64,000 nucleotides of DNA, taken from NCBI GenBank assembly GCA_022457155.1, contig JAJGOT010000319.1, forward strand, positions 164,001-228,000, in the 5' to 3' direction. Numbering within the stretch: the stretch's first letter is position 1; every line of letters begins with the position of its first letter. A program made the position numbers and the translations under genes. Of this stretch, positions 1 to 64,000 are shown piece by piece. Source of the DNA: Cladopsammia gracilis. Its lineage: Eukaryota > Cnidaria > Anthozoa > Scleractinia > Dendrophylliidae. Under the pieces are notes generated by a model. That model was not told where the DNA came from, did no database searches, and saw nothing but the letters and a program-made list of their open reading frames with translations.

Positions 1-653
1 GAATTGTTTGAATAATAAGCATGAATTTGTGTTAAATATAAATATAGTACTAAATAGTACAGAATTCGCCGTTTTCCATTGCTTAGACTAATATTCGCTT
101 CGCCCGGCAGGCAGTATAAGCCATTTTATGAGCAGAATTTATCCAAGCCTAATCACGTACGTGTGCAGCAATCACTATCTTCAAGATAACCTAGTTATTA
201 TTATTATTATCTTCATCTTAAAGAACGTGTTCAACTTTCCACTGCACTACTAGAAGCCCCATACATAACATTTGTCTTAAAGTGTCTTGATAACGCTGCA
301 AGTAAAGTTAATTTTTACTTTGTTTCTATAAGTTCATTCCGAAACCTTTTTTACCGCTTTTATAAGCCGCATTTATAAGCCTACACAAAAACTGCCCAGG
401 GCTTCACGGTACGGAAAGTGCTTTCTACATGACCCAGATGGCAAATTTTCGGAAGGTGTAACATATTCAGCAGCTGGGTTAAAACTGTTCGATATCGATA
501 AACACACATCATCACATATCTGTCAGTGTACCTTGTAGATCGTTTCCTTTGCCTGTCTAAAGTTCCGAAACATCCCCAACGTCCATCGTATTTTCGCCAC
601 CTTATAAATTTACTCAGGTATAAAAAATAACGTTATCCTCTTATTCCCTGTAG

Positions 654-3188
654 TCGACAAATTTGCCCCCGTCTCACAAGATTGAAACAATCAGCCAGCA
701 ATGGAGACTTGGTGACCTTGTTGACAAATGGACTTTAAGGCCCGTGGTGCAAGAATTTTGTGGCCAGTTCCCAGTCTACCGATTAGAGCTATTCTCACCT
801 GACTCAGTTACTGTGGTGCATGGAAACGAGGACGACACTGGCGCTGGTAAGCCTGTGCTATTATACATTCTATTTGTGCGGCAAATTAACATGAAACCTA
901 TAGATGGTTTTCACTCACGTGACCTTCAGTCCTGTGGGACTCAAATGACAAAGGCTATGGCGGCCATGTGGGTGCACATAACAAGAGGTTCATTAAAATA
1001 ATTTTGTAGGCGTGCACCAACACATCAACATGACCGCCGTGACGTAACGGAAAACCACCTACATTGCCTTGTTGTGGTTCATGTGCGGGATGTCGGTTCT
1101 TGAAGCCTGTTCATTAATTAAGGGGGGTGAAACTTAACTACAGTTTTAAAGTCGTTGCTAGGGACATTATTTCATGGTTATCATTTCTCACGTATCATAA
1201 TCTGCTAATATGGTGGGATTCAACTATGAAACTGAACGCAAGACATCACTAAATCGACATTGCACATGCGTACCTAGTACCAGTCCTCAACCGCGCATAA
1301 GAATGAAAAAGCGCAAAAACTCAAAGGAAACGAGATAAAAACCTGTTTTTTTTTGGTGAATCATAAGCAATTCAACGCTTTTTAAAATCTGTGCATGGAA
1401 TTACCGTTAGACGAAAAAAAAAGAAAACCTATTAAAGAAAATGTATTAAAATACACCTTTATGACGTCATAGCTTTTTCAATAACGCGAATTTTAAGAAA
1501 TCCATGCTACAGATTTTTTATTAAGATGTTCTTTAGCTGTTGGCATTGGTTTTATTGAAAAAAATGTAAGATGTTTGAGTGTTAAGGGTTTTATGTTCTG
1601 GTCACGTGACTTACCAAATATGGCTCTGACTCATGAAATTTAATGGACCTTTAAAGGAATGAACGTGACCAAACATCATAGCCGAGGAAGTAAAGAAACT
1701 CATTATATGACGTTTGGAATTCTTCCATAGCAACCACCTTGTAGTTAAGTTTCTCCCCCCCCCCCCCCTTAATATTGTGTTTATATGTTCTTGGGCAAAA
1801 TACATAACAATTCTTACAGTAGAGTGCAGGGGCGGATTTAGGAGAGGGCCGAGGGGGCCGAGTCCCCCCTTTTCTGTTTTTTCATTTTGTAATCAATCCC
1901 CTGCAGTGACTCTTACTTAAAGTCACCTTTACAAGGACAATCCCTAACGTTGAATTATAACACTCATAAATCCAATGGAGATGAGATGACTCTAGTTTAA
2001 GTCGCTCCCATACCACTCCGGTTTCTTGGATTTCGTTTGCAAAAAAAATTCGAGTTGATTCAAGTTATGTATTCATGTATTAAATATTTGAACATTTCTT
2101 GTTCAATGTGGGACCATGGCATTTTCCAAATTTCAGCGTCCAGAATGCACCTGATTGCATCTCAGACTAAGTACTTATACCGGGGAACATATCCGGATCC
2201 CTCTAGAAAGGAGCGCACATTGTCTCTCATACAAATTTCACAGCCCCTTTTTTCTAAAACTCCTGGATCTGCTTCTGGACAATGATATACTAGTCTGATA
2301 TTCCATCCTGCATTGTATATATTAAACCCATATAAGTGCAACTTGGGAGTCTCTCCGACCACGGGCAATTATCGAAAATTATGTTAATTATCGATTAGAA
2401 GAGGTAGACCAATAAGAGATTTTTTCCTTCAAATTTATCTCCCAGAACACAAACTAATAATGACATAATTTGGACCAAAGGGAAAGGCGCAAACGGGACG
2501 CGAAGCCCCATGCGAGGCGCCTACCCAAGAAACTTAGAAACTTAGATGGTGCGTTCTTTTGCATAAGAATTTATGAAAATAACATGGATGGATTTTACTA
2601 GAACTGATTTGTCTTAGGATGGGCATTTCTAGTAAACACATTTGAAAACATGGCCACCTTATTAGGCACTTGAAACACAGGAAGGCCAAGCGCTATATAT
2701 TGTCCTCCTGTACTTGAAATCGACTTGAGGGTCAGTGCCGTTAAATTTAATCCAAATTCAAAGCTCATGACTACCCACTGGCATCGGCACTCATAACACA
2801 GGAGGCCCAAACGTATCAAAAAGAGTTTGTATGTGCTTCATGTGCTTGAAATTTAACCCAAATTCAAACCTCACGACTGCCCATCACTTTGTAACCTACT
2901 TGGCGGCATATGTTTAATTTGGTAGCGAAACTAACGTTTGTTTTTGTAATATCTTACACAGAGAGAACAAGACGCCAGATTGAAGTTAATAATGAATTTC
3001 CACTCTGTAGCGACAGCATCCCCCATTGCAATCCTAATAACTGGAAATACAGTTGCCGTGTAGCAAGTCAGGCGTGTGTGTACTATGTGGTATGCAAAGT
3101 GGATCATATAAATACGATTGTCAGTTGTTCTACAATTACAATTCATCGCTATGACAGCCTTGTGTGTTGCACACCTTCGTGCTCATAA
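654..3188 (+). CDS. BRICHOS proprotein gene A, exons 5-6 (5' part outside window)
   Basis: Two coding exons are visible: 654-846 (after a polypyrimidine/AG acceptor, ending at a GTAAGC donor) and 2962-3188, ending in TAA. Joined with a phase-1 split codon, they give the C-terminal half of the BRICHOS domain (conserved Cys in EFCGQF), an acidic linker, the furin-type site RTRR and a 70-residue nine-Cys peptide ending CCTPSCS. Exons 1-4 must lie left of the window, by comparison with genes B-D. An AATAAA at 3468-3473 is a plausible poly(A) signal. The 112-residue reading frame that runs past the exon 5 donor is read-through into the intron, not a separate gene. Confidence 0.85.
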
Positions 3189-3467
3189 AGTGTTTGAGCG
3201 TTAAATTCGTTGCTGCCAGATTTGACTACAGTAGTACTAAAGGACGAAAAGAATAGAACAGGGAAATGAATTATGAAATCACCGTATAATTTAAAAATGA
3301 TTTTGGAAAATTAAAGCAGCTCTTTTTTTTATCATAAGTTTTAGCGACTTTTAAAGCTCAGTAATTTGAATTTTAAGCTATCAGATTATATAACTTACAA
3401 CAATTATCTCTATACTATGTTTTAAAGTTAAGAGAATGTTGTGATTTTATGCAGTAACAAGTTATTG

Positions 3468-3473
3468 AATAAA
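3468..3473 (+). terminator. Candidate poly(A) signal of gene A
   Basis: AATAAA about 280 nt after the stop codon, conserved in the other copies (16429, 31990, 54476). Confidence 0.45.
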
Positions 3474-3548
3474 AAATGTACTGTGTTTAAAAGACAAGCA
3501 ATTTTATTCTTCGCCTCTTTTATAAACCCAATTATTATGTGGCTGGCT

Positions 3549-3698
3549 CCGCGATCGGGCCAGATGAAACAAATCCTGCTCTCTGATTGGCTACCCGATC
3601 GGGGAAGATGAAGCAAATCCTGCGCTCTGATTGGCTACACGATCGGGGAAGATGAAACAAATCCTGCTCTCTGATTGGCTACCCGAGCGGGGAAAGTT
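3549..3698 (+). repeat. Roughly 44-bp CCAAT minisatellite, unit 1
   Basis: About three copies of a unit built around CGATCGGG, AGATGAAACAAATCCTG and CTGATTGGCTAC. Each unit contains ATTGG, the inverted CCAAT box bound by NF-Y. It lies between the gene A poly(A) signal and a possible first exon at 3979. Confidence 0.75.
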
Positions 3699-3978
3699 CT
3701 GAATATTCCTTCGTCACGAACGCACACGAAGGGCTAGAGGCAGTAGTAAATGAAAACAAATTTTATTTTATAGAATGAGGAAACTAATTTAGCAAAAATC
3801 TTACTTTTTCTTTGGAACAACTTGTTGACATTCGAAGGAACGTGACTCGAATATCTAATATTTGAAGCTCGCCCCAGACTGCGCGCACAGGTCTGAGCTT
3901 CTTACGTAGAAACACAGGCACCCCAAGCTCAGTGTGACAGTCGACAGTCAGTTTCGTGTGGTATTTCGTAATATCAGC

Positions 3979-3993
3979 ATGGCTGCAAATCAG
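3979..3993 (+). other. Possible short first coding exon (MAANQ) after the CCAAT array
   Basis: ATGGCTGCAAATCAG is followed by GTAAGG, a good donor, and preceded by a CCAAT array and moderately CpG-containing sequence, so this could be the start of an unrelated transcript. In units 2 and 3 the donor reads ATAAGG and would be dead. No downstream exon was found, so this stays weak. Confidence 0.25.
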
Positions 3994-4049
3994 GTAAGGA
4001 TTTTTATGGGAATCCCGGTAATTGATTCAAGAAGATAATTATTCGTAAA

Positions 4050-4287
4050 ATTTCTCAATAAAGAAGCCTTACCTTATTTTCATGGTGTGTTGCTTGCTTC
4101 CTGTGTGGTTATTTTCCTGATTTAATGCGATTTAAGCGATTTCTTTCTTGCCCGTGTTTCCACTTCAGGAAAATTCTGACTAAAACTCACTAAAACTCAC
4201 TGGAAATGCTCTAAATCGCCCCAAAAGCCACATAGGACACAAGGAAACACACAAGCGAAGTAAGGTAGGCAATTTTTATTGAAATCT
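4050..4287. mobile_element. Hairpin MITE, unit 1
   Basis: Imperfect inverted arms of roughly 60 bp: the left arm runs through CAATAAAGAAGCCTTACC and the right arm through GTAGGCAATTTTTATTG. About 240 bp with no coding capacity. It is present at the same place in units 2 and 3, so it predates the duplications. Confidence 0.6.
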
Positions 4288-4502
4288 TGTTCATATTTTT
4301 TAGCTCCCAGAATGGACCGTTTTTTCTCATACAAATCCTTATAATTAATATCGCTCGTAACGGTTACTGTGACACATATAGCTTGAGCTACCTGTGGTGA
4401 AAGATGATTTTCGCGTGAGCCTGCATGATCGCTTTCTGTGGTCTATACAGTCGGTTTCTTATAATTTTGTTCCGTTTTTTAATCCAAACGTCCTTGTTAA
4501 TG

Positions 4503-4610
4503 CAGGAGTCCAAAGAACTGCTATTCGTTTTATAATAGCTGGAAGAAACGAGTAATGAGTTCAGTATTACTGTTTGCTTCTTAATTACTTGATTATTACT
4601 ATACAGACAC

Positions 4611-4677
<67 letters not shown>

Positions 4678-4971
4678 CTGAATAAAAAAGTTTACACAAA
4701 CGGTGAACTCTTCAGCAGAAGGATCCAAGGATACAACGCCACCACGTGAATTTGTAGATAAGTATAATAAAAAAAACGATGGGGCGAACTTCTTACTGGT
4801 CCTGACTGGTTTTACGTTTCGGCCTTAGCTTCGGCCTTCTTCAGAAATTCTTCGGCCTTCTTCAGGAGTCCAAAGAACTGCTATTCGTTTTATAATAGCT
4901 GGAAGAAACGAGTAATGAGTTCAGTATTACTGTTTGCTTCTTAATTACTTGATTATTACTATACAGACACA

Positions 4972-5003
<32 letters not shown>

Positions 5004-5165
5004 GGCTGAATAAAAAGGTTTACACAAACGGTGAACTCTTCAGCAGAAGGATCCAAGGATACAACGCCACCACGTGAATTTGTAGATAAGTATAATAAAA
5101 AAAACGATGGGGCGAACTTCTTACTGGTCCTGACTGGTTTTACGTTTCGGCCTTCGGCCTTCTTC
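4503..5165. repeat. Direct duplication of about 360-bp module with TA tract
   Basis: The segment starting CAGGAGTCCAAAGAACTGC at 4503 starts again at 4863, including the TATA microsatellite, the AAAACGATGGGGCG stretch and the CGTTTCGGCCTT motif. It abuts the left arm of the PLE palindrome. Confidence 0.8.
4613..4674. repeat. (TA)n microsatellite
   Basis: Uninterrupted alternating TA. Similar tracts at about 6800-6840, 7073-7125, 17871-17943, 18174-18251, 18668-18731, 33171-33245 and 40181-40267 all sit beside PLE fragments or hammerheads, in keeping with the microsatellite-proximal habit of Penelope-like insertions. Confidence 0.95.
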
Positions 5166-6792
5166 AGAAATTACAAAGAATTAAAAACTAAAAACTAAAA
5201 ACTATGTACAATGATTAAGTTATACAAGTTGTGACTTATATACATTAAGCTACAAAAACAAAGGAAAACGAGGTTACGTAACATAACAAAAGAACTAAAT
5301 AACAAGGAAAAATTTAACGCTAAAAATAACATACATGATGTGATAAAAACCTTAATTAATGATTGAAACAAAGAAAACTCCCTATCGAGGGCCCCCGAAT
5401 AATCATATAGGTCACTGTCGGAATGACAGGACCAGCACGTCTTACCAAGTGCCCCCGACAGAACGTTCAAACACAAAACAACTAAAAACAAAGAATAAAA
5501 CAAGGAAAAGAAAAAGACAATCCTATTATTGCAAGATACGTGCGTTAATTATTGTAGTTAATGCGGTTTTTTGATCTAAATTCACGTCTCTTGTTAAGGC
5601 CATGCGGATTGAGCGTAAACAATTGGGTTGTCCAATAAGCCTCCCTAGTGAGCAACAATTGGTCAAGGTGAAATGTATTTTGAAATGATCTAATTTGTTC
5701 GATAAGAATAAAGCTAATTTGTGAAATATCATGTTCAGAACTATTAAAATGTACCGCCAATTCACATGTTCTCCTATTATTGAGCATGCTAGATTTGTGG
5801 TTTCTGAAACGGACTTTAAATTCGGTGGATGTAGAACATTTTTGGACGAAATGAAGAAGAGGGGGGTTGCTTTAAATGTGATAAAAGATGCGACCTTTGC
5901 AAAAGATTTTTACTTCAAGATTCGAAATTCCAGAGTTCTGCCACAGGTCGTTATTATTCTATTCGCCAAAGTTTGTCATGTTCGTCCAAAAATGTGATTT
6001 ATTTGGCCACCTGCAATAAATGCAATTTGCAGTATGTAGGTTCTACATCCACCGAATTTAAAGTCCGTTTCAGAAACCACAAATCTAGCATGCTCAATAA
6101 TAGGAGAACATGTGAATTGGCGGTACATTTTAATAGTTCTGAACATGATATTTCACAAATTAGCTTTATTCTTATCGAACAAATTAGATCATTTCAAAAT
6201 ACATTTCACCTTGACCAATTGTTGCTCACTAGGGAGGCTTATTGGACAACCCAATTGTTTACGCTCAATCCGCATGGCCTTAACAAGAGACGTGAATTTA
6301 GATCAAAAAACCGCATTAACTACAATAATTAACGCACGTATCTTGCAATAATAGGATTGTCTTTTTCTTTTCCTTGTTTTATTCTTTGTTTTTAGTTGTT
6401 TTGTGTTTGAACGTTCTGTCGGGGGCACTTGGTAAGACGTGCTGGTCCTGTCATTCCGACAGTGACCTATATGATTATTCGGGGGCCCTCGATAGGGAGT
6501 TTTCTTTGTTTCAATCATTAATTAAGGTTTTTATCACATCATGTATGTTATTTTTAGCGTTAAATTTTTCCTTGTTATTTAGTTCTTTTGTTATGTTACG
6601 TAACCTCGTTTTCCTTTGTTTTTGTAGCTTAATGTATATAAGTCACAACTTGTATAACTTAATCATTGTACATAGTTTTTAGTTTTTAGTTTTTAATTCT
6701 TTGTAATTTCTGAAGAAGGCCGAAGGCCGAAACGTAAAACCAGTCAGGACCAGTAAGAAGTTCGCCCCATCGTTTTTTTTTATTATACTTAT
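5085..6792. mobile_element. Penelope-like element 3' ends in a near-perfect palindrome
   Basis: Left arm (about 5085-5837) and right arm (about 6040-6792) are inverted copies around a spacer of about 200 bp. Reading frames of 102, 79 and 71 residues translate identically from both arms, so the arms are very recent or kept alike by conversion. The right arm continues the PLE reading frame out of the spacer. CTGAAGAAGGCCGAAGGCC with AAACGT near each outer end is a tail motif also seen in the 4503-5165 duplication. Confidence 0.8.
5862..6332 (+). pseudogene. PLE zinc-finger linker and GIY-YIG endonuclease fragment
   Basis: The frame reads through GCFKCDKRCDLCKRF (Cys pairs typical of the linker before PLE endonucleases), then NVIYLATCNKCNLQYVGS, a GIY-YIG core, FKVRFRNHKS, and REAYWTTQLFTLNPHGLNKR at the C-terminus, ending in TAA at 6332. 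Reverse transcriptase is absent, so this is a 5'-truncated element. The left arm repeats the C-terminal part on the minus strand. Confidence 0.8.
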
Positions 6793-6795
6793 CTA

Positions 6796-6844
<49 letters not shown>

Positions 6845-6950
6845 AGAACTATATGTGTAGAACTGGATATTCGTAAAACAGTGCACAATACATTAATGTA
6901 GAGCGAAGTATATGTTTATGGAGGAAAGAAACAAATAAACTACGCTTTCA

Positions 6951-6999
6951 TCCCTACAAGCCTGTTTCGTGGTTGTCCACTCATCAGGGGATTCAATCC
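6951..6999 (-). ncRNA. Hammerhead ribozyme (minus-strand partner of an inverted pair)
   Basis: On the minus strand the core CTGATGAG (complement of 6980-6987) is followed by stem II GTGG/CCAC, then GAAAC (6964-6968), a short stem III ACA/TGT and a GTA cleavage triplet (6955-6957). Stem I is CCC with GGG. It mirrors the plus-strand ribozyme at 6991. Confidence 0.7.
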
Positions 7000-7040
7000 C
7001 CTGATGAGTGGGCAACCACGAAACAGGCTTGTCGGGATGA
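6991..7040 (+). ncRNA. Hammerhead ribozyme (type I architecture)
   Basis: Stem I is ATCCC before the core and GGGAT after it. The core CTGATGA (7001-7007) leads to stem II GTGG-GCAA-CCAC, then GAAA (7020-7023), stem III ACA/TGT with loop GGCT, and GTC, with expected cleavage after 7033. All invariant core positions are present. Such minimal-stem-III hammerheads are known from PLEs and retrozymes. Confidence 0.8.
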
Positions 7041-7071
7041 AAGCGTAGTTTATTTGTTTCTTTCCTCCGTA

Positions 7072-7121
<50 letters not shown>

Positions 7122-7129
7122 ATATATAT

Positions 7130-8620
7130 GGAGTTGGACTCTTGACCCTCACATTTTCGGTTTTATTTACGATTATTTCAAGTGTCCAAGATCGCTTTAG
7201 TGATCCTCCAGCAAGCATTTACGTTGGTTAAGGATCTGCATTGTTTGCGAGACCCCTCACAAGTTCTTTGTTATATATTTCACGTTATAACCATGTGTTT
7301 TGTATTCGGCTTAGCCTATCAAACAACGAAAACAAAAAGCATGATATATAATTACGTCTTAAAAGAGACGTGTTTTCATGATTATGGCCAGGAGCTTGCT
7401 TTAAACTTACTTTATTGTCTTGAAATACCAAGAAAAAATCGTCAAAAGTTATGAACGCAAAGAAATATGAACTAAAAAGACAAAATGACGGACGCCAAAA
7501 ACTATCACGAAATCAAATTTGATGAACTGTAATCCACTTCCATCCTTGCAATCCTGCACTTTATCTCCAAACTGCCGTTTGTATTTAATTTGCTCTATAG
7601 AACCTTTTTATCAATTTATTTGTATCAGTTTTGTGGCATTTGGCGATCATAACTATAGAAATGAGCTTAGTGAAATTTTGTTACTCTGGGGGACAGTGTC
7701 CTTTAACTCAAGCCGGATTATACACTAGCTTACATTTAAAGTATTAGAATTTTTGCACTGGAATAGGGTTGGGATTCATAGGTGTTGGATTTATTACTAA
7801 AGAGGAAACAAAAAGTGAAAAAATGCTATCTCAGATTTGGTTCCGTCAGAAAGTCCACCTAAAAATTTCATGAGGCAAATAGAGCCCTTACAAAATTCTT
7901 GGAATCAGGACTACTTGGGTTGATTATGTTCCGCTAGTTGTCTTTCAGTCTGTTGGATTTATAGCTAAGGCATCCGAACAGATCGAAAATTGGTGCTTAT
8001 AGAAATATCTTTTAAAAGATATGTTAAATCGTCAAAATAGGCTTTCTAAAGCCTTTTTTTTCGAAAGCCTTTTGGTGCCATGAAAGTCCATTCCAGCCGT
8101 TAACGTTTTAGGTGCAAATTCGAGGGGTTTTTTTCTCCCTTACTCCGGCATAATCGAAAAATAGGTTTCAGCGTAACAAGAAAAAAGGCGAGTAGAAGCG
8201 GCGATTTGGAATTCAAAAATTCCATCACGTTAGCTTAAAGTAAGGGTTCAACCGAAAGACCACGTTCATTTATTACGGAAAGTTTAAGGATGCTAGACAT
8301 TTCGATTAAATTTTTCCTTCAAAAACTAAAATAATAAAAGTAAAGAACAAGCACGCGAGGTTTTGTTAAAGTTCTAATTGATTGAGTAGCCAGCAAGGCA
8401 AGCAGTCCCCTTTTATTATTAATCCGACCTTTCTATCCGCGAATAGCTGAGCCGTCTAATTTCTCTTTCAGTATATTCACCGTCGGGGGATTGCAATCTT
8501 GGACATTTCACTAAAATTAAGAACCCCCCTCCCTTAGTTCAGTGATGGGAGAAAAGGCGCGTTTTGGTTTTCGCGCGAATACAACATTAAATCGGGGGAT
8601 TGTAGGTTGTGTTGGTAGGA
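7130..8620. other. Shared intergenic sequence, nothing recognised
   Basis: AT-rich sequence repeated in the B-C spacer (from about 18730, interrupted by the 4-kb element) and the C-D spacer (from about 40268). No convincing coding frame or RNA gene; open frames here are short and not conserved between copies. Confidence 0.6.
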
Positions 8621-8631
8621 ATTTTCTACAT

Positions 8632-8737
8632 AGTCTGTCTACAGACCGATTTATTTTTTAGCCCAGCGCGAGCGAAACGAACGCGCGGAGTGAGTGAGTG
8701 CTAGGGCGGCTCAAAAGGAAAAGTCTGTGAACAGACT
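8632..8737. mobile_element. Short MITE with long target duplication, unit 1
   Basis: Termini AGTCTGTCTACAGAC and GTCTGTGAACAGACT form inverted repeats. ATTTTCTACAT flanks both sides (8621-8631 and 8738-8748), a 9-11 bp target duplication suggesting a Mutator-like mobiliser. Also at 23986-24093 and 42263-42370. Confidence 0.65.
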
Positions 8738-8956
8738 ATTTTCTACATGCTGTGGACATCAGTTGAAAATAGAAATGTTGAAAATGACGTCGTTACAGCA
8801 GGCGCGACAAATAGTTTGCAGCTGCAGCACGTCTAATGAAGTGCTTTTGATTTAAAATATACCTTTCTCAGTTGGTTTCAGCTCCTGGTCATGTGAAAAT
8901 GACGTCGTTACAGCAGGGATGACAAACCGAGTTTGTGGCCGAAGCACGTTCAGTGT

Positions 8957-9204
8957 AATAAAAAAGTAACTGCTAGGTAATAAACATGACACATGGACTA
9001 CGCATGGTTTGAAAACCGGATGCAATGTTCAACTCGTTACCAGTACCTCGCTTTAAAATTTTTAATTCATTCAAATTTGTATAAACGTCACTATTACTTC
9101 TGAAGATGTATGCTGTAGCATACGAAACGCCAAGTTAATTCAAAGCTTTTTCAAACCATGCGTAGTCCATGTGTCATGTTTATTACCGCAGTTTGTTTTT
9201 TATT
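8957..9204. mobile_element. About 248-bp hairpin element, unit 1
   Basis: Arms of about 55 bp carry GTAATAAACATGACACATGG and its reverse complement at the right end. The inner part has a small hairpin, GTATGCTGTAGCATAC. Copies at 24449-24694, 42726-42974 and 45639-45886 share the site. Confidence 0.7.
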
Positions 9205-9356
9205 CCTCATGAAATTCAAATGGCCGACGAACAAGAGTGTTTATGACGTTTAGTGTTACTAACAGCTGAAGCATCACTGTAATATTCAGCTAAAAGAGCC
9301 GAAATCTTCAAACACATGTACAACGCCTTTCCAAGCGTTTGACTAAACATCTTTAG

Positions 9357-9455
9357 GTGCCCTTTATAATACGGACACCTTTATAATACGGACCCTTTAT
9401 AATACGGACACCTAAATACGGACACCTCTATAATACGGACACCTCTATAATACGA
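9357..9455. repeat. Minisatellite, unit about TATAATACGGACACCTC, unit 1
   Basis: Several tandem copies with small variations. Present in every spacer and strongly expanded in unit 3. Confidence 0.85.
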
Positions 9456-9998
9456 CCGTCGGTTTTAACGGTTTTCTTTTTAATTCCAACAATGAAAAGT
9501 TTAAAAGACTCAGGCATATACCCGTAGCCACCCCTTCCCCCCCCCCCCCCCCCCTCATAAAAAAAATCCTGGATCCGCCCGTCATCGTCACTAATGTACA
9601 TTACATTAGCCCTCATTTATTAGCCTGTAATTGCACTGGAAAAGGGTTGGCATGCATGTTAAGTGTTAGATTCATTACTGAGGAGGAAAACAAAAGTGAA
9701 AAATGGTATCCGGCTCAGTTTTGGTTCCCAGAAAGTCCAGCTAAACTTTTCGGTAGGCAAATAGCTTTCTTAAAACATTCTTGGAATCCTACTTGAGCTA
9801 ACGTTTTCAGAGAAATGTTTTTGGTTTAAAATAACTTCCTGAGTTGTTTTAGCTTCTTGTGAAGCGTCTTCGTCTAGTGACGTCGTTACAGCAAGCGCAA
9901 CAAAGTTACTGTTGTGGCCGAAGCACGTTCAGTGTCCAGAAACTGATGCTTGTTCAAAACAACTTCTCCAGTTGCCGTTTACTTCCTCGTGAAGACTG

Positions 9999-10005
9999 CA
10001 TAAAA
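9999..10005 (+). promoter_or_regulatory. TATA-like box of gene B
   Basis: CATAAAA lies 113 bp before the ATG in a block conserved in genes B-D. The diverged gene E has TATAAAAG at the same place, which supports a TATA role. The 5' UTR would lie between about 10025 and 10117. Confidence 0.55.
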
Positions 10006-10117
10006 CAGGGAACGTTTGCTATGGAGAAACCATAACCTTTCTCAGTTGTGGAGTTTGAAGACGCTCACAGTGGACTGAAGTCGCAGCCTGAAAGATTAAA
10101 AAATCTCAGTGAAAAAG

Positions 10118-12627
10118 ATGGTGAGTAGAAGTTCAGGTTCCTATCTGTTAAACATCTTTGCCTGTACTAGTCACTGAGTTTATATTTTTTATCGGCTTGT
10201 TAAAACATTACGTACCTGGTTTTCTGTCACAGATTTGAATGTTTCCTTGATACCTTCGTTTTCAGTCTAATTAACTTTGGGCTCCTTTTTCTCTCATCAG
10301 GGATTTTCTTCTGTTGTCGCATTTTTGATCTTGTTTGCTTGCATCGATCAGATGAGAGCTGCAATGGTGCCTAAGGTATTAATTTTAATAGTGTATATCA
10401 TTAACACCCTAAAACTAAAACGATCATACAATTTACGAGTAATTGATTAAAACTCCGTTTAGTTCCAATGTTTATCAAAAATTCGGCAGACAGCACTAAA
10501 CTTTCCGTCTTTTTTGGGGGTCTGAGTTCCGGATCCTTGAAGTCACGTTAATTTAGCGTGTCTTTTGAATGTCGATACCAACAAAATTAAAAAAAAAAGG
10601 GGAAAGAAAAGGAAAAAAGGGAAATTTTATTAGGAAACCACCATGTGCCGAGCACGGATGGCAAAAATTCGACAGGATTGACTGAATGGATCACGACGGG
10701 CGTCATTTGATTTCTGTGTGTTCAACAGAAAGCAAATTTAGGTCAATTTGTACAGCCAAGTAAACAAAGTGCTCTGTATAAATACCATTTGACACATGTT
10801 GACAATTAGAACTCCTTCCTTTTTATAGATGACATTGTACCACTAACTGTCTTGACATTCAGTAACATCAATATTCTTATTTTTCATTTTCATTACACAC
10901 GCAGTTCCCAGGGCAAAAAGTAATCACGGAGAAATTTAAACTGCACATTTTGGAGAGAAATGCCAAGTTTTACGAGGAAATTGAAATCGACGAGGAAAAT
11001 GACATTGCGTATTTCAAAGTGCCTCCGCACAACGATTTATCTCAGAACGACAAAATGTACGACTTCAGAATGGTAAGGAATATATACTTTATTACATCAT
11101 AATTAGAACCTTTGATGATAGAATTGAAACCCAGGCACTTTTGGTAGTTGCGTTTAGTCAAGTTAGCTGGTTCCAGCCGTAGGTACGATTCAAATGGAAA
11201 GTACCGGACAATAAGGTAATCCCGGGGGGGGGGTACTCCCTGTAATGGGCTATACGGGGATGCTCCGCCCGAAAGTGGTACCCTTTTGAGGCTGGAGGTA
11301 TATGAAAGGGTGGGATTTGTACGAGTTGAAGTATATGAAAGGGTAGGGATTTCACGAAGAATAGGAAAGGGTAGCTAAAACACGCCGTTGAATTATAAAA
11401 AAGGTAGGGAAAACTGCCATTTAAGTATTATAAAAAGGGCCTTTCAAAATATATCAAACAGACGCACGTAAAGGCTATATGAAAGGGGTACCATTTTCAA
11501 TGAAACGTATGTGAAAGGGGTGCCATTTTCAATGAAAGGTATATGAAAGGGGTACCTTTTCTGTCAAAAATGGTATATGAAAAAGTAAGGGTTTGGACCT
11601 CGGGGCGGAGCATCCCCGTACAAAACGTTGTTGAGTAGCCCCCCCCCCCCCCCCACTGATGAGAAGAAAAGATATAAATGTAAAGTATACAGTAGTGTTT
11701 TCACTTACGTCATATACCAAAACGGTTTATGGAATTGTAGAGAGTTTAAAACTACACATCTGGGCCAAATTTTGAAGCGCAAGAGCACTTCGTTCAAGAG
11801 TTATAGGCGAACGAGTTTTAGACAGTTTTAGTAAGAAATGCATGGAGCGGCCATCTTGGTGCCCCACTTAGGGACACCGACATGGCGGCCAAAAATTCAG
11901 TCTTAATTACACCAAAAATCTTATCACAAAATATTGTATTCACTACAAGTGCCATTAAATCGGCTTATAACCATCTTAAATAACTTTCAAATTGTTCAAT
12001 TTTGTTTATTTTCACGGCTTATCTGAAATAGCGTGACGAATTGCGTGACACATTCAAAACCTTTATAAATCGGAAGCAAAACATCGTTAAAACCTGAAGC
12101 TTTTTTGTGAAATATTACAACACTGGTATCCACATACCATGTTAGAAACAGTTTTGTAGGATGTATACTTTAGATTTTTGAAATTTTATGACGTCATGTG
12201 CAAATACTCTATACACTGGGTTAAACAATTAATTACCACGTCAGCTGCCATACACTTTTCATTAATTTTCAGAATAGAATCGTCTATTTCCGTTACCTTT
12301 TTGCTTGACAATATCATCTTTGGATAATGTAGGAGAGACAACGTAGATATTTTGTTTTTTATCCATTGAATGTAGCTACCGTGTTATAAAGTTCAAGTTG
12401 AAGTTTCAATTACTCTGACTATAATATTATTACAACGGCAACCGCCACTAGTCATTCGATCATTGCAGCATTGAATTGAAGTTGAAATGCCAAGAGTAAT
12501 GGCGTGTTTGTTTAACCAACAGAACATCTCAGTTAGACGTGTGAACAGTGATCGCGTTTGTCACATTACTCCACTGCCATCTGACCTACCAAGACCAAAC
12601 GAGCTATTAAAAGGACTGAAAATGGTA

Positions 12628-12708
<81 letters not shown>

Positions 12709-15700
12709 ACAAATTAACTCAGCAACATTGCTGGAGATGACACTGACCCTGGTCAGGTGGTAACAAGCCATCTTAGATCCCAAGGACTCTTCGGAGGATT
12801 CTTACAGTCCCTAACAAAACCGTCTTTTGGATAGTTACTGATCTTGTCTGCACACCAATCTGTTCCAGGTTGCCTCCCAATCTTCTAGGGATGGTTCCCA
12901 ATACTCCAATTATTATTATTACTAGCCGATATATAAAATAAAAAATATATTTTTGCCAAAAATGTAACTGAATTGTTTGAATAATAAGCATGAATTTGTG
13001 TTAAATATAAATATAGTACTAAATAGTACAGAATTCGCCGTTTTCCATTGCTTAGACTAATATTCGCTTCGCCCGGCAGGCAGTATAAGCCATTTTATGA
13101 GCAGAATTTATCCAAGCCTAATCACGTACGTGTGCAGCAATCACTATCTTCAAGATAACCTAGTTATTATTATTATTATTATCTTCATCTTAAACAACGT
13201 GTTCAACTTTCCACTGCACTACTAGAAGCCCCATACATAACATTTGTCTTAAAGTGTCTTGATAACGCTGCAAGTAAAGTTAATTTTTACTTTGTTTCTA
13301 TAAGTTCATTCCGAAACCTTTTTTACCGCTTTTATAAGCCGCATTTATAAGCCTACACAAAAACTGCCCAGGGCTTCACGGTACGGAAAGTGCTTTCTAC
13401 ATGACCAGATGGCAAATTTTCGGAAGGTGTAACATATTCAGCAGCTGGGTTAAAACTGTTCGATATCGATAAACACACATCATCACATATCTGTCAGTGT
13501 ACCTTGTAGATCGTTTCCTTTGCCTGTCTAAAGTTCCGAAACATCCCCAACGTCCATCGTATTTTCGCCACCTTATAAATTTACTCAGGTATAAAAAATA
13601 ACGTTATCCTCTTATTCCCTGTAGTCGACAAATTTGCCCCCGTCTCACAAGATTGAAACAATCAGCCAGCAATGGAGACTTGGTGACCTTGTTGACAAAT
13701 GGACTTTAAGGCCCGTGGTGCAAGAATTTTGTGGCCAGTTCCCAGTCTACCGATTGGAGCTATTCTCACCTGACTCAGTTACTGTGGTGCATGGAAACGA
13801 GGACGACACTGGCGCTGGTAAGCCTGTGCTATTATACATTCTATTTGTGTGGCAAATTAACATGAAACCTATAGATGGTTTTCACTCACGTGACCTTCAG
13901 TCCTGTGGGACTCAAATGACAAAGGCTATGGCGGCCATGTGGGTGCACATAACAAGTGGTTCATTAAAATTATTTTGTAGGCGTGCACCAACACATCAAC
14001 ATGACCGCCGTGACGTAACGGAAAATCACCTACATTGCCTTGTTATGGTTCATGTGCGGGATGTCGGTTCTTGAAGCCTGTTCATTAATTAAGGGGAGTG
14101 AAACTTAACTACAGTTTTAAAGTCGTTGCTAGGGACATTATTTCATGGTTAGCATTTCTCACGTATCATAATCTGCTAATATGGTGGGAACTATGAAACT
14201 GAACACAAGACATCACTAAATCGACATTGCACTTAGGTAACTAGTGTCAGTCCACAACCGCGCGTAAGAATGAAAAAGCGCAAAAACTCAAAGGAAACGA
14301 GATAAAAATCTGATTTTTTTGGTGAATCATAAGCAATTCAACGCTTTTTAAAATCTGTAGCATGGAATTACCGTTAGACGAAAAAAAAAGAAAACCTATT
14401 AAAGAAAATGTATTAAAATACACCTTTATGACGTCATAGCTTTTTCAATAACGCGAATTTCAAGAAATCCATGCTACAGATTTTTTATTAAGATGTTCTT
14501 TAGCTGTTGGCATTGGTTTTATTGGAAAAAAAATCTAAGATGTTTGAGTGTTAAGGGTTTTATGTTCTGGTCACGTGACTTAACAAATATGGCTCTGACT
14601 CATGAAATTTAATGGGACCTTTTTAAGAATGAACGTGACCAAACATCGTAGCCGAGGAAGTAAAGAAACTCATTATATGACGTTTGGAATTCTTCCATAG
14701 CAACCACCTTATAGTTAAGTTTCTCCCCCCTCAATATTGTGTTTATATGTTCTTGGGCAAAATACATTTCAATTCTTACAGTAGAGTGCAGGGGCGGATT
14801 TAGGAGAGGGCCGAGGGGGCCGCGTCCTCCCTTTTCTGTTTTTTCATTTTGTAATCAATCACCTGCAGTGACTCTTACTTAAAGTCACCTTTACAAGGAC
14901 AATCCCTAACGTTGGATTATAACACTCATAAATCCAATGGAGATGAGATGACTCTAGTTTAAGTCGCTCCCATACCACTCCGGTTTCTTGGATTTCGTTT
15001 GCAAAAAAAATTCGAGTTGATTCAAGTTATGTATTCATGTATTAAATATTTGAACATTTCTTGTTCAATGTGGGACCATGGCATTTTCCAAATTTCAGCG
15101 TCCAGAATGCACCTGATTGCATCTCAGACTAAGTACTTATACCGGGGAACATATCCGGATCCCTCTAGAAAGGAGCGCACATTGTCTCTCATACAAATTT
15201 CACAGCCCCTTCTTTCTAAAACTCCTGGATCTGCTTCTGGACACTGATATACTAGTCTGATATTCCATCCTGCATTGTATATATTAAACCCATATAAGTG
15301 CAACTTGGGAGTCTCTCCGACCACGGGCAATTATCGAAAATTATGTTAATTATCGATTAGAAGAGGTAGACCAATAAGAGATTTTTTCCTTCAAATTTAT
15401 CTCCCAGGACACAAACTAATAATGACATAATTTGGACCAAAGGGAAAGGCGCAAACGGGACGCGAAGCCCCATGCGAGGCGCCTACCCAAGAAACTTAGA
15501 AACTTAGATGGTGCGTTCTTTCGAATAAGAATTTATGAAAATAACATGGATGGATTTTACTAGAACTGATTTGTCTTAGGATGGGCATTTCTAGTAAACA
15601 CATTTGAAAACATGGCCACCTTATTAGGCACTTGAAACACAGGAAGGCCAAGCGCTATATATTGTCCTCCTGTACTTGAAATCGACTTGAGGGTCAGTGC

Positions 15701-16150
15701 CGTTAAATTTAATCCAAATTCAAAGCTCATGACTACCCACTGGCATCGGCACTCGTAACACAGGAGGCCCAAACGTATCAAAAAGAGTTTGTATGGGCTT
15801 CATGTGCTTGAAATTTATCCCAAATTCAAACCTCACGACTGCCCATCACTTTGTAACCTACTTGGTGGCATATGTTTAATTTGGTAGCGAAACTAACGTT
15901 TGTTTTTGTAATATCTTACACAGAGAGAACAAGACGCCAGATTGAAGTTAATAATGAATTTCCACTCTGTAGCGACAGCATCCCCCATTGCAATCCTAAT
16001 AACTGGAAATACAGTTGCCGTGTAGCAAGTCAGGCGTGTGTGTACTATGTGGTATGCAAAGTCGACCATATAAATACGATTGTCGGTTGTTCTACAATTA
16101 CCATTCATCGCTATGACAGCCTTGTGTGTTGCACACCTTCGTGCTCATAA
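10118..16150 (+). CDS. BRICHOS-domain secreted proprotein with furin-released Cys-rich peptide, gene B
   Basis: Six exons joined by consistent phases: 10118-10120 (ATG only), 10301-10375, 10905-11072, 12523-12624, 13625-13817 and 15924-16150, giving 255 residues. Residues 1 to about 23 form a signal peptide (GFSSVVAFLILFAC core). About 55-155 is a BRICHOS domain: conserved Asp79 in YDFRM, Cys95 in DRVCHITPLP and Cys152 in EFCGQFPVYRL, the last two expected to pair. RTRR at 182-185 fits the furin rule R-X-K/R-R; cleavage would release residues 186-255, with an N-terminal Gln and nine Cys. BRICHOS domains act as intramolecular chaperones in the secretory pathway, and annelid antimicrobial peptides such as arenicin share this pro-BRICHOS-peptide layout. 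A defence or venom-like role is inferred. The exon 4 start at AACATC gives the family's usual 12-residue spacing before Cys95. Confidence 0.88.
11219..11653. mobile_element. GGTATATGAAAGGG repeat-bearing inverted-repeat element in intron 3 of gene B
   Basis: Ends contain inverted poly-G/poly-C followed by TACGGGGATGCTCCGCCC. The interior is a series of degenerate GTATATGAAAGGGG repeats. The right end is shortened compared with the copy in gene C. Confidence 0.7.
12625..12712. repeat. (ATT)n microsatellite in intron 4 of gene B
   Basis: Starts within the donor of exon 4 (GTAATTATT), so the exon 4 donor is embedded in a microsatellite. Poly-Ile translations here are artefacts. Confidence 0.95.
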
Positions 16151-16428
16151 AGTGTTTGAGCGTTAAATTTGTTGCTGCCAGATTTGACTACAGTAGTACT
16201 AAAGGACCAAAAGAATAGAACAGGGAAATGAATTATGAAATCACCGTATAATGTAAAAATGATTTTGGAAAATTAAAGCAGCTCTTTTTTTATCATAAGT
16301 TTTAGCGACTTTTAAAGCTCAGTAATTTGAATTTTAAGCTATCAGATTATATAACTTACAACAATTATCTTTATACTATGTTTTAAAGTTAAGAGAATGT
16401 TGTGATTTTATGCAGTAACAAGTTATTG

Positions 16429-16434
16429 AATAAA
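16429..16434 (+). terminator. Candidate poly(A) signal of gene B
   Basis: AATAAA about 280 nt after the gene B stop codon, in conserved 3' flanking sequence. Confidence 0.45.
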
Positions 16435-16508
16435 AAATGTACTGTGTTTAAAAGACAAGCAATTTTATTCTTCGCCTCTTTTATAAACCCAATTATTATG
16501 TGGCTGGC

Positions 16509-16657
16509 TCCGCGATCGGGCCAGATGAAACAAATCCTGCTCTCTGATTGGCTACACGATCGGGGAAGATGAAGCAAGTCCTGCGCTCTGATTGGCTACA
16601 CGATCGGGGAAGATGAAACAAATCCTGCTCTCTGATTGGCTACCCGAGCGGGGAAAG
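16509..16657 (+). repeat. Roughly 44-bp CCAAT minisatellite, unit 2
   Basis: Same array as at 3549, about three copies, downstream of gene B. Confidence 0.75.
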
Positions 16658-17016
16658 TTCTGAATATTCCTTCGTCACGAACGCACACGAAGGGCTAGAG
16701 GCAGTAGTACTGACAAATGAAAACAAATTTTATTTTATAGAATGAGGAAACTAATTTAGCAAAAATCTTACGTTTTCTTTGGAACAACTTGTTGACATTC
16801 GAAGGAACGTGACTCGAATATCTAATATTTGAAGCTCGCCCCAGACTGCGCGCACAGGTCTGAGCTTCTTACGTAGAAACACAGGCACCCCAAGCTCAGT
16901 GTGACAGTCGACAGTCAGTTTCGTGTGGTATTTCGTAATATCAGCATGGCTGCAAATCAGATAAGGATTTGTATGGGAATCCCGGTAATTGATTCAAGAA
17001 GATAATTATTCGTAAA

Positions 17017-17251
17017 ATTTCTCAATAAAGAAGCCTTACCTTATTTTCATGGTGTGTTGCTTGCTTCCTGTGTGGTTATTTTCCTGATTTAATGCGATTT
17101 AAGCGTTTTCTTTCTTGCCCGTGTTTCCACTTCAGGAAAATTCTGACTAAAACTCACTAAAACTCACTGGAAACGCTCTAAATCGCCCCAAAAACCACAT
17201 AGGACACAAGGAAACACACAAGCGAAGTAAGGTAGGCAATTTTTATTGAAA
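17017..17251. mobile_element. Hairpin MITE, unit 2
   Basis: Counterpart of the inverted-arm element at 4050-4287, at the orthologous place. Confidence 0.6.
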
Positions 17252-17866
17252 TCTTGTTCATATTTTTTAGCTCCCAGAATGGACCGTTTTTTCTCATACA
17301 AATCCTTATAATTAATATCGCTCGAAACGGTTACTGTGACACATATAGCTTGAGCTACCTGTGGTGAAAGATGATTTTCGCGTGAGCCTGCATGATCGCT
17401 TTCCGTGGTCTATACAGTCGGTTTCTTATAATTTTGTTCCGTTTTTTAATCCAAACGTCCTGGTCAATGCAGGAGTCCAAAGAACTGCTACTCGTTTTGT
17501 AATAATCAGTAAATGTAGACATAAAGATAAATTTCTGCTGAAAAACGTGATGTGACATTGTCTAGACATGAACGTTATCCCCATGGAGATATGATGCTTT
17601 TTATACTGTAAATGTTCTTTGTAGTTCACTTTTGGTCTTGCACTGAGGAGTACAGGTTCGCCCTGTACGAAACAGACCTGTATGCATTAAACCGAAGTCA
17701 AAAGTTTAACCGTGTCCACTTATTCTCTTTATATTCGCTCTACCGATGGTATCGAGCCCTCTCGACACACAATACAAAGATTATCCTGGATATATATATA
17801 CAAATGAAGACAAATTTTTGTCTTCATTTGTGACAAATTTATATTATTTTTATGAAAGACTTGACA

Positions 17867-17945
<79 letters not shown>

Positions 17946-17947
<2 letters not shown>

Positions 17948-18061
17948 GAAAATGTGAGGGTCAAGAGTCCAACTCCAATGTAGCTTTGCTGGTTTATTCG
18001 CTCGACGTTTCGACCATAACGGTCTTCATTGGAGTTGGACTCTTGACCCTCACATTTTCGT
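17946..18061. repeat. Hairpin with PLE-like tail motif
   Basis: ACGAAAATGTGAGGGTCAAG is inverted at the right end (35-bp arms). The loop contains CTCGACGTTTCGACCATAACG, resembling tail sequences of GIY-YIG retroelements. A single arm of this also occurs near 7130-7160. Confidence 0.6.
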
Positions 18062-18172
18062 TTTTATTTACGTTATTTCAAGTGTCCACGATCGCTTTAG
18101 TGATCCTCCAGCAAGCATTTTACGTTGGTTAAGGATCTGCATTGTTTGCGAGACCCCTCACAAGTTTTACGG

Positions 18173-18255
<83 letters not shown>

Positions 18256-18308
18256 CACACGATGTGATGTTACAAAGTTTGTTTCTACTCAACATCGTTT
18301 CATATGGA

Positions 18309-18366
18309 CTTTAATACAGAACTGTTTCGTAGACCAACAAAGCGTTGATCCACTCATCAGTTAAAT
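18309..18366 (-). ncRNA. Hammerhead ribozyme on the minus strand
   Basis: On the minus strand: stem I TTTAA, core CTGATGA (complement of 18354-18360), a roughly 10-bp stem II GTGGATCAAC with GTTGGTCTAC, GAAA (18325-18328), stem III ACA/TGT, the GTA triplet (18315-18317) and TTAAA closing stem I. It lies downstream of the PLE fragment 18510-18665 on the same strand, as expected for a PLE tail. Confidence 0.75.
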
Positions 18367-18509
18367 TCCATACACACTAAACTTTGTTAGAGTTTATATA
18401 CATCAGCAATATGATCTTCACCGAAGTCGTTACAATATACAAACGAAAAACAAAACAAAGAAAAACAATCGGGATATAAACTTATGATTGGTCTCTAAGG
18501 ATGCGATTG

Positions 18510-18664
18510 AATTTTAGGAGGAACTTACGCTTGTGCCTGCAAGTTGATATTAGCTCGTTACGCTCGTTAAGTGTTGCCATGTCCGGTTTAAATACAATAC
18601 AGAATTTCTCGGTAATACATAGGTTACATCGTTTGGTAAAATTGGTATAGCATTTAGCCTTGGC

Positions 18665-18665
<1 letters not shown>
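18510..18665 (-). pseudogene. PLE GIY-YIG protein C-terminus
   Basis: The minus-strand frame contains [26 protein letters not shown] and [14 protein letters not shown], nearly the same as the C-terminus at 39640-39804. Only the tail of the element remains. Confidence 0.7.
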
Positions 18666-18734
<69 letters not shown>

Positions 18735-19607
18735 CGTTATAACCATGTGTTTTGTTTAGCCTATCAAACAACGAAAACAAAAAGCATGGTATATAATTAC
18801 GTCTTAAAAGAGACGTGTTTTCATGATTATGGCCAGGAGCTTGCTTTAAACTTACTTTATTATCTTGAAATAGGAAGGGCATGAATTTTTTTTTTACCTT
18901 AATGCTTGAATTTTTTTCACGTGCTTTCTTGTGCACGATTTTTGTTCTCTTAAATTTCTTCTGCGAGAATTTTTTTTTCGTAGCCCAACCCCCCTCCCCC
19001 CCCCCCCCCCCACAAAAATCAAATGGTCCGTCCCTAACTCAAGCCGGATTATACACTAGCTTAGTTAAAGTATTAGAATTTTTGCACTAGAATAGGGTTG
19101 GTTGTGAAAAAATGCTATCTCAGATTTGGTTCCGTCAGAAAGTCCAGCTAAAAATTTCATGAGGCAAATAGAGCCCTTACAAAATTCTTGGAATCAGGAC
19201 TACTTGGGTTGATTATGTTCCGCTAGTTGTCTTTCGGTCTGTTGGATTTATAGAGGGTCTCAATGGGGTTAAGCGTGTGGCGTGAAACATCCAAAAAATT
19301 AACCGTGTGTCGTGAAAAAGGGAAAAAATTAACCGTGTGTCGTGAATTATTTTTGTTCAGATAACCGTGTTGTTTGTAGCTTATTCTAAGCTCTGAACAA
19401 TTATTTTATTTATGTGGTCTATTTGGTATTTTTAGTTTGTTTCTCAGACAGAAAAAACAGTTATTCGATATATAGACAAAATCACCACAGGCATCCCAAA
19501 GAACACGAAATAACAATGCACATTGTGTATGACGTCATTTTTCAAGATAAGCACATGGCTGGTGGATTTTAGAGTCTGTCTGATCGTCCCGGTCGAAAGT
19601 CTTGACG

Positions 19608-22600
19608 ATGAGTGTGATTAAAGCCATTGTAAGTGTCTTTAGTCAAGGGCAAGAAAAGCCAATCGAAAGATATAAGTCCAGAATTCTGTTAAGCGACGAG
19701 CACAAGGAGTCGTTAAATGCTTTCGAAAAGCATCTTTCTGATTTTTTGGGCCTCAAGGATAAGATGCGAACCTTGGGTCTGGGCCAATACACATTGAAGC
19801 TGTACCGTATAAGCAAGTGCGATGGAAAAGTTGAGAACTTTGACATATCTACCCTGCCGCAATACAAACTTGAACTACCATCATTACTTACTGGTGAAAG
19901 TGAATTGAACGGTAAGTGAAAAGCTAAATCAATATGTATTCGATATAAAACGTACTAAATGGCTTCGCGGGGTGCTGCTTTTCAAACCTTTACTGTAGAA
20001 CCTTGTCACAAGTGCTGAAGTTACTTTTATGACGTCTGTAGATAACTCTGCAACTATGCCAGTAGGGGTCCACTATCATCCAAAATCCGTTACAGGAGAA
20101 GAGATGTTATCACAGATTTTTGAGATGGCAAAAACTGTGCAAGTGTGTGAGCGCTGTTTAACAAAACAGTCTTCGAACAATCATATTGTTACTCATGAAA
20201 CTGCTAAGTGTAACAGTACGTGTGCAACATGTCTTGACCTTAAATCGTTTTGTGAACATTGCAAAGTAAAGGGCCATGTTTCCTATGTACCAGCTTTAAG
20301 ATGCTGTGATTCGTGCCTCGAGAATGCAGTTCAATGCAAAAAAGTCGCCGTGCTTGCTGTTGTAACTGACTGCGAAGAGTGCAACAAGCAGGCCCTGCTG
20401 CAAATTCAGGAGATGTCAGAAAACAACACCCTTCCATCCGAGCTCCTTCTTCTGGTCCCTCTCCCTGATGTTGTACATGTTGGCAAGACAATGAAATGCA
20501 GCTGGAGTAACTGGTTTATTAATCTTGACGGTCAAATGTCAAACCTTGTTCTCATCCGCACTCTAAGAGATTCTAAAGACGTTTTTGTCCGGAAGCATTT
20601 AAGGAAACTATTAACATTAGAAAGCGTTCGTAACAAGGATAGGATGGCAATCGACCCTATTATTCGTTTAACGAGACCGGAAGTAATAGAGGTGTTGCAA
20701 AAGGTAGAGCTAGTTGTGCACACCATTGTACCTGAAAAGTACAGATTTTGGGCCTCAAACCAGCAAGGCGTTTGCAAGCATCCTGTCGCTCTGTCTCCAG
20801 GTCCTATCGGTAACATTCTCACCATTGATTACGATTTCTCTTCTTCGTCCTCGCGTTTGTTGAAAATCAGGCTTCACCAGCCTGCTGAAGTATCGGAGTT
20901 ACAAACTGGGATGCGTGATGCAAGAGACGTATGCTTTCGTAACGGAGTAGCGTATGTAGCAGAGCGTGGAACAGGATGTGTAAGATATTGTGACCTCGAG
21001 GGGAACGTTAAACTTAAACCTGGCTCATTCCGCTCGCGTGCGGACCTGGAGCAAGCACTTCTCAGGTACAATTTGTCAACAAATGGAACTGTTCCGATGT
21101 TACGTGAGCGCCTCTCTGTGCATTTGCGAAAGTTAGAATCGAAAGTGAGAAAGAACGTGGTACACATTGTCGACGTGCAACTGTCAAAACCCTCGGCCCT
21201 GTGTATGGCTAGCGATGATGTGCTATTGGTAGCCGATGATGGGCTACGAGTCATACATCAAGTTTCGCTCGAAAGAGATGGTGTAACAATCAGGGGCAAG
21301 TCAATGAGAACACTTTCAAATTACCCTACACATATCGAAAGTGTGGAATCCATGACAATCTTGGAATCAAACGTATACTTTGCAGGATCAAAAAACGACA
21401 AATGTCAAGGAGGTCTATATTCTGTTAGCATGGAAACCACCCTGATGGAATGTGCTATCCAGAATGGTGATGAAAGTTGCAAGGAGATCAAGAGGGTATC
21501 CAAATTTAATGAGCTGCTAGACTTCACAGACATCGGTGCTCGTGATGTGAAGTCATTTAACCCGCACACCAACGAAGTTGTACATCTTGCTGGCGACGGA
21601 TGTGATGCATAGGATGATGGTACTGGACGATGCTGTAGTTTTATACAAGCTCATGGTATTTGCTGTATTTCGAACACTATATTTGTCACAGACGCAGCAG
21701 CAGGAAAAGTAAAACTAGTAGTTAGCATGAGTGGAACTTTGTCCCTTCTTTATCATTTGCGGCTTCTTTATGACAGTTTTGGAATTACGTGTAAAGGAAG
21801 CACTCCTGCGCAAATGACTCCAGAATTGGTGGTGTCGAATGTACGTAAAGTACACCAATACGTTCAATCGACAGTGCGCAAAGTCAAGGAAAGTAATCAA
21901 CTAAAGGAAGATGCGTCGACAAATGGTCCTCAAGGAACTGTTTCCAAAAAAACGCAGACCTCAATTGAGCTTTTGTTGAAAGGTATGACCAATCTTATGA
22001 TAAATCTCGAAAAAGTAAATCCAGAATTCAAGTACAACGTTGTTTTCAAAACATTGTTAACAACTGAAGTAGAAAATCTGCATGCAGTGTCACACTTTAA
22101 GAATGAGACATTTAGTACTCTTCAGTACGCCATGGACTTTGGCACTATAGCAAAAGAATCTCTTAAACGAGTTTCTAAATGGGCGGCAAAGTACTTCCTT
22201 CACCCATCCAGCGTCCTATTATCCAGTTCCCCAAACAGGAATGTTGCTCGGTGACATCAAGTTTATGTCGCCACTCCCATCCAAGACGCTCTCCAATAGG
22301 GAGGAAGATGCAATGCGGGGATGGGTTGACAACTTTCGCCCTGTGAGGCAAAGAACTGTCCGATCTGAGACCACAAAGGATAAAGCAGGAGCTTTGCCTC
22401 CTGCCGTCTATACAAAGCGAGCCGATTCTATAACAAGATTATTCTTTAGACATGATCAAGAAATAGGCGCAGATCTCCCAGATAAGACAGATGCTGAAGG
22501 CCCGAATGTACCCGTGCCCGAGGGCGTATCTTTAATCAGCTTTGTTGATGATTGTACCATCGAAGTTGTCCACGCAACTCAGTCAACTCAGGTATCCAAC

Positions 22601-22744
22601 TCAAATTGTGATTTCGGCGAGGAATATGAAACGGACTCAGACGATAGTTTGTTTTCCGATGACGAACCTGATTATGTAACAAACAAGCCAGTAATAACAA
22701 GATCGGGAAGACAAGTCAAGGCCTGGGCAAAGTTTGATGTTTAA
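19608..22744 (+). pseudogene. TIR-element protein: Cys-rich N-terminus, SAP-like motif, propeller-like repeats; one stop and one frameshift
   Basis: Exon 1 is 19608-19911 (MSVIKAIVSVF start) with donor GTAAGT; exon 2 starts at 20042 after CTGTAG, the split codon giving Asp in frame. The frame stays open to TAG at 21610-21612, reopens in the same frame to 22254, then continues in another frame from about 22202 to 22744 (VPQTGMLLGDIKF), consistent with a 4-nt insertion near 22195-22201. Full length would be roughly 900 residues. Seen: CxxC-type cysteine clusters (20140-20390), VPLPDVVHVGKTMKCSWSNW, a SAP-like DNA-binding motif at about 21024-21135 (RADLEQALLRYNLSTNG), NHL-like stretches (SKPSALCMASDDVLLVADDG) and an acidic tail ending RSGRQVKAW. 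SAP suggests DNA binding; a transposase role is inference. One stop plus one frameshift suggest recent death. Confidence 0.75.
21610..21612 (+). other. In-frame nonsense codon in the element protein
   Basis: A single TAG separates two long frames in the same phase. The 114 nt after it are also open (CCSFIQAHGICC, NTIFVTDAAAGKVKL), so the frame was continuous before the mutation. Confidence 0.8.
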
Positions 22745-23985
22745 TCACCGTTAGAAATGTAAGTACATATTTCGTTGTGCCCATAGTTAAAACTCATAAT
22801 GCAAACATAGTTAGTAGAGGGAGACCGCTAAACTATGATGGAAACAATCAAAAAAAGCAAATAGCTCTCAGATGCTCAAAAAATAACATGAACAATAAAT
22901 AATTCATTGTCTTAATTCTGACATTCGTTTTTACTGTTTAGCACCACTTTGCCAAAATACACTAATGTTTTTGTTGTTTTCCTTGGCTGTTTTTCTCGGG
23001 GCCTTCAATATGCATTGCAGGAGACGTTTTTTTTTTTTTTTTTATAAAAATTGCATTTCTACTACTTTTTTGTGCCTGGAACCTGATTAGACTGACTAGA
23101 TTTGCTTTTTCATTATTTCAGGGGTCAGTATCGTCAGTGCCCCCGATTATCAATGCCACTCTTTAGAAAGGGGGACAATATTTGTTGTTGTTGTGAATTT
23201 TTAAATAGTAATACGTGTATGCTAATCTTAGTTAACCGTGCCGAAGAAAAATTAAGCGTGCACCGTGAAATCGCGAAATTTTTAACCGTGTACCGTGTTT
23301 GCTACACCCCCATTGAGACCCTCTTTATAGCTAAGGCATCCGAACAGATCGAAAATTGGTGCTTATAGAAATATCTTTTAAAAGGTATGTTAAATCGTCA
23401 AAATAGGCTTTCTAAAGCCTTTTTTCGAAAGCCTTTTTCGAAAGTCCATTTCAGCCGTTTTAGGTGCAAATTCGAGGGTTTTGTTTTCTCCCTTACTCTC
23501 ATAATCGAAAAATAGGTTTCAGCGTAACAAGAAAAATAAAGGCGAGTAGAAGCGATTTGGAATTCAAAAATTCCATCACGTTAGCTTAAAGTAAGGGTTC
23601 AACCGAAAGACCACGTTCATTTATTACGGGAAGTTTAAGGATGCTAGATATTTCGATTAAATTTTTCCTTCAAAAACTAAAATAATAAAAGTAAAGAACA
23701 AGCACGCGAGGTTTTGTTAAAGTTCTAATTGATTGAGTAGCCAGCAAGGCAAGCAGTCCCCTTTTATTATTAATCCGACCTTTCTATCCGCGAATAGCTG
23801 CGCCGTCTAGTTTCTCTTTCAGTATATTCACCGTCGGGGGATTGCAATCTTGGACATTTCACTAAAATTAACGGAACCCCCCTCCCCTAATTCAGTGATG
23901 GGGGAAAATGGCGCGTTTTGGTTTTCGCGCGAATTCAACATTAAATCGGGGGATTTTAGGTTGTGTTGGTAGGAATTATCTACAT

Positions 23986-24093
23986 AGTCTGTCTACAGAC
24001 CGATTTATTTTTTTAGCCCAGCGCGAGCGAAACGAACGCGTGCGAGTGAGTGAGTGCTAGGGCGGCTCAAAAGCAAAAGTCTGTGAACAGACT
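23986..24093. mobile_element. Short MITE with long target duplication, unit 2
   Basis: Orthologous to 8632-8737; the left target copy has one substitution. Confidence 0.65.
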
Positions 24094-24155
24094 ATTTTCT
24101 ACATGCTGTGGACATCAGTTGAAAATAGAAATGTTGAAAATGACGTCGTTACAGC

Positions 24156-24282
24156 TACCCTGGGTGCCAGAGGTTTTTATTTCGTTAGTGAAAACGGCGA
24201 GTTTGAGCGGCGAAGCCGCCACAACGAGGCGCAACGCGCCAAGAAAAAATAAAAACCACTGGGCACCTCTGGATCCAGGGGG
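24156..24282. mobile_element. MITE with CCTGG termini, unit 2
   Basis: Inverted ends CCCTGGGTGCCAGAGG and CCTCTGGATCCAGGG, with CGTTACAGC duplicated at 24147-24155 and 24283-24291. The empty site is present in unit 1 near 8790. Confidence 0.75.
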
Positions 24283-24448
24283 CGTTACAGCAGGCGCGAC
24301 AAATAGTTTGCAGCTGCAGCACGTCTTATGAAGTGTTTTTGATTTAAAACATACCTTTCTCAGTTGGTTTCATTTCCTGGTCATGTGAAAATGACGTCGT
24401 TACAGCAGGGATGACAAACTGAGTTTGTGGCCGAAGCACGTTCAGTGT

Positions 24449-24694
24449 AATAAAAAACAAACTGTGGTAATAAACATGACACATGGACTACGCATGGTTT
24501 GAAAACCGGATGTAATGTTCAACTCGTTACCAGTACCTCGCTTTAAAATTTTTAATTCATTCAAATTTGTATAAACGTCACTATTACTTCTGAGGATGTA
24601 TGCTGTAGCATACGAAACGCCAAGTTAATTCAAAGCTTTTTCAAACCATGCGTAGTCCATGTGTCATGTTTATTACCGCAGTTTGTTTTTTATT
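24449..24694. mobile_element. About 246-bp hairpin element, unit 2
   Basis: Counterpart of 8957-9204. Here the outer arms AATAAAAAACAAACTG are kept best, which defines the full arm length. Confidence 0.7.
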
Positions 24695-24884
24695 CCTCAT
24701 GAAATTCAAATGGCCGAAGAACAAGAGTGTTTATGACGTTTAGTGTTACTAACAGCTGAAGCATCAGTTTTCGGTTTAAAACAAACTTTCTGCCACTGTA
24801 ATATTCAGCTAAAAGAGCCGAAATCTTCTAACACATGTACAACGCCTTTCCAAGCGTTTGACTAAACATCTTTAGGTGCCCTTT

Positions 24885-24995
24885 ATAATACGGACACCTA
24901 AATACGGACACCTCTATAATACGGACACCTCTATAATGCAGACACCTCTATGATACGGACACTTCTATAATACGGACACCTCTATAATACGACCG
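24885..24995. repeat. TATAATACGGACACCTC minisatellite, unit 2
   Basis: Counterpart of 9357-9455 with about six copies, some variant (TATAATGCAGACACC). Confidence 0.85.
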
Positions 24996-25538
24996 TCGGT
25001 TTTAACGGTTTTCTTTTTAATTCCAACAATGAAAAGTTTAAAAGACTCAGGCATATACCCGTAGCCACCCCTTCCCTCCCCCCCCCCCCCCCCCTCATAA
25101 AAAAAATCCTGGATCCGCCCGTCATCGTCACTAATGTACAATACATTAGCCCTCATTTATTAGCCTGTAATTGCACTGGAAAAGGGTTGGCATGCATGTT
25201 AAGTGTTAGATTCATTACTGAGGAGGAAAACAAAAGTGAAAAATGGTATCCGGCTCAGTTTTGGTTCCCAGAAAGTCCAGCTAAACTTTTCGGTAGGCAA
25301 ATAGCTTTCTTAAAACATTCTTGGAATCCTACTTGAGCTAACGTTTTCAGAGAAATGTTTTTGGTTTAAAATAACTTCCTGAGTTGTTTTAGTTTCTTGT
25401 GAAGCGTCTTCGTCTAGTGACGTCGTTACAGCAAGCGCGACAAACTTACTGTTGTGGCCGATGCACGTTCAGTTTCCAGAAACTGATGCTTGTTCAAAAC
25501 AACTTCTCCAGTTGCCGTTTACTTCCTCGTGAAGACTG

Positions 25539-25545
25539 CATAAAA
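25539..25545 (+). promoter_or_regulatory. TATA-like box of gene C
   Basis: CATAAAA at the same distance from the ATG as in gene B, in an almost identical upstream block. Confidence 0.55.
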
Positions 25546-25657
25546 CAGGGAACGTTTGCTATGGAGAAACCATAACCTTTCTCAGTTGTGGAGTTTGAAG
25601 ACGCTCACAGTGGACTGAAGTCGCAGCCTGAAAGATTAAAAAATCTCAGTGAAAAAG

Positions 25658-28184
25658 ATGGTGAGTAGAAGTTCAGGTTCCTATCTGTTAAACATCTTTG
25701 CCTGTACTAGTCACTGAGTTTATATTTTTTATCGGCTTGTTAAAACATTACGTACCTGGTTTTCTGTCACAGATTTGAGAGTTTCCTTGATACCTTCGTT
25801 TTCAGTCTAATTAACTTTGGGCTCCTTTTTCTCTCATCAGGGATTTTCTTCTGTTGTCGCATTTTTGATCTTGTTTGCTTGCATCGATCAGATGAGAGCT
25901 GCAATGGTGCCTAAGGTATCAATTTTAATAGTGTATATCATTAACACCCTAAAACTAAAACGATCATACAATTTACGAGTAATTGATTAAAACTCCGTTT
26001 AGTTCCAATGTTTATCAAAAATTCGGCAGACAGCACTAAACTTTCCGTCTCTTTTGGGGGTCTGAGTTCCGGATCCTTGAAGTCACGTTAATTTAGCGTG
26101 TCTTTTGAATGTCGATACCAACAAAATTAAAAAAAAGGGAAAAAAAAAAAGGAAAAAAGGGAAATTTTATTAGGAAACCACCATGTGCCGAGCACGGATG
26201 GCAAAAATTCGACAGGATTGACTGAATGGATCACGACGGGCGTCATTTGATTTCTGTGTGTTCAACTGAAAGCAAATTTAGGTCAATTTGTACAGCCAAG
26301 TAAACAAAGTGCTCTGTATAAATACTATTTGACACATGTTGACAATTAGAACTCCTTCCTTTTTATAGATGACATTGTACCACTAACTGTCTTAACATTC
26401 AGTGTAACACCAATATTCTTATTTTTCATTTTCATTACACACGCAGTTCCCAGGGCAAAAAGTAATCACGGAGAAATTTAAACTGCACATTTTGGAGAGA
26501 AATGCCAAGTTTTACGAGGAAATTGAAATCGACGAGGAAAATGACATTGCGTATTTCAAAGTGCCTCCGCACAACGATTTATCTCAGAACGACAAAATGT
26601 ACGACTTCAGAATGGTAAGGAATATATACTTTATTACATCATAATTAGAACCTTTGATGATAGAATTGAAACCCAGGCACTTTTGGTAGTTGCGTTTAGT
26701 CAAGTTAGCTGGTTCCAGCCGTAGGTACGATTCAAAAGGAAAGTACCGGACAATAAGGTAATCCCGGGGGGGGGGGAGTACTCCCTGTAATGGGCTATAC
26801 AGGGATGCTCCGCCCGAAAGGGGTACCCTTTTGAGGCTGGAGGTATATGAAAGGGTGGGATTTTACGAGTTGAAGTATATGAAAGGGTAGGGATTTCAAG
26901 AAGAATAGGAAAGGGTAGCGAAAACACGCCGTTGAATTATAAAAAAAGGTAGGGAAAACTGCCATTTAAGTATTATAAAAAGGGCCTTTCAAAATATATC
27001 AAACAGACGCACGTAAAGGCTATATGAAAGGGGTACCATTTTCAATGAAAGGTATGTGAAAGGGGTGCCATTTTCAATGAAAGGTATATGAAAGGGGTAC
27101 CTTTTCTAACAAAAACGGTATATGAAAAAGTAAGGGTTTGGACCTCGGGGCGGAGCATCCCCGTACAAAACGTTGTTGAGTACCCCCCCCCCCCCCCCCC
27201 CGGGATGGTAATCAGTGCGACACTGATGAGAAGAAATGATATAAATGTAAAGTATACAGTAGTGTTTTCACTTACGTCATATACCAAAACGGTTTATGGA
27301 ATTGTAGAGAGTTTAAAACTACACATCTGGGCCAAATTTTGAAGCGCAAGAGCACTTCGTTCAAGAGTTATAGGCGAACGAGTTTTAGACATTTTTAGTA
27401 AGAAATGTATGGAGCGGCCATCTTGGTGCCCCACTTAGGGACACCGACATGGCGGCCAAAAATTCAGTCTTAGTTACACCAAAAATCTTATCACAAAATA
27501 TTGTATTCACTACAAGTGCCATTAAATCGGCTTATAACCATCTTAAATAACTTTCAAATTGTTCAATTTTGTTTATTTTCACGGCTTATCTGAAATAGCG
27601 TGACGAATTGCGTGACACATTTAAAACCTTTATAGATCGGAAGCAAAACATCGTTAAAATCTGAAGCTTTTTTGTGAAATATTACAACACTGGTATCCAC
27701 ATACCATGTTAGAAACAGTTTTGTAGGATGTATACTTTAGATTTTTGAAATTTTATGACGTCATGTGCAAATACTCTATACACTGGGTTAAACAATTAAT
27801 TACCACGTCAGCTGCCATACACTTTTCAGAGTAGAATCGTCTATTTCCGTTACCTTTTTGCTTGACAATATCATCTTTGGATAATGTAGGAGAGACAACG
27901 TAGATATTTTGTTTTTTATCCATTGAATGTAGCTACCGTGTTATAAAGTTCAAGTTTAAGCTTCAATTACTCTGACTATAATATTATTACAACGGCAACC
28001 GCCACTAGTCATTCGATCATTGCAGCATTGAATTGAAGTTGAAATGCCAAGAGTAATGGCGTGTTTGTTTAACCAACAGAACATCTCAGTTAGACGTGTG
28101 AACAGTGATCGCGTTTGTCACATTACTCCACTGCCATCTGACCTACCAAGACCAAACGAGCTATTAAAAGGACTGAAAATGGTA

Positions 28185-28253
<69 letters not shown>

Positions 28254-31200
28254 ACAAATTAACTAAGCAACATTGCTGCAGATGACACTGACCCTGGTCA
28301 GGTGGCAACAAGCCATCTTAGATCCCAAGGACTCTTCGGAGGATTCTTGCAGTCCCTGACAAAACCGTCTTTTGGATAGTTACTGATCTTGTCTGCACAC
28401 CAATCTGTTCCAGGTTGCCTCCCAATCTTCTAGGGATGGTTCCCAATACTCCAATTATTATTATTACTAGCCGATATATAAAATAGAAAATATATTTTTG
28501 CCAAAAATGTAACTGAATTGTTTGAATAATAAGCATGAATTTGTGTTAAATATAAATATAGTACTAAATAGTACAGAATTCGCCGTTTTCCATTGCTTAG
28601 ACTAATATTCGCTTCGCCCGGCAGGCAGTATAAGCCATTTTATGAGCAGAATTTATCCAAGCCTAGTCACGTACGTGCGCAGCAATCACTATCTTCAAGA
28701 TAACCTAGTTATTATTATTATTATCTTCATCTTAAAGAACGTGTTCAACCTTCCACTGCACTACTAGAAGCCCCATACATAACATTTGTCTTAAAGTGTC
28801 TTGATAACGCTGCAAGTAAGGTTAATTTTTACTTTGTTTCTATAAGTTCATTCCGAAACCTTTTTTACCGCTTTTATAAGCCGCATTTATAAGCCTACAC
28901 AAAAACTGCCCAGGGCTTCACGGACCGGAAAGTGTTTTCTACATGACCAGATGGTAATTTTTCGGAAGGTGTAACATATTCAGCAGCTGGGTTAAAACTG
29001 TTCGATATCGATAAACACACATCATCACATCTCTGACAGTGTACGTTGTACTGAGATCGTTTCCTTTGCCTGTCTAAAGTTCCGAAACATCCCCAACGTC
29101 CATCGTATTTTCGCCACCTTATAAGTTTACTCAGATATAAAAAACAACGTTATCCTCTTATTCCCTGTAGTCGACAAATTTGCCCCCGTCTCACAAGATT
29201 GAAACAATCAGCCAGCAATGGAGAGTTGGTGACCTTGTTGACAAATGGACTTTAAGGCCCGAGGTGCAAGAATTTTGTGGCCAGTTCCCAGTCTACCGAT
29301 TGGAGCTATTCTCACCTGACTCAGTTACTGTGGTGCCTGGAAACGAAGACGACACTGGCGCTGGTAAGCCTGTGCTATTATACATTCTATTTGTGCATAT
29401 TGTGGCAAATTAACATGAAACCTATACAAATGTAGATGGTTTTCACTCACGTGACCTTCAGTCCTGTGGGACTCAAATGACAAAGGCTATGGCGGCCATG
29501 TGGGTGCACATAACAAGTGGTTCATTAAAATTATTTTGTAGGCGTGCACCAACACATCAACATGACCGCCGTGACGTAACGTAAAATCACCTACATTGCC
29601 TTGTTATGGTTCATGTGCGGGATGTCGGTTCTTGAAGCCTGTTCATTAATTAAGGGGGGTGAAAGTTAACTACAGTTTTAAAGTCGTTGCTAGGGACATT
29701 ATTTCATGGTTATCATTTCTCACGTATCATAATCTGCTAATATGGTGGGAACTATGAAACTGAACACAAGACATCACTAAATCGACATTACACATGCATA
29801 ACTAGTATCAGTCCTCAACCGCGCATAAGAATGAAAAAGCGCAAAAACTCAAAGGAAACGAGATAAAAATCTGATTTTTTTGGTGAATCATAAGCAATTC
29901 AACGCTTTTTAAAATCTGTAGCATGGAATTACCGTTAGACGAAAAAAAAAGAAAACCTATTAAAGAAAATGTATTAAAATACACCTTTATGACGTCATAG
30001 CTTTTTCAATAACGCGAATTTTAAGAAATCCATGCTACAGATTTTTTATTAAGATGTTCTTTAGCTGTTGGCATTGGTTTTATTGGAAAAAAATGTAAGA
30101 TGTTTGAGTGTTAAGGGTTTTATGTTCTGGTCACGTGACTTAACAAATATGGCTCTGACTCATGAAATTTAATGGGACCTTTTAAAGAATGAACGTGACC
30201 AAACATCATAGCCGAGGAAGTAAAGAAACTCATTATATGACGTTTGGAATTCTTCCATAGCAACCACCTTGTAGCTAAGTTTCTCCCCCCTCAATATTGT
30301 GTTTATATGTTCTTGGGCAAAATACATTACAATTCTTACAGTAGAGTGCAGGGGCGGATTTAGGAGAGGGCCGAGGGGGCCGCGTCCCCCCTTTTCTGTT
30401 TTTTCATTTTGTAATCAATCCCCTGCAGTGACTCTTACTTAAAGTCACCTTTACAAGGACAATCCCTAACGTTGGATTATAACACTCATAAATCCAATGG
30501 AGATGAGATGACTCTAGTTTAAGTCGCTCCCATACCACTCCGGTTTCTTGGATTTCGTTTGCAAAAAAAATTCGAGTTGATTCAAGTTATGTATTCATGT
30601 ATTAAATATTTGAACATTTCTTGTTCAATGTGGGACCATGGCATTTTCCAAATTTCAGCGTCCAGAATGCACCTGATTGCATCTCAGACTAAGTACTTAT
30701 ACCGGGGAACATATCCGGATCCCTCTAGAAAGGAGCGCACATTGTCTCTCATACAAATTTCACAGCCCCTTCTTTCTAAAACTCCTGGATCTGCTTCTGG
30801 ACACTGATATACTAGTCTGATATTCCATCCTGCATTGTATATATTAAACCCATATAAGTGCAACTTGGGAGTCTCTCCGACCACGGGCAATTATCGAAAA
30901 TTATGTTAATTATCGATTAGAAGAGGTAGACCAATAAGAGATTTTTTCCTTCAAATTTATCTCCCAGGACACAAACTAATAATGACATAATTTGGACCAA
31001 AGGGAAAGGCGCAAACGGGACGCGAAGCCCCATGCGAGGCGCCTACCCAAGAAACTTAGAAACTTAGATGGTGCGTTCTTTTGAATAAGAATTTATGAAA
31101 ATAACATGGATTGATTTTACTAGAACTGATTTGTCTTAGGATGGGCATTTCTAGTAAACACATTTGAAAACATGGCCACCTTATTAGGCACTTGAAACAC

Positions 31201-31710
31201 AGGAAGGCCAAGCGCTATATATTGTCCTCCTGTACTTGAAATCGACTTGAGGGTCAGTGCCGTTAAATTTAATCCAAATTCAAAGCTCATGACTACCCAC
31301 TGGCATCGGCACTCGTAACACAGGAGGCCCAAACGTATCAAAAAGAGTTTGTATGGGCTTCATGTGCTTGAAATTTAACCCAAATTCAAACCTCACGACT
31401 GCCCATCACTTTGTAACCTACTTGGCGGCATATGTTTAATTTGGTAGCGAAACTAACGTTTGTTTTTGTAATATCTTACACAGAGAGAACAAGACGCCAG
31501 ATTGAAGTTAATACTGAATTTCCACTCTGTAGCGACAGCATCCCCCATTGCAATCCTAATAACTGGAAATACAGTTGCCGTGTAGCAAGTCAGGCGTGTG
31601 TGTACTATGTGGTATGCAAAGTAGACCGTATAAATACGATTGTCAGTTGTTCTACAATTACAATTCATCGCTATGACAGCCTTGTGTGTTGCACACCTTC
31701 TTGCTCATAA
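25658..31710 (+). CDS. BRICHOS-domain secreted proprotein with Cys-rich peptide, gene C
   Basis: Exons 25658-25660 (ATG), 25841-25915, 26447-26614, 28080-28181, 29171-29363 and 31484-31710; all splice sites and phases match gene B, giving an intact 255-residue product. The signal peptide equals that of B. Differences lie in exon 5 (WRVGDL for WRLGDL, PEVQEF for PVVQEF, VVPGN for VVHGN) and in the mature peptide (EVNTEF for EVNNEF, KVDRIN for KVDHIN). Both BRICHOS cysteines, RTRR and all nine mature-peptide cysteines are kept. Intron 3 contains a full inverted-repeat element (26761-27206). A candidate poly(A) signal is at 31990-31995. Function as for gene B. Confidence 0.88.
26761..27206. mobile_element. 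Complete inverted-repeat element in intron 3 of gene C
   Basis: Termini ATCCCGGGGGG and CCCCCGGGAT are perfect inverted repeats, flanked by a GGTA target duplication (26757-26760, 27207-27210). Gene D has the uninterrupted site AAGGTAATCAGTG at 48421, which fixes the insertion boundaries. The interior has tandem GTATATGAAAGGGG repeats. Non-coding. Confidence 0.8.
28182..28255. repeat. (ATT)n microsatellite in intron 4 of gene C
   Basis: Same location relative to the exon 4 donor as in gene B, shorter. Confidence 0.95.
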
Positions 31711-31989
31711 AGTGTTTGAGCATTAAATTTGTTGCTGCCAGATTTGACTACAGTAGTACTAAAGGACCAAAAGAATAGAACAGGGAAATGAATTATGAAA
31801 TCACCGTATAATGTAAAAATGATTTTGGAAAATTAAAGCAGATCTTTTTTTTATCATAAGTTTTAGCGACTTTTAAAGCTCAGTAATTTGAATTTTAAGC
31901 TATCAGATTATATAACTTACAACAATTATCACTATACTATGTTTTAAAGTTAAGAGAATGTTGTGATTTTATGCAGTAACAAGTTATTG

Positions 31990-31995
31990 AATAAA
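31990..31995 (+). terminator. Candidate poly(A) signal of gene C
   Basis: AATAAA about 280 nt after the gene C stop codon, in conserved 3' flanking sequence. Confidence 0.45.
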
Positions 31996-32067
31996 AAATG
32001 TACTGTGTTTAAAAGACAAGCAATTTTATTCTTCGCCTCTTTTATAAACCCAATTATTATGTGGCTG

Positions 32068-32255
32068 GCTCCGCGATCGGGCCAGATGAAACAAATCCTG
32101 CTGTCTGATTGGCTACCCGAGCGGGGAAGATGAAGCAAATCCTGCGCTCTGATTGGCTACACGATCGGGGAAGATGAAGCAAATCCTGCGCTCTGATTGG
32201 CTACACGATCGGGGAAGATGAAACAAATCCTGCTCTCTGATTGGCTACGCGAGCG
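32068..32255 (+). repeat. Roughly 44-bp CCAAT minisatellite, unit 3
   Basis: Same array, expanded to about four copies, downstream of gene C. Confidence 0.75.
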
Positions 32256-32615
32256 GGGAAAGTTCTGAATATTCCTTCGTCACGAACGCACACGAAGGGC
32301 TAGAGGCAGTAGTAAATGAAAACAAATTTTATTTTATAGAATGAGGAAACTAATTTAGCAAAACTCTTACGTTTTCTTTGGAACAACTTGTTGACATTCG
32401 AAGGAACGTGACTCGAATATCTAATATTTGAAGCTCGCCCCAGACTGCGCGCACAGGTCTGAGCTTCTTACGTAGAAACACAGGCACCCCAAGCTCAGTG
32501 TGACAGTCGACAGTCAGTTTCGTGTGGTATTTCGTAATATCAGCATGGCTGCAAATCAGATAAGGATTTGTATGGGAATCCCGGTAATTGATTCAAGAAG
32601 ATAATTATTCGTAAA

Positions 32616-32851
32616 ATTTCTCAATAAAGAAGCCTTACCTTATTTTCATGGTGTGTTGCTTGCTTCCTGTGTGGTTATTTTCCTGATTTAATGCGATTTA
32701 AGCGATTTCTTTCTTGCCCGTGTTTCCACTTCAGGAAAATTCTGACTAAAACACACTAAAACTCACTGGAAACGCTCTAAATCGCCCCAAAAGCCACATA
32801 GGACACAAGGAAACACACAAGCGAAGTAAGGTAGGCAATTTTTATTGAAAT
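32616..32851. mobile_element. Hairpin MITE, unit 3
   Basis: Counterpart of the inverted-arm element at 4050-4287, at the orthologous place. Confidence 0.6.
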
Positions 32852-33165
32852 CTTGTTCATATTTTTCAGCTCCCAGAATGGACCGTTTTTTCTCATATAA
32901 ATCCTTATAATTAATATCGCTCGTAACGGTTACTGTGACACATATAGCTTGAGCTACATGTGGTGAAAGATGATTTTCGCGTGAGCCTGCATGATCGCTT
33001 TCTGTGGTCTATACAGTCGGTTTCTTATAATTTTGTTCCGTTTTTTAATCCAAACGTCCTGGTTAATGCAGGAGTCCATTTTTGTAATAGCTGGAAGAAA
33101 CGAGTAATGAGTTCAGTATTACTGTTTGCTTCTTAATTACTTGATTATTACTCAGATACAGACAC

Positions 33166-33247
<82 letters not shown>

Positions 33248-33313
33248 CTACAGGTGAGTTCCACACTGATGTATCCAGAATAGTGCTCGACAATAATGGA
33301 GCGGTTATAAAAC

Positions 33314-33735
33314 AGGGATGACGGTTTAGCTGTCCTTGACGAACCCCCACAAAAAATTGAGAAAATCAAAAAAGAAATCTGCAAAGTGTTCGCCAACAAC
33401 AACCTCCGCATCACCATTGAAGCCAACAAAAAAACCGTAAATTTCCTTGACGTCACTCTTGATTTAGCCACCGGAAAGTACAAACCGTACTCGAAGCCAT
33501 CTACTACACCGCTCTATGTCCACAGCAAATCTAACCACCCCCCATGCATAATAAAGAATATCCCTAAGGCAATTAACAAGAGGCTCTCGGAAATCTCCTC
33601 AGATGAAGAAGCCTTCAATGAAGCAGCACCACCCTACCAAGAGGCACTCCGAAAAAGCGGCTATTCACATACCCTCCGATTCATACCACCGCAACAATCG
33701 CCAGAACCGACAAACACAGTAAAGAGAATCAAAGT
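33314..33735 (+). pseudogene. PLE reverse transcriptase, C-terminal part, 5'-truncated
   Basis: The frame starts at [17 protein letters not shown], the YxDD catalytic box with its Tyr lost to the junction. It continues through [20 protein letters not shown] and [15 protein letters not shown], typical of the PLE RT thumb, and breaks off after KRIKVPYG. A (TA)n tract lies upstream. Confidence 0.75.
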
Positions 33736-33859
33736 GCCCTATGGGCTATCTCCTGTAAGTTCTTCCCATCATGTATTGCTGTCATATTATGTCTGACTAT
33801 TGTTTCGGATGTTACAATTAGGCATTTAGGTAAGGGTACGCGGTTTCTTGAGTTTAAAT

Positions 33860-35100
33860 CCTCATTTGTTGTTACTGTTAGTGACGAAGAGTGTCCAGGA
33901 GTTATTTCGAGCGATCACGAGGGACGATGTCATTATTAAGCCGTCATCACGTCATTTTCAATCGAAATGGGGTAAACCGTACATGATGAACGCTTTTGGA
34001 CCGTTTGGCATGTGCGACTTCTATCCATCCATATCTGAAGACCTGCTCCTGAATGCATTAGATTATGCCTCCAAATTCACCTCTATCACTAAAGAAGACC
34101 GCCACATCATCATCCATGCAAAAAAACCACTCCTTTACCACCAAAACTCTCCATGGACCAAGAAGAACACAAACGACATGTTTGATGTTACAATGGGCTC
34201 ATACGACGGAGCAGAAACGTGCGAATTGATAGGAACTTACATGCTCTCCTTGATCGCATCCAAATTCAAAGATGAAGTTGGACTGTACCGCGACGATGGT
34301 CTTGCAGTTTGCAAAGCCACCCCGAAAGAAATTGAAAAAAAACAAGAAAGAAGTCAGCAACGTATTTAAATCAAATGGCCTAAAGATCACAATCGATGCC
34401 AACAAAAAAATCGTTCACTTTCTTGACGTAACCTTCGACCTCACAGACGGAAGCTACAAGCTATACATGAAGCCCAACAACAAACTCTCGTACGTCCACC
34501 GAGCAACCACCCCCCAGCATTACTAAAAAACATACCACTCAACATCAACAAAAGGCTAACTAAAATCTCATCCAGGAAAGAAGTTTTTGACGAATCAATT
34601 GCCCCTTGCCAACAAGCACTCAAAGAAAGTGGATATGATCACAAACTAACATACAATCCAGAGCCCACTCCAAGAAAGAAAAGAAAGAGAAAAAGGGACA
34701 TAACATGGTATAATCCTCCTTTCGATTCAAACGTTAAAACCAACATTGGGAGAAAGTTCTTCCATATCGTCGATAAATGCTTCCAGAAAAACCATCCACT
34801 CTACAAGATTTTCAACAGACACACTCTCAAGCTAAGCTACTCGTGTATGCCAAACATGAAATCCATCATATCGTCACACAACAAACACGTTCTTTCAAAT
34901 GCAAATGCACCAACACCGCAACCCGACACCTGCAATTGTAGAAAAAAGTCTGATTGCCCACTAGAAGGAAAATGCCTCCAAACTAACGTCATCTATCAAG
35001 CCACAGTTACCACCGAGACAACAACTGAAACCTACGCTGGACTAGCCACAAACTTTAAGGAACGCTACAGGAACCACAAAACATCCTTTCGACACTCGAA
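33860..35100 (+). pseudogene. PLE reverse transcriptase and GIY-YIG fragment
   Basis: RT motifs include [12 protein letters not shown] (first catalytic Asp region), [20 protein letters not shown] and [14 protein letters not shown] frameshift near 34340 moves the frame to [17 protein letters not shown] and FLDVTFDLTDGSYKLYMKP; another break near 34520 is followed by NINKRLTKISS, ITWYNPPFDSNVKTNIG, CNCRKKSDCPLEGKC and the GIY-YIG start VIYQATVTTETTTETYAGL. The endonuclease is cut off near 35100 by a palindromic array. Not functional as it stands. Confidence 0.8.
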
Positions 35101-35330
35101 CAGAAAAATCGATTGCGTTCGATTGAGTTCGGTTTTCGAACTCAGTCGAACACAATCAGATGGACTGAGTTCGATTGAGTTCGATTTGTTCGATTGAATT
35201 CGATTTGTTCGGAAATCGAACTCACTGAAAGTACGGTGTTCGATTTCGTTCGATTGCCGAACTCAATCGAACTCAATCCACGGATTGAGTTCGATTGAGT
35301 TCGATTTCCGAACGTTCGATTTACTATGCC
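35100..35330. repeat. Palindromic TTCGATTGAGTTCGAT array
   Basis: About 230 bp made of TTCGATTGAG, GTTCGATTTG and their reverse complements (GAACTCAATCGAAC), in both orientations. It interrupts the GIY-YIG reading frame. The mixed orientation suggests a fold-back structure rather than a simple tandem repeat. Confidence 0.7.
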
Positions 35331-35516
35331 GGGTATTATGCAACTTCTCACAAAGTTTCACATTAAAATGATAGCAATAGATGTATATTGACTGATGATT
35401 ATTTACATTTATTTGGTTTGCATTTCTTAATATAAACGAGACATTTATAAATACTGTCAGGAACAGTACAGAGCATTAACATATACTAACAACTAACAGC
35501 GGTTCACGTCGCTCAT

Positions 35517-35615
35517 AGCCTTCTACGCAGACGTCCTTTAATAGACGTCCCACGTTCGTGGGGGAGGAAAGATTGCGTGACGAGCCCTACGGACGTCACG
35601 GCTGCGTAAGAGGCT
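35517..35615. mobile_element. 99-bp hairpin MITE with perfect target duplication
   Basis: Ends AGCCTTCTACGCAG and CTGCGTAAGAGGCT are inverted. ACGTCGCTCAT flanks both sides (35506-35516, 35616-35626), a 9-11 bp Mutator-like target duplication. CpG-rich compared with its surroundings. Confidence 0.75.
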
Positions 35616-35629
35616 ACGTCGCTCATCGA

Positions 35630-37300
35630 ATCTGTTTCACTGCAAGGGCCAGTTTCATCGCAGACGCTGTTTTCATTACGAAACATTTCGTCCGAATTTC
35701 ACAATGAATATTCACATTCAGTAATAACACTGTTGTTTTGTATAGTCCTTTACTCTCTCAAACCAGTATGCAGCTATAAAGTGACCATGTTTTCAAGGTT
35801 TAAAAAAATCGGCCGGCAAAGGTTGGCAAATCGAATTGATCGAAACAAATACGGCCCTAATTATCGAAAGAAAAGGATTTTGGGGATTTAAATTAGCACA
35901 AATGACAAAAAGGCACAACGTTAAAGGAAACGCGAGTTATGATTTCAAAAGCGCTCGCACTGCCCGCTCTCTAGAAGGTAAACACAGGGAAAACCCATCA
36001 AAGTGGTCCTCCAGCATGGCGGAGGGTAATTCAAGGGTCACCTGAGCGCACACACTCTATATAGGAATTCGTGCATTTAATTAAAGTCGACGTGTTTATT
36101 GACCTTTATTGAGATAAGCGGTTTAAAGTTAAAAGAATGTCTCAAGAATGTCTAAGCTGATCCAGTGATTTCTGGCGCGGACTCGACTGTCTGTGAGTGA
36201 CTCGTGAGTATTTTGCTATCAATATTTAATTCAACTCAAAACACAAATTCTCCTTACTGGTCCCTATACATTTCGTATAAGACAAATCAGGAGAAATTGT
36301 TAAAGGACCAAGAGAACTCATCTTGGGTGATCATTATCGTAATTCTTATCACCTCTGTACTTAATAGTACATTGATACTACAAGGAGAAATTTGGTACTG
36401 ATCCCTACTGGCGCGTGAAAGGTTAATTCAAAATGCACATACTGTAAACTACAAAACAAAAAGTCACAGGTTTTTATACCGAGATAAACCTAAAATTGAA
36501 CAGATATACATAAATTAACTTTAAAAACATAGACATTTTCATGCCCCTCGCATTTTACATTAAAGCTTTCAGAGCTTTTCAAACCCAATTCACAAACTCT
36601 TTTAAGACCCTTCCCTTTCTCAATACTTCTCAGACCTCTACAAAATAAAATATCGCCAAATAAATTGCCGTCTCTAAAATCTCAGTTAACTAAATCAAGC
36701 TATGAATATATCGCTTCATCACGCCACAAACCTGCGCTCGCTAAACCCCTTTCAAAAAAATCATCAACCTATGAATATATCCCTTTGTCAAACCACAAAC
36801 ATCCCCTCCCTAAACACTTTCAAAAAATATGCAACTCGACTCTTGTTTTCTTATTGATAATATCTAACACAAATCTGCTCCAACCAGTTTTGTGGACGTG
36901 GCCAAACCCAAGCTCTTCTTCTTCGTTGCGTGTTTTGACTCATTTGACTGAAAAGCGTCAAACATAAACCGGCGTCGATTTCTTTGTCTTATTCTAAATT
37001 CTTCTTCCACAACGAGAAAGTGATAAGCTTGGTGAAGTAGCAAAGCCCGCTGTCGTCGCAGCAGGAAAAATAAAAGCCAAATAAGAAAAGCAATTTTGAG
37101 CTTTCGAGGTTGCATGATGTAAAATAAATGTTAACATCTTTGCCGCACTCATGCACATGCTTGAATATACTTGGCGTGTAATTTGATTGACGGCTCTGTC
37201 ACTTGAAGTATACTCAGAATTTTAAATATGAACGCTTATCAATGTAAGTAAACATACGTAAGTATACTTGAGATTACTTATTAAGGTCTGTTTACTACGC
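35630..37300. other. Unrecognised AT-rich segment
   Basis: Present only in unit 3. Contains a two-copy degenerate direct repeat of about 75 bp (about 36702-36845, TATGAATATATC and CACAAACC). No convincing gene or RNA found. Confidence 0.5.
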
Positions 37301-37309
37301 TAGTATGAA

Positions 37310-38757
37310 CCCACCTATTGACTAGAGCGTTTCCATTTTAAAAATGGTGATAAGTGACAAATTGGTTTAGTCCCTTGAGATTTAGAATGAGTCTGTGGCC
37401 CCCGTCTTTCTTAGGTCTAATGAAGACGGGGAAAAACACTTCATAAGAATCATGATCAGTTGTTTCAATAATACTTCTGGACAGTAGTTTTGCTACTTCA
37501 TTGCCAATAATGGCACATTCTTCAACAGAGAAAATAGCCCGGGGAAAATAGATTGTGGGCGTGTAGTGTTAAATGGCCTCGTGTCCAACTCAAGAGTTGC
37601 ACCTCTGACAGATGTCAGAATTTCCTTATCAGAGGTAATGGACTTGGTTATGCAACCAGCCCTATAACTCCAAATATTCCTTTAGGTCACGTACCGATTT
37701 TTTAATGTTTTTCAGAGATTGTATTATGTCCTCTCAGTTCGGTTCTTGGAGGTGGTTTTTTCTGGTCCTTCCCTAAAATTACGGCTTGCTCTCTCCAGGC
37801 CTGGAGTGTTTGCCAAAATTCTTTTGTGCCCTGTGCTTGTTATCATAATGGAAATTGTATGGGCGGGAAAAACGTGTCGCGCCAGATTTGCCTGCGCCTA
37901 TGGCTTTCCCAAGGTTGTTCGTATCTTTAGCATCGCGCACTTGTTTGGCTAAGTCGGCCCCAAATAGCAAATCTGAACGACTGGCCGACTCATTTGCCTG
38001 GGTGCAAAGCGAATGAAATTCAGCTTTAAGGGCCGGTTTAATCTGCTCTCGGCGTAAGCGGGAAGCTCCCCGACAGCGTGTCCTATTAGGACAATGGCGT
38101 CGGTATTAGCGGCCAGTGTTTCTTTATCTGTGTTCAGTTTCTGGTCCACTAATCGATCACTTGCTTTTAAAATGCCGAAAGTGGCTTCCTGTAAGGCTTG
38201 CTGTATGTTACTAACTCTCAGGTCGGCTTTGCGCTTAGAATTATTCATTTGATCCCAAATTTCTGGGTTGACTCTTACGGTGGATATGTCGGCGCAATTT
38301 TCAGGTTTGGCTTGTTTAGCCAGTAGTGCTTTGAGCTTATCGTTGGGAAGGGTGATGCCCCACCATTTGGACGCTATGTTAGCGAAGCTTTGATTTATTT
38401 TGGCGCCAATATTTTTATCATCAATGAGGTCAGCCTCGAGAGATTTGAGAAGCTCGCGGCCTTCTTTGGGCTCAGTTGTTTTAGATGGCGCTTCGACCTC
38501 ATTAGAGTTCGATCCCTCAAGGAGATCCGTGTGTTTTGGCGCTCAACAATCGTTTTTAATAAGGAGGCCATTGTGCCCATATTTACGTTTATTTCTGAAA
38601 GTGTTTGCGCTAGGTTTTCGCCAGGTTGGCTTGTAGACCGACCTGCTTCAGCAGGGTGAGTGATCTCAGGTTGAGAATTATTGCCAGGTTGGCTGTCTGA
38701 CGCACCAGTTTGGTGGCTAGCCTCAAGTTTATCGTTTTTAGCTGACATGATGAACAA
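37310..38757 (-). pseudogene. DIRS-like retrotransposon remnant: gag-like protein and start of reverse transcriptase
   Basis: On the minus strand, a frame starting at about 38745 (MSAKNDKLEASHQTG) passes with frame changes through RVSNIQQALQEATFGILKAS, TDAIVLIGHAVGELP, FHSLCTQANESASRSDLLFG and ADLAKQVRDAKDTNNLGKAI, typical of the gag-like ORF of DIRS elements. Further on, NEVAKLLSRSIIETT, VFFPVFIRPKKDGGHRLILN and LKGLNQFV match the first motifs of a DIRS-type RT. The frame ends at about 37310, so the RT core, RNase H and tyrosine recombinase are missing. Confidence 0.7.
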
Positions 38758-39000
38758 TTAAGAGGTTACGGCACAATTTTTGGTTGTAGATTGCTAAAGG
38801 GAAAAACGAAAAGTAGCAACCAATAGTTAGTGATCTCTATTCAGATTGTAAATACTCACTACATTAAGTATCCGTCGTTTCGGCTCCGCAAGCGAGCGTA
38901 CAATGGCTCAATAAGCTAGCGCGCGTGCGTCTCATGGTACTCCGTAGTGACGTAGGACTGATGACAGATAGAACAGTAATGTGCTAACAAAAATGCAACA

Positions 39001-39804
39001 GGAATGTCCCCACAAATTCACTAAAAAGTCTATTAATAGTATCTAACGCATTTTTTGCTAACAAAAATGCATAAAGAATGCATGTTAGCCCACATAAACT
39101 CCTGTAAGTTAAACATTAACTTACAGGAGATAAAAAGGCAGAGAAACATTATATGGTTCAACCCACCATTCAGCAGAAACGTACAAACAAACATAGGAAA
39201 AGAATTTCTTAATTTGATCAAAAAACATTTCCCACCAAACCACAAATTAAGGAAAATTTTCAACAGAAATAATCTCAAACTCAGCTACAGTTGTTCCCTT
39301 AACATTAAGCATATCATTGATGGCCACAACAAAGCTATTCTAAAACGAAATGCAACTCCAGATGAGCGAAACCCTCCCAAAGCCTGCAACTGCAGAGACC
39401 TAAGCAAGTGCCCTCTTAACGGAGAATGCCTAGTAAAGGACGTAGTTTATCAAGCCACCGTCACTACCGCTGAACACTCAGAGACGTACGTCGGGCTTAC
39501 CGCCACTGAGTTCAAGACGAGATGGCGTAACCATCAAGCATCTTTCAGGCACACAAGCAAAAGAAATGACACTGAACTAAGTAAACATCTTTGGGAGCTG
39601 AAAGATCAAAACAAAGACTTTACAATCTCCTGGAGGATCCTTGCCAAGGCCAAATGCTATAGTAACCTTACAAAACGGTGTAACCTTTGTAACACCGAGA
39701 AATTCTTTATTTTATATAAACCAGACATGGCAACGCTTAATAAACGCAATGAACTTGTATCCACTTGTAGGCACAAGCGAAAGTTTCTCCTTAAATTTAA
39801 TTGA
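39001..39804 (+). pseudogene. PLE GIY-YIG endonuclease part with intact C-terminus
   Basis: The frame from 39055 reads NIIWFNPPFSRNVQTNIGKE, LRKIFNRNNLKLSYSCS, the Cys cluster CNCRDLSKCPLNGEC, then VVYQATVTT and ETYVGLTATEFKTRWRNHQA (GIY-YIG core with the Arg/His region), KHLWELKDQNKDF, and ends FLLKFN. RT sequence is missing. A hammerhead ribozyme follows about 280 bp downstream on the same strand, so this is the preserved 3' end of a PLE. Confidence 0.8.
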
Positions 39805-40084
39805 ATCCTTTAGAAATACCCCACACTTATATAGGTTTCTATTGTTCTTTGGGTTTGCTTTGATCGTTTATACCGCATCATTTAGAACCAATTATATGTA
39901 TTGTACCCCTAGTTTTAATTTTTTAACGTTTTTGGTCAGCATCATATTACTGTCTATTTCGTATTTTTCAGGACCAATCATATGTATCTCTCTCTGTTGT
40001 CACTTTTGTTTTAATTTTGTAACGGCTTCGGTCTAGATCATATTACTGATGTATAAAACCTCTTTTATGCTACAGTGTATATAG

Positions 40085-40145
40085 AATTTAACTGATGAGT
40101 AGACCGACGCAACATCGGTCCACGAAACAGAACTGTATTAAAGTC
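40085..40145 (+). ncRNA. Hammerhead ribozyme downstream of PLE
   Basis: Stem I TTTAA with TTAAA; core CTGATGA (40092-40098); stem II GACCGA with TCGGTC; GAAA (40124-40127); stem III ACA/TGT with loop GAAC; and GTA, expected cleavage after 40137. It follows a PLE endonuclease frame on the same strand and is paralogous to the minus-strand copy at 18309. Confidence 0.8.
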
Positions 40146-40177
40146 TATATGAAACAACTGTGAGTAATCATACATTG

Positions 40178-40269
<92 letters not shown>

Positions 40270-41186
40270 CACGTTTTAACCATGTGTTTTGTATTCGGCT
40301 TAGCCTATCAAACAACGAAAACAAAAAGCATGGTATATAATTACGTCTTAAAAGAGACGTGTTTTCATGATTATGGCCAGGAGCTTGCTTTAAACTTACT
40401 TTATTATCTTGAAATAGGAAGGGCATGAATTTTTTTTCCAGCATCGCTATTTGCAAGAATTTTTTTTTACCTTAATGCTTGAATGTTTTTTCACGTGCTT
40501 TCTTGTGCACGATTTTTTTTCTCTTAAATTTCTTCTGCAGGAATTTTCGTAATTTTTCGTAATTGCCCAACCCCCCTACCCCCCCCCCCCCCCCCCCACA
40601 AAAATTAAATGGTCCGTCCCTAACTCAAGCCGGATTATACACTAGCTTAGTTAAAGTATTAGAATTTTTGCACTGGAATAGGGTTGGTTGTGAAAAAATG
40701 CTATCTCAGATTTGGTTCCGTCAGAAAGTCCAGCTAAAAATTTCATGAGGCAAATAGAGCCCTTAAAAAATTCTTGGAATCAGGACTACTTGGGTTCATT
40801 ATGTTCCGCTAGTTGTCTTTCGGTCTGTTGGATTTATAGCTAAGGCATCCGAACAGATCGAAAATTGGTGCTTATAGAAATATCTTTTAAAAGGTATGTT
40901 AAATCGTCAAAATAGGCTTTCTAAAGCCTTTTTTCGAAAGTCCATTTCAGCCGTTTTAGGTGCAAATTCGAGGGTTTTTTCTCCCTTACTCTCATAATCG
41001 AAAAATAGGTTTCAGCGTAACAAGAAAAATAAAGGCGAGTAGAAGCGATATGGAATTCAAAAATTCCATCACGTTAGCTTAAAGTAAGGGTTCAACCGAA
41101 AGACCACGTTCATTTATTACGGGAAGTTTAAGGATGCTAGATATTTCGATTAAATTTTTCCTTCAAAAACTAAAATAATAAAAGTA

Positions 41187-41968
41187 GAGACCTTAAGCAA
41201 CGACGACGAGTTGGACGACGACGACCAGTAGAATTGCTGAAGGAATGGGCCGAGGACGTCGTTCACGGTGGGAAAACTAAAATGTTAAGCGCGCGCTTGG
41301 ACGTGGACGAGGACATGTAACGATACAGTGCTCATTTTTTTCGTGAAAATCGAGAAACAGTCCAATAATTTTATCATGTCTTCTTTTCACGAGGTCCAAA
41401 CCCTACTTCTTTTGAGTTATGACGACGGTATTCTAGATAAAGATGAGTTTTTGCTACTACATGAGCAAATATTTACATCAAAATATAAGCTAATTTTTCG
41501 GAAAATTACACTCTAAAATGACCTTAACGGCTTGAAAATTTACGGCCTAAAACAAATGTAAAAGATTACATATAGGTCGGAATTAAGGAAATCGCTTTGT
41601 AAGTTCTCGATTTCACCTTCTTAACTTAAATGTTTTGCTGACAAGATGCAAATCCCTCAAAGCCCGAATTTTGACTGTTTGCAAATTTTTATATTTCAAA
41701 ATCGCACTAAGATGCAATATCGTGCAAAGATGGGAGGCTAACTTTTCATTCCAAAAGCCAAACATAAACTTTCTTCCTAAGCACGATGAAAATACATAAA
41801 TTTAAACTCACGCTCTCTTGACGTTCGGCCAGGACGGCAAAGATGGCGTTTTCACGTTCTGAACTTCATGTGGACGACGAGTGAAGCATGCGCCGTAGCG
41901 CGCTAAGCGACATTTTCACTTCCGGTCGTCGTCCTGAGGGCTTGTCGTCGACCTTGCTTAAGGTCCCT
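41187..41968. mobile_element. 782-bp non-autonomous TIR element, unit 3 only
   Basis: Ends GAGACCTTAAGCAACGACGAC and GTCGACCTTGCTTAAGGTCCCT are inverted, flanked by AGTA on both sides. Units 1 and 2 keep the empty site ATAATAAAAGTAAAGAAC (about 8330 and 23686). It contains no long frame. Confidence 0.75.
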
Positions 41969-42262
41969 AGTAAAGAACAAGCACGCGAGGTTTTGTTAAA
42001 GTTCTAATTGATTGAGTAGCCAGCAAGGCAAGCAGTCCCCTTTTATTATTAATCCGACCTTTCTAACCGCGAATAGCTGCGCCGTCTAATTTCTCTTTCA
42101 ATATATTCGCCGTCGGGGGATTGCAATCTTGGACATTTCACTAAAATTAAGAACCCCCCTCCCCTAGTTCAGTGATGGGGGAAAATGGCGCGTTTTGGTT
42201 TTCGCGCGAATTCAACATTAAATCGGGGGATTGTAGGTTGTGTTGGTAGGAATTTTCTACAT

Positions 42263-42370
42263 AGTCTGTCTACAGACCGATTTATTTTTTTAGCCCAGCG
42301 CGAGCGAAACGAACGCGCGCGAGTGAGCGAGTGCTAGGGCGGCTCAAAAGCAAAAGTCTGTGAACAGACT
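42263..42370. mobile_element. Short MITE with long target duplication, unit 3
   Basis: Orthologous to 8632-8737. Confidence 0.65.
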
Positions 42371-42432
42371 ATTTTCTACATGCTGTGGACATCAGTTGAA
42401 AATAGAAATGTTGAAAATGACGTCGTTACAGC

Positions 42433-42559
42433 TAACCTGGGTGTCAGAGGTTTTTATTGCTTTAATGAAAACGGCGAGTTTGAGCGGCGAAGCCGCGACA
42501 ACGAGGCGCAACGCGCCAAGAAAAAATAAAAACCTCTGGGCACCGCTGGATTCAGGGGG
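42433..42559. mobile_element. MITE with CCTGG termini, unit 3
   Basis: Same insertion as at 24156, flanked by CGTTACAGC. The right end recurs at about 45455-45474 beside a further spacer duplication. Confidence 0.75.
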
Positions 42560-42725
42560 CGTTACAGCAGGCGCGACAAATAGTTTGCAGCTGCAGCACG
42601 TCTTATGAAGTGTTTTTGATTTAAAACATACCTTTCTCAGTTGGTTTCAGCTCCTGGTCATGTGAAAACGACGTCGTTACAGCAGGGATGACAAACTGAG
42701 TTTGTGGCCGAAGCACGTTCAGTGT

Positions 42726-42974
42726 AATAAAAAAACAAACTGCTAGGTAATAAACATGACACATGGACTACGCATGGTTTGAAAACCGGATGTAATGTTC
42801 AACTCGTTACCAGTACCTCGCTTTAAAATTTTTAATTCATTCAAATTTGTACAAACGTCACTATTACTTCTGAGGATGTATGCTGTAGCATACGAAACGC
42901 CAAGTTAATTCAAAGCTTTTTCAAACCATGCGTAGTCCATGTGTCATGTTTATTACCGCAGTTTGTTTTTTATT
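42726..42974. mobile_element. Hairpin element, unit 3 first copy
   Basis: Counterpart of 8957-9204. A second copy at 45639 shows the spacer was duplicated inside unit 3. Confidence 0.7.
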
Positions 42975-43164
42975 CCTCATGAAATTCAAATGGCCGAAGA
43001 ACAAGAGTGTTTATGACGTTCAGTGTCCTTAACAGCTGAAGCATCAGTTTTCGGTTTAAAACAAACTTTCTGCCACTGTAACATTCAGCTAAAAGAGCCG
43101 AAAACTTCAAACACATGTACAACGCCATTCCAAGCGTTTGACTTAACATCTTTAGGTGTCCTTT

Positions 43165-43272
43165 ATAATACGGACACCTAAATACGGACACCTCTATAAT
43201 ACGGACACCTCTATAATGCAGACACCTCTATGATACGGACACTTCTATAATACGGACACCTCTATAATACGA
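43165..43272. repeat. TATAATACGGACACCTC minisatellite, unit 3a
   Basis: First of three arrays of this minisatellite in the C-D spacer. Confidence 0.85.
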
Positions 43273-43499
43273 CCGTCGGTTTTAACGGTTTTCTTTTTAA
43301 TTCCAACAATGAAAAGAGAACGAGAACAAATAAAAACCTCTGGGCACACGAGTACACAACCTCATTTCCATGCGATTTGTGGATCGGATATCTCTCCACA
43401 CCGGTTTAAAACCTTGGGGACCAACGCGTGTCTGTTTGTTTACATTAAATCTGACAACTGACATGTTTAAAACGCACGTGGCGCCGTTATGCGTGACAA

Positions 43500-43830
43500 T
43501 ATTCCGCGGTCGAGACAAAAATATTAAATCAAATCCACTCCAGTGGAAAAGATACATCGATGAAATTTTTTCACTGTAGAGTGTTGAGAAAAAGGAGATA
43601 GAAGATTTTATTGTCCTTGCAAACAAACATTAATCTCAGACAAAGAAGTAAACTTTCTGGATAAAACCGTTTTCAAAGGCGAGAGATTTAACAAACAAAG
43701 AATCCTTGATATCCAGTACACCTATTTCTCTTCCTGTCACCTGCCAGTGGTCAGCGAAATCGTTCAGCGAGAATACCTGCAACTCCAAAGCACGCCTCCG
43801 TGCTAGAGATAAAAATTAAATAGAAACTAG
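43500..43830 (+). pseudogene. Second PLE-type RT fragment, different lineage
   Basis: The broken plus-strand frame reads WKRYIDEIFSL (YxDD-type box with Glu replacing the second Asp), then KKEIEDFIVLANKH and, after frameshifts, KEVNFLDKTVFKGERFN. It resembles the RT thumb of another cnidarian PLE lineage. Short and non-functional. Confidence 0.55.
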
Positions 43831-45450
43831 TAGTAATCATAGATTATAGTGCGTCTCCTTATTCCGTGGCACCTCGTCTTGACCTGGTACCTAAGTTTCA
43901 GCCACTGTTTTAAGGGGCTATGTTGCGAGCTATGTCACGCAGGCAAAAACGTCGGGCCGACATCAAACAAATTCACGCTATCGCCATGGAATAGGGCAAA
44001 AAATCCTTCAATTCTGCCGTGCTGTGTACTCCGAAAGGTCTCAGATTTTTCCGACATATAAATAGAATATTTGTCTTGATTTCATTTCGGTTATTTCCCC
44101 GATTCTGAAATCATATGCCTCAGTACATGTACTAATGCCGGAAGCGGAAATGAGAAATTTCTGAGAAAGTCTGAGAAAGCGCTATAAACGATTAAGTCAC
44201 GCAACATAAACGTGAATCGGATAAAATTGCAACTTGACACAGGCTTCACAAGACGGTTGAATATAATTCCTTTATTAGCTAGACAAAAGCGAAATCTTTA
44301 GTCGCAAATGCGCCCGATACGGGCGCAATTTCGAGCCCTGTAAAATTAATCTGCGTTCGCCTGGCGCGGCCGGTCAGTGAATTATTGCTACAAGACATAC
44401 AGAGCGCATCGCACTGTGGAACATCGCGAAGAACGACGTCGGTATTTTAATAGGTGAAAGCTTCCCAAATCAGGCAGAGAACCACAGCAAAATCAAGATA
44501 GAACATTCAAAACATACCAGAATGGTGCTAGAAGCGAGGAAAATCCGATAACTCAGGATAACTTCTTGCTTGATTCCAAAGAGACCCACAACTTAAGTTA
44601 ACTTACTTGGTCCGGAGAAGAACCTTCGTCCAATTTTTCCACTGCGTACTTTTAGGTTGAGATATTGAGCCGTACGATTCCAAAATCGGGAAAAAATCCG
44701 AAACCTTGTAGTTGTGGAACGTTGTACGTTGTCGAACGAGCTGTCAGAGCACGAAGCAGCAGAAAAAGTGCGGTCAAAACAAGCGCTTGTGACGTTTCAA
44801 GATGGCGCAGATTTGGTACCGACACTTTTCTCGATTCGTTCCGCTTTGACGACGCGCTAAGCATGCTGGATACTATTGTGACGTTTCAAGATGGCGCAGA
44901 TTTGGTACCGACACTTTTCTCGATTCGTTCCGCCTAGCCGACGACATTAGGAAGCGTCTCCTTCGTCGACGCAATAAAAATTTTCCTCGTTCAAACAAAA
45001 CTCTAAAGGTAACACAACACGATAACACGAATTAATAAGTCGTGTCTGGCCTGTCAACACCTCTTTTCAAGACATCCTTGCGCTGAATAAATTTCAACAG
45101 CGCTTCTTTCTAAACTGGCTTTAGTTCTGTGATATTTTGAAAACTTGGATACTAAAGAGTAATCCACAGCGTTTCTTAAAGATCGCAAAAAGCCGCAATC
45201 TCTATCTACTTCCGCCATTTTTAACGCGCCAGTGGCGAATTGTTTTGGTCCAGCCAATCGAAGTTGCTGTTGCATCATTAACTCCCGATGAGTCTGGAAA
45301 CAAGTAGGAGTAACCAATCAGCGACCTAGTTCAGATTCTGAACAAGATCCTCGCATGGAAAGGAGGTTGTATATTCGAGTGACCAGTGGTCCGTCTCGCG
45401 AGCTTCTTCTAACCGTTTATGCGGTTAATTTCACTCATGATATTCAGAGA
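43830..45450. other. Unrecognised insertion in the C-D spacer
   Basis: No gene recognised. It contains a 55-bp direct duplication, 44789-44844 and 44877-44933 (GACGTTTCAAGATGGCGCAG start, 32-bp spacer). It is bounded by half-copies of the CCTGG MITE (AATAAAAACCTCTGGGCAC at about 43331, CCTCTGGATCCAGGG at about 45457), so it may have arrived by recombination between MITE copies. Confidence 0.5.
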
Positions 45451-45638
45451 ACGGACCTCTGGATCCAGGGGGCGTTACAGCAGGCGCGACAAATAGTTTG
45501 CAGCTGCAGCACGTCTTATGAAGTGTTTTTGATTTAAAACATACCTTTCTCAGTTGGTTTCAGCTCCTGGTCATGTGAAAATGACGTCGTTACAGCAGGG
45601 ATGACAAACTGAGTTTGTGGCCGAAGCACGTTCAGTGT

Positions 45639-45886
45639 AATAAAAAAGTAACTGCTAGGTAATAAACATGACACATGGACTACGCATGGTTTGAAAACCG
45701 GATGTAATGTTCAACTCGTTACCAGTACCTCGCTTTAAAATTTTTAATTCATTCAAATTTGTACAAACGTCACTATTACTTCTGAGGATGTATGCTGTAG
45801 CATACGAAACGCCAAGTTAATTCAAAGCTTTTTCAAACCATGCGTAGTCCATGTGTCATGTTTATTACCACAGTTTGTTTTTTATT
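45639..45886. mobile_element. Hairpin element, unit 3 second copy
   Basis: Same element as 42726-42974, carried by an internal duplication of the spacer. Confidence 0.7.
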
Positions 45887-46074
45887 CCTCATGAAATTCA
45901 AATGGCCGAAGAACAAGAGTGTTTATGACGTTCAGTGTCCTTAACAGCTGAAGCATCAGTTTTCGGTTTAAAACAAACTTTCTGCCACTGTAATATTCAG
46001 CTAAAAGAGCCGAAATCTTCAAACACATGTACAACGCCTTTCCAAGCGTTTGACTAAACATCTTTAGGTGCCCT

Positions 46075-46150
46075 TTATAATAGGGACACTTTTATAATAC
46101 AGACACCTAAATACGGACACCTCTATAATACGGACACCTCTGTAATACGA
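46075..46150. repeat. TATAATACGGACACCTC minisatellite, unit 3b
   Basis: Second array in the C-D spacer, in the duplicated block that begins near 45470. Confidence 0.8.
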
Positions 46151-46604
46151 CCGTCGTTTCCCCCCCCCCCCCCCCCCCCTCATAAAAAAAATCCTGGATC
46201 CGCCTGTCATCGTCACTAATGTACATTACATTAGCTCTCATTTATTAGCCTGTAATTGCACTGGAAAAGGGTTGGCATGGATGTTAAGTGTTAGATTCAT
46301 TACTGAGGAGGAAAAAAAACGTGAAAAATGGTATCCGGCTCAGTTTTGGTTCCCAGAAAGTCCAACTAAAACATTAAAACATTCTTGGAATCCTACTTGA
46401 GCTAACTTTTTCAGACAAATGTTTTTGGTTTAAAATAACTTTCTGAGTTGTTTTAGCTTCTTGTGAAGTGTTACTAAGAGCTGAAGCATCAGTTTTCGGT
46501 TTAAAACAAACTTTCTGCCACTGTAATATTCAGCTAAAAGAGCCGAAATCTTCAAACACACTACAACGCCATTCCAAGCGTTTGACTAAAGATCTTTAGG
46601 TGTC

Positions 46605-46750
46605 CTTTATAATACAGACACCTTTATAATACGGACACCTAAATACGGACACCTCTATAATACGGACACTTCTATAATACGGACACCTCTATAATGCAGA
46701 CACCTCTATAATACGGACACTTCTATAATACGGACACCTCTATAATACGA
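46605..46750. repeat. TATAATACGGACACCTC minisatellite, unit 3c
   Basis: Third and longest array in the C-D spacer, in a further partial duplication that begins near 46480. Confidence 0.85.
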
Positions 46751-47204
46751 CCGTCGGTTTTAACGGTTTTCTTTTTAATTCCAACAATGAAAAGTTTAAA
46801 AGACTCAGGCATATACCCGTATGTACATTACATTAGCCCTCATTTATTAGCCTGTAATTGCACTGGAAAAGGGTTGGCATGCATGTTAAGTGTTAGATTC
46901 ATTACTGAGGAGGAAAACAAAAGTGAAAAATGGTATCCGGCTCAGTTTTGGTTCCCAGAAAATCCAGCTAAAACATTAAAACATTCTTGGAATCCTACTT
47001 GAGCAAACGTTTTCAGAGAAATGTTTTTGGTTTAAAATAACTTCCTGAGTTGTTTTAGCTTCTTGTGAAGCGTCTTCGTCTAGTGACGTCGTTACAGCAA
47101 GCGGGACAAACTTACTGTTGTTGCCGAAGCACGTTCAGTGTCCAGAAACTGATGCTTGTTCAAAACAACTTCTCCAGTTACCGTTTACTTCCTCGTGAAG
47201 ACTG

Positions 47205-47211
47205 CATAAAA
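47205..47211 (+). promoter_or_regulatory. TATA-like box of gene D
   Basis: CATAAAA in the conserved upstream block of gene D; spacing to the ATG equals that in B and C. Confidence 0.55.
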
Positions 47212-47323
47212 CAGGGAACGTTTGCTATGGAGAAACCATAACCTTTCTCAGTTGTGGAGTTTGAAGACGCTCACAGTGGACTGAAGTCGCAGCCTGAAAG
47301 ATTAAAAAATCTCAGTGAAAAAG

Positions 47324-49654
47324 ATGGTGAGTAGAAGTTCAGGTTCCTATCTGTTAAACATCTTTGCCTGTACTAGTCACTGAGTTTATATTTTTTATCG
47401 GCTTGTTAAAACATTACGTACCTGGTTTTCTGTCACAGATTTGAGAGTTTCCTTGATACCTTCGTTTTCAGTCTAATTAACTTTGGGCTCCTTTTTCTCT
47501 CATCAGGGATTTTCTTCTGTTGTCGCATTTTTGATCTTGTTTGCTTGCATCGGTCAGATGAGAGCTGCAATGGTGCCTAAGGTATCAATTTTAATAGTGT
47601 ATATCATTAACACCCTAAAACTAAAACGATCATACAATTTACGAGTAATTGATTAAAACTCCGTTTAGTTCCAATGTTTATCAAAAATTCGGCAGACAGC
47701 ACTAAACTTTCCGTCTTTTTTGGGGGTCCGAGTTCCGGATCCTTGAAGTCACGTTAATTTAGCGTGTCTTTTGAATGTCGATACCAACAAAATTTAAAAA
47801 AAAAAGGGAAAAAAAGGAAAAAAAGGAAATTTTATTAGGAAACCATCATGTGCCGAGCACGGATGGCAAAAATTCGACAGGATTGACTGAATGGATCACG
47901 ACGGGCGTCATTTGATTTCTGTGTGTTCAATAGAAGGTAAATTTAGGTCAATTTGTACAGCCAAGTAAACAAAGTGCTCTGTATTAACACTATTTGACAC
48001 ATGTTGACAATTAGAACTCCTTCCTTTTTATAGATGACATTGTACCACTAACTGTCTTAACATTCAGTAACACCAATATTCTTATTTTTCATTTTCATTA
48101 CACACGCAGTTCCCAGGGCAAAAAGTAATCACGGAGAAATTTAAACTGCACATTTTGGAGAGAAATGCCAAGTTTTACGAGGAAATTGAAATCGACGAGG
48201 AAAATGACATTGCGTATTTCAAAGTGCCTCCGCACAACGATTTATCTCAGAACGACAAAATGTACGACTTCAGAATGGTAAGGAATATATACTTTATTAC
48301 ATCATAATTAGAACCTTTGATGATAGAATTGAAACCCAGGCGGCACTTTTGGTAGTTGCGTTTAGTCAAGTTAGCTGGTTCCAGCCGTAGGTACGATTCA
48401 AATGGAAAGTACGGGACAATAAGGTAATCAGTGCGACACTGATGAGAAGAAAAGATATAAATGTAAAGTATACAGTAGTGTTTTCACTTACGTCATATAC
48501 CAAAACGGTTTATGGAATTGTAGAGAGTTTAAAACTACACATCTGGGCCAAATTTTGAAGCGCAAGGGCACTTCGTTCAAGAGTTATAGGCGAACGAGTT
48601 TTAGACATTTTTAGTAAGAAATGTATGGAGCGGCCATCTTGTTGCCCCACTTAGGGACACCGACATGGCGGCCAAAAATTCAGTCTTAATTACACCAAAA
48701 ATCTTATCACAAAATATTGTATTCACTACAAGTGCCATTAAATCGGCTTATAACCATTTATAAAGCAAAAATAACTTTCAAATTGTTCAATGTTGTTTAT
48801 TTTCACGGCTTATCTGAAATAGCGTGACGAATTGCGTGACACTTCTTTATAAATCGGAAGCAAAACATCGTTAAAACCTGAAGCTTTTTTGTGAAAGATT
48901 ACAACACTGGTATCCACATACCATGTTAGAAACAGTTTTGTAGGATGTATACTTTAGATTTTTGAAATTTTATGACGTCATGTGCAAATCTCTATACACT
49001 GGGATGGGTTAAACAATTAATTACCACGTCAGCTGCCATACACTTTTCAGAGTGGAATCGTCTATTTCCGTTACCTTTTTGCTTGACAATATCATCTTTG
49101 GATAATGTAGGAGAGACAACGTAGATATTTTGTTTTTTATCCATTGAATGTAGCTACCGTGTTATAAAGTTCAAGTTTAAGCTTCAATTACTCTGACTAT
49201 AATATTATTACAACGGCAACCGCCACTAGTCATTCGATCATTGCAGCATTGAATTGAAGTTGAAATGCCAAGAGTAATGGCGTGTTTGCTTAACCAACAG
49301 AACATCTCAGTTAGACGTGTGAACAGTGATCGCGTTTGTCACATTACTCCACTGCCATCTGACCTGCCAAGACCAAACGAGCTATTAAAAGGACTGAAAA
49401 TGGTAATTATTATTATTATTATTAGAGTTATTTTACTTCATCTGTGAAACACTATCTAACTATCTAACAATTAGCGGAATTATAGTCTAAAAGTGCGTAC
49501 TATTCTACTAACTATTTCACAGATGAAGTAAAATCACTCTATTATTATTATTATAAGCAGTAAAAACTATCTGTATGCCATACAGTTAAAAGGAACACAG
49601 GGCGCATAGGCGTGACCTGTGCTCCAACTAGTGAGACTAGAGTTAAAAAATATA

Positions 49655-49736
<82 letters not shown>

Positions 49737-52700
49737 ACAAATTAACACAGCAACAATGCTGGAGATGACACTGACCCTGGTCAGGTGGCAACAAGCCACC
49801 TTAGATCCCAAGGACTCTTCGGAGGATTCTTGTAGTCCCTGACAAAACTGTCTTTTGGATATAGTTACTGATCTTGTCTGCACACCAATCTGTTCTAGGT
49901 TGCCTCCCAATCTTCTGGTGATGGTTCCCAATACTCCAATTATTATTATTATTACTAGAAATATATAAAATAAAAAATATATTTTTGCCAAAAATGTAAC
50001 TGAATTGTTTGAATAATAAGCGTGAATTTGTGTTAAATATAAATATAGTACTAAATAGTACAGAATTCGCCGTTTTCCATTGCTTAGACTAATATTCGCT
50101 TCGCCCGGCAGGCAGTATAAGCCATTTTATGAGCAGAATTTATCCAAGCCTAATCACGTACGTGCGCAGCAATCACTATCTTCAAGATAACCTAGTTATT
50201 ATTATTATTATCTTCATCTTAAAGAACGTGTTCAACCTTCCACTGCACTACTAGAAGCCCCATACATAACATTTGTTTTAAAGTGTCTTGATAACGCTGC
50301 AAGTAAAGTTAATTTTTACTTTGTTTCTATAAGTTCATTCCGAAACCTTTTTTACCGCTTTTATAAGCCGCATTTATAAGCCTACACAAAAACTGCCCAG
50401 GGCTTCACGGACCGGAAAGTGTTTTCTACATGACCAGATGGCAATTTTTCGGAAGGTGTAACATATTCAGCAGCTGGGTTAAAACTGTTCGATATCGATA
50501 AACACACATCATCACATCTCTGACAGTGTACCTTGTAGATCGTTTCCTTTGCCTGTCTAAGGTTCCGAAACATCCCCAACGTCCATCGTATTTTCGCCAC
50601 CTTATAAGTTTACTCAAATATAAAAAATAACGTTATCCTCTTATTCTCTGTAGTCGACAAATTTGCCCCCGTCTCACAAGATTGAAACAATCAGCCAGCA
50701 ATGGAGACTTGGTGACCTTGTTGACAAATGGACTTTAAGGCCCGAGGTGCAAGAATTTTGTGGCCAGTTCCCAGTCTACCGATTGGAGCTATTCTCACCT
50801 GACTCAGTTACTGTGGTGCATGGAAACGAGGACGACACTGGCGCTGGTAAGCCTGTGCTATTATACATTCTATTTGTGCATATTGTGGCAAATTAACATG
50901 AAACCTATAGATGGTTTTCACTCACGTGACCTTCAGTCCTGTGGGACTCAAACGACAAAGGCTATGGCGGCCATGTGGGTGCACATAACAAGAGGTTCAT
51001 TAAAATTATTTTGTAGGCGTGCACCAACACATCAACATGACCGCCGTGACGTAACGGAAAACCACCTACATTGCCTTGTTATGGTTCATTTGGGGGATGT
51101 CGGTTCTTGAAGCCTGTTCATTAATAAAGGGGAGTGAAACTTAACTACAGTTTTAAAGTCGTTGCTAAGGACATTATTTCATGGTTATCATTTCTCACGT
51201 ATCATAATCTGCTAATATGGTGGGAACTATGAAACTGAACACAAGACATCACTAAATCGACATTGCACTTAGGTAACTAGTGTCAGTCCCCAACCGCGCG
51301 TAAAAATGAAAAAGCGCAAAAACTCAAAGGAAACGAGAAAAAAATATGATTTTTTTGGTGAATCATAAGCAATTCAACGCTTTTTAAAATCTGTAGCATG
51401 GAATTACCGTTAGACGAAAAGAAAGAAAACCTATTAAAGAAAATGTATCAAAATACATCATTTTCAATAACGTGAATTTTAAGAAATCCATGCTACAGAT
51501 TTTTCATTAGGATGTTCTTAAAACCCTTTACATGCTAAACCCCTATATTTACGGGTTTTGGGGTTGTACACATGGAAGCCATTGTGACGTCATCAATTCA
51601 CACATCACAAGTTAACTTTGACATGCAGTTGATGCAGAATGGATAGATCTTTGCATTCATGTGTCAATTTTGGGAATCGGTCAAATTCTTCCGAAGTTAT
51701 GCAGAAAAAACCTGTTAAATTTTTGTTGCAAAATCATTGCAAAATTTGGCTCACCCATCGGACATTCTTCCAGATTCATTTCTCGGCTTCCTAAAAGGTT
51801 GGGTCAAAACTTTTCCAGCTGAAAGAAAGTGTATTTAATAATAGCCGAATATAGCAAGTAAAGAAAGGGAGGGAAAGATGAAAGGAAAGGAGAGAAGGAA
51901 AAAAAATCAAATGGGAAAACTTGTTTTTGTCTAAAGTATCGGTTTACACCTGCATCAAAGATAAAATTGATCGTTTTCACTCAGAGACTATATAGACACC
52001 TTGCCCCCGTTCACAAATGCACATTTTTAGCGCAGGAAATGCCCAATTTGGCCAAAAAAACCACGAAAACCCACTTTTTTTAACCCCAAAAAGCGTGTTT
52101 TGAGTGAAATTCCGCAATTAAATGATTAAGCCGTTGGCATTGGTTTTATTGGAAAAAAATGTAAGATGTTTCAGTCTTAAGGGGTTTTATGTTCTGGTCA
52201 CGTGACTTAACAAATATGGCTCTGACTCATGAAATTTAATGGCACCCTTGAAAGAATGAACGTGACCAAACATCAAAGCCGAGGAACTAAAGAAATTCAT
52301 TATATGACGTTTGGAATTCTTCCATAGCAACCACCTTGTAGTTAAGTTTCTCTCCCCTTACTGCGCCTTTCAATAACATGCGGAATTTGAGATTCAAATT
52401 TCCACCAACGGTTGCGTTTTACACTGCCGTCAATCATCTTAGCTTACCTCTCAGGAAACAAATCTTCACTTCAATGAGGTCAAAAGGTCACGTCCGTGCA
52501 TTTTGATTGGTAGATTTCGATCCATTTTGTTAGTTTCCTTTTTACATGGTCCGTTGGCTTTCGTATTAATTATAATTGACGGCAGGGAATAACGCAACCG
52601 TTGGTGGAGATTTGACTTTCAAATTCCGCATGTTATTGAAAGGCGCAGTAATATGTTCTTGGGCAAAATACTATACAATTCTTACAGTAGAGTGCAGGGG

Positions 52701-53338
52701 CGGATTTAGGAGAGGGCCGAGGGGGCCGCGTCCCCCTTTTCGGTTTTTTCATTTTTCACTTTATTCTCTGCGTACTTCCACGAACTTTTATTCTATCAAA
52801 TTAACAGCTTTCCCCTCGCCAGCACCCACTTTCACATTGAAACTTCTAGTATACTAGTCTGATATTCCATCCTGCATTGTACATATTAAACCCATAAGTG
52901 CGACTTGGGAGTCTCTCCGACCACGGGCAATTATCGATTAATCGTATCAATAACAAAATTCTCGATTGTGATTGGTCATCCACGCGCCTATTTCTTACAT
53001 AATTGGCGCGCGGTCACGTGGGTGTCCAATTACAGCTGTCCAATTACAACTTTTTGTAATTGGATAGCTGTAATTGGACACCTACGTTGCGCGCGCGTCA
53101 ATCAGGTGCACTTAAATTGGTTCTTTTTTCGCGGCTGTTTCCTCCTGCTTTCAAACTGAAAGAAAATATCCTTGACGTTTTGAGTACAAAAAACTCCACA
53201 TGCTGGATAGACTTTTTAATCTCGAATTTGGTTATTGATTCGATTAATTAGTAACTGAACTTCGTGTCGTACAATTCAGGGGTAATCGTGCTCGTAATAT
53301 ATTTCAAATCGTCCTCGCGCTACGCGCTCGGCCGATTT

Positions 53339-53379
<41 letters not shown>

Positions 53380-54197
53380 AGTCCAATTACTATTACTAAT
53401 TATCGATTAGCAGAGGTAGACCAATGAGAGATTTTTTCCTTTAAATTTATCTCCCGGGACACAAACTAATAATGACATAATATGGACCAAAGGGAAAGGC
53501 GCAAACCGGACGCGAAGCCCCATGCGAGGCGCCTACCTAAGAAACTTAGAAACTTAGATGGTGTGTTCTTTTGAATAAGAATTTATGAAAATAACATGGA
53601 CGGATTTTACTAGAACTGATTTGTCTTAGGATGGGCATTTCTAGTAAACACATTTGAAAACATGGCCACCTTATTAGGAACTTGAAACACAGGAAGGCCA
53701 AGCGCTATATATTGTCCTCCTGTCCTTGAAATCGACTTGAGGGTCAGTGCCGTTAAATTTAATCCAAATTCAAAGCTCATGACTACCCACTGGCATGGGC
53801 ACTTGTAACACAGGAGGCCCAAACGTATCAAAAAGAGTTTGTATGGACTTCATGTGCTTGAAATTTAACCCAAATTCAAACCTCACGACTGCCTATCACT
53901 TTGTAACCCACTTGGCGGCATATGTTTAATTTGGTAGCGAAACTAACGTTTGTTTTTGTAATATCTTACACAGAGAGAACAAGACGCCAGATTAAAGTTA
54001 GTGAATTTCCACTCTGTAGCAACAGCATCCCCCAATGCAATCCTAATGACTGGCAATACAGTTGCCGTGTAGCAAGTCAGGCGTGTGTGTACTATGTGGT
54101 ATGCAAACTGGATCAGATAAATGAGATTGTCGGTTGTTCTAAACTTACAATTCATCGCTATGACAGCCTTGTGTGTTGCACACCTTCGTGCTCATAA
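47324..54197 (+). CDS. BRICHOS-domain secreted proprotein with diverged Cys-rich peptide, gene D
   Basis: Exons 47324-47326 (ATG), 47507-47581, 48110-48277, 49301-49402, 50654-50846 and 53974-54197; intact, 254 residues. The signal peptide differs from B by one residue (ACIGQM for ACIDQM). The precursor domain is nearly unchanged, but the mature peptide has many replacements: QIKVSEF (with one codon lost) for QIEVNNEF, CSNSIPQC for CSDSIPHC, NDWQYSC for NNWKYSC, KLDQINEIVGC for KVDHINTIVSC, SKLTIH for STITIH. All nine cysteines and the last 14 residues (HRYDSLVCCTPSCS) are unchanged. Intron 5 carries several insertions. The AATAAA is at 54476-54481. It is the last complete member and the nearest to the convertase gene. 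Confidence 0.88.
49655..49738. repeat. (ATT)n microsatellite in intron 4 of gene D
   Basis: In gene D the array next to the donor is short (49405-49423) and a second, long array follows a roughly 230-bp insertion. Part of that insertion (49429-49540) is a hairpin with AGTTATTTTACTTCATCTGTG arms. Confidence 0.9.
51517..52131. other. Insertion in intron 5 of gene D
   Basis: About 615 bp absent from the corresponding intron of genes A-C (compare 30055-30070). No inverted ends, target duplication or coding frame recognised. Confidence 0.6.
52358..52651. mobile_element. 294-bp MITE in intron 5 of gene D
   Basis: Inverted ends of about 70 bp starting TTACTGCGCCTTTCAATAAC, with TTGACGGCAG-like inner parts. 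Absent from genes A-C. It replaces about 15 bp of the ancestral sequence, and no clear target duplication is seen. Confidence 0.75.
52926..53405. other. Insertion with hairpin in intron 5 of gene D
   Basis: Not present in genes A-C. Includes a small hairpin (about 53024-53078, TCCAATTACAG with CTGTAATTGGA). No gene seen. Confidence 0.6.
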
Positions 54198-54475
54198 AGT
54201 GTTTGAGCGTTAAATTTATTGCTGCCAGATTTGACTACAGTAGTGCTAAAGGACCAAAAGAATAGAACAGGGAAATGAATTATGAAATCACCGTTTTATG
54301 TAAAAATGATTTTGGAAAATTAAAGCAGCTCTTTTTTTATCTTAAGTTTTAGCGACTTTTAAAGCTCAGTAATTTGAATTTTAAGCTATCAGATTATATA
54401 ACTTACAACAATTATCTCTATATTATGTTTTAAAGTTAAGAGAATGTTGTGATTTTATGCAGTAACAAGTTATTG

Positions 54476-54481
54476 AATAAA
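54476..54481 (+). terminator. Candidate poly(A) signal of gene D
   Basis: AATAAA about 280 nt after the gene D stop codon, in conserved 3' flanking sequence. Confidence 0.45.
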
Positions 54482-54568
54482 AAAATGTACTGTGTTTAAA
54501 AGACATGACTGAGAAAGCAATTTTATTCTTCGCCTCTTTTATAAACCCAATTATTATGTGGCTGGCTC

Positions 54569-54745
54569 CGCGATCGGGTCAGATGAAACAAATCCTGCGC
54601 CCTGATTGGCTACACGATCGGGCCAGATGAAACAAATCCTGCTCTCTGATTGGCTACCCGAGCGGGGAAGATGAAACAAATCCTGCTCTCTGATTGGCTA
54701 CCCGAGCGGGGAAGATGAAGCAAATCCTGCGCTCTGATTGGCTGC
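54569..54745 (+). repeat. Roughly 44-bp CCAAT minisatellite, unit 4
   Basis: About four copies downstream of gene D. Similarity to the other units stops at its right edge, so the tandem duplication ends here. Confidence 0.75.
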
Positions 54746-54862
54746 CCCGCTCTGGGTTGTCCGCTGTGTTTCCAGAAGCATAAAAAGTTTCTTTTGGCCG
54801 TATAATAAATCCTTAATTGACCAAGGGTTCGGTTCGTTTAAGGTGGCTGGATGTTGTCCTTG

Positions 54863-54879
<17 letters not shown>

Positions 54880-54893
<14 letters not shown>

Positions 54894-55335
54894 TTTTGCT
54901 TTTCAACTTAGTCTCGGTCCATAAAACGAAAAAACAAAGAAGAACTTGGCCACGGAGAACCAAATCTTGTAAGGGAATGCTAAACTTTATCTTCATTAAT
55001 GTTAAAATAAGTTCTAGAAACTGTGAGAGAATATATATGTAGATGTCGTTTTTACATATCATTGGGGCAACAATTTTAAGGACTTTAGTGAACCGCAAAA
55101 CAAAATTTAGCGACTGGTTTAGATGCGTCTTTGTCATTTCGTTCACGTAGATGTTCACGAAAACTGTCCCCTAGTCTCCGCCCTGTTTCGCCAATGTATA
55201 TCTTTTTGCATATTAAAAGTACATGTTATGCAGTAGATAACATTTTCGGAGGTGCATGTAAAAGAAACGATCGGTGATTTTGATAGATCGTCAACGGAAA
55301 TTGTTTTGTATGATTTTTACGCCTGTAGATATTTC
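54880..55335 (-). pseudogene. PLE GIY-YIG endonuclease fragment, third lineage
   Basis: The minus-strand frame reads KKIYIGETGRRLGDSFREHL followed by NDKDASKPVAKF, the conserved GIY-YIG half with catalytic Tyr, Gly and Arg, then a stop shortly after. A (TTTA)n tract lies at 54861-54895. Confidence 0.7.
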
Positions 55336-55914
55336 CACCAATAGACATTGTCAAAAGAGAGAGGAAAATTAAATTCATGCGATGAGTTGGTATCGATAGA
55401 GCTCATTTGTGTTAATACTGACTAGCACTTGAATCGTAAAATCATCCTATTATCAAGTTTTCCCATCCTTAACTCGATACAAGTTGACACGGCATACTCA
55501 TGCAGCAACTATCGCAGCACATGTACAATGTTAATTTGAAATTTGAAAACAGTACTGGATTCTTCAGGAACGGCCTTTGTGAATGATTAATGATCGCTGA
55601 CTCCATCCCTGTGTAAAATAAAACTAAACTCAATAATTTTTCTGTTACTGGTTTAACCCCTTTACTCGCATGATTATTTTCAGTTCTTGAAAGGGGGAAA
55701 TGATAAGCGATGATGCTAACACCCTTTTCAGCATTGCGAATCAGTTATGTCTATATATCAGTTATGTCTATATGTCTTGTCAGTAACTTTGCTCACACTG
55801 TGGGTGGCTCCTCCTAAACTGTTCTCAGTGCAATTGGTATAGGATTTGATGGCGAAATTACGAAATTCAGATATGTTTAGAAGCCACATTTATTTGAAGT
55901 CTGTCCACTTTGAA

Positions 55915-56031
55915 TGTTGTATTTCAATTTTATCCTTGGTTCAATTTTTGTTTTCTTTGTTTATATATAATAATGAATATAAAACAAAGGAAAATGAAAA
56001 TTGAACCAAGGATAAAATTGAACTACAACAA
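55915..56031. repeat. Hairpin element
   Basis: CAATTTTATCCTTGGTTCAA is inverted 50 bp later; arms of about 45 bp and no coding sequence. Confidence 0.7.
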
Positions 56032-56458
56032 ATACAATCGCATATAGTTTCCTACAGTTTTCATTGACCAAATATAGGCAGATGTAGGATAGATATCTAA
56101 CAGAAATTAAGTAAATTAATCAGACATAATTTCGTTCTCTGCTTAGCCATGGCTGATTTGTTTCTCTTTACTAAAGTCATTATAGGGAAGATATTAATGA
56201 CGTCACCAATTGTTATTAATGTAGTGGCTGGCACATTTGATTAACGAAAAAGAATGTTTGTAAACAGATATCATCCCTATTCACAGTATATTGGTGCTAT
56301 ACGGAAATGAAACCATAGTAATTTTCCCACTACCCTCCCTGTGTTTTACCCCGAGCGCTTTGGCCTAATGCTTTGGCTTTTCATTGTTATATAGATGTAC
56401 ATTACATTTGTTGTTATTTTTATCTCATGAATACGCAAAGCTTTCAGCGAGATATAAT

Positions 56459-56647
56459 ATTCTCTATTTGCGAATTGCCCATAATACACTTTGTTTGCCC
56501 CCCAAATTTTGCATAAACTATTGTTTTGAAATGCTCTTGGGAATATGCAGTCCTCCCAAGAGCATTTACAAACAATAGCCAGTTATGCAAAATTTGGGGG
56601 GCAAACAAAGCCATGTATTATGGGCCGTGAATTCGAAAATAGAGAAT
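56459..56647. mobile_element. 189-bp hairpin MITE
   Basis: Arms of about 85 bp: GCCCCCCAAATTTTGCATAA and its inverse, with inner CTCTTGGGA/TCCCAAGAG. Non-coding. Confidence 0.75.
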
Positions 56648-56909
56648 ACGGGAACAGATTCACTCGTTCCATCATGTGTAAACTTTTTTAATTCCCCAGT
56701 GCATTAGGTGTTAAAAGATGATTGCTGTAGTTTAATTTCCTAGCGTATTGCGACTATTACGTTATTCAGTTTCTCTAGTACAGTCTCGTTTCACACAATA
56801 CATATATTATGTCACGCTAAGATGTTTTGGTCGTTTTAAATCTGTTTTACTCTTCAATTCTTTAACTTCAAACTCAGTATGGAAAATTAAAACGAATAAG
56901 GGGGCGGAA

Positions 56910-57150
56910 TCGCGGGGGGGGGGTACTCAACAAAGTTTTGTACGGGGATGCTCCGCCCCGAGGTCCAAACCCTTACCCTTTCATATACCGTTTTTGACAG
57001 AAATGATACCCCTTTCATATACCTTTCATTGAAAATGGCACCCCTTTCACATACATTTCATTGAAAATGGCACCCCTTTCACATACATTTCATTGAAAAT
57101 GGTACCCCTTTCATATAGCCTTTACGTGCGTCTGTTTGACTGTGTCAAGT
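56910..57150. mobile_element. Partial inverted copy of the GGTATATGAAAGGG element
   Basis: A poly-G start, GTACTCAACAAAG, GGGGATGCTCCGCCCC and then reversed CCCTTTCATATAC repeats identify an opposite-strand, truncated copy of the intron 3 element. It lies just before orphan gene E. Confidence 0.7.
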
Positions 57151-57717
57151 GGTCCGTATGAGTTGAGTGTTAACTGGAGCTAATTAAGCAGTCTCACTGT
57201 GGTAAAATGTCCGCTAGCCTAGTAAAAACGAAAAATCACAAAAGGAAGAATTTCTGAGTACTGAGGGCAAGGTTTATACGGAGTATGTCACGAGGCACAA
57301 ACTAAGAGCTACAATAGTCTCCAGGTACGCCACTGCAAAATTAATAAATCTTTGGCTATTTTAAACCTGTCCAAGTTTAACCATCCGTAATCCACTTTGC
57401 TTCCCTAATGTTCTTTGTTCCATGTTTTTTTTTATGGTTGTTGTTTTATCGAGTGAAACTGTGTTTTTGATATATGTTTTCTTGCAATTTCAACAGGCCG
57501 CTTGTCGATCAGGCTAAATAGAAAACGTAGAACTAGCGCGACCAACTAAGAGGTCTACTAACCCCCCTGAGCGAAAACATTACTCAGTGGATGAGCAAAA
57601 AAGTTAGCCACACCTTGAGAAGGAAGATTTAGCACTTTCTGTCAAATATTTTCACTACTCAGTGATCGACATATATGATCAATCACAGTTTTGGTTTTAA
57701 ATAACATACATTAATAC

Positions 57718-57989
57718 CTTAAACACCACTGCAGCTCTCATCTGACCGATGCAAGCAAACAAAATCAAAGCTGTGACAATAGAAGAAAATCCCTGATGAG
57801 AGAAAGGAAAGTAATGCAGTTAGAAAACAAGTATATCAAGCCAAGTTTAGGTTAAACTGACTGAAATAAAATTTGTTAGTGATACAAAGCACTCCACTCT
57901 TTGTGTTCGCTGTTTCGGTTTTAGAAGCTGACAAAAAGGTAAATACAAAGTCAGCAATGATTATCAAATTGAGTGCCTGTACATACCAT
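57718..57989 (-). pseudogene. Inverted orphan first two exons of a BRICHOS proprotein (gene E)
   Basis: On the minus strand, ATG at 57987-57989 is followed by a GTATGT donor, and a 75-nt exon at 57792-57718 is flanked by CTCATCAG and GTATTA. It encodes GFSSIVTALILFACIGQM plus seven more residues, clearly the signal-peptide exon of genes B-D but diverged. The sequence upstream (about 58000-58150) also matches the upstream and 5' UTR regions of genes B-D. I found no exon 3-6 counterpart between 56880 and 57716, so it is most likely a truncated, inverted relic. Signal peptide and splice sites are intact, so splicing to something at lower coordinates cannot be excluded. Confidence 0.75.
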
Positions 57990-58092
57990 CGTATCTTTAT
58001 CACGAATTGGTTAATTCTTAATTTCAAGCTGTAATTCAAGAACTTCTCCAAACTCCAACTAGAAAGTAATGCTTTTCTGAGACAAATGTTTC

Positions 58093-58100
58093 CTTTTATA
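58093..58100 (-). promoter_or_regulatory. TATA box of orphan gene E
   Basis: TATAAAAG on the minus strand, within sequence alignable to the CATAAAA region of genes B-D. It is a better TATA match than theirs. Confidence 0.5.
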
Positions 58101-58834
58101 CAGTCCTCTTGAGGAAGCAAAACAACTGAGGAAGTTATTTTAAATCAAAAACTGACCACCGACTTCAGCATTCAGGGTACAGTTTTAATACTTCACGTAC
58201 TGCCGGCAAACTTTGTCGTACCAGCTGTAATAAGGGCATGTCGGCTAGGCACCGACTGACGTTATTTTTTTAGAAATATTAATCAGCTTTCGTAACAGCG
58301 GGGTTGATGATGGGGAAGGAAATAAAACTGGGTAAAACGACAGTTCCTCGCAATCTTTGTCGTATCAGCTGTAACAAGGTCGTCATATCAGTTAGGCAAC
58401 GACAGACGTTTTTTTCAACTGATATTTAAACAGGAGGCTACTATTGTAGCCTACACTCATGCGCTTGTTTTATGGTTTGGTTTACTTTACTTTGGTTTAC
58501 TTTAAACGGGTCACGCACCCCTTCCCCCTCAACGAATTTTGCGTGACACACTAAAGAACACGCTAAAACACGTTTTCTGTATTCGCTTTGAATATTTAAT
58601 TGCTGAGAAGTCACTGTACCAGGCTTCGCGGCAGACTATTTCAGGCTGCGTAAAAAAGAGGAATGTAACTATTAATATTTTAACTTTTTCAACAAAACTT
58701 CCCCGTGTATATCTCCCCCTCCCCCCCCCCCCCCCCCCTCCCCTCCCACGCGAGTACACAAACAAAGCTATTTGCCAGGTCACTCAGCACGACAGACTGC
58801 AAACTGCAAACAGGATGTTTTTCAGTATTAAAAG

Positions 58835-61800
58835 ATGGCGAATGCAAAGGCATGGATTTTGAGCTTCGTTATCTGGGTAGTGTTTTTCAGTGGGACTGAA
58901 ATTTCCGCCGAAGATATCTACACCAATATTTGGGCCGTGAAAGTTCATGCACCTATACAGGAAGCGAAGCAGTTAGCTCTCAAACATGGCTTCTTGTACG
59001 ACAAACATGTAAGGTTGGTTTGGTTCTTTAAAACCGTAAATCCTTCCATCTTTTTTGTTGGTACGTGTTGCAACTTGCAAAGTTTAAATTTAACTAAATA
59101 AGTTTTTATTTTCCATTTGTTGCTGAGCTATAGTAAGTGCCGACGTAGCTTTGGCACAAATTGTCTGGTTTGATGTCATTTTGATGAATAGATATAATGT
59201 TTCGATGTTTTGTTCCTGTCATGTCATGAATATTGAGGATTTTTGGTGGTAGGCTCTGAACTAGACAAGTAATCCACTAAATTTTGTGAAATTCCCATAA
59301 GTGGTTCTTTAGAATTTAGCACATTTCCGATAAAAGACACACTTTGTCTCTATTTTTTAAGTTTACTGCATTCATGAACATAATTGCAGTTAACTGGACT
59401 GGGTCCCCTGTTCAAATAAAATCAAAGACTCCTGTGAGCCAACCCGTGAATATAAGAAATGCTCTACACATTGCCAAGCGACCCTTCCTTACAATCAAAG
59501 GATGCTCAGTGAGCCAATTTGTGAATATGATTTCAACACTCTAGGCCTAGTGCACGGTACTGGTATTCATGGCTATGACACTGTGCATATGCGCAAAATC
59601 ATTGTTTCAATTCATGCTTGACATTCATGCACACAAGCACGCATGGAAATCAGAAAGGCACGTTTTAGGCACAAAAAGGAAAATATATATTCGAAAGCAC
59701 TGTTTAGGCACACTCAAGCGCAGTTTAGACACGTTCAAGGCACAGTGAAGGCACAGCGAAGGCACGATTTATGCTCAATTTGCGCACGATTTATGCACGA
59801 TTAACGCACAACTGTTTCTGTTATGGCATGCTAGGATGCCTGTAATTCATGCCAATGCTTGGTAAAAAAAAAAACATTTATGTGGTTTAAAAATTTTAAA
59901 AGGCAGTCTAACTTTGTAACTTTTGTACAATTTTTAAACATGCTATATGTTATTTCTGAATAACTTACACAATCAAGAAGCTGATTTTATGAACATTTTA
60001 AATGTATACATGTATGTGTGTACTGTACATACATATGTACTTTTTAAGTATAATTCTGCTGGAAATAAAGTGGGAACGACTTATAAAATGCACATCACGA
60101 GGGCTAGTAGGACATTGCTTCAGCAGTAGCTTACCTGTTAAGAAGAATACAATGTATTTTTATTATTTTTCCATTTCACTGTAGGTGTAGCCTTAGTCAA
60201 GGTTTTGATTGTTCATAAGTTTTTACTTCTTAATAGGAAGTTTTATTGCTGTTGAGTACTATTTACTACAGTTGAAAAAGAAATAAATTGTGCATGGTTA
60301 GACTGCAAATGTTATGGGCAGTGTTTCAAAAGAGTCCATTTTAGGAACATTAAATCAACTATTTTCCTTGCAATTTACACTGTTAATAGACAAAAGACAC
60401 TCCACAGGAGATATCTTCAACAACTTGAAATTGTGGCCAAATCTTAACACCATCTGATTTGGAATAGTTTTACTAGAGCAATTTTTAGCCAAATTTGTGG
60501 CTGTGATCGCCAATGCCGTGCGCAGGGCCTCTAAATGAAAGATTCTATACCAAAATAATGTGCAGAGGCTATAAGTATGACCCGAGAGTAGTACTTGGGT
60601 ATTTATTTTGTGAATAGAAAATAAGTTCCGTAAAGGAGTATCAAAGGATTTTGTGTTACCTGATCGCAAATGCAAGTTGAATATTTCATTGAGTCAAGTC
60701 TTGAGTCGTAAAAAACGTGTGTCTCTGTTGAAAAATCCATTGGAATTGTGCAGATTTTTTTTTAATGTTCCATAAAAATCTCCAAATGCATATAATTACA
60801 TTCATTTGCATTTGCCAAGAAAGCAATATTATTGGGCACTGGTCCTCGGAATTACATATATGTACTAAGAAAAGTTTACAGCTGATGGAGTGAGCAACCG
60901 GGTGAGTGAGTGAGTGAGTGAGTGAATTTGCTACCGTAACCCATGACCTGTTCATTACGCTTCGTCTATCACGGGTTAAAAATGAACCAGAAAAGCAGGG
61001 TATTTTTCCCATTGTACTATGCTTATTTATGCCTGCCCTGTGGTTTTCATGCGATCATTGCGATTGCTGCAAAACACTTAAGCAACACTGTGTTGACTAG
61101 TTTCCATATGATCGCTACAATCACTGTGATAGAACTGAAGTTTATCTCAGTGATCTTTGTTGCTGCAATCTCTGCAGTCACTACAATCACTGGATAGTGG
61201 TTTCCATATGATTGCTAATGATCGCTGAACTTTTTTTTCAGCGATCATATGGAAACCAGGTTTCATTGATTCAACAAATGTTTTCACATACGAACAGTAC
61301 ATGTACATTGTGTAACAGCTGTTTGATTTTAAAATGTACAATATTAACACTTTCTGAATCCACTTTGAACAAAATACATGTACATGTAAAATGATCACTG
61401 TATAGGCTGCTGACTATACAGTCATGCAAACTGTCTTCAGCAGCCTTAAAGCTTAAAGATTACTCTCAGAGATACATCGACAGCAAAGACATGCAATAAC
61501 ATCAGTAAGTCTTTTTAAGACGGGTATATTAATCTATTAGTCTAGGGAAAAATGGTGTATCTCAGCAAGGTTTTGCCAAATCTCGAAATTCCAGTCATAA
61601 AATTTTTCTACCAGTATTTGCAGTACTGAGTGATTTCTATCAGAAATTTGAAATTATTTGTCATGGATTTGTTCTCAGCTTTTTGAAGACTATCATGTTT
61701 TTAAAAGACCGGAATTAAAGCACAGATCAGAAAAGACACCTGAGTCATATGAAGTTGACAGAAAGTTGAGTTTGGAGCCAAAGGTAAGCTGTTATTTGTA

Positions 61801-63258
61801 TTCTGTCCACTAATTTTTTTGTAGCCAGTGGATAATTTATTAATGCCAGTACCCTCAGGAAAATTTAGTTATTCACTGGTTTGTGCATTTATGTACTTGC
61901 ATGTACCTGTACATGTTATCATACTTTACCATCACCCCTAAACAAACACCATACCTATTAGAGCAGAAATATAGCAAATGTCCAAAAGTAGGCTGATAAA
62001 GGTCTGACTTTTACATTATTTCTGCTGCTAACAATTCCTGGCTGTTGTAGTTGAAATGAGTTGTGACTGTCACTCTCTTGGAACAATTCAGCCCAGCCTC
62101 AATTTAGCACCCACCTTGAATAAGCACCCACTCTCAAAGGCCCAACAATTTAATAAGCGCCCAAGGCGCTTAAATCGAATAAATATGGTATTTTGTTTAT
62201 CTGCCCTGTAGGTATAATATCCAAAATATAAAATTTTGTATTTGTTATTAAGGAGGCTAGAAAGGGTTTTCAGCTGCGTGTGCATGCGACGTGCCCTCGT
62301 CATGCATTCAACTTTATCTAACATTTGAGACATTTCAGAAAAAAACTTTAGAGTGGAATTTTTTTAAATCTTGAAAAGGCCTTTTTCGAGATTTATCTTG
62401 ATTTCCATGATACAGATTTTTTTCAAGTTTACACAGGAAATGAAGAATATTGCAAACTTTTAAAAACGCTTATAAAAAACATAGGTAACTGAGTTAGTTT
62501 TAAAGAAAGATTTAAAAAACTGACCTTTGAGAGGTATGTCTTTTGGAGGGTTATAGTTACCATGAGAACAGATATGATGTCATAAATGGTCTTGAAGGAA
62601 ATTTTAACAACCCTGTCATAAGCTTATCTAATATATAATTTGTTTCGGAGACTAAGACCATTAAATTTTATTATTATACATTGGTGTCACTAGCTTGATT
62701 TTGATTGGCTATAAGCACGCAGCTAATTATTGCTTGCTGTTTCTGTTACATCATACCTACAGACAATAGTTTTATGCATGCAGAAGTGACGTCATACCTA
62801 CAGACAATAGTTTTATGCATGCAGCTCAGGAATATGTATAATAAAACAATTATTGGATTCGGTTTTCGCATGATAGCGATAATTATCAAGGCCTCAGTTT
62901 GTGTTACCCGCCTCAGCCTTCGGCTTCGGCAGATAACACAAACTTTGGCCTTGATAGTTATCGCTATCATGCTCAACTTCATCCAATAATTGTTAAATGT
63001 TTAATTGTCTGACATGTACATATAAGCTGTAAGAAACCCTTTTGAGCCTCCTTAACTGACTTTATTCTGCTGTTATGATGCAGCTGACCACTTAGATTGA
63101 TGATCATTCATTCTTTATTACATATACATACAGTATTAAAATTCCTTTGTATTAAAATTATTTTTCAGGTTAAATGGTTTACCCAGCAAAAAGAAAAAAA
63201 GTATCAACTTTTGTCCATAAGTTTTAGCGACCCTTTGTTTAAGGAGCAGTGGTACATT
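58835..63258 (+). CDS. Furin/kexin-family proprotein convertase, first three coding exons (3' part outside window)
   Basis: Coding exons 58835-59008, 61679-61783 and 63169-63258, all phase 0, with donors GTAAGG, GTAAGC and GTAAGT. Residues 1 to about 25 form a signal peptide (WILSFVIWVVFFSG core). About 27-110 matches the subtilisin-like propeptide of proprotein convertases: IYTNIWAVKV, ALKHGFL, then LFEDYHVFKRPEL and PKVKWFTQQ. SFSDPLFKEQWYI is the usual start of the S8 catalytic domain (compare FNDPxxxxQWYL). Joining exons 1 and 2 directly aligns to furin nearly without gaps, so no exon seems missing. The polybasic site expected between QQ and the catalytic domain is absent; only KEKK followed by YQLL is seen. 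Catalytic residues lie beyond 64000. These enzymes cut R-X-K/R-R sites in the Golgi, as in the neighbouring BRICHOS precursors. Subfamily unresolved. Confidence 0.85.
59640..59815. repeat. Degenerate GGCACGNTTTAGGCACA repeats in convertase intron 1
   Basis: A run of short, imperfect GCAC-containing units (TTAGGCACA, CAAGGCACA, GAAGGCACG, TTATGCACG). Confidence 0.6.
61080..61260. repeat. Nested inverted repeats (GCGATCATATGGAAACC)
   Basis: TTTCCATATGATCGC occurs at about 61100 and in variant form (TTTCCATATGATTGC) at about 61200, and inverted near 61240-61258, with a tight AATGATCGCTG/CAGCGATCAT hairpin. MITE-like, within convertase intron 1. Confidence 0.6.
62751..62824. repeat. Two-copy 33-bp direct repeat
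   Basis: TCATACCTACAGACAATAGT plus 13 more bases occurs at 62751-62783 and 62792-62824, within convertase intron 2. Confidence 0.85.
62845..62994. mobile_element. 150-bp hairpin MITE
   Basis: AACAATTATTGGAT at the left end and its inverse at the right, with arms extending through ATGATAGCGATAATTATCAAG. Within convertase intron 2. Confidence 0.75.
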
Positions 63259-63734
63259 GTAAGTTACCCGTTGAAAACATGCATGTTTAAATTTGGTAAC
63301 AAATTATTTAGTACATAACATGTATGCTAAGGTGAATCAATATTTACACAAATGAATAATAAAAGTAATGATATTAATTATTTTAAAAGTAGGTAAATTT
63401 GATTGTGCAAGTTTTGTTATTATAATTCATTTTAACCCCTTTCAGTTTTCCATGAGAGTCAATTATGAAGACATGTAATTTAGTTCTAACTTTTGAGTTT
63501 GTAGACAAATTTTTATAGTGTGACCTGATTCAAATGAAATCTCTTTGGCGATACTTTTGCATAATACATGTACCAAATTATTGTTTTTCAATATTTTACA
63601 AAATGAAATTTTTGATTTTATATGAATTTTTATCTTTGACACTCTTGGAGGTTAGTTATAAAGGGTTAACAGTATGTTTTCAGTCCCCTACTCATGGCCA
63701 CGTCTCATATCCTCATTAAATGAATGCCAACCGC

Positions 63735-64000
63735 CGACTGGTTAGCTCAGTTGGTTCAGAGTGCCACACTTCCATGTGGGAGGTCGCTGGTTCGAATCCT
63801 GGCCCGGACCAAAAACCAGGGTCTTAAAATAACTGGTAAGATCATACTAGCTGTGTGCTCAACATCTGCCTCAGTTCAGATGATCGTGTCATTGGGCGGT
63901 GATGTTAAGCTGTTGGCCTTGTCTCCTACATTGTTAGTTGTCCTTCCTGTGGGAGACATTAAAGATCCCATAGCACTCTTCACAAAGAGTAGAGGACGTA
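63735..64000 (+). mobile_element. tRNA-derived SINE (right end cut by window)
   Basis: An A box (TTAGCTCAGTTGG, 63742-63754) and a B box (GGTTCGAATCC, 63789-63799) with tRNA spacing are followed by an unrelated body including GGGCGGTGATGTTAAGC and AAAGATCCCATAGCACTC. The T stem is mispaired and the acceptor stem does not close, so it is a SINE head rather than a functional tRNA. Confidence 0.75.

What the first reader, a model, noticed from the sequence alone, without database searches (positions are those of the whole stretch)
654..54197. Tandem array of BRICHOS proproteins that release nine-cysteine peptides
Four near-identical gene copies encode signal peptide, BRICHOS domain, RTRR and a 69-70 residue Cys-rich peptide. 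BRICHOS precursors that carry antimicrobial peptides are known from annelids (arenicin type), but those peptides are short beta-hairpins. A nine-Cys, 70-residue cargo in an expanded cluster looks like a different effector family. Gene structure is read directly from splice sites; the effector role is inferred.
Basis: partly seen in the sequence, partly recalled or inferred. Interest (0 to 1): 0.85.

Follow-up and report, generated by a model that had tools for sequence, protein, structure and literature searches.

The report
Coral-type BRICHOS nine-cysteine peptide cluster
A genome, apparently of a coral or sea anemone, carries a row of near-identical genes for secreted precursors that probably release a cysteine-rich peptide, likely for defence; relatives turn up in several corals and anemones, and what the peptide does is still to be tested.

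Summary
The window carries three complete six-exon genes and the last two exons of a fourth. Each complete gene encodes a hydrophobic N-terminus, a BRICHOS domain, the convertase site RTRR and a 69-70 residue, nine-cysteine peptide in its own last exon. An inverted, truncated fifth copy (exons 1-2) lies at 57.7-58.0 kb. Homologues with this layout occur in named corals (Oculina, Desmophyllum, Pocillopora; Porites and Montipora in part) and sea anemones (Actinia, Exaiptasia). Seven relatives sit on contigs of about 1 kb, too short for introns, so the exons are joined there. Twenty of 22 cargos, four of them the window's own, have nine Cys in one spacing. The cargo has no credible Pfam or PDB match and is near neutral here, unlike classic antimicrobial peptides. 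Between species it varies more than the BRICHOS part, the reverse of the published annelid alvinellacin case. The kind is known: annelid BRICHOS precursors with 11-Cys, non-cationic cargos (2023), and heat-induced BRICHOS proteins in corals. Best reading: a furin-released, disulfide-rich host-defence peptide. Architecture is well supported; release and antimicrobial function are inferred. New variant of a known kind.

The parts
654..846 (+). Copy A exon 5 (C-terminal part of BRICHOS); upstream exons lie outside the window
2962..3188 (+). Copy A exon 6 (RTRR + 70-residue nine-Cys cargo, stop)
10118..10120 (+). Copy B exon 1 coding part: the start Met alone (ATG|GTGAGT)
   Evidence: in-frame stop upstream
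10301..10375 (+). Copy B exon 2 (hydrophobic N-terminus, read by eye as signal peptide)
10905..11072 (+). Copy B exon 3 (linker and start of BRICHOS)
12523..12624 (+). Copy B exon 4 (BRICHOS, first conserved Cys)
13625..13817 (+). Copy B exon 5 (BRICHOS, second conserved Cys)
15924..16150 (+). Copy B exon 6: RTRR convertase site and cargo (cargo codons 15938-16147)
25658..31710 (+). Copy C gene: exons 25658-25660, 25841-25915, 26447-26614, 28080-28181, 29171-29363, 31484-31710 (cargo 31498-31707)
47324..54197 (+). Copy D gene: exons 47324-47326, 47507-47581, 48110-48277, 49301-49402, 50654-50846, 53974-54197 (cargo 53988-54194, 69 residues, the most divergent cargo)
57718..57989 (-). Inverted truncated fifth copy: exon-1-like ATG|GTATGT at 57989-57987 and intact signal-peptide exon 57792-57718; no exons 3-6 found on that strand
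   Evidence: tblastn; sequence and blastn
16429..16434 (+). Polyadenylation signal AATAAA, 279 bases past the stop of copy B (279-280 in A, C and D)

Best explanation
This is a tandem cluster of genes for secreted BRICHOS proproteins of a hexacoral (stony coral / sea anemone group, inferred from the named relatives). The N-terminal signal sends the precursor into the secretory pathway. [quoted passage not shown] A furin-like convertase then cuts after R-x-[K/R]-R and frees a 66-77 residue peptide with nine conserved cysteines, which works outside the cell, most likely as a host-defence or microbe-controlling peptide. The odd cysteine count suggests a covalent dimer. Shown: gene structure, layout, conservation across corals and anemones, intron-free relatives. 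Inferred from the BRICHOS family: chaperoning and cleavage. Inferred only by analogy: the defence role and dimerisation.
For: Three whole six-exon copies with intact frames. BRICHOS in 15 of 16 aligned relatives at E up to 0.1, and the profile matches solved ITM2B BRICHOS (8rnu, E 0.0026). Full-length homologues in named Oculina, Exaiptasia and Actinia, and partial, fused or isoform models in Porites, Desmophyllum, Montipora and Pocillopora. Seven relatives (P0002, P0003, P0004, P0007, P0011, P0013, P0017) encode 226-275 aa on contigs of at most 922-1072 bases, which leaves no room for introns like these. Twenty of 22 cargos, four of them from the window, have nine Cys with spacing C-x6-11-C-x8-C-x6-C-x5-C-x9-15-C-x10-12-CC-x3-C. 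R-x-[K/R]-R precedes the cargo in 20 of 22 (exceptions P0018, which has RNTR by eye, and P0021, whose gene model lacks that part). Between species the cargo varies more than the BRICHOS region: mean 47% against 59% identity, lower in 101 of 117 pairs. Gene layout parallels preproalvinellacin, an antimicrobial precursor family: five introns, peptide in the last exon, tandem duplication, recombination between copies (PMC5431198, abstract and passages).
Against: The cargo is not cationic in the window (net K+R-D-E of -1, -1, 0 and 0) and runs from -2 to +7 in the family, unlike classic antimicrobial peptides. No antimicrobial family or fold was matched. Among copies A, B and C the cargo changes little (1-3 nonsynonymous against 3 synonymous), which looks like ordinary constraint; only D is divergent. 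No peptide has been detected here and cleavage was not tested. The nine-Cys pattern is so constrained that receptor binding is as plausible as membrane attack.
Confidence: 0.6

Rival explanations
1. The released peptide is a signalling ligand (cytokine-like, in the manner of Spaetzle, neurotrophins or TGF-beta): a convertase-released, disulfide-rich beta domain with an odd Cys that links two chains, binding a host receptor.
For: Nine Cys in 20 of 22 cargos with near-neutral charge in the window; Foldseek's top three hits for the cargo model are neurotrophins and Spaetzle, with activins further down among many unrelated chains.
Confidence: 0.2
2. The BRICHOS domain itself is the product that matters: a secreted stress chaperone against misfolding in heat, with the C-terminus only a tail that may stay attached.
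For: BRICHOS proteins are enriched among genes changing at least ten-fold in heated Stylophora and Balanophyllia (up to 380-fold in Stylophora), and chaperoning was suggested (PMC5299404, passages); two are up more than five-fold in heated Montipora capitata (PMC8590396, passage).
Against: A furin-type site and a kept nine-Cys cargo in 20 of 22 cargos need an explanation that a pure chaperone does not give. Whether the heat-induced genes of those papers belong to this family was not tested.
Confidence: 0.12
3. The peptide is a venom or predator-deterrent component rather than an antimicrobial.
For: Cnidarians make many Cys-rich toxins (general knowledge); the cargo of copy D differs from the others.
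Against: No credible match to a Pfam family or solved structure; no evidence on cell type was looked at.
Confidence: 0.08

Closest known systems
HfBRI-75 and HfBRI-91 of Heteromastus filiformis (PMC10745061; one section read whole, passages of others)
   Same: BRICHOS precursor, dibasic cleavage site, long cargo (75 and 91 residues), odd and high Cys number (11), not cationic, no known domain, poor AlphaFold model
Preproalvinellacin of Alvinella (PMC5431198; abstract, outline and passages)
   Same: Secreted BRICHOS precursor, five introns, peptide in the last exon, tandem multigene family with recombination between copies
   Different: Short two-disulfide hairpin cargo that is monomorphic in A. 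pompejana while BRICHOS diversifies; here the cargo is long and, between species, varies more than the BRICHOS region
Arenicin, capitellacin, nicomicin and AmBRI-44a BRICHOS-related peptides (passages in PMC6265681 and PMC11767717); AmIMP1/2, Cys-rich BRICHOS-related proteins of Arenicola (passage in PMC10745061)
   Same: Signal or membrane helix, BRICHOS, C-terminal peptide; convertase site in those described
   Different: Arenicin, capitellacin and nicomicin are short hairpin or helical peptides; AmBRI-44a has four disulfides (an even count); AmIMP1/2 are described as integral membrane proteins
Coral BRICHOS proteins in the literature (PMC5299404, PMC8590396, PMC12960093; passages only)
   Same: BRICHOS proteins of corals; one paper calls two of Pocillopora acuta settlers predicted antimicrobial peptides
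   Different: In the passages seen none describes a nine-Cys cargo, its exon or a tandem cluster; whether they are this same family was not tested
ITM2B/BRI2 (solved BRICHOS 8rnu)
   Same: BRICHOS sequence match
   Different: Transmembrane protein with a 23-residue furin product (PMC9714404, passage)

Membership tests
BRICHOS proproteins | BRICHOS domain by profile | tested here: met
   15 of 16 aligned relatives at E up to 0.1; the miss is P0020, a model without the exon-4 part, and P0013 is below the curated cut-off; window copy itself 21.5 bits, below the cut-off of 25
BRICHOS proproteins | Two conserved Cys in the domain | tested here: met
   C95 and C152 invariant among the 7 aligned; in the 16 the second is invariant and the first nearly so
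BRICHOS proproteins | N-terminal signal or membrane helix | tested here: inconclusive
   Hydrophobic stretch read by eye; no signal-peptide program was available
BRICHOS proproteins | Convertase site before the C-terminal peptide | tested here: met
   R-x-[K/R]-R in 20 of 22
BRICHOS proproteins | Beta-prone C-terminal peptide | tested here: inconclusive
   Four strands predicted, but pLDDT 68 and pTM 0.39
BRICHOS proproteins | Chaperone activity and actual cleavage | not testable with these tools
   Needs protein work
BRICHOS-related antimicrobial peptides | Cationic mature peptide | tested here: not met
   Net -1, -1, 0, 0 in the window; -2 to +7 in relatives
BRICHOS-related antimicrobial peptides | Antimicrobial activity | not testable with these tools
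   No assay
Cystine-knot growth factors | Knot cysteine order and fold | tested here: not met
   Spacing differs from the recalled knot order; no significant fold match, on a weak model
HfBRI-75/91 family | 11-Cys cargo homologous in sequence | not tested
   Sequences not held; Cys number differs

The most novel reading that the evidence does not exclude
Corals and sea anemones share an undescribed class of nine-cysteine secreted effectors, released as disulfide-linked dimers from BRICHOS precursors and diversifying in tandem arrays, and the strongly heat-induced 'BRICHOS chaperones' reported in corals are in fact the precursors of these peptides, so that coral heat stress deploys a peptide arsenal.
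Probability: 0.3. Interest if true: 0.8.

Novelty: new variant of a known kind. Interest (0 to 1): 0.58.

Why it matters
BRICHOS genes are among the strongly heat-induced genes in two published coral studies (passages), where their role is put down to chaperoning or left open. If they encode precursors of a conserved nine-Cys peptide, the question of what BRICHOS does in corals becomes directly testable: look for one peptide, starting after RxRR, in coral mucus. It also shows the BRICHOS-plus-Cys-rich-cargo design in Cnidaria as well as annelids, with the opposite balance of variation between species from the annelid alvinellacin case.

Tried and rejected
Positive selection on the cargo: D against A, B and C has 13, 12 and 13.5 nonsynonymous changes over about 165 sites (7.9, 7.3 and 8.2%) against 3.4, 3.2 and 3.1% in flanking non-coding bases (one-sided Fisher 0.012, 0.017 and 0.006, with flank counts). 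I do not claim selection. The three tests share copy D and were made after the fact. The flanks used are the last 423 bases of intron 5 and 450 bases past the stop; intron 5 b and c and the outer 3' flank were left out because D does not align there (18-42% apparent difference). Synonymous changes in B-D and C-D are equally raised (7.2 and 8.3%), with only A-D having none (0 against 13 nonsynonymous). Among A, B and C synonymous change exceeds nonsynonymous. A divergent donor by gene conversion or relaxed constraint would do as well.

Three-finger/Ly6 fold, from the terminal CC-x3-C: considered by eye (recalled resemblance), but no Pfam match, no PDB match and no fold match. Five Pfam families matched one cargo each at E 0.029 or worse in the 18-member scan and two ribonuclease-inhibitor chains matched at E 3.9 and 4.5; taken as chance. 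Mre11_acc_DNA_cap matched 2 of 16 precursors (best 3.8e-5) and was not followed. Four further families matched one precursor each at E 0.01-0.063; taken as chance.

Cargo outside BRICHOS: the cargo-only search gave two short proteins, both with the convertase site just before the cargo, as in an exon 6; no stand-alone secreted version was found. The search covered only proteins of 0.55-1.75 times the cargo length (78 candidates).

Bacterial and viral carriers: none encoding a relative in genome contigs or viral contigs with the single copy-B cargo. Full-precursor model from 5 rows: pLDDT 39, unusable. A weak precursor match at 39635-39769 (30%, E 0.027) lies in an ORF with a GIY-YIG match and was taken as chance. 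Window species: not identified; hexacoral is inferred from relatives. The tree does not resolve where the window copies sit (8 of 17 inner branches open).

Rows dropped before the Cys count: P0005, P0006, P0015, P0016, P0019, P0022, P0023, P0024 (no complete in-frame cargo) and the first, incomplete cargo of P0010. Before the identity count: P0020 by hand, and rows without enough of both parts.
Full report
What is there. The window holds a tandem array with unit offsets of about 13.0, 15.5-15.6 and 21.5-22.5 kb. Three units (B, C, D) each carry one complete gene of six coding exons; for the first unit (A) only exons 5 and 6 are inside the window. Exon 1 codes only the start Met, in the context AAAAAGATG|GTGAGT, with an in-frame stop 21 bases upstream, and AATAAA lies 279-280 bases after each stop. 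The proteins are 255, 255 and 254 aa. They read: hydrophobic N-terminus, linker, BRICHOS, RTRR, then 70, 70 and 69 residues with nine Cys. The introns are GT..AG. Copies A, B and C differ from each other by 0-3.1% in the stretches compared. D differs by 0.5-4.4% from them where it aligns outside exon 6, by 5.8-7.6% in exon 6, and does not align in parts of intron 5 and the outer 3' flank. The pattern is mosaic: A and B differ by 0.15% in the sampled part of intron 4 but 3.1% in the first part of intron 5, which suggests exchange between copies (inference).

A fifth, unreported piece: on the minus strand at 57989-57718 there is an exon-1-like ATG with donor and an intact signal-peptide exon (76-80% protein identity, E 2.5e-6 to 5e-7). 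One 40-base stretch further upstream matches the promoter side of the other copies. The tblastn searches found no exons 3-6 for it. It is best read as an inverted, truncated copy.

Is it BRICHOS? The window protein alone is marginal: Pfam 21.5 bits, cut-off 25; ITM2B structure E 0.031. The family settles it: 15 of 16 aligned relatives match Pfam BRICHOS at E up to 0.1, best 9.1e-12; the miss is P0020, whose model lacks the exon-4 part, and P0013 scores 20.7 bits, below the cut-off. The profile matches ITM2B at E 0.0026, and the two BRICHOS cysteines are kept.

Relatives. Search with copy B gave 6 proteins; with a 7-row profile, 24 including those 6; with an 18-row cargo profile, 2 more. Named sources are Porites lobata, Oculina patagonica, Desmophyllum pertusum, Montipora capricornis, Pocillopora verrucosa (stony corals), Exaiptasia diaphana and Actinia tenebrosa (sea anemones). 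Oculina, Exaiptasia and one Actinia model are full length; Porites stops early in the cargo, the Montipora models leave the cargo frame, Pocillopora lacks the exon-4 part, Desmophyllum is a fused model. Seven unnamed full or nearly full precursors of 226-275 aa lie on contigs of at most 922-1072 bases (P0002, P0003, P0004, P0007, P0011, P0013, P0017). Short predicted proteins that stop at single exons (P0006 and P0022 exon 5, P0023 and P0024 exon 4, P0025 exon 6) break at the same places as the window's splice sites (read by eye). The Desmophyllum model P0010 holds two BRICHOS-cargo units, consistent with tandem copies there too.

The cargo. Of 22 cargos examined (18 from relatives, 4 from the window), 20 have nine Cys in the order C-x6-11-C-x8-C-x6-C-x5-C-x9-15-C-x10-12-CC-x3-C; Actinia P0014 has ten and P0018 seven. 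In the alignment P0018 lacks the third and the eighth together, which predicts that these two pair. An odd count leaves one free thiol or a bond between chains; that is inference. Net charge (K+R-D-E) is -1, -1, 0 and 0 in the window and -2 to +7 in relatives. Nothing in Pfam or the PDB by sequence matches credibly. An AlphaFold model of the cargo from 21 rows reaches pLDDT 68 and pTM 0.39, with four strands. Foldseek's top three hits are neurotrophins and Spaetzle at E 0.43 or worse, not significant, with many unrelated chains below; VIA-align gave none. The fold is unknown.

Variation. Between species the cargo is less conserved than the linker-plus-BRICHOS region: mean identity 47% against 59%, lower in 101 of 117 pairs among 16 sequences (residues 195-255 against 33-165 of copy B; pairs between window copies left out). 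This is the reverse of the Alvinella report, where BRICHOS diversifies and the peptide is fixed (PMC5431198, abstract and passages). Between copies, D differs from A, B and C by 1-3 nonsynonymous changes in the proregion (for A, exon 5 only) but 12-13.5 in the cargo. That rests on copy D alone: among A, B and C the cargo has 1-3 nonsynonymous and 3 synonymous changes a pair, as under ordinary constraint. The D cargo's nonsynonymous rate exceeds flanking non-coding divergence (7.3-8.2% against 3.1-3.4%), but synonymous sites are raised too in two of the three comparisons, so positive selection is not shown.

How it works. By the established logic of BRICHOS proproteins (PMC9714404, passage; PMC10745061, passages and one section), the domain chaperones a beta-prone, Cys-containing C-terminus, and a furin-like convertase releases it. 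Layout, site and cysteines fit. Release, folding help and target are inferred. I take host defence as most likely because tandem arrays, exchange between copies and variable cargos are usual for defence peptides (general knowledge, and the abstract of PMC5431198), and because the annelid BRICHOS cargos with measured activity that I saw described are antimicrobial; vertebrate BRICHOS products such as that of BRI2 are not described so in the passages seen. The near-neutral charge is the main point against a membrane-lytic peptide.

What is known. BRICHOS with long Cys-rich, non-cationic cargos is published for an annelid (HfBRI-75/91, 11 Cys). Coral BRICHOS proteins are published as a sizeable, heat-induced set (238 domain sequences from 15 species; up to 380-fold; PMC5299404, passages; PMC8590396, passage), and two in Pocillopora acuta settlers are called predicted antimicrobial peptides (PMC12960093, passages). 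In the searches (open-licence PubMed Central only) I saw no description of a nine-Cys BRICHOS cargo or of this gene structure in cnidarians. That is a statement about listings and passages seen, not about all literature; the supplements of the coral papers, where their alignments lie, could not be read. Hence: new variant of a known kind.

Limits. The window's own genome could not be searched (genome search did not complete), so the full cluster size and the species are unknown. That some copies, such as A and B, are uncollapsed haplotypes cannot be excluded. No signal-peptide program was available.

Noticed in passing
window 57718-57989 (-): Inverted truncated copy of the gene's 5' end: exon-1-like ATG with donor and an intact signal-peptide exon, without exons 3-6.
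   Followed up: partly
window 12625, 28182, 49403: The donor of intron 4 runs straight into an (ATT)n microsatellite (long in B and C, short in D), so repeat length changes could affect splicing of the BRICHOS exon.
   Followed up: no
window 5097-6780: An inverted repeat with 741-base, 100% complementary arms and a 202-base spacer, overlapping an ORF (5835-6332) that matches GIY-YIG (E 1.3e-5); weaker GIY-YIG matches at 34427-35197 and 39040-39804. Probably mobile-element remains.
   Followed up: partly
window 19999-21612: A 537-codon open frame without Pfam match at E 0.01, between copies B and C.
   Followed up: partly
P0020 (Pocillopora verrucosa isoform X2), P0015 and P0019 (Montipora capricornis isoforms X3 and X4): Annotated isoforms that lack the exon-4 part or leave the cargo frame, hinting at alternative splicing that would make BRICHOS-deficient or cargo-less products, or at annotation errors.
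   Followed up: no
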